Below are positions 1-42,761 of a stretch of DNA of 42,761 nt, one piece after another. The position numbers were made by a program, and so were the translations under genes. Source of the DNA: Saccoglossus kowalevskii (Eukaryota > Hemichordata > Enteropneusta > Harrimaniidae); assembly GCF_000003605.2 (NCBI RefSeq), contig NW_003133723.1, positions 1 through 42,761 on the forward strand, in the 5' to 3' direction. The notes beneath the pieces were generated by a model. The model searched no databases. It was not told the origin of the DNA and saw only the letters and a list, made by a program, of their open reading frames with translations. Numbering within the stretch: position 1 is the first letter of the stretch; every line of letters begins with the position of its first letter.

Positions 1-729
1 TGGTTAGTACTTGCATCTGTGACAACCTGAGAAAACCAGCGGGTGACACATTTTTGAGTTTTTGCAGTCTGCACCTATTTGGTCCAATCTGTTAACACAG
101 CGTGCAAAGTTCTCCAAAGCGATTCCTAAGTTGCTAGATGTGTTTGTTTATTTGACCTAAGCTGTTGTTATATCGAACCATGCAGTTATAAAGTATGAAA
201 AATGACTAAAATCCATTTGAAACCTCTCATGTTAGCAGAATGTCATATGAGCCGGCCGTAAAATGTGCAAATACATCTTAAAAAATGTAAAAAGAGATTG
301 AAAAGTGTGTTTATTTGCGTGTATATTCCCTCTAAGTCATTTCATAAAGAACCCCACAGTTAAATTTAGAACAAAATTATGTAAAAGTCTAAAACAGCTA
401 TTTATGTAGGCACATTGTACCTCTACCCAAGCGCAAAGTGACTAACAAAGTGCTTACAAAGTTGTCAAAATCCCGTGGAAATTTGGCAGATTTACATGGA
501 AATGTTACCTATTCTGTTACATTATCGAATCCAGTTGTTAAAAGTTCGCGAAAGTGAATGAATATGTCATAAAAGGCCGTTTGAATATCGTAGTGGCTAT
601 CGAAGGATGTAGAATTTTTAAACATTTCCATACATAAAATGGACGCCAATTACAATAATGTTTAAATGACCCCGATAGATGACTGGTCAGATGATCGACC
701 GATAATGGAAGTAAAAGTTCAATCGGTCG
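1..729 (+). repeat. Monomer U1, A-type
   Basis: 5S relic 1-55; its 5' part lies outside the window. Box C is altered to gcatctgtgac. The T-run is T5 at 51-55. The spacer has gtgcaaatacatctt and cataaaatggacgcc. Confidence 0.93.
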
Positions 730-1461
730 TGGTTTAGTACTTGCATGGGTGACAACCTGAGAAAACCCAGCGGGGTGAAATTTTTTTGAGTTTTTGCAGT
801 CTGCACCTATTTGGTTCAAGCTGTTAAAACAGCGTGCAAAGTCTCCAAAGCGATTCCAAAGTTGGTTGACTTGTTTGATTATTTGAAATAAGTTGTTGTT
901 ATATCGAACTCTGCAGTTATAAAGTATGAAAAATGATTAAAATCCATTTGAAACCTCCCATGTTAGCAGACTGTCATATGAGCCGGCCGTAAAATGAACA
1001 AACACATACTAAAAATGTTAAAAGCGATTGAAACGTTGGTGGATTTGCGTGTATATTCCCCCTGCGTCATTTCATATAGAACCCCGCAGTTAAATTTAGA
1101 ACAAAATTATGTAAATGTCTAAAACAGCTATTTATGTTGGCACATTGTACCACTACCCAAGCGCAAAGTGATTAACAAAATGCTTACAAATTTGTGAAAA
1201 GCTTGTGCAAAGTTGGCAGATTTACATGGAAATGTTACCTATTCTGTTACATTATCGAGTCCAGTTGTTAAAAGTTCGCGAAAGTGAATGAATATGTCAT
1301 AAAAGGCCGTTTGAATATCGTAATTGCCCTTGAAGGATGTAGAATTATTAAACATTTCCATACATTAAATGACCGCGAATTACGATAATTTTAAAAAAAT
1401 GACCCTGATAGATGAGAGGTCAGGTGATCGACCGATAAAAGAAGTAAAGTTCAATCTGTCG
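730..1461 (+). repeat. Monomer U2, A-start/C-body
   Basis: 5S relic 667-787, with an extra T (ggtttagtac) and T7 at 781-787. The body is C-type (gaacaaacacatactaaaa) with an unusual gtaattgcccttgaagg. Confidence 0.93.
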
Positions 1462-2186
1462 TGGTTAGTACTTGCATGGGAGACAACCTGAAAAAACCAG
1501 TGGGTGAATTATTTTGAAAGAGTTTTTGCAGTCTGCACCTATTTGATCCAAGCTGTTAAAACAGCGTGCAATGTTCTCCAAAGCGATCCAAAGTTGCTAG
1601 ATTTGTTGTTTATTTGACCTAAGTTGTTGTATATTGAACCCTGCAGTTATAAAGTATGAAAAATGACTAGAATCCATATGAAACCTCCCATGTTAGCAGA
1701 CTGTCATATGAGCCGGCCGTAAAATGAACAAACACATACTAAAAATGTTAAAAGCGATTGAAAAGTTGGTGGATTTGCGTGTATATTCCCCCTAAGTCAT
1801 TTCATATAGAACCCCGCAGTTAAATTTAGAACAAAATTATGTAAAAGTCTAAAACAGCTATTTATGTTGGCACATTGTACCACTACCCAAGCGCAAAGTG
1901 ATTAAAAAGCGCTTACAAAGTTGTGAAAAGCTTGTGAAAGTTGGCAGATTTACATGGAAATGTTACGTATTCTGTTACATTAACGAATCCAGTTGTTAAA
2001 AGTTCGCGAAAAAGAATGAATATGTCATAAAAGGCCGTTTGAATATCGTAGTGGCTCTCGAAGGATGTAGAATTTTTAAACATTTCCATACATTAAATGA
2101 CCGCCAATTACGATAATTTATAAATGACCCCAATAGATGAGTGGTCAGATGATCGACCGATAATGTAAGTATAGTTCAATCAGTCG
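1462..2186 (+). repeat. Monomer U3, C-type
   Basis: 5S relic 1399-1517. The terminator region is damaged (tgaattattttgaaag), leaving only T4. The 3' third carries the rare variant attaaaaagcgcttac and gaccccaatag. Confidence 0.93.
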
Positions 2187-2913
2187 TGGTTAGTACTTGC
2201 ATTGGTGACAACCTGAGAAAACCAGCGGATGACACTTTTTTGAGTTTTTGCAGTCTGCACCTATTTGGTCCAAGCTGTTAAAACAGCGTGCAAAGTCACC
2301 AAAGCGATTCCAAAGTTGCTAGATTTGTTTTCTTTATTTGACATAAGTGTTGTTATATCGAACCCTGCAGTTATAATGTATGAAAAATGACTAAAATGCA
2401 TTTGAAACCTCCCATGTTAGCAGAATGTCATATGAGCCGGCCGTAAAATGTGCAAATACATCTTAAAAATGTTAAAAGCGATTGAAAAGTTGGTGGATTT
2501 GCGTGTATATTCCCCCTATGTCATTTCATATAGAACCCCGGAGTTAAATTTAGAACAAAACTATGTAAAAGTTTAAAACAGCTATTTATGTGGGCACATT
2601 GTACCACTACCCAAGCGCAAAGTGATTAACAAAGTGCTTTACAAAGTTGTCAAAATCTTGTGAAAAGTTGGTAGATTTACATGGAAATGTTACGTATTCT
2701 GTTACATTATCGAGTCCAGTTGTTAAAAATTCGCGAAAGTGAATGAATATGTCTTAAAAGGCCGTTTGAATATCGTAGTGGCCCTCGAAGGATGTAGAAT
2801 TTTTAAACATTTCCATACATTAAATGGCCACCAATTACGATAATTTTGAAATGACCCTGATACGCGAGTGGTCAGGTGATCGACTGATAATAGAAGTAAA
2901 GTTCAATCGGTCG
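2187..2913 (+). repeat. Monomer U4, A/C mosaic, rare variant
   Basis: 5S relic 2124-2242. Rare bases ttggtgac, gcggatgac, aagtcaccaaag, gttttctttatttgacat and ataatgtatg are shared with U44. The middle is A-type (tgtgcaaatac); the end is cattaaatggccacc. Confidence 0.93.
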
Positions 2914-3627
2914 TGGTTAGTACGTGCATGGGAGACAACCTGAGAAAAGCAGCGGGTGACACTTTTTAGAGTTTTTGCAGTCTGCACCTATTTGGTCCAA
3001 GCTGTTAAAACAGCGTGCAAAGTCTCCAAAGCGATTCCAAAGTTGCTAGATTTGTTTGTTTATTTGACCTAAGTTGTTGTTATATCGAACCCTGCAGTTA
3101 TAAAGTATGAAAAATGACTAAAATCCATATGAAACCTCCCATGTTAGCAGACTGTCATATGAGCCGGCCGTAAAATAAACAAACACATACTAAAAATGTT
3201 AAAAGCGATTGAAAAGTTGGTGGATTTGCGTGTATATTCTCCCCAAGTCATTTCATATAGAACCCCGCAGTTAAATTTAGAACAAAATTATGTAAAAGTC
3301 TAAAACAGCTATTTTATGTTGGCACATTGTACCACTACCCAAGCGCAAAGTTCTTACAAAGTTATGAAAAGCTTGTCAAAGTTGGCAGATTTACATGGAA
3401 ATGTTACCTATTCTGTTACATTATCGAGTCCAGTTGATAAAAGTTCGCGAAAGTGAATGAATATTTCATAAAAGTCCGTTTGAATATCGTAGTGGCCCTC
3501 GAAGGATGTAGAATTGTTAAACATTTCCATACATTAAATGACCGCCAACTACGATAATTTTTAAATGACCGTGATAGATGAGTGGTCAGGTGATCAACCG
3601 ATAATGGAAGTAAATTACAATCGGTCG
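2914..3627 (+). repeat. Monomer U5, C-type, 13-bp deletion
   Basis: 5S relic 2851-2969, with tacgtgcatggg. It is 714 bp long because gcgcaaag joins ttcttac near 3350, losing about 13 bp of gtgattaacaaagtg. Confidence 0.93.
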
Positions 3628-3682
3628 CGGTTAGTACTTGCAAGGGAGACAGCCTGAGAAAACTAGCGGGTGACACTTTTTT
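3565..3682 (+). pseudogene. Degenerate 5S rRNA gene, copy at U6 (C-type)
   Basis: Aligned by eye to animal 5S rRNA. GATAATGGAAG corresponds to positions 41-51, TCGG to 62-65 and GGTTAGTACTTG to 70-81. GGGAGACAGCCTG corresponds to 85-97, GAAAAC to 99-104, and a GGGTG follows. Six T follow at 3677-3682 in the terminator position. This copy keeps both A88 and G93, which most other copies have lost one or both of. Box A (5S 50-64) is badly eroded, and T69 and T84 are also changed, so it cannot encode a normal 5S rRNA. Confidence 0.85.
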
Positions 3683-4354
3683 GAGTTTTTGCAGTCTGCA
3701 CCTATTTGGTCCAAGCTGTTAAAACAGCGTGCAAAGTTTTCCAAAGCGATTCCAAAGTTGCTAGTTTTGTTTGATTATTTGACCTAAGTTGTTGTTTTAT
3801 CGAACCGTGCACTTAGAAAGTATGAAAAATGACTAAAATCATTTTTGAAACACCCCATGTTAGCAGACTGTCATTTGAGCCGGCCGTCAAATCAACTTAC
3901 ACATACTAAAAATGTTTAAAGCGATTGAAAAGTTGGTGGATTTGCGTGTATATTCCCCCGAAGTCATTTCATATAGAACCCCGCAGTTCAATTTAGAACA
4001 AAATTATGTAAATGTCTATAACAGCTATTTATGTTGGCACATTGTACCACTACCCAAGCGCAAAGTGATTAACACAGTGCTTACAAAGTTGTCAAAAGCT
4101 TGTGCGAAGTTCGCAGATTTACATGGAAATGTTACCTATTGTGTTACATTATCGAGTCCAGTTGTTGAAAGTTCGCGAAAGTGAATGAATATTTCATAAA
4201 AGGCCGTTTGAATATCGTAGTGGCCCTCGAAGGATGTAGAATTATTAAACATTTCCGTACATTAAATGACCGCCAACTACGATAATTTTTAAATGACCCT
4301 GATAGATGAGTGGTCGGTGATCGACCGATACTGGAAGTAAATTACAATCGGTCG
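3628..4354 (+). repeat. Monomer U6, C-type
   Basis: 5S relic 3565-3682. The common in-frame stops (ccctaa, gtctaa) are changed to cccgaa and gtctat, which opens a chance 90-codon frame at 3912-4184. Confidence 0.93.
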
Positions 4355-4411
4355 CGGTTATTACATGCTTGGGGAGACAGCCTGAGAAAACCAGCGGGAG
4401 ACACTTTTTTT
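4292..4411 (+). pseudogene. Degenerate 5S rRNA gene, copy at U7 (C-type)
   Basis: ACCCTGA (5S 16-22) lies at the 5' side. GATACTGGAAG aligns to 41-51, and GGGGAGACAGCCTGAG covers the box C core with A88 and G93 retained. The normally invariant GTTAGTACTTG is altered to GTTATTACATG. A clean T7 terminator lies at 4405-4411. Some sites are more 5S-like than other copies and others less so. Confidence 0.83.
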
Positions 4412-5081
4412 GAGTTTTTGCAGTCTGCACCTATTTGGTTCCAAGCTGTTAAAACAGCGTGCAAGTTCTCCAATGCGATTCCAAAGTTGCTAGATTTGTT
4501 TGTTTATTTGACCTAAGTTGTTGTTATATCGAACCATGCAGTTATAAAGTATGAAAAATGAATAAAATCCATTTGAAACCTCCCATGTTAGCAGAATGTC
4601 ATATGAGCCGGCCGTAAAATGTGCAAATACATCTTAAAAATGTTAAAAGCGATTGAAAAGTTTGTGGATTTGTGTGCATATTCCCTCTAAGTCATTTCAT
4701 TTAGAACCTCGCAGTTAAATTTAGAACAAAATTATGTAAAAGTCTAAAACAGCTATTTATGTTGGCACATTGTACCACTACCCAAGTGCAAAGTGATTAA
4801 AAAGCGCTTACAAAGTTGTGAAAAGCTTGTGAAAGTTGGCAGATTTACATGGAAATGTTACGTATTCTGTTACATTATCGAATCCAGTTGTTAAAAGTTT
4901 GCGAAAGTGAATGAATATGTCATAAAAGGCCGTTTGAATATCGTAGTGGCTCTCGAAGGATGTAGAATTTTTAAACATTTCCATACATTAAATGACCGCC
5001 AATTACGATAATTTATAAATGACCCCAATAGATAAGTGGTCAGATGATCGACCGATAATGTAAGTATAGTTCAATCAGTCG
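4355..5081 (+). repeat. Monomer U7, C-start, A-middle
   Basis: 5S relic 4292-4411, with T7. The spacer becomes A-type (gtgcaaatacatctt) and ends with the same rare variant as U3 (aaaagcgcttac, gaccccaatagataag). Confidence 0.93.
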
Positions 5082-5810
5082 TGGTTAGTACTTGCATTGG
5101 TGACAACCTGAGAAAACCAGCGGATGACACTTTTTTGAGTTTTTGCAGTCTGCACCTATTTGGTCCAAGCTGTTAAAACAGCGTGCAAAGTTCTCCAAAG
5201 CGATTCCAAAGTTGCTAGATTTGTTTGTTTATTTGACCTAAGTTGTTGTTATATCGAAACCCTGCACTTATAAAAGTATGAAAAATGACTAAAATCCATA
5301 TGAAACCTCCCATGTTACCAGACTGTCATATGAGCCGGCCGTACAATAAACAAACACATACTAAAAATGTTAAAAGCGATTGACAAGTTGGTGGATTTGC
5401 GTGTATATTCTCCCTAAGTCATTTCATATAGAACTCCGCAGTTAAATTTACAACAAAATTATGTAAAAGTCTAAAACAGCTGTTTATGTTGGCACATTGT
5501 ACCACTACCCAAGCGCAAAGTGATTAACAAAGTGCTTACAAAATTGTCAAAAGCTCGTGCAAAGTTGGCAGATTTACATGGAAATGTTACCTATTCTGTT
5601 ACATTATCGAATCCAGTTGTTAAAAGTTCGCGAAAGTGAATGAATATGTCATAAAAGGCCGTTTGAATATCGTAGTGGCTATCGAAGGATGTAGAATTTT
5701 TAAACATTTCCATACATAAAATGGCCGCCAATTACGATAATTTTTAAATGATCCTGATAGATGAGTGGTCAGATGATCGAACGATAATGGAAGTAAAGTT
5801 CAATCGGTCG
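5082..5810 (+). repeat. Monomer U8, C/A mosaic
   Basis: 5S relic 5019-5137, with ttggtgac and gcggatgac shared with U4 and U44. The middle is C-type (aataaacaaacacatac) and the end A-type (cataaaatggccgcc). Confidence 0.93.
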
Positions 5811-6536
5811 TGGTAAGTACTTGCATGGGTGACATCCTGAGAAAACCATCGGGTGACACATTTTTGAGTTTTTGCAGTCTGCACCTATTTGGTCCAAGCT
5901 GTTAAAACAGCGTGCAAAGTTCTCCAATGCGATTCCAAAGTTGCTAGATTTGTTTGTTTATTTGACCTAAGTTGTTGTTATATCGAACCATGCAGTTATA
6001 AAGTATGAAAAATGAATAAAATCCATTTGAAACCTCCCATGTTAGCAGAATGTCATATGAGCCGGCCGTAAAATGTGCAAATACATCTTAAAAATGTTAA
6101 AAGCGATTGAAAAGTTTGTGGATTTGTGTGCATATTCCCTCTAAGTCATTTCATTTAGAACCTCTCAGTTAAATTTAGAACAAAATTATGTAAAAGTCTA
6201 AAACAGCTATTTATGTTGGCACATTGTACCACTACCCAAGTGCAAAGTGATTAAAAAGCGCTTACAAAGTTGTGAAAAGCTTGTGCAAAGTTGGCAGATT
6301 TACATGGAAATGTTACGTATTCTGTTACATTATCGAATCCAGTTGTTGAAAGTTCGCGAAAATGAAAGAATATGTCATAAAAAGCCGTTTGAATATCGTA
6401 GTGGCTATCGAAGGATGTAGAATGTTTAAACATTTCTATACATAAAATGGCTGCCAATTACAATAATTTTTAAATGATCCTGATAGATGAGTGGTCAGAT
6501 GATCGACCGATAATGGAAGTAAAGTTCAATCGGTCG
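5811..6536 (+). repeat. Monomer U9, A-type
   Basis: 5S relic 5748-5866, with tggtaagtac and gacatcctg. The spacer is A-type, with aaaaagcgcttac resembling the U3/U7 variant. Confidence 0.93.
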
Positions 6537-6591
6537 TGGTTATTACTTGCATGGGTGACAACCTGAGAAAACCAGCCGGTGACACATTTTT
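6474..6591 (+). pseudogene. Degenerate 5S rRNA gene, representative A-type copy (U10)
   Basis: A-type pattern: GATAATGGAAG (41-51), TCGGTCGTGGTTA (62-74), CATGGGTGAC (82-91) and AACCTGAGAAAACC (92-105), then AGCGGGTG or similar. Against the remembered animal consensus the A consensus matches about 47 of 65 over positions 41-105, with no gap. T replaces A88. The T-run is only five (6587-6591). Box A keeps about half its bases. Confidence 0.85.
6504..6536. repeat. Inverted repeat across 5S relic box A (representative)
   Basis: Perfect 8-bp arms cgaccgat (6504-6511) and atcggtcg (6529-6536) are separated by 17 bp and bracket the eroded box A region. A-type and most C-type monomers share it. In B-type monomers the left arm is cgaccaat, which leaves one A/C mismatch on the + strand but a G.U wobble in minus-strand RNA. 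Confidence 0.6.
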
Positions 6592-7263
6592 GAGTTTTTG
6601 CAGTCTGCACCTATTTGGTCCAAGCTGTTAACACAGCGTGCAAAGTTCTACAAAGCGATTCCAAAGTTGCTAGATTTGTTTGTTTATTTGACCTAAGTTG
6701 TTGTTATATCGAACCATGCAGTTATAAAGTATGAAAAATGACTAAAATCCATTTGAAACCTCTCATGTTAGCAGAATGTCATATGAGCCGGCCGTAAAAT
6801 GTGCAAATACATCTTTAAAATGTTAAAAGCGATTGAAAAGTTGGTGGATTTGCGTGTATATTCTCCCTAAGTCATTTCATATAGAACCCCGCAGTTAAAT
6901 TTAGAACAAAATTAAGTAAAAGTGTAAAACAGCTATTTATGTTGGCACATTGTACCACTACCCAAGCGCAAAGTGATTAACAAAGTGCTTACAAAGTTGT
7001 CAAAATCTTGTGCAAATTTGGCAGATTTACATGGAAATGTTACCTATTCTGTTACATTATCGAATCCAGTTGTTAAAAGTTCGCGAAAGTGAATGAATAT
7101 GTCATAAAAGGCCGTTTGAATATCGTAGTGGCTATCGAAGGATGTAGAATGTTTAAACATTTCCATACATAAAATGGCTGCCAATTACAATAATTTTTAA
7201 ATGACCCTGATAGATGAGTGGTCAGATGATCGACCGATAATGGAAGCAAAGTTCAATCGGTCG
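6537..7263 (+). repeat. Monomer U10, A-type
   Basis: 5S relic 6474-6591, with tggttattac. The GC-rich palindromic gccggccg is at 6787-6794 and the ttcgcgaa palindrome at 7080-7087, both near-constant across the array. Confidence 0.94.
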
Positions 7264-7991
7264 TGGTTAGTACTTGCATGGTTGACGACCTGAGAAAACC
7301 AGCGGGTGACACATTTTTGAGTTTTTGCAGTCTGCACCTATTTGGTCCAAGCTGTTAACACAGCGTGCAAAGTTCTCCAAAGCGATTGCAAAGTTGCTAG
7401 ATTTGTTTGTTTATTTGTCCTAAGTTGTGTATATCGAACCATGCAGTTATAAAGTATGAAAAATGACTAAAATCCATTTGAAACCTCTCATGTTAGCAGA
7501 ATGTCATATGAGCCGGCCGTAAAATGTGCAAATACATCTTAAAAATGTTAAAAGCAATTGAAAAGTTGGTGGATTTGTGTGTATATTCCCTCTAAGTCAT
7601 TTCATATAGAACCCCGCAGTTAAATTTAGAACAAAAATTATGTAAAAGTTTAAAACAGCTTATTTATGTTGGCCCCATTGTACCACTACCCAAGCGCAAA
7701 GTGATTAACAAAGTGCTTACAAAGTTGTCAAAATCTTGTGCAAATTTCGCAGATTTACCGGGAAATGTTACCTATTCTGTTACATTATCGAATCCAGTTG
7801 TTAAAAGTTCGCGAAAGTGAATGAATATGTCATAAAAGGCCGTTTGAATATCGTAGTGGCTATCGAAGGATGTAGAATGTTTAAACATTTCCATACATAA
7901 AATGGCTGCCAATTACGATAATTTTTAAATGACCCTGACATATGAGTGATCAGATGATCGACCGATAATGGAAGCAAAGTTCAATCGGTCG
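7264..7991 (+). repeat. Monomer U11, A-type
   Basis: 5S relic 7201-7319, with gttgacgacctg. gcgattgcaaag and tttgtcctaag are shared with U47, about 26 kb away. Confidence 0.93.
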
Positions 7992-8719
7992 TGGTTAGTA
8001 CTTGCATGGGTGACAACCTGAGAAAACCAGCGGGTGACACATTTTTGAGTTTTTGCAGTCTGCACCTATTTGGTCCAAGCTGTTAACACAGCGTGCAAAG
8101 TTCTCCAAAGCGATTGCAAAGTTGCTAGATTTGTTTGTTTATTTGACCTAAGTTGTTGTTCTATCGAACCATGTAGTTATAAAGTATGAAAAATGACTAA
8201 AATCCATTTGAAACCTCTCATGTTAGCAGAATGTCATATGAGCCGGCCGTAAAATGTGCAAATACATATTTAAAATGTTAAAAGCGATTGAAAAAGTTGG
8301 TGGATTTTGCGTGTATATTCTCCCTAAATCATTTCATATATAAACCCCGCAGTTAAATTTAGAACAAAATTATGTAAAAGTGTAAAACAGCTATTTATGT
8401 TGGCACATTGTCCCACTACCCAAGCGCAAAGTGATTAACAAAGTGCTTACAAAGTTGTCAAAATCTTGTGCAAATTTGGCAGAATTACATGGAATGTTAC
8501 CTATTCTGTTACTTTATCGAATCCAGTTGTTAAAAGTTCGCGAAAGTGAATGAATATTTATAAAAGGCCCTTTGAATATCGCAGTGGCCCTCGAGGGATG
8601 TAGAATTTTTAAACATTTCCATCAATTACATGGCCGCCAATAAAAATAATATTTAAACGACCCTGATAGATGAGGGGTCAGGTGATCGACCAATAATAGA
8701 AGTAAAGATCAATCGGTCG
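7992..8719 (+). repeat. Monomer U12, A-to-B hybrid
   Basis: 5S relic 7929-8047. The sequence is A-type to about 8550, then B-type (ggccctttgaatatcgcag, gagggatg, aataatatttaaacg). It marks the A1/B1 edge. Confidence 0.93.
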
Positions 8720-9448
8720 TGGTTAGTACTTGCATGGGAGACAACCAGAGAAAACCAGCGGTTGACACTTTTTTTGAGTTTTTGCCGTCTGCACCTATTT
8801 TGTCCAAGCTGTTAAAACAGCGTGCAAAGTTCTCCAAAGCGTTTCCAAAGTTGCTAGATTTGTTTGTTTATTTGACCTAAGTTATTGTTATATCAAACCA
8901 TGCAGTTGTAAAGTATGAAAAATGACTAAAATTCATTTGAAACCTTCCATGTTAGCAGACTGCCATATGAGCCGGCCGTAAAATGAACAAACACATACTG
9001 AAAATGTTAAAAGCGATTGAAAAGTTGGTGGATTTGCGTTTATATTCCCCCTAAGTCATTTCATATAGAACCCCGCAGTTAAATTTAGAACAAAATTATG
9101 TAAAAGTCAAAAAACAGCTATTTATGTTGGCACATTGTTCCACTACCCAAGCGCAAAGTGATTAACAAAGTGCTTACAAAGTTGTGAAAAGCTTGTGCAA
9201 AGTTGGTAGATTTGCACGGAAATGTTACCTATTCTGTTACATTATCGAGTCCAGTTGTTAAAAGTTCGCGAAAGTGAATGAATATGTTATAAAAGGCCCT
9301 TTGAATATCGCAGTGGCCCTCGAAGGATGTAGAATTTTTAAACATTTCCATCAATTACATGGCCGCCAATAACAATAATTTTTAAACGACCCTGATAGAT
9401 GAGTGGTCAGGTGAACGACCAATAATGGAAGTAAAGATCAATCGGTCG
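8720..9448 (+). repeat. Monomer U13, B-type
   Basis: 5S relic 8657-8775, with aaccagagaaaacc. That variant, gactgccatatg and cattgttccac are all shared with U29, sixteen monomers away. Confidence 0.93.
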
Positions 9449-10181
9449 TGGTTAGTACTTGCATGGGAGACAACCTTAGAAAACCAGCGGTTGACACTTT
9501 TTTTGAGTTTTTGCCGTCTGCACCTATTTGGTCCATGCTGTTAAAACAGCGTGCAAAGTTCTCCAAAGCGTTTCCAAAGTTGCTAGATTTGTTTGTTTAT
9601 TTGACCTAAGTTGTTGTTATATCGAACCATGCAGTTGTAAAGTATGAAAAATGACTAAAATTCATTTGAAACCTTCCATGTTAGCAGACTGTCATATGAG
9701 CCGGCCGTAAAATGAACAAACACATACTGAAAATGTTAAAAGCGATTGAAAAGTTGGTGGATTTGCGTTTATATTCCCCCTAAGTCATTTCATGTAGAAC
9801 CCCGCAGTTAAATTTAGAACAAAATTATGTAAAAGTCAAAAACAGCTATTTATGTAGGCACATTGTACCACTACCCAAGCTCAAAGTGATTAACAAAGTG
9901 CTTACAAAGTTGTGAAAAGCTTTGCAAAGTTGGTAGATTTGCATGGAAATGTTACCTATTCTGTTACATTATCGAGTCCAGTTGTTAAAAGTTCGCGAAA
10001 GTGAATGAATATGTTATTAAAGGCTCTTTGAATATCGCAGTGGCCCCTCAAAGGATGTAGAATTTTTAAACATTTCCATCATTTACATTGGCCACCAAGT
10101 AACAATAAATTTTAAACGACCCCTGATAAGATGAGTGGTCAAGTGATTGACCAATTAATAGAAGTAAAGATCAATCGTTCA
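9449..10181 (+). repeat. Monomer U14, B-type, indel-rich end
   Basis: 5S relic 9386-9504. It is 733 bp long owing to single-base insertions in 10040-10160 (cattggcc, aagtaac, gacccctgataag). aagctttgcaaag is shared with U25 and U26. Confidence 0.93.
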
Positions 10182-10909
10182 TGGTTAGTACTTGCATGGG
10201 AGACAACCTTAGAAAACCAGCGGTTGACACTTTTTTGAGTTTTTGCCGTCTGCACCTATTTGGTCCATGCTGTTAAAACAGCGTGCAAAGTTCTCCAAAG
10301 CGTTTCCAAAGTTGCTAGATTTGTTTGTTTATTTGACCTAAGTTGTTGTTATATCGAACCATGCAGTTGTAAAGTATGAAAAATGACTAAAATTCATTTG
10401 AAACCTTCTATGTTAGCAGACTGTCATATGAGCCGGCCGTAAAATGAACAAACACATATTGAAAATGTTAAAAGCGATTGAAAAGTTGGTGGATGTGCGT
10501 TTATATTCCCTCTAAGTCATTTCATGTCGAACCCCGCAGTTAAATTTAGAACAAAATTTTGTAAAAGTCAAAAACAGCTATTTATGTTGGCACATTGTAC
10601 CACTACCCAAGCGCAAATTGATTAACAAAGTGCTTACAAAGTTGTGAAAAGCTTGTGCAAAGTTGGTAGATTTGCATGAAAAATGTTACCTATTCTGTTA
10701 CATTATCGAGTCCAGTTGTTAAAAGTTCGCGAAAGTGAATGAATATGTTATTAAAGGCCCTTTGAATATCGCAGTGGCCCTCGAAGGATGTAGAATTTTT
10801 AAACATTTCCATCAATTACATGACCGCCAATAACAATAATTTTTAAACGACCCTGATAGATGAGTGGTCAGGTGATCGACCAATAATAGAAGTAAAGATC
10901 AATCGGTCG
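10182..10909 (+). repeat. Monomer U15, B-type
   Basis: 5S relic 10119-10237, with the noisy U14 end forming its 5' part and gttcatggttag at the join. The spacer has gttattaaagg in place of TATAAAAGG. Confidence 0.93.
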
Positions 10910-10965
10910 TGGTTAGTACTTGCATGGGAGACAACCTGAGAAAACCAGCGGTTGACACTTTTTTT
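10847..10965 (+). pseudogene. Degenerate 5S rRNA gene, representative B-type copy (U16)
   Basis: B-type pattern: ACGACCCTGA matches 9 of 10 bases of 5S 13-22. AATAATAGAAG covers 41-51 with G41 and G47 lost. Positions 69-91 match 22 of 23, the one change being G82 to C. CCTG, GAA and ACC follow at the correct spacing. A T7 run at 10959-10965 lies where the 5S 3' end and Pol III terminator belong. Compared with A-type copies, box C is better kept and the 5' half is worse. Confidence 0.87.
10959..10965 (+). terminator. Pol III-type T-run after 5S relic (representative)
   Basis: T7 directly follows gttgacac at the 5S 3' end, and a second T5 follows after GAG. The same paired T-run occurs in nearly every monomer, T6-T7 in B and C copies and mostly T5 in A copies. 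Pol III stops at T4 or longer on the non-template strand, which matches the + orientation of the relic. Function is inferred. Confidence 0.6.
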
Positions 10966-10997
10966 GAGTTTTTGCCGTCTGCACCTATTTGGTCCAT

Positions 10998-11011
10998 GCT
11001 GTTAAAACAGC
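10998..11011. repeat. Short hairpin downstream of 5S terminator (representative)
   Basis: gctgttaaaacagc is a 6-bp stem with an AA loop, about 33 bp after the T-run. It is present in B and C monomers. A-type monomers usually read gctgttaacacagc, a 5-bp stem with a 4-base loop. Confidence 0.5.
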
Positions 11012-11639
11012 GTGCAAAGTTCTCCAAAGCGTTTCCAAAGTTGCTAGATTTGTTTGTTTATTTGACCTAAGTTGTTGTTATATCGAACCATGCAGTTGTA
11101 AAGTATGAAAAATGACTAAAATTCATTTGAAACCCTCCATGTTAGCAGACTGTCATATGAGCCGGCCGTAAAATGAACAAACACATACTGAAAATGTTAA
11201 AAGCGATTGAAAAGTTGGTGGATTTTGCGTTTATATTCCCCCTAAGTCATTTCATGTAGAACCCCGCAGTTAAATTTAAAACAAAATTATGTAAAAGTCA
11301 AAAACAGCTATTTATGTTGGCACATTGTACCACTACCCAAGCTCAAAGTGATTAACAAAGTGCTTACAAAGTTGTGAAAAGCTTGTGCAAAGTTGGTAGA
11401 TTTGCATGGAAATGTTACCTATTCTGTTACATTATCGAGTCCAGTTGTTAAAAGTTCGCGAAAGTGAATGAATATGTTATTAAAGGCCCTTTGAATATCG
11501 CAGTGGCCCTCGAAGGATGTAGAATTTTTAAACATTTCCATCAATTACATGGCCGCCAATAAAAATAATTTTTTTAACGACCCTGATAGATGAGTTTTCA
11601 GGTGATCGACCAATAATAGAAGTAAAGATCAATCGGTCG

Positions 11640-12366
11640 TGGTTAGTACTTGCATGGGAGACAATCTGAGAAAACCAGCGGTTGACACTTTTTTTGAGTT
11701 TTTGCCGTCTGTACCTATTTTGTCCAAGCTGTTAAAACAGCGTGCAAAGTTCTCCAAAGCGTTTCCAAAGTTGCTAGATTTGTTTGTTTATTTGACCTAA
11801 GTTGTTGTTATATCGAACCATGCATTTATAAAGTATGAAAAATGACTAAAATCCATTTGTAACCTCCCATGTTAGCAGACTGTCACATGAGCCGGCCGTA
11901 AAATGTACAAATACATCCTAAAATGTTAAAAGTGATTGAAAAGATGGTGGATTTGCGTGTATATTCCCCATAAGTCATTTCATATAGACCCCCGCATTTA
12001 AATTTAGAACAAAATTATGTAAAAGTCTAAAAAGCCTATTTATGTTGGCACATTGTACCACTACCCAAGCGCAAAACGATTAACAAAGTGCTTACAAAGT
12101 TGTGAAAAGCTTGTGCAAAGTTGGTAGATTTACATAGAAATGTTACCTATTCTGTCACATTATCGAGTCCAGTTGTTAAAGGTTTGCGAAAGTGAATGAC
12201 TATGTCATAAAAAGCCGGTTGAATATCGTAGTGGCCCTCGAAGGATGTAGAATTTTTAAACATTTCCATAAATTAAGTGGCCGCCAATAACGATAATTTT
12301 TAAACGAACCTTATAGATAAGTGGTCAGGTGATCGACCGATAATGGAAGAAAAGTTCAATAGGTCG
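11640..12366 (+). repeat. Monomer U17, B-to-D hybrid
   Basis: 5S relic 11577-11695, with acaatctgag. It is B-type to ~11825, then D-type (tgtacaaatacatcc, gtgattgaaaagatgg, gaaccttatag). Confidence 0.92.
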
Positions 12367-12570
12367 TGGTTAGTACTTGCATGGAAGACAACCTGACAAA
12401 ACCAGCGGGTGACACTTTTTTGAGTTTTTGCAGCCCGCACCTATTTGGTCCAAGCTGTTAAAACAGCGTGCAGAGTTCTCCAAAGCGATTCCAAAGTTGC
12501 TAGATTTGTTTGTTTATTTGACCTAAGTTGTTGTTATATCGAACCATGCAGTTATAAAGTATGAAAAATG
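11830..12570 (+). repeat. D-type tract within block B1 (U17/U18)
   Basis: Markers are tgtacaaatacatcc, gtgattgaaaagatgg, gaaccttatagataag, ggaagaaaagttcaatagg and gcatggaagacaacc, on an otherwise A/C-like background (gcgattcc, tccatttg). Flanking sequence is B-type. Part of this tract recurs at 37060-37380 and part at 24845-25045. Confidence 0.75.
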
Positions 12571-13087
12571 ACTAAAATTCATTTGAAACCTTCCATGTTA
12601 GCAGACTGTCATATGAGCGCGGCCGTAAAATGAACAAACACATATTGAAAATGTTAAAAGCGATTGAAAAGTTGGTGGATTTGCGTTTATATTCCCCCTA
12701 AGTCATTTCATATAGAAGTTAAATTTAGAACAAAATTATGTAAAAGTCAAAAACAGCTATTTATGTTGGCACATTGTACCACTACCCAAGCGCAAAGTGA
12801 TTAACAAAGTGCTTACAAAGTTGTGAAAAGCTTGTGCAAAGTTGGTAGATTTGCATGGAAATGTTACCTATTCTGTTACATTATCGAGTCCAGTTGTTAA
12901 AAGTTCGCGAAAGTGAATGAATATGTTATAAAAGGCCCTCTGAATATCGCAGTGGCCCTCGAATGATGTAGAATTTTTAAACATTTCCATCAATTACATG
13001 GCCGCCAATAACAATAATTTTTAAACGACCCTGATAGATGAGTGGTCAGGTGATCGACCAATAATAGAAGTAAAGATCAATCGGTCG
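12367..13087 (+). repeat. Monomer U18, D-to-B hybrid, 7-bp deletion
   Basis: 5S relic 12304-12422, with gcatggaagac and gcagcccgcac. It is B-type from ~12575. tatagaagtt at 12711 lacks ccccgca, a deletion shared only with U20. gagcgcggccg is an oddity. Confidence 0.93.
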
Positions 13088-13815
13088 TGGTTAGTACTTG
13101 CATGGGAGACAACCTGAGAAAACCAGCGGTTGACACTTTTTTTGAGTTTTTGTCGTCTGCACCTATTTTGTCCAAGCTGTTAAAACAGCGTGCAAAGTTC
13201 TCCAAAGCGTTTCCAAAGTTACTAGATTTGTTTGTTTATTTGACCTAAGTTGTTGATATATCGAACCATGCAGTTATAAAGTATGAAAAATGACTAAAAT
13301 TCATTTGAAACCTTCCATGTTAGCAGACTGTCATATGAGCCGGCCGTAAAATGAACAAACACATACTGAAAATGTTAAAAGCGATTGAAAAGTTGGTGGA
13401 TTTGCGTTTATATTCCCACTAAATCATTTCATGTAGAACCCCGCAGTTAAATTTAGAACAAAATTATGTAAAAGTCAAAAACAGCTATTTATGTTGGCAC
13501 ATTGTACCACTACCCAAGCGCAAAGTGATTAACAAAGTGCTTACAAAGTTGTGAAAAGCTTGTGCAAAGTTGGTAGATTTGCATGGAAATGTTACCTATT
13601 CTGTTACATTATCGAGTCCAGTTGTTAAAAGTTCGCGAAAGTGAATGAATATGTTATAAAAGGCCCTTTGAATATCGCAGTGGCTCTCGAATGATGTAGA
13701 ATTTTTAAACATTTCCATCAATTACATGGCCGCCAATAACAATAATTTTTAAACGACCCTGATAGATGAGTGGTCAGGTGATCGACCAATAATAGAAGTA
13801 AAGATCAATCGGTCG
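13088..13815 (+). repeat. Monomer U19, B'-type
   Basis: 5S relic 13025-13143. Carries all three B' markers (gtcgtctgc, agttactag, gttgatatatcg) and TATAAAAGG at 13655. Confidence 0.94.
13655..13663 (+). promoter_or_regulatory. TATAAAAGG motif, B-type monomers (representative)
   Basis: B-type monomers read gttataaaaggcc where A-type read gtcataaaaggcc, so one base makes a canonical TATA box. It lies roughly 85 bp upstream of the inferred 5S relic start, too far for a typical -30 element. Several B copies read gttattaaagg instead (U14-U16, U25-U27, U29, U31, U53). There is no evidence of use. Confidence 0.25.
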
Positions 13816-14536
13816 TGGTTAGTACTTGCATGGCAGACAACCTGAGAAAACCAGCGGTTGACACTTTTTTTGAGTTTTTGTCGTCTGCACCTATTTTGTC
13901 CAAGCTGTTAAAACAGCGTGCAAAGTTCTCCAAAGCGTTTCCAAAGTTACTAGATTTGTTTGTTTATTTGACCTAAGTTGTTGATATATCGAACCATGCA
14001 GTTATAAAGTATGAAAAATGACTAAAATTCATTTGAATCCTTCCATGTTAGCAGACTGTCATATGAGCCAGACGTAAAATGAACAAACACATACTGAAAA
14101 TGTTAAAAGCGATTGAAAAGTTGGTGGATTTGCGTTTATATTCCCCCTAAGTCATTTCATATAGAAGTTAAATTTAGAACAAAATTATGTAAAAGTCAAA
14201 AACGGCTATTTATGTTGGCACATTGTACCACTACCCAAGCGCAAAGTAATTAACAAAGTGCTTACAAAGTTGTGAAAAGCTTGTGCAAAGTTGGTAGATT
14301 TGCATGGAAATGTTACCTATTCTGTTACATTATCGAGTCCAGTTGTTAAAAGTTCGCGAAAGTGAATGAATATGTTATAAAAGGTCCTTTAAATATCGCA
14401 GTGGCCCTCGAAGGATGTAGAATTTTTAAACATTTCCATCAATTACATGGCCGCCAATAACAACAATTTTTAAACGACCCTGATAGATGAGTGGTCACGT
14501 GATCGACCAATAATAGAAGTAAAGATCAATCGGTCG
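13816..14536 (+). repeat. Monomer U20, B'-type, 7-bp deletion
   Basis: 5S relic 13753-13871, with gcatggcagac. It has the same ccccgca deletion as U18 (at 14160) exactly two monomers on. gagccagacg replaces the usual gccggccg. Confidence 0.93.
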
Positions 14537-15264
14537 TGGTTAGTATTTGCATGGGAGACAACCTGAGAAAACCAGCGGTTGACCCTTTTTTTGAGTTTTT
14601 GCCGTCTGCACCTATTTTGTCCAAGCTGTTAAAACAGCGTGCAAAGTTCTCCAAAGCGTTTCCAAAGTTGCTAGATTTGTTTGTTTAATTCACCTAAGTT
14701 GTTGTTATATCAAACCATGCAGTTATAAAGTATGAAAAATGACTAAAATTCATTTGAAACCTTCCATGTTAGCAGACTGTCATATGAGCCGGCCGTAAAA
14801 TGAACAAACACATACTGAAAATGTTAAAAGCGATTGAAAAGTTGGTGGATTTGCGTTTATATTCCCCCTAAGTCATTTCATGTAGAACCCCGCAGTTAAA
14901 TTTAGAACAAAATTATGTAAAAGTCAAAAACAGCTATTTATGTTGGCACATTGTACCACTACCCAAGCGCAAAGTGATTAACAAAGTGCTTACAAAGTTG
15001 TGAAAAGCTTGTGCAAAGTTGGTAGATTTGCATGGAAATGTTACCTATTCTGTTACATTATCGAGCCCAGTTGTTAAAAGTTCGTGAAAGTGAATGAATA
15101 TGTTATAAAAGGCCCTTTGAATATCGCAGTGGCCCTCGAATGATGTAGAATTTTTAAACATTTCCATCAATTACATGGCCGCCAATAACAATAATTGTTA
15201 AACGACCCTGATAGATGAGTGGTCAGGTGATCGACCAATAATAGAAGTAAAGATCAATCGGTCG
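14537..15264 (+). repeat. Monomer U21, B-type, attcacc variant
   Basis: 5S relic 14474-14592, with gtatttgcat. gtttaattcacc at 14683-14694 replaces gtttatttgacc; this is shared with U24, U53 and U55. Confidence 0.93.
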
Positions 15265-15992
15265 TGGTTAGTACTTGCATGGGAGACAACCTGAGAAAAC
15301 CAGCGGTTGACACTTTTTTTGAGTTTTTGTCGTCTGCACCTATTTTGTCCAAGCTGTTAAAACAGCGTGCAAAGTTCTCCAAAGCGTTTCCAAAGTTACT
15401 AGATTTGTTTGTTTATTTGACCTAAGTTGTTGATTTATCGAACCATGCAGTTATAAAGTATGAAAAATGACTAAAATTCATTTGAAACCTTCCATGTTAG
15501 CAGACTGTCATATGAGCCGGCCGTAAAATGAACAAACACATACTGAAAATGTTAAAAGCGATTGAAAAGTTGGTGGATTTGCGTTTATATTCCCCCTAAG
15601 TCATTTCATGTAGAACCCCGCAGTTAAATTTAGAACAAAATTATGTAAAAGTTAAAAACAGCTATTTATGTTGGCACATTGTACCACTACCCAAGCTCAA
15701 AGTGATTAACAAAGTGCTTACAAAGTTGTGAAAAGCTTGTGCAAAGTTGGTAGATTTGCATGGAAATGTTACCTATTCTGTTACATTATCGAGTCCAGTT
15801 GTTAAAAGTTCGCGAAAGTGAATGAATATGTTATAAAAGGCCCTTTGAATATCGCAGTGGCCCTCAAATGATGTAGAATTTTTAAACATTTCCATCAATT
15901 ACATGGCCGCCAATAACAATAAATTTTAAACGACCCTGATAGATGAGTGGACAGGTGATCGACCAATAATAGAAGTAAAGATCAATCGGTCG
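15265..15992 (+). repeat. Monomer U22, B'-type
   Basis: 5S relic 15202-15320. B' markers are present, with gttgatttatcg in place of gttgatatatcg. Confidence 0.93.
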
Positions 15993-16720
15993 TGGTTAGT
16001 ACTTGCATGGGAGACAACCTGAGAAAACCAGCGGTTGACACTTTTTTTGAGTTTTTGTTGTCTGCACCTATTTTGTCCAAGCTGTTAAAACAGCGTGCAA
16101 AGTTCTCGAAAGCGTTTCCAAAGTTACTAGATTTGTTTGTTTATTTGACCTAAGTTGTTGATATATCGAACCATGCAGTTATAAAGTATGAAAAATGACT
16201 AAAATTCATTTGAATCCTTCCATGTTAGCAGACTGTCATATGAGCCGGCCGTAAAATGAACAAACACATACTGAAAATGTTAAAAGCGATTGAAAAGTTG
16301 GTGGATTTGCGTTTATATTCCCCCTAAGTCATTTCATGTAGAACCCCGCAGTTAAATTTAGAACAAAATTATGTAAAAGTCAAAAACAGCTATTTATGTT
16401 GGCACATTGTACCACTACCCAAGCGCAAAGTGATTAACAAAGTGCTTACAAAGTTGTGAAAAGCTTGTGCAAAGTTGGTAGATTTGCATGGAAATGTTAC
16501 CTATTCTGTTACATTATCGAGTCCAGTTGTTAAAAGTTCGCGAAAGTGAATGAATATGTTATAAAAGGCCCTTTGAATATCGCAGTGGCCCTCGAATGAT
16601 GTAGAATTTTTAAACATTTCCATCAATTACATGGCCGCCAATAACAATAAATTTTAAACGACCCTGATAGAAGAGTGGTCAGGTGATCGACCAATAATAG
16701 AAGTAAAGATCAATCGGTCG
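15993..16720 (+). repeat. Monomer U23, B'-type
   Basis: 5S relic 15930-16048. tttgttgtctgc is a further change on the B' gtcgtctgc. ctcgaaagcg is unusual. Confidence 0.93.
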
Positions 16721-17447
16721 TGCTTAGTATTTGCATGGGAGATAACCTGAGAAAACCAGCGGTTGACACTTTTTTTGAGTTTTTGCCGTCTGCACCTATT
16801 TTGTCCAAGCTGTTAAAACAGCGTGCAAAGTTCTCCAAAGCGTTTCCAAAGTTGCTAGATTTGTTTGTTTAATTCACCTAAGTTGTTGTTATATCGAACC
16901 ATGCAGTTGTAAAGTATGAAAAATGACTAAAATTAATTTGAAACCTTCCATGTTAGCAGACTGTCATATGAGCCGGCCGTAAAATGAACAAACACATACT
17001 GAAAATGTTAAAAGCGATTGAAAAGTTGGTGGATTTGCGTTTATATTACCCCTAAGTCATTTCATGTAGAACCCCGCAGTTAAATTTAGAACAAAATTAT
17101 GTAAAAGTCAAAAACAGCTATTTATGTTGGCACATTGTACCACTACCCAAGCGCAAGTGATTAACAAAGTGCTTACAAAGTTGTGAAATGCTTGTGCAAA
17201 GTTGGTAGATTTGCATGGAAATGTTACCTATTCTGTTACATTATCGAGTCCAGTTGTTAAAAGTTCGCGAAAGTGAATGAATATGTTATAAAAGGTTCTT
17301 TGAATATCGCAGTGGCCCTCAAAGGATGTAGAAATTTTAAACATTCCCATCATTACATGGCCACCAATAACAATAATTTTTTAAACGACCTGATAGATGA
17401 GTGGTCAGGTGATTGACCAATAATAGAAGTAAAAAATCAATCGGTCG
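16721..17447 (+). repeat. Monomer U24, B-type, attcacc variant
   Basis: 5S relic 16658-16776, starting tgcttagtatttgc. With gtttaattcacc at 16867-16878 this combination matches U55, 31 monomers away. Confidence 0.93.
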
Positions 17448-18176
17448 TGGTTAGTACTTGCAAGGGAGACAACCTTAGAAAACCAGCGGTTGACACTTTT
17501 TTTGAGTTTTTTGCCGTCTGCACCTATTTGGTCCATGCTGTTAAAACAGCGTGCAAAGTTCTCCAAAGCGTTTCCAAAGTTGCTAGATTTGTTTGTTTAT
17601 TTAACCTAAGTTGTTGTTATATCGAACCATGCAGTTGTAAAGTATGAAAAATGACTAAAATTCATTTGAAACCTTCCATGTTAGCAGACTGGCATATGAG
17701 CCGGCCGTAAAATGAACAAACACATACTGAAAATGTTAAAAGCGATTGAAAAGTTGGTGGATTTGCGTTTATATTCCCCCTAAGTCATTTCATGTAGAAC
17801 CCGACAGTTAAATTTAGAACAAAATTATGTAAAAGTCAAAAACAGCTATTTATGTAGGCACATTGTACCACTACCCAAGCTCAAAGTGATTAACAAAGTG
17901 CTTACAAAGTTGTGAAAAGCTTTGCAAAGTTGGTAGATTTGCATGGAAATGTTACCTATTCTGTTACATTATCGAGTCCAGTTGTTAAAAGTTCGCGAAA
18001 GTGAATGAATATGTTATTAAAGGCTCTTTGAATATCGCAGTGGCCCTCAAAGGATGTAGAATTTTTTAAACATTTCCATCATTTACATGGCCACCAATAG
18101 CAATAATTTTTAAACGACCCTGATAGATGAGTGGTCAGGTGATCGACCAATAATAGAAGTAAAGATCAATCGGTCG
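17448..18176 (+). repeat. Monomer U25, B-type
   Basis: 5S relic 17385-17503, with gcaagggag. aagctttgcaaag, ggctctttg and atttacatggccacc are shared with U14 and U26. Confidence 0.93.
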
Positions 18177-18904
18177 TGGTTAGTACTTGCATGGGAGACA
18201 ACATTAGAAAACCAGCGGTTGACACTTTTTTTGAGTTTTTGCCGTCTGCACCTATTTGGTCCATGCTGTTAAAACAGCGTGCAAAGTTCTCCAAAGCGTT
18301 TCCAAAGTTGCTAGATTTGTTTGTTTATTTAACCTAAGTTGTTGTTATATCGAACCATGCAGTTGTAAAGTATGAAAAATGACTAAAATTCATTTGAAAC
18401 CTTCCATGTTAGCAGACTGTCATATGAGCCGGCCGTAAAATGAACAAACACATACTGAAAATGTTAAAAGCGATTGAAAAGTTGGTGGATTTGCGTTTAT
18501 ATTCCCCCTAAGTCATTTCATGTAGAACCCCGCAGTTAAATTTAGAACAAAATTATGTAAAAGTCAAAAACAGCTATTTATGTAGGCACATTGTACCACT
18601 ACCCAAGCTCAAAGTGATTAACAAAGTGCTTACAAAGTTGTGAAAAGCTTTGCAAAGTTGGTAGATTTGCATGGAAATGTTACCTATTCTGTTACATTAT
18701 CGAGTCCAGTTGTTAAAAGTTCGCGAAAGTGAATGAATATGTTATTAAAGGCTCTTTGAATATCGCAGTGGCCCTCAAAGGATGTAGAATTTTTAAACAT
18801 TTCCATCATTTACATGGCCACCAATAACAATAATTTTTAAACGACCCTGATAGATGAGTGGTCAGGTGATTGACCAATAATAGAAGTAAAGCATCAATCG
18901 GTCG
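18177..18904 (+). repeat. Monomer U26, B-type
   Basis: 5S relic 18114-18232, with aacattag. It is nearly the same as U25 (tttaacctaag, aagctttgc), which suggests a local duplication. Confidence 0.93.
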
Positions 18905-19625
18905 TGGTTAGTACTTGCATGGGAGACAACCTTAGAAAACCAGCGGTTGACACTTTTTTTGAGTTTTTGCCGTCTGCACCTATTTGGTCCATGCTGTTAA
19001 AACAGCGTGCAAAGTTCTCCAAAGCGTTTCCAAAGTTGCTAGATTTGGTTTGTTTATTTGACCTAAGTTGTTGTTATATCGAACCATGCAGTTGTAAAGT
19101 ATGAAAAAATGATTAAAATTCATTTGAAACCTTCCATGTTAGCAGACTGTCATATGAGCCGGCCGTAAAATGAACAAACACATACTGAAAATGTAAAAGC
19201 AATTGAAAAGTTGGTGGATTGCGTTTATATTCCCCTAAGTCATTTCATATAGAACCCGCAGTTAAATTTAGAACAAAATTTATGTAAAAGTCAAAAACAG
19301 CTACTTATGTTGGCACATTGTACCACTACCCAAGCGCAAAGTGATTAACAAAGTGCTTACAAAGTTGTGAAAAGCTTGTGCAAAGTTGGTAGATTTGCAT
19401 GGAAATGTTACCTATTCTGTTACATTATCGAGTCCAGTTGTTAAAAGTTCGCGAAAGTGAATGAATATGTTATTAAAGGCCCTTTGAATATCGCAGTGGC
19501 CCTCGAAGGATGTAGAACTTTTAAACATTTCCATCAATTACATGGCCGCCAATAACAATAATTTTTAAACGACCCTGATAGATGAGTGGTCAAGACCAAT
19601 AATAGAAGTAAAGATCAATCGGTCG
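18905..19625 (+). repeat. Monomer U27, B-type, 721 bp
   Basis: 5S relic 18842-18960. A loss of about 7 bp near 19590 (gtggtcaagacc) falls in the 5' part of the next relic. Small deletions also occur near 19190-19260. Confidence 0.93.
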
Positions 19626-20353
19626 TGGTTAGTATTTGCATGGGAGACAACCTGAGAAAACCAGCGGTTGACACTTTTTTTGAGTTTTTGCCGTCTGCAC
19701 CTATTTGGTCCATGCTGTTAAAACAGCGTGCAAAGTTCTCCAAAGCGTTTCCAAAGTTGCTAGATTTGTTTGTTTATTTGACCTAAGTTGTTGTTATATC
19801 GAACCATGCAGTTGTAAAGTATGAAAAATGACTAAAATTCATTTGAAACCTTCCATGTTAGCAGACTGTCATATGAGCCGGCCGTAAAATGAACAAACAC
19901 ATACTGAAAATGTTAAAAGCGATTGAAAAGTTGGTGGATTTGCGTTTATATTCCCCCTAAGTCATTTCATATAGAACCCCGCAGTTAAATTTAGAACAAA
20001 ATTATGTAAAAGTCAAAAACAGCTATTTATGTTGGCACATTGTACCACTACCCAAGCGCAAAGTGATTAACGAAGTGCTTACAAAGTTGTGAAAAGCTTG
20101 TGCAAAGTTGGTAGATTTGCATGGAAATGTTACCTATTCTGTTACATTATCGAGTCCAGTTGTTAAAAGTTCGCGAAAGTGAAAGAATATTTTATAAAAG
20201 GCCCTTTGAATATCGCAGTGGCCCTCGAGGGATGTAGAATTTTTAAACATTTCCATCAATTACATGGCCGCCAATAAAAATAATATTTAAACGACCCTGA
20301 TAGATGAGTGGTCAGGTGATCGACCAATAATAGAAGTAAAGATCAATCGGTCG
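19626..20353 (+). repeat. Monomer U28, B-type
   Basis: 5S relic 19570-19681, with its 5' part shortened. The end has gagggatg and aataatatttaaacg, as at the end of U12. Confidence 0.93.
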
Positions 20354-21082
20354 TGGTTAGTACTTGCATGGGAGACAACCAGAGAAAACCAGCGGTTGAC
20401 ACTTTTTTTGAGTTTTTGCCGTCTGCACCTATTTTGTCCAAGCTGTTAAAACAGCGTGCAAAGTTTTCCAAAGCGTTTCCAAAGTGGCTAGATTTGTTTG
20501 TTTATTTGACCTAAGTTGTTGTTATATCGAACCATGCAGTTGTAAAGTATGAAAAATGACTAAAATTCATTTGAAACCTTCCATGTTAGCAGACTGCCAT
20601 ATGAGCCGGCCGTAAAATGAACAAACACATACTGAAAATGTTAAAAGCGATTGAAAAGTTGGTGGATTTGCGTTTATATTCCCCCTAAGTCATTTCATAT
20701 AGAACCCCGCAGTTAAATTTAGAACAAAATTATGTAAAAGTCAAAAACAGCTATTTATGTTGGCACATTGTTCCACTACCCAAGCGCAAAGTGATTCACA
20801 AAGTGCTTACAAAGTTGTGAAAAGCTTGTGCAAAGTTGGTAGATTTGCATGAAAATGTTACCTATTCTATTACATTATCGAGTCCAGTTGTTAAAAGTTC
20901 GCGAAAAGTGAATGAATATGTTATTAAAGGCCCTTTGAATATCGCAGTGGCCCTCGAAGGATGTAGAATTTTTAAACATTTCCATCAATTACATGGCCGC
21001 CAATAACAATAATTTTTAAACGACCCTGATAGATGAGTGGTCAGGTGATTGACCAATAATAGAAGTAAAGATCAATCGGTCG
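20354..21082 (+). repeat. Monomer U29, B-type
   Basis: 5S relic 20291-20409, with aaccagagaaaacc as in U13. gactgccatatg and cattgttccac are also shared with U13. Confidence 0.93.
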
Positions 21083-21810
21083 TGGTTAGTACTTGCATGT
21101 GAGACAACCTGAGAAAACCAGCGGTTGACACTTTTTTTGAGTTTTTGCCGTCTGCACCTATTTGGTCCATGCTGTTAAAACAGCGTGCAAAGTTCTCCAA
21201 AGCGTTTCCAAAGTTGCTAGATTTGTTTGTTTATTTGACCTAAGTTGTTGTTATATCGAACCATGCAGTTGTAAAGTATGAAAAATGACTAAAATTCATT
21301 TGAAACCTTCCATGTTAGCAGACTGTCATATGAGCCGGCCGTAAAATGAACAAACACATACTGAAAATGCTAAAAGCGATTGAAAAGTTGGTGGATTTGC
21401 GTTTATATTCCCCCTAAGTCATTTCATGTAGAACCCCGCAGTTAAATTTAGAACAAAATTATGTAAAAGTCAAAAACAGCTATTTATGTTGGCACATTGT
21501 ACCAATACCCAAGCTCAAAGTGATTAACAAAGTGCTTACAAAGTTGTGAAAAGCTTGTGCAAAGTTGGTAGATTTGCATGGAAATGTTACCTATTCTGTT
21601 ACATTACCGAGTCCAGTTGTTAAAAGTTCGCGAAAGTGAATGAATATGTTAGTAAAGGCTCTTTGAATATCGCAGTGGCCCTCGAAGGATGTATCATTTT
21701 TAAACATTTCCATCAATTACATGGCCACCAATAACAATAATTTTTAAACGACCCTGATAGATGAGTGGTCAGGTGAACGACCAATAATAGAAGTAAAGAT
21801 CGATCGGTCG
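21083..21810 (+). repeat. Monomer U30, B-type
   Basis: 5S relic 21020-21138, with gcatgtgagac. The spacer has gttagtaaagg in place of the TATA-like motif and gatgtatcattt. Confidence 0.93.
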
Positions 21811-22538
21811 TGGTTAGTACTTGCATGGGAGACAACCTTAGAAAACCAGCGGTTGACACTTTTTTTGAGTTTTTGCCGTCTGCACCTATTTGGTCCATGC
21901 TGTTAAAACAGCGTGCAAAGTTCTCCAAAGCGTTTCCAAAGTTGCTGGATTTGTTTGTTTATTTGACCTAAGTTGTTGTTATATCGAACCATGCAGTTGT
22001 AAAGTATGAAAAATGACTAAAATTCATTTGAAACCTTCCATGTTAGCAGACTGTCATATGAGCCGGCCGTAAAATGAACAAACACATACTGAAAATGTTA
22101 AAAGCGATTGAAAAGTTGGTGGATTTGCGTTTATATTCCCCCTAAGTCATTTCATATAGAACCCCGCAGTTAAATTTAGAACAAAATTATGTAAAAGTCA
22201 AAAACAGCTATTTATGTTGGCACTTTGTACCACTTCTCAAGCTCAAAGTGTTTAACAAAGTGCTTACAAAGTTGTGAAAAGCTTGTGCAAAGTTGGTAGA
22301 TTTGCATGGAAATGTTACCTATTCTGTTACATTATCTAGTCCAGTTGTTAAAAGTTCGCGAAAGTGAATGAATATGTTATTAAAGGCCCTTTGAATATCG
22401 CAGTGGCCCTCGAAGGATGTAGAATTTTTAAACATTTCCATCAATTACATGGCCGCCAATAACAATAATTTTCAAACGATCCTGATAGATAAGTGGTCAG
22501 TTGATCGACCAATAATAGAAGTAAAGATCAATCGGTCG
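21811..22538 (+). repeat. Monomer U31, B-type
   Basis: 5S relic 21748-21866, with acctta. The spacer has accacttctcaagctc and gttattaaagg. Confidence 0.93.
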
Positions 22539-23270
22539 TGGTTAGTATTTGCATGGGAGACAACCTGAGAAAACCAGCGGTTGACACTTTTTTTGAGTTT
22601 TTGCCGTCTGCACCTATTTGGACCATGTTGTTAACACAGCGTGCAAAGTTCTCCAAAGCGTTTCCAAAGTTGCTAGATTTGTTTGTTTATTTGACCTAAG
22701 TTGTTGTTATATCGAACCATGCAGTTGTAAAGTATGAAAAATGACTAAAATTCATTTGAAACCTTCCATGTTAGCAGACTGTCATATGAGCCGGCCGTAA
22801 AATGAACAAACACATACTGAAAATGTTAAAAGCGATTGAAAAGTTGGTGGATTTGCGTTTATATCCCCCCTAAGTCATTTCATATAGAACCCCGCAGTTA
22901 AATTTAGAACAAAATTATGTAAAAGTCAAAAACAGCTACTTATGTTGGCACATTGTACCACTCACTACCCAAGCGCAAAGTGATTAACAAAGTGCTTACA
23001 AAGTTGTGAAAAGCTTGTGCAAAGTTGGTAGATTTGCATGGAAATGTTACCTATGCTGTTACATTATCGAGTCCAGTTGTTAAAAGTTCGCGAATGTGAA
23101 TGAATATGTTATAAAAGGCCCTTTAAATATCGCAGTGGCCCTCGAAGGATGTAGAATTTTTAAACATTTCCATCAATTACATGGCCGCCAATAACAATAA
23201 TTTTTAAACGACCCTGATAGATGAGTGGTCAGGTGATCGACCAATAATAGAAGTAAAGATCAATCGGTCG
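22539..23270 (+). repeat. Monomer U32, B-type, 4-bp duplication
   Basis: 5S relic 22476-22594. It is 732 bp long; accactcactaccc near 22960 is a tandem 4-bp duplication relative to accactaccc. Confidence 0.93.
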
Positions 23271-23997
23271 TGGTTAGTATTTGCATGGGAGACAACCTGA
23301 GAAAACCAGCGGTTGACACTTTTTTTGAGTTTTTGCCGTCTGCACCTATTTGGTCCATGCTCTTAAAACAGCGTGCACAATTCTCCAAAGCGTTTCCATA
23401 GTTGCTAGATTTGTTTGTTTATTTGACCTAAGTTGTTGTTATATCGAACCATGCAGTTGTAAAGTATGAAAAATGACTAAAATTCATTTGAAACCTTCCA
23501 TGTTAGCAGACTGTCATATGAGCCGGCCGTAAAATGAACAAACACATACTGAAAATGTTAAGAGCGATTGAAAAGTTGGTGGATTTGCGTTTATATTCCC
23601 CCTAAGTCATTTCATGTAGAACCCCGCAGTTAAATTTAAACAAAATTATGTAAAAGTCAAAAACAGCTATTTATGTTGGCACTTTGTACCACTACCCAAG
23701 CGCAAAGTGATTTAACAAAGTGCTTACAAAGTTGTGAAAAGCTTGTGCAAGTTGGTAAATTTGCATGGAAATGTTACCTATTCTGTTACATTATCGAGTC
23801 CCAGTTGTTAAAAGTTCGCGAAAGAGAATGAATATGTTATAAAAGGCCCTTTGAATATCGCAGTGGCCCTCGAAAGGATGTAGAATTTTTAAGCATTTCC
23901 ATCAATTACATGTCGCCAATAACAATAATTTTTAAACGATCTGATAGATGAGTGGTCAGGTTATCGACCAATAAAAGAAGTAAAGATCAATCGGTCG
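23271..23997 (+). repeat. Monomer U33, B-type with small indels
   Basis: 5S relic 23208-23326. Several one-base indels lie at 23635-23945 (tttaacaaag, gtcccag, cgaaagg, catgtcgcc). Confidence 0.92.
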
Positions 23998-24725
23998 TGG
24001 TTAGTGCTTGCTTGGGAGACAACCGGAGAAAACCAGCGGTTGACACTATTTTTGAGTTTTTGCTTTCTGCACATATTTTGTCCAAGCTGTTAAAACAGCG
24101 TGCAAAGTTCTCCAAAGCGTTTCCAAAGTTGCTAGATTTGTTTGTTTATTTGACCTAAGTTGTTGTTATATCGAACCATGCAGTTGTAAAGTATGAAAAA
24201 TGACGAAAATTCATTTGAAACCTTCCATGTTAGCAGACTGTCATATGAGCCGGCCGTAAAATGAACAAACACATACTGAAAATGTTAAAAGCGATTGAAA
24301 AGTTGGTGAATTTGCGTTTATATTCCCCCTAAGTCATTTCATATAGAACCCCGCAGTTAAGTTTAGAACAACATTATGTAAAAGTCAAAAACAGCTATTT
24401 ATGTTGGCACATTGTACCACAACCCAAGCGCAAAGTGATTAACAAAGTGCTTACAAAGTTGTAAAAAGCTTGTGCAAAGTTGGTGGATTTGCATGGAAAT
24501 GTTACCTATTCTGTTACATTATCGACTCCAGTTGTTAAAAGTTCGCGAAAGTGAATGAATATGTTATAAAAGGCCCTTTGAATATCGCAGTGGCCCTCGA
24601 AGGATGTAGAATTTTTAAGCATTTCCTTCAATTACATGGCCGCCAATAACAATAATTTTTAAACGATCCTGATAGATGAGTGGTCAGGTTATCGACCAAT
24701 AAAAGAAGTAAAGATCAATCGGTCG
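23998..24725 (+). repeat. Monomer U34, B-type
   Basis: 5S relic 23935-24053, with gtgcttgcttggg and accggag. The T-run is broken by an A (ctatttttg). ttatcgacc replaces tgatcgacc upstream. Confidence 0.93.
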
Positions 24726-25450
24726 TGGTGAGTGCTTGCATGGGAGACAACCTGATAAAACCAGCGGTTGACACTATTTTTGAGTTTTTGCCGTCTGCAC
24801 ATATTTTGTCCAAGCTGTTAAAACAGCGTGCAAAGTTCTCCAAATCGATTCCAAGGTTGCTAAATTTGTTTGTTTATTTGACCTAAGTTTTTGTTATATC
24901 AAACCATGCACTTAAAGTATGAAAAATGACGAAAGTCCATTTGAAACCTCCCATGTTAGCAGACTGTCATATGAGCCGGCCATAAAATGTACAAATACAT
25001 CCTAAAAATGTTAAAAGTGATTGAAAAGATGGTGGATTTTCGTTTATATTCCCCTAAGTCATTTCATATAGAACCCCGCAGTTAAATTTAAAACAAAATT
25101 ATGTAAAAGTCAAAAACAGCTATTTATGTTGGCACATTGTTCCACTACCCAAGCGCAAAGTGATTAACAAAGTGCTTACAAAGTTGTGAAAAGCTTGTGC
25201 AAAGTTGGTAGATCTGCATGGAAATGTTACCTATTCTGTTACATTATCGAGTCCAGTTGTTAAAAGTTCGCGAAAGTGAATGAATATGTTATAAAAGGCC
25301 CTTTGAATATCACAGTGGCCCTCAAAGGATGTAGAATTTTTAAGCATTTCCATCAATTACATGGCCGCCAATAACAATAATTTTTAAGCGATCCTGATAG
25401 ATGAGTGGTCAGGTTATCGACCAATAAAAGAAGTAAAGATCAATCGGTTG
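24726..25450 (+). repeat. Monomer U35, B-type with D tract
   Basis: 5S relic 24663-24781, with tggtgagtgc and ctgataaaacc. D-type sequence at ~24845-25045 sits between B-type ends. Confidence 0.92.
24845..25045 (+). repeat. Short D-type tract in U35
   Basis: About 200 bp carry tcgattccaagg, tccatttgaaacctccc, tgtacaaatacatcc and gtgattgaaaagatgg, then return to B-type (cgtttatattcc, agtcaaaaacagc). A short tract bounded by B-type sequence on both sides looks like gene conversion rather than crossing-over. Confidence 0.7.
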
Positions 25451-26173
25451 TGGTTAGTGCTTGCATGGGAGACAACCTGAGAAAACCAGCGGTTGACACT
25501 ATTTTTTGAGTTTTGCCGTCTGCACATATTTTGTCCAAGCTGTTAAAACAGTGTGCAAAGTTCTCCAAAGCGTTTCGAAAGTTGATAGATTAATTTGTTT
25601 ATTTGACGTAAGTTGTTGTTATATCGAACCATGCAGATGTAAAGTAGGAAAAATGACTAAAATTCATTAAAAACCTTCCATGTTAGCAGACTGTCATATG
25701 AGCCGGCCGTAAAATGAACAAACACATACTGAAAATATTAAAAGCGATGAAAAGTTGGTGAATAGCGTGTATATTCCCCGTAAGTCATTTCATATAGAAC
25801 CCGCAGTTAAATTTAGAACAAAATTATGTAAAAGTCTAAAACAGCTATTTATGTTGGCACATTGTACCAATACCAAGCGCAAAGTAACTAACAAAGTGCT
25901 TACAAAGTTGTCAAAATCTTGTGCAAAGTTGGCAGATTTACATGGAAATGTTACTATTCTGTTACATTATCGGATCCAGTAGTTAAAAGTTCGCGAAAGT
26001 GAATGAATATGTCATAAAAGGCCGTTTGAATATCGTAGTGGCTATCGAAGGATGTAGAATGTTTATACATTTCCATACATAAAATGGACGCCAATTACGA
26101 TAATATTTAAATGACCCTGATAGATGACTAGTCAGATGATCGACCGATAATGGAAGTAAAGTTCAATCGGTCG
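25451..26173 (+). repeat. Monomer U36, B-to-A hybrid
   Basis: 5S relic 25388-25506. It is B-type to gaacaaacacatactg (~25735), then A-type (gcgtgtatattcc, ggcagatttacatgg). Small deletions cluster at the switch. Confidence 0.92.
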
Positions 26174-26900
26174 TGGTTAGTACTTGCATTGGTGACAACC
26201 TGAGAAAACCAGTGGGTGACACATTTTTGAGTTTTTGCAGTCTGCACATATTTGGTCCAAGCTGTTAACACAGCGTGCAAAGTTCTCCAAAGCGATTCCA
26301 AAGTTGCTAGATTTGTTTGTTTATTTAACCTAAGTTGTTGTTATATCGAACCGTGTAGTTACAAAGTATGAAAAATGACTAAAATCCATTTGAAACCTCT
26401 CATGTTAGCAGAATGTCATATGAGCCGGCCGTAAAATGCGCAAATACATCTTAAATATGTTAAAAGCGATTGAAAAGTTGGTGGATTTGCGTGTATATTC
26501 TCCCTAAGTCATTTCATATAGAACCCCGCAGTTAAATTTAGAACAAAATTATGTAAAAGTTTAAAACAGCTATTTATGTTGGCACATTGTACCACTACCC
26601 AAGCGCAAAGTGATTAACAAAGTGCTTACAAAGTTGTCAAAATTTTGTGCAAATTTGGCAGATATACATGGAAATGTTACCTATTCTGTTACATTATCGA
26701 ATCCAGTTGTTAAAAGTTCGCGAAAGTGAATGAATATGTCATAAAAGGCCGTTTGAATATCGTAGTGGCTATCGAAAGATGTACAATGTTTAAACATTTC
26801 CATACATAAAATGGCTGCCAATTACGATAATTTTTAAATGACCCTGATATATGAGTGGTAAGATGATCGACCGATAATGGAAGTAAAGTTCAATCGGTCG
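26174..26900 (+). repeat. Monomer U37, A-type
   Basis: 5S relic 26111-26229, with gcattggtgac and ccagtgggtg. The rest is ordinary A-type. Confidence 0.93.
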
Positions 26901-27628
26901 TGGTTAGTACTTGCATGGGTGACAACCTGAAAAAAACCAGTGGGTGACACATTTTTGAGTTTTTGCAGTCTGCACCTATTTGGTTCAAGCTGTTAACACA
27001 GCGTGCAAAGTTCTCCAAAGCGATTCCAAAGTTGCTAGATTTGTTTGTTTATTTGACCTAAGTTGTTGTTATATCGAACCATGTAGTTATAAAGTATGAA
27101 AAATGACTAAAATCCATTTGAAACCTTTCATGTTAGCAGAATGTCATATGAGCCGGCCGTAAAATGTGCAAATACATCCTAAAAATGTAAAAAGCGATTG
27201 AAAAGTTGGTGAATTTGCGTGTATATTCCCCCTATGTCATTTCATATAGAACCCCGCAGTTAAATTTAGAACAAAATTATGTAAAAGTTTAAAACAGCTA
27301 TTTATGTTGGCACATTGTACCACTACCCAAGCGCAAAGTGATTAAACAAGTGCTTACAAAGTTGTGAAAAGCTTGTGCAAAGTTGGCAGATTTACATGGA
27401 AATGCTACGTATTCTGTTACATTATCGAATCCAGTTGTTAAGAGTTCGCGAAAGTGAATGAATATGTCATAAAAGGCCGTTTGAATATCGTAGTGGCTAT
27501 CGAAGGATGTAGAATGTTTAAACATTTCCATACATAAAATGGCTGCCAATTACGATTCTTTTTAAATGACCCTGATAGATTAGTGGTCTGATGATCGACC
27601 GATAATGGAAGTAAAGATCAATCGGTCG
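26901..27628 (+). repeat. Monomer U38, A-type
   Basis: 5S relic 26838-26956, with cctgaaaaaaacc. The end has gattctttttaaatg and gattagtggtctg. Confidence 0.93.
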
Positions 27629-28354
27629 TGGTTAGTACTTGCATGGGTGACAACCTGAGAAAACCAGCGGGTGACACTTTTTTGAGTTTTGCAGTCTGCA
27701 CCTATTTGGTCCAAGCTTTTAACACAGCGTGCAAAGTTCTCCAAAGCGATTCCAAAGTTGCTAGATTTGTTTGTTTATTTGACATAAGTTGTTGTTATAT
27801 CGAACCATGTAGTTATAAAGTATGAAAAATGACTAAAATCCATCTGAAACCTATCATGTTAGCAGAATGTCATATGAGCCGGCCGTAAAATGTGCAAATA
27901 CATCTTAAAAATGTAAAAAGCGATTGAAAAGTTGGTGAATTTGCGTGTATATTCCCCCTATGTCATTTCATATAGAACCCCACAGTTAAATTGAGAACAA
28001 ACTTATGTAAAATTTTAAAACAGCTATTTATGTTGGCACGTTGTACCACTACCCAAGCGCAAAGTGATTAAACAAGTGCTTACAAAGTTGTGAAAAGCTT
28101 GTGCAAAGTTGGCAGATTTACATGGAAATGTTACGTATTCTGTTACATTATCGAATCCAGTTGTTAAAAGTTCGCGAAAGTGAATGAATATGTCATAAAA
28201 GGCCGTTTGAATATCGTAGTGGCTATCGAAGGATGTAGAATGTTTAAAAATTTCCATACATAATATGGCTGCCAATTACGATTCTTTTTAAATGACCCTG
28301 ATAGATTAGTGGTAGGATGATCGACTGATAATGGAAGTAAAGATCAATCGGTCG
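27629..28354 (+). repeat. Monomer U39, A-type
   Basis: 5S relic 27566-27684. The end (cataatatggctgcc, gattctttttaaatg, gtggtaggatg) matches the end of U49. Confidence 0.93.
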
Positions 28355-29081
28355 TGGTTAGTACTTGCATGGGTGACAACCTGAGAAAACCAGCGGTTGA
28401 CACATTTTTGAGTTCTTGCAGTCTGCACCTATTTAGTCCAAGCTGTTAACACAGCGTGCAAAGTTCTCCAAAGCGATTCCAAAGTTGCTAGATTTGTTTG
28501 TTTATTTGACCTAAGTTGTTGTTATATCGAACCATGTAGTTATAAAGTATGAAAAATGACTAAAATCCATTTGAAACCTCTCATGTTAACAGAATGTCAT
28601 ATGAGCCGGCCGTAAAATGTGCAAATACATCTTAAAAATGTAAAAAGCGATTGAAAAGTTGGTGAATTTGCGTGTATATTCCCCCTATGCCATTTCATAT
28701 AGAACCCCGCAGTTTAATTTACAACAAACTTATGTAAAATTTTAAACAGCTATTTATGTTGGCACATTGTACCACTACCCAAGCGCAAAGTGATTAAACA
28801 AAGTGCTTACAAAGTTGTGAAAAGCTTGTGCAAAGTTGGCAGATTTACATGGAAATGTTACCTATTCTGTTACATTATCGAATCCAGTTGTTAAAAGTTC
28901 GCGAAAGTGAATGAATATGTCATAAAAGGCCGTTTGAATATCGTAGTGGCTCTCGAAGGATGTAGAATTTTTAAACATTTCCATACATAAAATGGCTGCC
29001 AATTACGATAATGTTTAAATGACACTGATAGATGAGTGGTCAGATGATGGGCCGATAATGGAAGTAAAGTTCAATCGGTCG
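28355..29081 (+). repeat. Monomer U40, A-type
   Basis: 5S relic 28292-28410, with ccagcggttgac, a B-like base in an A-type relic, and agttcttgcag. Confidence 0.93.
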
Positions 29082-29806
29082 TGGTTAGTACTTGCATGGG
29101 TGGCAACCTGAAAAAACCAGCGGGTGACACAATTTTGAGTTTTTGCAGTCTGCACCTATTTGGTCCAATCTGTTAACACAGCGTGCAAAGTTCTCCAAAG
29201 CGATTCCAACGTTGCTAGATTTGTTTGTTTATTTGTCCTAAGTTGTTGTTATATCGAACCATGCAGTTATAAAGTTTGAAAAATGATTAAATCCATTTGA
29301 AACCTCTCATGTTAGCAGAATGTCACATGAGCCGGCCGTAAAATGTGCAAATACATCTTAAAAATGTTAAAAGCGATTGAAAAGTTGGTGGATTTGTGTG
29401 TATATTCCCTCTAAGTCATTTCTTATAGAACCCCGCAGTTAAAATTAGAACAAAATTATGTAAAAGACTAAAACAGCTATTTATGTTGGCACATTGTACC
29501 ACTACCCAAGCGCAAAGTGATTAAAAATGTGCTTACAAAGTTGTGAAAAGCTTGTGCAAAGTTGGCAGATTTACATGGAAATGTTACCTATTCTGTTACA
29601 TTATCGAATCCAGTTGTTAAAAGTTCGCGAAAGTGAATGAATATGTCATAAAAAGCCGTTTGAATATCGTAGTGGCTATCGAAGGATGTAGAATGTTTAA
29701 ACATTTCATACATAAAATGGCTGCCAATTACGATAAATTTTAAATGACCCTGATAGATGAGTGGTCAGATGATCGACCGATAATGGAAGAAAAGTTCAAT
29801 CGGTCG
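29082..29806 (+). repeat. Monomer U41, A-type
   Basis: 5S relic 29019-29137, with gggtggcaacctg. The T-run is reduced to T4 (cacaattttgag). Confidence 0.93.
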
Positions 29807-30533
29807 TGGTTAGTACTTGCATGGGTGACAACATGAGAAAACCAGCGGGTGACACATTTTTGAGTTTTTGCAGTCTGCACATATTTGGTCCAAGCTGTTA
29901 ACACAGCGTGCAAAGTTCTCCAAAGCGATTCCAAAGTTGCTAGATTTGATTGTTTGTTTGACCTAAGTTGTTGTTATATCGAACCATGTAGTTATAAAGT
30001 ATGAAAAATGACTAAAATCCATTTGAAACCTCTCATGTTTGCAGAATGTCATATGAGCCGGCCGTAAAATGTGCAAATACATCTTAAAAATGTAAAAAGC
30101 GATTGAAAAGTTGTTGAATTTGCGTGTATATTCCCCCTATGTCATTTCATATAGAACCCCGCAGTTAAATTTAGAACAAAATTATGTAAAAGTTTAAAAA
30201 AGGTATTTATGTTGGCACATTGTACCACTACCCAAGCGCAAAGTGATTAAACAAGTGCTTACAAAGTTGTGAAAAGCTTGTGCAAAGTTGGCAGATTTAC
30301 ATGGAAATGTTACGTATTCTGTTACATTATCGAATCCAGTTGTTAAAAATTCGCGAAAGTGAATGAATATGTCATAAAAGGCCGTTTGAATATCGTAGTG
30401 GCTATCGAAGGATGTAGAATTTTTAAACATTTCCATACATAAAATGGACGCCAATTACAATAATTTTTAAATGATCCTGATAGATGAGTGGTCAGATGAT
30501 TGACCGATAATGGAAGTGAAGTTCAATCGGTCG
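29807..30533 (+). repeat. Monomer U42, A-type
   Basis: 5S relic 29744-29862, with acaacatgag. gatttgattgtttgtttg is a local variant. Confidence 0.93.
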
Positions 30534-31258
30534 TGGTTAGTACTTGCATGGGTGACAACATGAGAAAACCAGCGAGTGACACATTTTTGAGTTTTTGCAG
30601 TCTGCACCTATTTGGTCCAAGCTGTTAAAACAGCGTGCAAAGTTCTCCAAAGCGATTCCAAAGTTGCTAGATTTGTTTGTTTATTTGACCTAAGTTGTTG
30701 TTATATCGAACCCTGCAGTTATAAAGTATGAAAAATGACTAAAATCCATTTGAAACCTCCCATGTTAGCAGAATGTCATATGAACCGGCCGTAAAATATA
30801 CAAATACATCCTAAAAATGTTAAATGCGATTGAAAAGTTGGTGGATTTGCGTGTATATTCCCCCTAAGTCATTTCATATAGAACCCCGCAGTTAAATTTA
30901 GAACAAAATTATGTAAAAGTCTAAAACAGCTATTTATGTTGGCACATTGTACCACTACCCAAGCGCAAAGTGATTAAAAAGCGCTTACAAAGTTGTGAAA
31001 AGCTTGTGAAAGTTGGCAGATTTACATGGAAATGTTACGTATTCTGTTACATTAACGAATCCAGTTGTTAAAAGTTCGCAAAAAAGAATGAATATGTCAT
31101 AAAAGGCCGTTTGAATATCGTAGTGGCTCTCGAAGGATGTAGAATTTTTAAACATTTCCATACATTAAATGACCGCCAATTACGATAATTTATAAATGAC
31201 CCCAATAGATGAGTGGTCAGATGATCGACCGATAATGTAAGTATAGTTCAATCAGTCG
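30534..31258 (+). repeat. Monomer U43, A-to-C rare variant
   Basis: 5S relic 30471-30589. The 3' half carries the rare set seen in U3 and U7 (ttaaaaagcgcttac, cattaacgaatcc, gaccccaatag). Confidence 0.93.
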
Positions 31259-31964
31259 TGGTTAGTACTTGCATTGGTGACAACCTGAGAAAACCAGCGG
31301 ATGACACTTTTTTGAGTTTTTGCAGTCTGCACCTATTTGGTCCAATCTGTTAAAACAGCGTGCAAAGTCACCAAAGCGATTCCAAAGTTGCTAGATTTGT
31401 TTTCTTTATTTGACATAAGTTGTTGTTATATCGAACCCTGCAGTTATAATGTATGAAAAATGACTAAAATGCATTTGAAACCTCCCATGTTAGCAGAATG
31501 TCATATGAGCCGGCCGTAAAATAAACAAACACATACTAAAAATGTTAAAAGCGATTGAAAAGTTGGTGGATTTGCGTGTATATTCTCCCTAAGTCATTTC
31601 ATATAGAACCCCGCAGTTAAATTTAGAACAAAATTTATGTAAAAGTCTAAACAGCTGTTTATGTTGGCACATTGCACCACTACCCAAGCGCAAAGTGATT
31701 AAACAAGTGCTTAAAAAGTTGTGAAAAGCTTGTGCAAAGTTGGCAGATTTACATGGAAATGTTACGTATTCTGTTACATTATCGAATCCAGTTGTTAAAA
31801 GTTCGCGAAAGTGAATGAATATGTCATAAAAAGCCGTTTGAATATCGTAGTGGCTATCGAAGGATGTAGAATGTTTAAACATTTCCATACATAAAATGGC
31901 TGCCAATTACGATTCTGAGTGGTCAGATGATTGACCGATAATGGAAGTAAAGTTCAATCGGTCG
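31259..31964 (+). repeat. Monomer U44, rare variant, 706 bp
   Basis: 5S relic 31196-31314. It starts with the U4 variant set (gcggatgac, aagtcaccaaag, gttttctttatttgac). About 21 bp are lost near 31914. Confidence 0.93.
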
Positions 31965-32020
31965 TGGTTAGTACTTGCATGGGTGACGCCATGAGAAAAC
32001 CAGCGGGTGACACATTTTTG
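31914..32020 (+). pseudogene. 5S rRNA relic lacking its 5' part (U45)
   Basis: At 31913-31917 gattct joins directly to gagtggtc, so about 21 bp including the CCCTGA motif (5S ~17-22) are lost. This accounts for the 706-bp spacing from U44 to U45. The 3' part also has an altered sequence, gggtgacgccatgag. Confidence 0.82.
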
Positions 32021-32696
32021 AGTTTTTGCAGTCTGCACATATTTGGTCCAAGCTGTTAACACAGCGTGCAAAGTTCTCCAAAGCGATTCCAAAGTTGCTA
32101 GATTTGTTTGTTTATTTGACCTAAGTTGTTGTTGTTATATCGAACCATGTAGTTATAAAGTATGAAAAATGACTAAAATCCATTTGAAACATCTCATGTT
32201 AGCAGAATGTCATATGAGCCGGCCGTAAAATGTGCAAATACATCTTTAAAATGTTAAAAGCGATTGAAAAGTTGGTGGATTTGCGTGTATATTCTCCCTA
32301 AGTCATTTCATATAGAACCCCGCAGTTAAATTTAGAACAAAATTATGTAAAAGTGTAAAACAGCTATTTATGTTGGCACATTGTCCCACTACCCAAGCGC
32401 AAAGTGATTAACAAAGTGCTTACAAAGTTGTCAAAATCTTGTGCAAATTTGGGCAGATTTACATGGAAATGTTATCCATTCTGTTACATTATCGAATCCA
32501 GTTGTTAAAAGTTCGCGAAAGTGAATGAATATGTCATAAAAGGCCCGTTTGAATATCGTAGTGGCTATCGAAGGATGTAGAATGTTTAAACATTTCCATA
32601 CATAAAATGGCTGCCAATTACGACAATTTTCAAATGACCCTGATAGATGAGTGGTCAGATGATCGACCGATAATGGAAGTAAAGTTCAATCGGTCG
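31965..32696 (+). repeat. Monomer U45, A-type
   Basis: 5S relic 31914-32020, 5'-shortened. It has an extra gtt (gttgttgttgttata) near 32125. gtgtaaaacagc and cattgtcccac are shared with U12. Confidence 0.93.
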
Positions 32697-33423
32697 TGGT
32701 TAGTACTTGCATGGGTGACAACCTCAGAAAACCAGCGGGTGACCCAATTTTGAGTTTTTGCAGTCTGCACCTATTTGGTCCAAGCCGTTAACACAGCGTG
32801 CAAAGTTCTCCAAAGCGATTCCATAGTTGCTAGATTTGTTTGTTTATTAGACCTAAGTTGTTGTTATATCGAACCATGCAGTTATAAAGTATGAAAAATG
32901 ACTAAAATCCATTTGAAACCTCTCATGTTAGCAGAATGTCACATGAGCCGGCCGTAAAATGCGCAAATACATCTTAAAAATGTTAAAAGCGATTGAAAAG
33001 TTGGTGGATTTGCGTGTATATTCTCCCTAAGTCATTTCATATAGAACCCCGCAGTTAAATTTAGAACAAAATTATGTAAAAGTTTAAAACAGCTATCTAT
33101 GTTGGCACATTGTACCACTACCCAAGCGCAAAGTGATTAACAAAGTGCTTACAAAGTTGTCAAAATCTTGTGCAAATTTCGCAGATTTACAGGGAAATGT
33201 TACCTGTTCTGTTACATTATCGAATCCAGTTGTTAAAAGTTCGCGAAAGTGAATGAATATGTCATAAAAGGCCGTTTGAATATCGTAGTGGCTATCGAAG
33301 GATGTAGAATGTTTAAACATTTCCACACATAAAATGGCTGCCAATTACGATAATTTTTAAATGACCATGATATATGAGTGGTCAGATGATCGACCGATAA
33401 TGGAAGCAAAGTTCAATCGGTCG
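32697..33423 (+). repeat. Monomer U46, A-type
   Basis: 5S relic 32634-32752, with cctcagaaaacc and gacccaattttgag (T4). The end has ttacagggaaatg and gtgatatatgag-like changes. Confidence 0.92.
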
Positions 33424-34150
33424 TGGTTAGTGCTTGCATGGGTGACAACCTGAGAAAACCAGCGGGTGACACATTTTTGAGTTTTTGCAGTCTGCACCTA
33501 TTTGGTCCAAGCTGTTAACACAGCGTGCAAAGTTCTCCAAAGCGATTGCAAAGTTGCTAGATTTGTTTGTTTATTTGTCCTAAGTTGTTGTTATATCGAA
33601 CCATGCAGTTATAAAGTATGAAAAATGACTAAAATTCATTTGAAACCTCTCATGTTAGCAGAATGTCATATGAGCCGGCCGTAAAATGCGCAAATACATT
33701 TTAAAAATGTTAAAAGCGATTGAAAAGTTGGTGGATTTGCGTGTATATTCTCCCTAAGTCATTTCATATAGAACCCCGCAGTTAAATTTAGAACAAAATT
33801 ATGTAAAAGTTTAAAACAGCTATTTATGTTGGCACATTGTACCACTACCCAAGCGCAAAGTGATTAACAAAGTGCTTACAAAGTTGTCAAAATCTTGTGC
33901 AAATTTCGCAGATTTACAGGGAAATGTTACCTATTCTGTTACATTATCGAATCCAGTTGTTAAAAGTTCGCGAAAGTGAATGAATATGTCATAAAAGGCC
34001 GTTTGAATATCGTAGTGGCTATCGAAGGATGTAGAATGTTTAAAAATTTCCATACATAAAATGGCTGCCAATTACGATTCTTTTTAAATGACCCTGATAG
34101 ATTAGTGGTCAGATGATCGACCGATAATGGAAGTAAAGATCAATCGGTCG
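33424..34150 (+). repeat. Monomer U47, A-type
   Basis: 5S relic 33361-33479, with gtgcttgcat. gcgattgcaaag and tttgtcctaag are shared with U11. Confidence 0.93.
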
Positions 34151-34431
34151 TGGTTAGTACTTGCATGGGTGACAACCTGAGAAAACCAGCGGGTGACACT
34201 TTTTTGAGTTTTTGCAGTCTGCACCTATTTGATCCAGTTGTTAAAAGTTCGCGATAGTGAATGAGTATGTCATAAAAGGCCGTTTGAATATCGTAGTGGC
34301 TATCGAAGGATGTAGAATTTTTAAACATTTCCATACATAAAATGGACGCCAATTACAATAATTTTTAAATGACCCTGATAGATGAGTGGTCAGATGATTG
34401 ACCGATAATGGATGTGAAGTTCAATCGGTCG
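34151..34431 (+). repeat. Monomer U48, truncated (281 bp)
   Basis: 5S relic 34088-34206 is complete. At 34231/34232 cacctatttg joins atccagttgttaaaag, so about 446 bp of spacer are missing. Both parent sites contain TCCA. The following relic is normal, giving two 5S relics only 281 bp apart. Confidence 0.95.
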
Positions 34432-35158
34432 TGGTTAGTACTTGCATGGGTGACAACATGAGAAAACCAGCGGGTGACACATTTTTGAGTTTTTGCAGTC
34501 TGCACCTATTTGGTCCAAGCTGTTAACACAGCGTGCAAAGTTCTCCAAAGCCATTCCAAAGTTGCTAGATTTGTTTGTTTATTTGACCTAAGTTGTTGTT
34601 ATATCGAACCATGTAGTTATAAAGTATGAAAAATGACTAAAATCCATTTGAAACCTCTCATGTTAGCAGAATGTCATATGAGCCGGCCGTAAAATGTGCA
34701 AATACATCTTAAAAATGTAAAAAGCGATTGAAAAGTTGGTGAATTTGCGTGTATATTCCCCCTATGTCATTTCATATAGAACCCCGCAGTTAAATTTAAA
34801 ACAAAATTATGTAAAAGTTTAAAACAGCTATTTATGTTGGCACATTGTACCACTACCCAAGCGCAAAGTGATTAAACAAGTGCTTACAAAGTTGTGAAAA
34901 GCTTGTGCAAAGTTGGCAGATTTACATGGAAATGTTACGTATTCTGTTACATTATCGAATCCAGTTGTTAAAAGTTCGCGAAAGTGAATGAATATGTCAT
35001 AAAAGGCCGTTTGAATATCGTAGTGGCTATCGAAGGATGTAGAATGTTTAAAAATTTCCATACATAATATGGCTGCCAATTACGATTCTTTTTAAATGAC
35101 CCTGATAGATTAGTGGTAGGATGATTGACCGATAATGGAAGTAAAGATCAATCGGTCG
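34432..35158 (+). repeat. Monomer U49, A-type
   Basis: 5S relic 34369-34487, with acaacatgag. The end carries cataatatgg and gtggtaggatg, as in U39. Confidence 0.93.
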
Positions 35159-35885
35159 TGGTTAGTACTTGCATGGGTGACAACCTGAGAAAACCAGCGG
35201 GTGACACACTTTTGAGTTTTTGCAGTCTGCACCTATTTGGTCCAAGCTGTTAACACAGCGTGCAAAGTTCTCCAAAGCGATTTTAAAGTTGCTAGATTTG
35301 TTTGTTTATTTGACCTAAGTTGTTGTTATATCGAACCATGTAGTTATAAAGTATGAAAAATGACTAAAATCTATTTGAAACCTCTCAGGTTACCAGAATG
35401 TCATATGAGCCGGCCGTAAAATGTGCAAATACATCTTAAAAATGTAAAAAGCGATTGAAAAGTTGGTGAATTTGCGTGTATATTCCCCCTATGTCATTTC
35501 ATATAGAACTCCGCAGTTAAATTTACAACAAAATTATGTAAAAGTTTAAAACAGCTATTAATGTTGGCACATTGTACCACTACCCAAGCGCAAAGTGAAT
35601 CACAAAGTGCTTACAAAGTTGTCAAAATCTAGTGCAAATTTGGCAGATTTACATGGAAATGTTACCTATTCTGTTACATTATCGAATCCAGTTGTTAAAA
35701 GTTCGCGAAAGTGAATGAATATGTCACAAAAGGCCGTTTGAATATCGTAGTGGCTATCGTAGGATGTAGAATTTTTAAACATTTCCATACATAAAATGGC
35801 CGCCAATTACGATGATTTTTAAATGACCCTGATAGATGAGTGGTCAGATGATCGACCGATAATGGAAGTAAAGTGCAATCGGTCG
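35159..35885 (+). repeat. Monomer U50, A-type
   Basis: 5S relic 35096-35214. The T-run is shortened (cacacttttgag, T4). cgattttaaag and tctcaggttacc are local changes. Confidence 0.93.
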
Positions 35886-36626
35886 TGGGTAACTCTTGCA
35901 TGGGTGACAACATGAGCAAACCAGCGGGTGACACATTTTTGAGTTTTTGCAGTCTGCACATATTTGGTCCAAGCTGTTAACACAGCGTGCAAATTTCTCC
36001 AACGCGATTCCAAAGTTGCTAGATTTGTTTGTTTATTTGACCTAAGTTGTTATTATATAGAACCATGCAGTTATTAAGTATGAAAAATGACTGAAATCCA
36101 TTTGAAACCTCTCATGTTAGCAGAATGTCATATGAGCCGGCCGTAAAACGTGCAAATACATCTTAAAATGTAAAAAGCGATTGAAAAGTTGGTGAATTTG
36201 CGTGTATATTCCCCCTATGTCATTTCATATAGAACTCCGCAGTTAAATTTACAAACAAATTATGTAAAAGTTTAAAACAGTTATTAATGTTGGCACATTG
36301 TTACGCACTACCCAAGTCGCAAAAGTGATCAACAAAGTGCTTTACAAAGTTGTCAAAAGCTTGTTGTTAATTTGGGCAGATTTACATGGAAAATGTTACG
36401 TATTTATGTTTACATTTTCGAATCCAGTTGTTAAAAGTTCGCGAAAGTGAAATGAACTATGTCATAAAAAGGCCGTTTGAAATATCGTAGTGGCTATCGA
36501 AGGATGTAGAATTTTTTAAACATTTCCATACGTAAAATGGCCGCCAATTACGATGTTTTTTAAATGACCCTGATAGATGAGTGGTCAGATGATCGACCGA
36601 TAATGGAAGTAAAGTTCAATCGGTCG
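35886..36626 (+). repeat. Monomer U51, A-type, 741 bp
   Basis: 5S relic 35823-35941, with tgggtaactc and atgagcaaacc. It has a dense insertion cluster at 36296-36520. Confidence 0.92.
36296..36520 (+). other. Cluster of single-base insertions in U51
   Basis: Many one-base expansions occur within ~225 bp, such as aagtcgcaaaagtg, gtgctttac, tttgggcag, gaaaatgtt, gtttacattttcg, gtgaaatgaac, aaaaaggcc and attttttaaac. They make U51 741 bp long. Neighbouring monomers lack these changes. The pattern looks like a low-quality consensus, though a local mutation burst cannot be excluded. Confidence 0.7.
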
Positions 36627-37333
36627 TGGGTAGTACTTGCATGGGTGACAACCTGAGAAAACCAGCGGGTTACACATTTTTGAGTGTTTGCAGTCTGCAC
36701 CTATTTGGTCCAAGCTGTTAACACAGCGTGCAAAGTTCTCCAAAGCGTTTCCAAAGTTGCTAGATTTGTTTGTTTATTTGACCTAAGTTGTTATTATATC
36801 GAACCATGCAGTCATAAAGTATGAAAAATGAATAAAATTCATTTGAAACCTCTCCTGTTTGCAGAATGTCATATGAGCCGGCCGTAAAATGTGCAAATAC
36901 ATCATAAAAATGTAAAAAGCGATTGAAAAGGTGGTCGATTTGCGTGTATATTCCTCCTATGTCATTTCATATAGAACTCCGCAGTTAAATTTACAACAAA
37001 ATTTTTTTTTTTTGATTAAAACAGGTATTTATGTTGGCACATTGTACCACTACCCAAACGCAAAATGATTAACAAAGTGCTTACAAAGTTGTGAAAAGCT
37101 TGCGCAAAGTTGGTAGATTTACATAGAAATGTTACCTATTCTGTCACATTATCGAGTCCAGTTGTTAAAAGTCTGAAAAGGCCATTTGAATATCGTAGTG
37201 GCCCTCGAAGGATGTAGAATTTTTAAACATTTCCATAAATTAAATGGCCGCCAATAACGTTAATTTTTAAACGAACCTTATAGATGAGTGGTCAGGTGAT
37301 CGACCGATAATGGAAGAAAAGTTCAATAGGTCG
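36627..37333 (+). repeat. Monomer U52, A-to-D hybrid, 707 bp
   Basis: 5S relic 36564-36682, with gcgggttacac. T12 at 37002 marks the switch. A further loss of about 25 bp at 37171 (aaaagt joined to ctgaaaagg) removes the ttcgcgaa palindrome. Confidence 0.92.
37002..37013 (+). repeat. 12-T homopolymer at the A2/D block junction
   Basis: Twelve T replace the usual attatgtaaaagttt between acaacaaaa and gattaaaacagg. The sequence is A-type before it and D-type after it. It is the longest homopolymer seen in the window. Confidence 0.9.
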
Positions 37334-38062
37334 TGGTTAGTACTTGCATGGAAGACAACCTGAGAAAACCAGCGGGTGACACTTTTTTTGAGTTTTTGTC
37401 GTCTGCACCTATTTTGTCCAAGCTGTTAAAACAGCGTGCAAAGTTCTCCAAAGCGTTTCCAAAGTTGCTAGATGTGTTTGTTTAATTCACCTAAGTTGCT
37501 GTTATATCGAACCATGCAGTTATAAAGTATGAAAAATGACTAAAATTCATTTGAAACCTTCCATGTTAGCAGACTGTCATATGAGCCAGCCGTAAAATGA
37601 ACAAACACATACTGAAAATGTTAAAAGCGATTGAAAAGTTGGTGGATTTGCGTTTATATTCCCCCTAAGTCATTTCATGTAGAACCCCGCAGTTAAATTT
37701 AGAACAAAATTATGTAAAAGTCAAAAACAGCTATTTATGTTGGCACATTGTACCACTACCCAAGCGCAAAGTGATTAACAAAGTGCTTACAAAGTTGTGA
37801 AAAGCATGTGCAAAGTTGGTAGATTTGCATGGAAATGTTACCTATTCTGTTACATTATCGAGTCCAGTTGTTAAAAGTTCGCGAAAGTGAATGAATATGT
37901 TATTAAAGGCCCTTTGAATATCGCAGTGGCCCTCGAAGGGATGTAGAATTTTTAAACATTTCCATCAATTACATGGGCCGCCAATAACATAATTTTTAAA
38001 CGACCCTGATAGATGAGTGGGTCAGGTGATCGACCAATAATAGAAGTAAAGATCATCGGTCG
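37334..38062 (+). repeat. Monomer U53, D-to-B hybrid
   Basis: 5S relic 37271-37389, with gcatggaagac as in U18. It then becomes B-type with gtcgtctgc, gtttaattcacc (37480-37491) and gagccagccg. Confidence 0.93.
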
Positions 38063-38791
38063 TGGTTAGTATTTGAATGGGAGACAACCTGAGAAAACCA
38101 GCCGTTGACACTTTTTTTGAGTTTTTGCCGTCTGCACCTATTTTGTCCAAGCTGTTAAAACAGCGTGCAAAGTTCTCCAAAGCGTTTCCAAAGTTGCTAG
38201 ATTTGTTTGTTTATTTGACCTAAGTTGTTGTTATATCGAACCATGCAGTTGTAAAGTATGAAAAATGACTAAAATTCATTTGAAACCTCCCATGTTAGCA
38301 GACTGTCATATGAGCCGGCCGTAAAATGAACAAACACATACTGAAAATGTTAAAAGCGATTGAAAAGTTGGTGGATTTGCGTTTATATTCCCCCTAAGTC
38401 ATTTCATGTAGAACCCTGCAGTTAAATTTAGAACAAAATTATGTAAAAGTCAAAAACAGCTATTTATGTTGGCACATTGTACCACTACCCAAGCGCAAAG
38501 TGATTAACAAAGTGCTTACAAAGTTGTGAAAAGCTTGAGCAAAGTTGGTAGATTTGCATGGAAATTTTACCTATTCTGTTACATTATCGAGTCCAGTTGT
38601 TAAAAGTTCGCGAAAGTGAATGAATATGTTATAAAAAGCCCTTTTAAATATCGCAGTGGCCCTCGAAGGATGTAGAATTTTTAAACATTCCATCAATTAC
38701 ATGGCCGCCAATAACAATAATTTTTAATCGACCTTGATAGATGAGTGGTCAGGTGATCGACCCAATAATAGAAGAAAAGATCATTCGGTCG
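38063..38791 (+). repeat. Monomer U54, B-type
   Basis: 5S relic 38000-38118, with gtatttgaatggg and ccagccgttgac. gtgggtcagg is a one-base insertion upstream. Confidence 0.93.
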
Positions 38792-39521
38792 TGCTTAGTA
38801 TTTGCATGGGAGACAACCTGAGAAAACCAGCGGTTGACACTTTTTTTTGAGTTTTTTGCCGTCTGCACGTATTTTGTCCAAGCTGTTAAAACAGCGTGCA
38901 AAGTTCTCCAAAGCGTTTCCAAAGTTGCTAGATTTGTTTGTTTAATTCACCTAAGTTGTTGTTATATCGAACCATGCAGTTATAAAGTATGAAAAATGAC
39001 TAAAATTCATTTGAAACCTTCCATGTTAGCAGACTGTCATATGAGCCGGCCGTAAAATGAACAAACACATACTGAAAATGTTAAAAGCGATTGAAAAGTT
39101 GGTGGATTTGCGTTTATATTCCCCTTAAGTCATTTCATGTAGAACCCCGCAGTTAAATTTAGAACAAAATTATGTAAAAGTTAAAAACAGCTATTTATGT
39201 TGGCACATTGTACCACTACCCAAGCGCAAAGTGATTAACAAAGTGCTTACAAAGTTGTGAAAAGCTTGTGCAAAGTTGGTAGATTTGCATGGAAATGTTA
39301 CCTATTCTGTTACATTATCGAGTCCAGTTGTTAAAAGTTCGCGAAAGTGAATGAATATGTTATAAAAGGCCCTTTGAATATCGCAGTGGCCCTCGAAGGA
39401 TGTAGAATTTTTAAACATTTCCATCAATTACATGGCCGCCAATAACAATAATTTTTAAACGACCCTGATAGATGAGTGGTCAGGTGATCGACCAATAATA
39501 GAAGTAAAGATCAATCGGTCG
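38792..39521 (+). repeat. Monomer U55, B-type, attcacc variant
   Basis: 5S relic 38729-38847, starting tgcttagtatttgc as in U24. T8 follows cac, and gtttaattcacc is at 38940-38951. Confidence 0.93.
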
Positions 39522-40249
39522 TGCTTAGTACTTGCATGGGAGACAACCTGAGAAAACCAGCGGTTGACACTTTTTTTGAGTTTTTGTCGTCTGCACCTAT
39601 TTTGTCCAAGCTGTTAAAACAGCGTGCAAAGTTCTCCAAAGCGTTTCCAAAGTTACTAGATTTGTTTGTTTATTTGACCTAAGTTGTTGATATATCGAAC
39701 CATGCAGTTATAAAGTATGAAAAATGACTAAAATTCATTTGAAACCTTCCATGTTAGCAGACTGTCATATGAGCCGGCCGTAAAATGAACAAACACATAC
39801 TGAAAATGTTAAAAGCGATTGAAAAGTTGGTGGATTTGCGTTTATATTCCCCCTAAGTCATTTCATGTAGAAACCCGCAGTTAAATTTAGAACAAAATTA
39901 TGTAAAAGTTAAAAACAGCTATTTATGTTGGCACATTGTACCACTACCCAAGCGCAAAGTAATTAACAAAGTGCTTACAAAGTTGTGAAAAGCTTGTGCA
40001 AAGTTGGTAGATTTGCATGGAAATGTTACCTATTCTGTTACATTATCGAGTCCAGTTGTTAAAAGTTCGCGAAAGTGAATGAATATGTTATAAAAGGCCC
40101 TTTGAATATTGCAGTGGCCCTCGAATGATGTAGAATTTTTAAACATTTCCATCAATTACATGGCCGCCAATAACAATAATTTTTAAACGACCCTGATAGA
40201 TGAGTGGTCAGGTGATCGACCAATAATAGAAGTAAAGATCAATCGGTCG
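39522..40249 (+). repeat. Monomer U56, B'-type
   Basis: 5S relic 39459-39577, with tgcttagtac. Full set of B' markers. Confidence 0.94.
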
Positions 40250-40305
40250 TGGTTAGTACTTGCATGGGAGACAACCTGAGAAAACCAGCGGTTGACACTT
40301 TTTTT
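40187..40305 (+). pseudogene. Degenerate 5S rRNA gene, B'-type copy (U57)
   Basis: The relic has the B-type sequence, with ACCCTGA, a 22/23 match to 5S 69-91 and T7 at 40299-40305. U57 and U58 are nearly identical here, so this degenerate form, not a functional 5S gene, is what has been amplified recently. Confidence 0.85.
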
Positions 40306-40977
40306 GAGTTTTTGTCGTCTGCACCTATTTTGTCCAAGCTGTTAAAACAGCGTGCAAAGTTCTCCAAAGCTTTTCCAAAGTTACTAGATTTGTTTGTTTA
40401 TTTGACCTAAGTTGTTGATATATCGAACCATGCAGTTATAAAGTATGAAAAATGACTAAAATTCATTTGAAACCTTCCATGTTAGCAGACTGTCATATGA
40501 GCCGGCCGTAAAATGAACAAACACATACTGAAAATGTTAAAAGCGATTGAAAAGTTGGTGGATTTGCGTTTATATTCCCCCTAAGTCATTTCATGTAGAA
40601 CCCCGCAGTTAAATTTAGAACAAAATTATGTAAAAGTCAAAAACAGCTATTTATGTTGGCACATTGTACCACTACCCAAGCGCAAAGTGATTAACAAAGT
40701 GCTTACAAAGTTGTGAAAAGCTTGTGCAAATTTGGTAGATTTGCATGGAAATGTTACCTATTCTGTTACATTATCGAGTCCAGTTGTTAAAAGTTCGCGA
40801 AAGTGAATGAATATGTTATAAAAGGTCCTTTAAATATCGCAGTGGCCCTCGAATGATGTAGAATTTTTAAACATTTCCATCAATTACATGGCCGCCAATA
40901 ACAATAATTTTTAAACGACCCTGATAGATGAGTGGTCAGGTGATCGACCAATAATAGAAGTAAAGATCAATCGGTCG
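40250..40977 (+). repeat. Monomer U57, B'-type
   Basis: 5S relic 40187-40305. Very similar to U56 and U58; agcttttcc is a private change. Confidence 0.94.
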
Positions 40978-41705
40978 TGGTTAGTACTTGCATGGGAGAC
41001 AACCTGAGAAAACCAGCGGTTGACACTTTTTTTGAGTTTTTGTCGTCTGCACCTATTTTGTCCAAGCTGTTAAAACAGCGTGCAAAGTTCTCCAAAGCGT
41101 TTCCAAAGTTACTAGATTTGTTTGTTTATTTGACCTAAGTTGTTGATATATCGAACCATGCAGTTATAAAGTATGAAAAATGACTAAAATTCATTTGAAA
41201 CCTTCCATGTTAGCAGACTGTCATATGAGCCGGCCGTAAAATGAACAAACACATACTGAAAATGTTAAAAGCGATTGAAAAGTTGGTGGATTTGCGTTTA
41301 TATTCCCCCTAAGTCATTTCATGTAGAACCCCGCAGTTAAATTTAGAACAAAATTATGTAAAAGTCAAAAACAGCTATTTATGTTGGCACATTGTACCAC
41401 TACCCAAGCGCAAAGTGATTAACAAAGTGCTTACAAAGTTGTGAAAAGCTTGTGCAAATTTGGTAGATTTGCATGGAAATGTTACCTATTCTGTTACATT
41501 ATCGAGTCCAGTTGTTAAAAGTTCGCGAAAGTGAATGAATATGTTATAAAAGGCCCTTTGAATATCGCAGTGGCTCTCGAATGATGTAGAATTTTTAAAC
41601 ATTTCCATCAATTACATGGCCGCCAATAACAATAATTGTTAAACGACCCTGATAGATGAGTGGTCAGGTGATCGACCAATAATAGAAGTAAAGATCAATC
41701 GGTCG
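40978..41705 (+). repeat. Monomer U58, B'-type
   Basis: 5S relic 40915-41033. gcaaatttggtag is shared with U57. The end has aataattgttaaacg, also seen at the end of U21. Confidence 0.94.
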
Positions 41706-41749
41706 TGGTTAGTACTTGCATGAGAAAACCAGCGGTTGACACTTTTTTT
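41643..41749 (+). pseudogene. 5S rRNA relic with box C deleted (U59)
   Basis: The sequence runs tggttagtacttgcat directly into gagaaaacc at 41720/41721. The ~12 bp gggagacaacct present in neighbours is missing. That removes most of the box C element bound by TFIIIA in functional 5S genes. The T-run is intact. It is the only full box C loss in the window. Confidence 0.85.
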
Positions 41750-42420
41750 GAGTTTTTGTCGTCTGCACCTATTTTGTCCAAGCTGTTAAAACAGCGTGCA
41801 AAGTTCTCCAAAGCGTTTCCAAAGTTACTAGATTTGTTTGTTTATTTGACCTAAGTTGTTGATATATCGAACCATGCAGTTATAAAGTATGAAAAATGAC
41901 TAAAATTCATTTGAAACCTTCCATGTTAGCAGACTGTCATATGAGCCGGCCGTAAAATGAACAAACACATGCTAAAAACATTAAAAGCGATTGAAAAGTT
42001 GGTGGATTTGCGTGTATATTCCGCCTATGTCATTTCATATAGAACCCCGCAATTAAATTTAGAACAAAATTATGTAAAAGTTTAAAACAGCTATTTACGT
42101 TGGTACATTGTACCTCTACCCAAGCGCAAAGTGATTAAAAAATGCTTACAAAGTTGTCAAAAGCTTGTGCAAAGTTGGCAGATTTACATGGAAATGTTAC
42201 GTATTATGTTACATTATCGAATCCAGTTGTTAAAAGTTCGCGAAAGTGAATGAATATGTCATAAAAGGCTCTTTGAATACCGTAGTGGCTATCGAAGGAT
42301 GTAGAATATTTAAACATTTCCATACATAAAATGACCGCCAATTACGATAATTTTTAAATGATCCTGATAGATGAGTGGTCAGGTGATCGACCGATAATGG
42401 AAGTAAAGTTCAATCGGTCG
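41706..42420 (+). repeat. Monomer U59, B'-to-A hybrid, box C deleted
   Basis: 5S relic 41643-41749 lacks box C. It is B' to gaacaaacacatgc (~41970), then A-type. 715 bp long. Confidence 0.93.
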
Positions 42421-42761
42421 TGGTTAGTACTTGCATGGGTGACAACCTGAGAAAACCAGCGGGTGACAATTTTTTTGAGTTTTTGCAGTCTGCACCTATT
42501 TGGTCCAAGCTGTTAACACAGCGTGCAAAGTTCTCCAAAGCGATTCCAAAGTTGCTAGATTTGTTTGTTTATTTGACCTAAGTTGTTGTTATATCGAACC
42601 ATGCAGTTATAAAGTATGAAAAATGACTAAAATCCATTTGAAACCTCTCATGTTAGCAGAATGTCATATAAGCCGCCCGTAAAATGTGCAAATACATCTT
42701 AAAAATGTTAAAAGAGATTGAAAAGTTTGTGGATTTGTGCGTATATTCCCTCTAAGTCATT
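41970..42761 (+). repeat. Block A3: return to A-type (U59 end, U60)
   Basis: After catgctaaaaacattaaaag the sequence has gcgtgtatattcc, gtttaaaacagc, ggctatcgaagg, cataaaatgaccgcc and, in U60, gggtgacaacc and gtgcaaatacatctt. These are A-type markers. The array continues past the end of the window. Confidence 0.85.
42421..42761 (+). repeat. Monomer U60, A-type, cut by window end
   Basis: 5S relic 42358-42476. The usual gagccggccg is aagccgcccg. 341 bp are visible. Confidence 0.93.

Follow-up and report, generated by a model that had tools for sequence, protein, structure and literature searches.

The window analysed here, a stretch of 42,761 nucleotides that forms one whole contig (C2554) of a 572-Mb animal genome, is entirely a satellite array whose ~728-bp monomer carries the remains of a 5S rRNA gene. 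The decay of this gene has been uneven: its internal promoter core has stayed almost whole and recurs in other satellite families of the genome, and the window array belongs to a satellite superfamily of that same genome. In the families sampled, alignment with the genome's own 5S gene shows that the parts of the type 1 RNA polymerase III (Pol III) promoter are much better conserved than the rest of the gene, and the near-intact promoter stretch hints that the repeats may still use it. We consider it probable, if well short of certain, that the unit consists of an old 5S rRNA gene of the animal lineage and a spacer of three diverged ~174-bp subrepeats, the core having been kept by TFIIIA binding.

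The array comprises 60 head-to-tail monomers on the + strand, with most of the 59 spacings at 721-733 and a mean pairwise identity of 91.3% among the 57 complete monomers. Matching to a 37-mer with at most 12 mismatches recovered 58 of the 60 copies, on the + strand only; the remaining two, at 4355 and 41706, are more damaged. Copy 1 is truncated by the window edge, and one partial unit of 281 bp occupies 34151-34432. There is no clear peak indicating a higher-order repeat, identity being 93.8% at lag 1 and declining to 90.4% by lag 24. No tRNA genes and no phage similarity were found for the window, and exact sequence patterns sought in viral and prokaryote collections gave no match. The copies are listed below by the place of the motif TGGTTAG (5S position 69), followed by feature coordinates in a reference monomer.

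1..42761, + strand: satellite array, 60 copies of the ~728-bp monomer
Copies 1-20, + strand, TGGTTAG at: 1, 731, 1462, 2187, 2914, 3628, 4355 (damaged), 5082, 5811, 6537, 7264, 7992, 8720, 9449, 10182, 10910, 11640, 12367, 13088, 13816
Copies 21-40, + strand, TGGTTAG at: 14537, 15265, 15993, 16721, 17448, 18177, 18905, 19626, 20354, 21083, 21811, 22539, 23271, 23998, 24726, 25451, 26174, 26901, 27629, 28355
Copies 41-60, + strand, TGGTTAG at: 29082, 29807, 30534, 31259, 31965, 32697, 33424, 34151, 34432, 35159, 35886, 36627, 37334, 38063, 38792, 39522, 40250, 40978, 41706 (damaged), 42421
10835..11564, + strand: reference monomer, A type
10862..10947, + strand: degenerate 5S segment, own-gene positions 21-106, ungapped
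10891..10905, + strand: 5S A-box remnant (50-64); AGT.AAG and TCG retained in the superfamily, middle gone; box limits from PMC5075647
10903..10932, + strand: conserved core (5S 62-91)
10908..10913, + strand: intermediate element (5S 67-72); limits from PMC5075647
10923..10933, + strand: C-box (5S 82-92), 82-91 retained and 92 altered; limits from PMC5075647
10959..10965, + strand: T-run near the 5S terminator place, end approximate
10952..11126 (approximate), + strand: spacer subrepeat 1, consensus columns 118-292
11127..11300 (approximate), + strand: spacer subrepeat 2, consensus columns 293-466
11301..11484 (approximate), + strand: spacer subrepeat 3, consensus columns 467-650

The preliminary description had held that every monomer carries a degenerate 5S gene, that chance similarity was unlikely and that no copy looks functional. 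The match to the genome's own 5S gene is decisive and confirms the observation. The A-type consensus aligns with it without gaps at 64 of 86 positions (21-106) and at 29 of the 30 positions of the core, and the 59 of 60 copies that could be scored over the 86 positions give 37-65 matches (median 62) as against 36 for the highest-scoring site anywhere else on the two strands, the weakest copy, at 37, standing barely above this background. At position 82 the consensus has C, as does the own 5S gene; in the human and Drosophila genes this position is G. Local alignment with human and Drosophila 5S gave a score of 61 each, above the maxima of 31 and 33 among 3000 dinucleotide shuffles. With the same references, the similarity of the 5' half was significant for Drosophila (reached by 1 of 5000 shuffles) and not for human (381 of 5000). 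The relaxed RF00001 scan that had been proposed as a check gave nine matches with E up to 10; all are on the + strand and to the only Rfam family matched, and they lie at the 5S place (eight start 50 bp before the core TGGTTAG, one 66 bp before), and none in the window reaches the gathering cut-off of 38 bits. The best of them scores 25.3 bits with an E of 0.44 over 4227 families jointly, by division about 1e-4 for a single family named beforehand; the genome's own 5S genes, of which 47 were scored, reach 105-113 bits and lie in separate arrays. Folding gave a z of -2.95 for the own 5S gene and of -1.10, 0.07 and -0.07 for three satellite segments, the first two being window copies, which shows that the rRNA fold is lost in the three segments folded. 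A T-run had also been noted at the 3' end, and a run of at least five T indeed lies within columns 106-145 in all 57 aligned monomers, these columns holding two T-runs in the consensus, of which the longest was taken per monomer. The CCCTGA that had been placed near position 17 must be withdrawn as a 5S feature, as this hexamer is absent from the own 5S gene at that place and agreement over positions 1-20 is only 4 of 20. These alignments show descent of the segment from a 5S gene similar to that of the genome itself.

Other satellites with a 5S segment in this genome have units of ~941-957 bp, related to that of the window, and of ~216 bp, which are separate. Counting those in true 5S genes and in the 216-bp family, the 23-bp core has 3460 exact and 9003 near copies genome-wide, whereas the reversed pattern finds 0 places as compared with 9003. 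Eleven families were compared using one reading per array, among them fam2 (957 bp, contig C1534) and fam3 (contig C3898, one copy). Four (C324, C389, C6 and C203) were found through the exact core and their core score is therefore inflated; a 28-mer taken from the window's family led to fam2, and five were found without the core, namely C275, C74, C124 and C58 (spacer motif) and fam3 (neighbour). The families are related, some of them closely (C324 and C389 are 84% alike), so they do not constitute 11 independent tests. Their spacers are ~15-33% apart, those of fam1 and fam2 being 76% alike over ungapped columns, and of six contigs picked out by means of the spacer motif, two (C62 and C261) lack a 5S segment where one would be expected.

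Across the 11 families, identity with the own 5S gene amounts to 95.8% over positions 62-91 (99.1% in the C-box part 82-91, 93.9% in the intermediate element) and falls to 39% and 52% in the flanking gene at 21-48 and 92-106. The five families found without the core give 94.0% over 62-91 versus 45.4% elsewhere in 21-106, a difference reached by 0 of 20000 shuffles. Taken singly, fam2 and fam3 match at 29 and 30 of 30 positions over 62-91; over 21-48 both agree at 13 of 28, and over 92-106 at 9 and 7 of 15, with permutation p values of 0.005 for fam1A, 0.02 for fam1T, 0.002 for fam2 and 0 of 20000 for fam3 (joint 5e-5). Between fam1 and fam2 the core agrees at 28 of 30 positions, which none of 479 30-column spacer windows reaches (best 27). 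Retention ends sharply at 91/92, and the start of the A-box, 49-56, is retained across a lost gap at 58-61, its successive positions being kept in 11, 11, 11, 11, 2, 11, 10 and 10 of the 11 families. A T-run near the terminator place is present in all 11 families; in each of 12 consensus sequences or copies (fam1 entering as two types) the first run of at least four T falls at roughly 114-125, against a background of 7% (fam1) and 27% (fam2) in 44-bp spacer windows. Judged by sequence only, A-box, intermediate element and C-box thus stand at 5S spacing as in a type 1 Pol III promoter, the A-box only in part.

In order to account for this pattern, we propose that TFIIIA, whose fingers 1-6 grip the intermediate element and the C-box, would still bind the core, and that the core would have been kept because of this binding. 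The monomers would act as docking sites for TFIIIA/TFIIIC, and they might also be short Pol III units some 120 nt in length. Docking would gather the arrays near 5S genes or the nucleolus and would help them stay silent, spread or be kept. More tentatively, and as something we find quite conceivable but short of probable, the whole satellite superfamily may live on a borrowed 5S promoter, each monomer serving TFIIIA as a docking site or forming a miniature Pol III unit complete with terminator. The rRNA body would then be free to decay, with the promoter preserved across families by selection or by better amplification of the units that keep it, and the arrays would be tethered through docking to 5S genes or the nucleolus. 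In mammalian cells such tethering is reported, in excerpts of that study, for a 5S insert of 119 bp and for some 5S pseudogenes (PMC3261910).

Gene conversion is the main rival to the TFIIIA-site reading. A captured 5S gene could have lost its function and become a passive satellite with an inert promoter, its core kept alike by gene conversion or unequal exchange, either with the true 5S arrays or among the families; we regard this as a serious possibility, though one that we rather doubt. A change of position 77 from A to T is common to C275 (957-bp type) and to C74 and C124 (943-bp type), and T also occurs there once in contig C111 (C111:360), whose spacing suggests the 216-bp family. The sharing of this state by families of different unit length suggests that the core has been exchanged between families, as such an account would have it. 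These carriers of the one-base variant accordingly contain no exact core (C74, C275) or a single one (C124), and the isolated copy C58 retains only 19 of 23 core positions. Passive maintenance also gains from the fact that the core is not specially constrained within the window, where it shows 73 deviations as compared with a mean of 65.7 in other 23-column windows (409 of 661 are as low or lower) and varies at least as much as the spacer. In three arrays of the window's family fewer than half of the cores are exact (window, 15 of 59; C115, 5 of 19; C883, 8 of 31), and in C4371 17 of 23 are; the fam2 core has no deviations in 30 aligned units, but 19 of 890 windows equal that, and a 31st copy has one core deviation. 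Since core and spacer are by now equally variable in the window's family, the array may be on its way out. What speaks against a passive origin of the pattern is that what is retained corresponds to promoter elements and breaks off abruptly at 91/92, and that the A-box start persists across positions 58-61, whose loss in nearly all families is not expected of a single tract copied from 5S genes. The families moreover share states outside the core that differ from the own 5S gene.

A mobile origin, in which a 5S-derived SINE or a Cassandra-like element with a 5S piece in its LTR later formed tandem arrays, appears improbable to us. According to excerpts of the relevant reports, Cassandra, whose LTRs contain a 5S-like sequence, can form long tandem arrays, and certain SINEs are similar to 5S rRNA (PMC7215508, PMC10886601), and small clusters of the satellite do lie inside the large contigs C3898, C2715 and C6. 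However, the cluster edges fall at different columns of the unit (372 and 417 in C3898, 638 and 148 in C2715, 235 in C1087), so there are no fixed unit ends in C3898, C2715 and C1087, and the T-run after the 5S piece sits near the gene's own terminator place, which is not expected of a SINE body. That the copies are working divergent 5S genes is very improbable: promoter core and T-run are present, yet the best Rfam score falls far short of both the cut-off and the true genes, the two window copies that were folded have lost the 5S fold, and neither end of the gene can be recognised in the consensus. A chance resemblance within an A+T-rich satellite, to which the Rfam matches under the gathering score might point, has next to no probability left, having been ruled out by the shuffles, by the background of all other places, by the near-complete agreement of the core with the own 5S gene and by the empty reversed-pattern control.

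Two candidate sources of the monomer spacer were rejected. The true 5S units measure 1579 bp and 1139 bp, and their spacers do not match that of the monomer: fam1 and fam2 units gave no match to either outside the gene at E 0.1, with the exception of two 16-18-bp fam2 matches at E 0.053. Nor do the subrepeats appear to be older 5S copies, the best spacer scores being 15 and 20 against shuffle means of 19 and 21, for which stiffer gap costs were used.

Satellites derived from 5S genes have become known several times (PcP190, 5SHindIII-DNA, PLsatB). By its tandem arrangement and its homology to the host 5S gene, the window satellite is, on sequence grounds, a 5S-rDNA-derived satellite DNA of the kind of PcP190 and 5SHindIII. 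Several diverged families within one genome act as a natural deletion scan in which positions of the rRNA structure are lost and promoter positions stay. This points to TFIIIA/TFIIIC or Pol III as a testable reason why satellite DNA retains a 5S piece, and it suggests how satellites might enlist a transcription factor to be positioned in the nucleus or amplified. The open-licence literature searched, represented in part by excerpts, yielded no description of a satellite superfamily retaining mainly the type 1 promoter; in the excerpted oyster satellitome report (PMC8268682), 5S rDNA is mentioned only as a FISH control. As excerpts of the cited reports describe it, PcP190 of hyloid frogs joins a conserved 5S-like part, about 70% similar to true 5S, to a variable part of many types (PMC11675491, PMC7806164, PMC4201667), and its role is called not established; the main text of PMC11675491 makes no mention of internal control, box A, box C, promoter or polymerase III. 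The window satellite resembles it as a 5S-derived tandem repeat with a conserved 5S-like part beside a variable part, whereas PcP190 has a ~190-bp unit with a 120-bp conserved region and the units here, of ~728-957 bp, have mainly promoter pieces left. By its unit length (~728 versus ~190 bp) it is distinct from PcP190 proper. The likewise tandem and 5S rDNA-derived 5SHindIII-DNA of Hoplias malabaricus, centromeric by FISH, has a 95-bp 5S-like segment in a 360-bp unit (PMC2713275, in excerpt), but the rest of that unit resembles the true 5S spacer, whereas the window spacer matches neither true 5S spacer. PLsatB, a satellite of a plant B chromosome in Plantago lagopus (PMC11202950, PMC7806164, both in excerpt), shares, by description, the 5S rDNA origin. 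In 5S/TfSat of Tribolium freemani, as excerpted from PMC11202950, 5S alternates with a satellite-like tandem spacer, as in the window, and 32 of 113 5S copies are truncated; most are full length there, whereas the 5S part of the window is dead as rRNA and the true genes lie apart with other spacers.

Contig C2554, one of 4830 in a genome of 572,110,611 bases, is 42,761 bp long and coincides with the window, which consists throughout of 60 head-to-tail monomers with a 728-bp consensus. Among the 57 complete monomers, pairwise identity averages 91.3% (range 82.6-99.6%), with 93.8% between adjacent monomers (lag 1) and 90.4% at lag 24, and their lag-identity profile shows no clear higher-order period. 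A diagnostic motif separates type A (GGGAGAC, 34/57) from type T (GGGTGAC, 22/57), with a gap in one monomer; the types lie in blocks, mixed up to 7992, A at 8720-25451, T at 26174-36627, A at 37334-40978 and T at 42421. Two further features were located in the array:

Window 34151-34432: 281-bp partial unit, which Tandem Repeats Finder lists as a repeat with two copies; it is read as local unequal exchange.
Window 41706: monomer copy with a short deletion in the conserved 5S segment (the core), TTGCATG being fused to AGAAAACC.

Searching the genome with the Rfam 5S rRNA model RF00001 yielded 47 scored matches of 105-113 bits (18,217 first-look candidates), and true 5S genes were found in the following arrays:

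C3485 (L044): unit of ~1139 bp.
C2212 (L042) and C3801: unit of ~1579 bp.

Their spacers show no match to the window monomer spacer. Beyond the first 130 bp, the ~1579- and ~1139-bp units have only a 24-bp spacer match in common. Where human 5S has TTGGATGGG, the genome's own 5S gene has TTGCATGGG, and this own-gene C is common to 11/11 sampled satellite families, several of which were found by patterns including the C.

The preliminary description held that the monomers carry a degenerate 5S gene, a proposal borne out by Rfam, shuffles, alignment to the own gene and per-copy scores. At the gathering threshold Rfam returned 0 matches over the window; the relaxed search recovered nine, all to RF00001 and on the + strand, starting 50 bp before the core in eight and 66 bp before it in one, and all of them below the cut-off (best score 25.3 bits against 38; E 0.44 over all 4227 families). 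Alignment to human and Drosophila 5S scored 61, with maxima of 31 and 33 in 3000 shuffles; the 5' half alone was significant with Drosophila 5S (score reached in 1/5000 shuffles) and not with human 5S (381/5000). Aligned ungapped to the own gene, the A-type consensus matches at 64/86 positions over 21-106 and 29/30 over 62-91, and at only 4/20 over positions 1-20, so that the CCCTGA earlier placed near position 17 was not upheld. All 59 scorable window copies exceed the best of other places on either strand (36/86), the weakest barely so (37/86). Across consensus columns 118-650 the spacer consists of three diverged subrepeats of ~174 bp each, whose self-alignment scores 103 where 200 shuffles gave at most 78 and in which no 5S similarity was found; the unit therefore comprises a dead 5S gene, its upstream flank and three old satellite-like subrepeats.

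Decay of the 5S segment is uneven. Mean identity to the own gene across 11 families is 95.8% over positions 62-91, 99.1% over 82-91 and 93.9% in the intermediate element (IE), compared with 39% over 21-48 and 52% over 92-106 outside the core. The A-box start, positions 49-56, is kept in 11, 11, 11, 11, 2, 11, 10 and 10 of the 11 families, positions 58-61 are lost (own-gene base in 4, 1, 0 and 1), and a run of at least four T starts at about 114-125 in 12/12. Published promoter limits are 50-64 for the A-box, 67-72 for the IE and 82-92 for the C-box (PMC5075647), the latter two being described as where TFIIIA grips more strongly (PMC12409998). Folding gave z -2.95 for the own 5S, a good fold, and -1.10, 0.07 and -0.07 for three satellite segments, which do not fold well.

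The window core is one of many. Its 28-mer occurs exactly at 118 places in the genome; the 23-bp core pattern occurs exactly at 3460 places and, when two mismatches at most are tolerated and position 77 can be A or T, at 9003, counts that take in the true 5S genes (at least 47), and the reversed pattern used as a control gave 0 places in exact and near searches alike. A 957-bp family fills the first 30 kb of C1534 with 31 units, 97% alike; compared with the window its 5S segment is 81% alike and its spacer 70% over 537 columns. Further array unit lengths are about 943, 941 and 216 bp. Two other families were read at:

C3898:281450-285064 (L029, L030): piece of a third family, inverted and head-on to a short window-type array, inside a 642-kb contig.
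C242:5100-5700 (L048): ~216-bp satellite with a 5'-truncated, much better kept 5S gene and its own spacer; three copies read.

The three C242 copies match the own gene at 23/28 positions over 21-48 and 14-15/15 over 92-106, and their spacer matches none of the other families compared; judged on this, the 216-bp family looks younger and separate.

Part of the contrast between core and flank is built in, since four families were discovered via the exact core and the 957-bp family via the 28-mer. Because of this bias, members were also sought by a 16-bp spacer motif, AACCCCGCAGTTAAAT (window consensus columns ~423-438), which is common to the spacers of several families, occurs at 2680 places and forms a second conserved spot, within the spacer. 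Ten such places on six contigs were sampled, and a 5S segment was present at eight and absent at those in C62 and C261. Cores matched at 22, 22 and 21/23 in C275, 22 and 21/23 in C74, 22 and 21/23 in C124 and 19/23 in C58; the exact-core list has none in C74 and C275 and one in C124. In the families found without the core (the C3898 family, C275, C74, C124 and C58), identity is 94.0% in 62-91 and 45.4% elsewhere, a contrast reached by 0/20,000 shuffles, although this p-value is a guide only, as positions enter the permutation as if independent and the families are related by descent (84% identity between C324 and C389).

Alternatively, the satellite may be passive, its core kept alike by gene conversion or unequal exchange and its promoter idle. 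Core variability within the window is as high as that of the spacer, with exact cores in 15/59 copies (5/19 in C115, 8/31 in C883, 17/23 in C4371), which argues against selection, and T at position 77 is found across families, which favours exchange. The 957-bp family has no core change in 30 aligned units and one in the 31st, an invariance matched by 19/890 windows elsewhere in that family. Given the core variability and the shared T, we assign this explanation a third of the weight. The most probable reading would make the core a TFIIIA site that has been kept, and the unit a putative docking place or small Pol III gene. A 119-bp 5S insert is reported to raise nucleolar association in mammalian (E14 ES) cells and to lower expression of the reporter linked to it, and some 5S pseudogenes to be likewise nucleolus-associated (PMC3261910); transcription of PcP190 is reported in two frogs (PMC11675491). 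Known satellites derived from 5S rDNA include 5SHindIII (PMC2713275), PcP190 (PMC11675491) and PLsatB (PMC7806164). Those described here appear new, against the literature consulted, in forming several families in one genome, with long units retaining mainly promoter and terminator.

As a separate observation, nad1 and cox2 share a strand on the mitochondrial contig C4830 (L063), and cox1 lies between them in the opposite orientation; in its code TGA is read as Trp, and Ser is the best reading of AGA.
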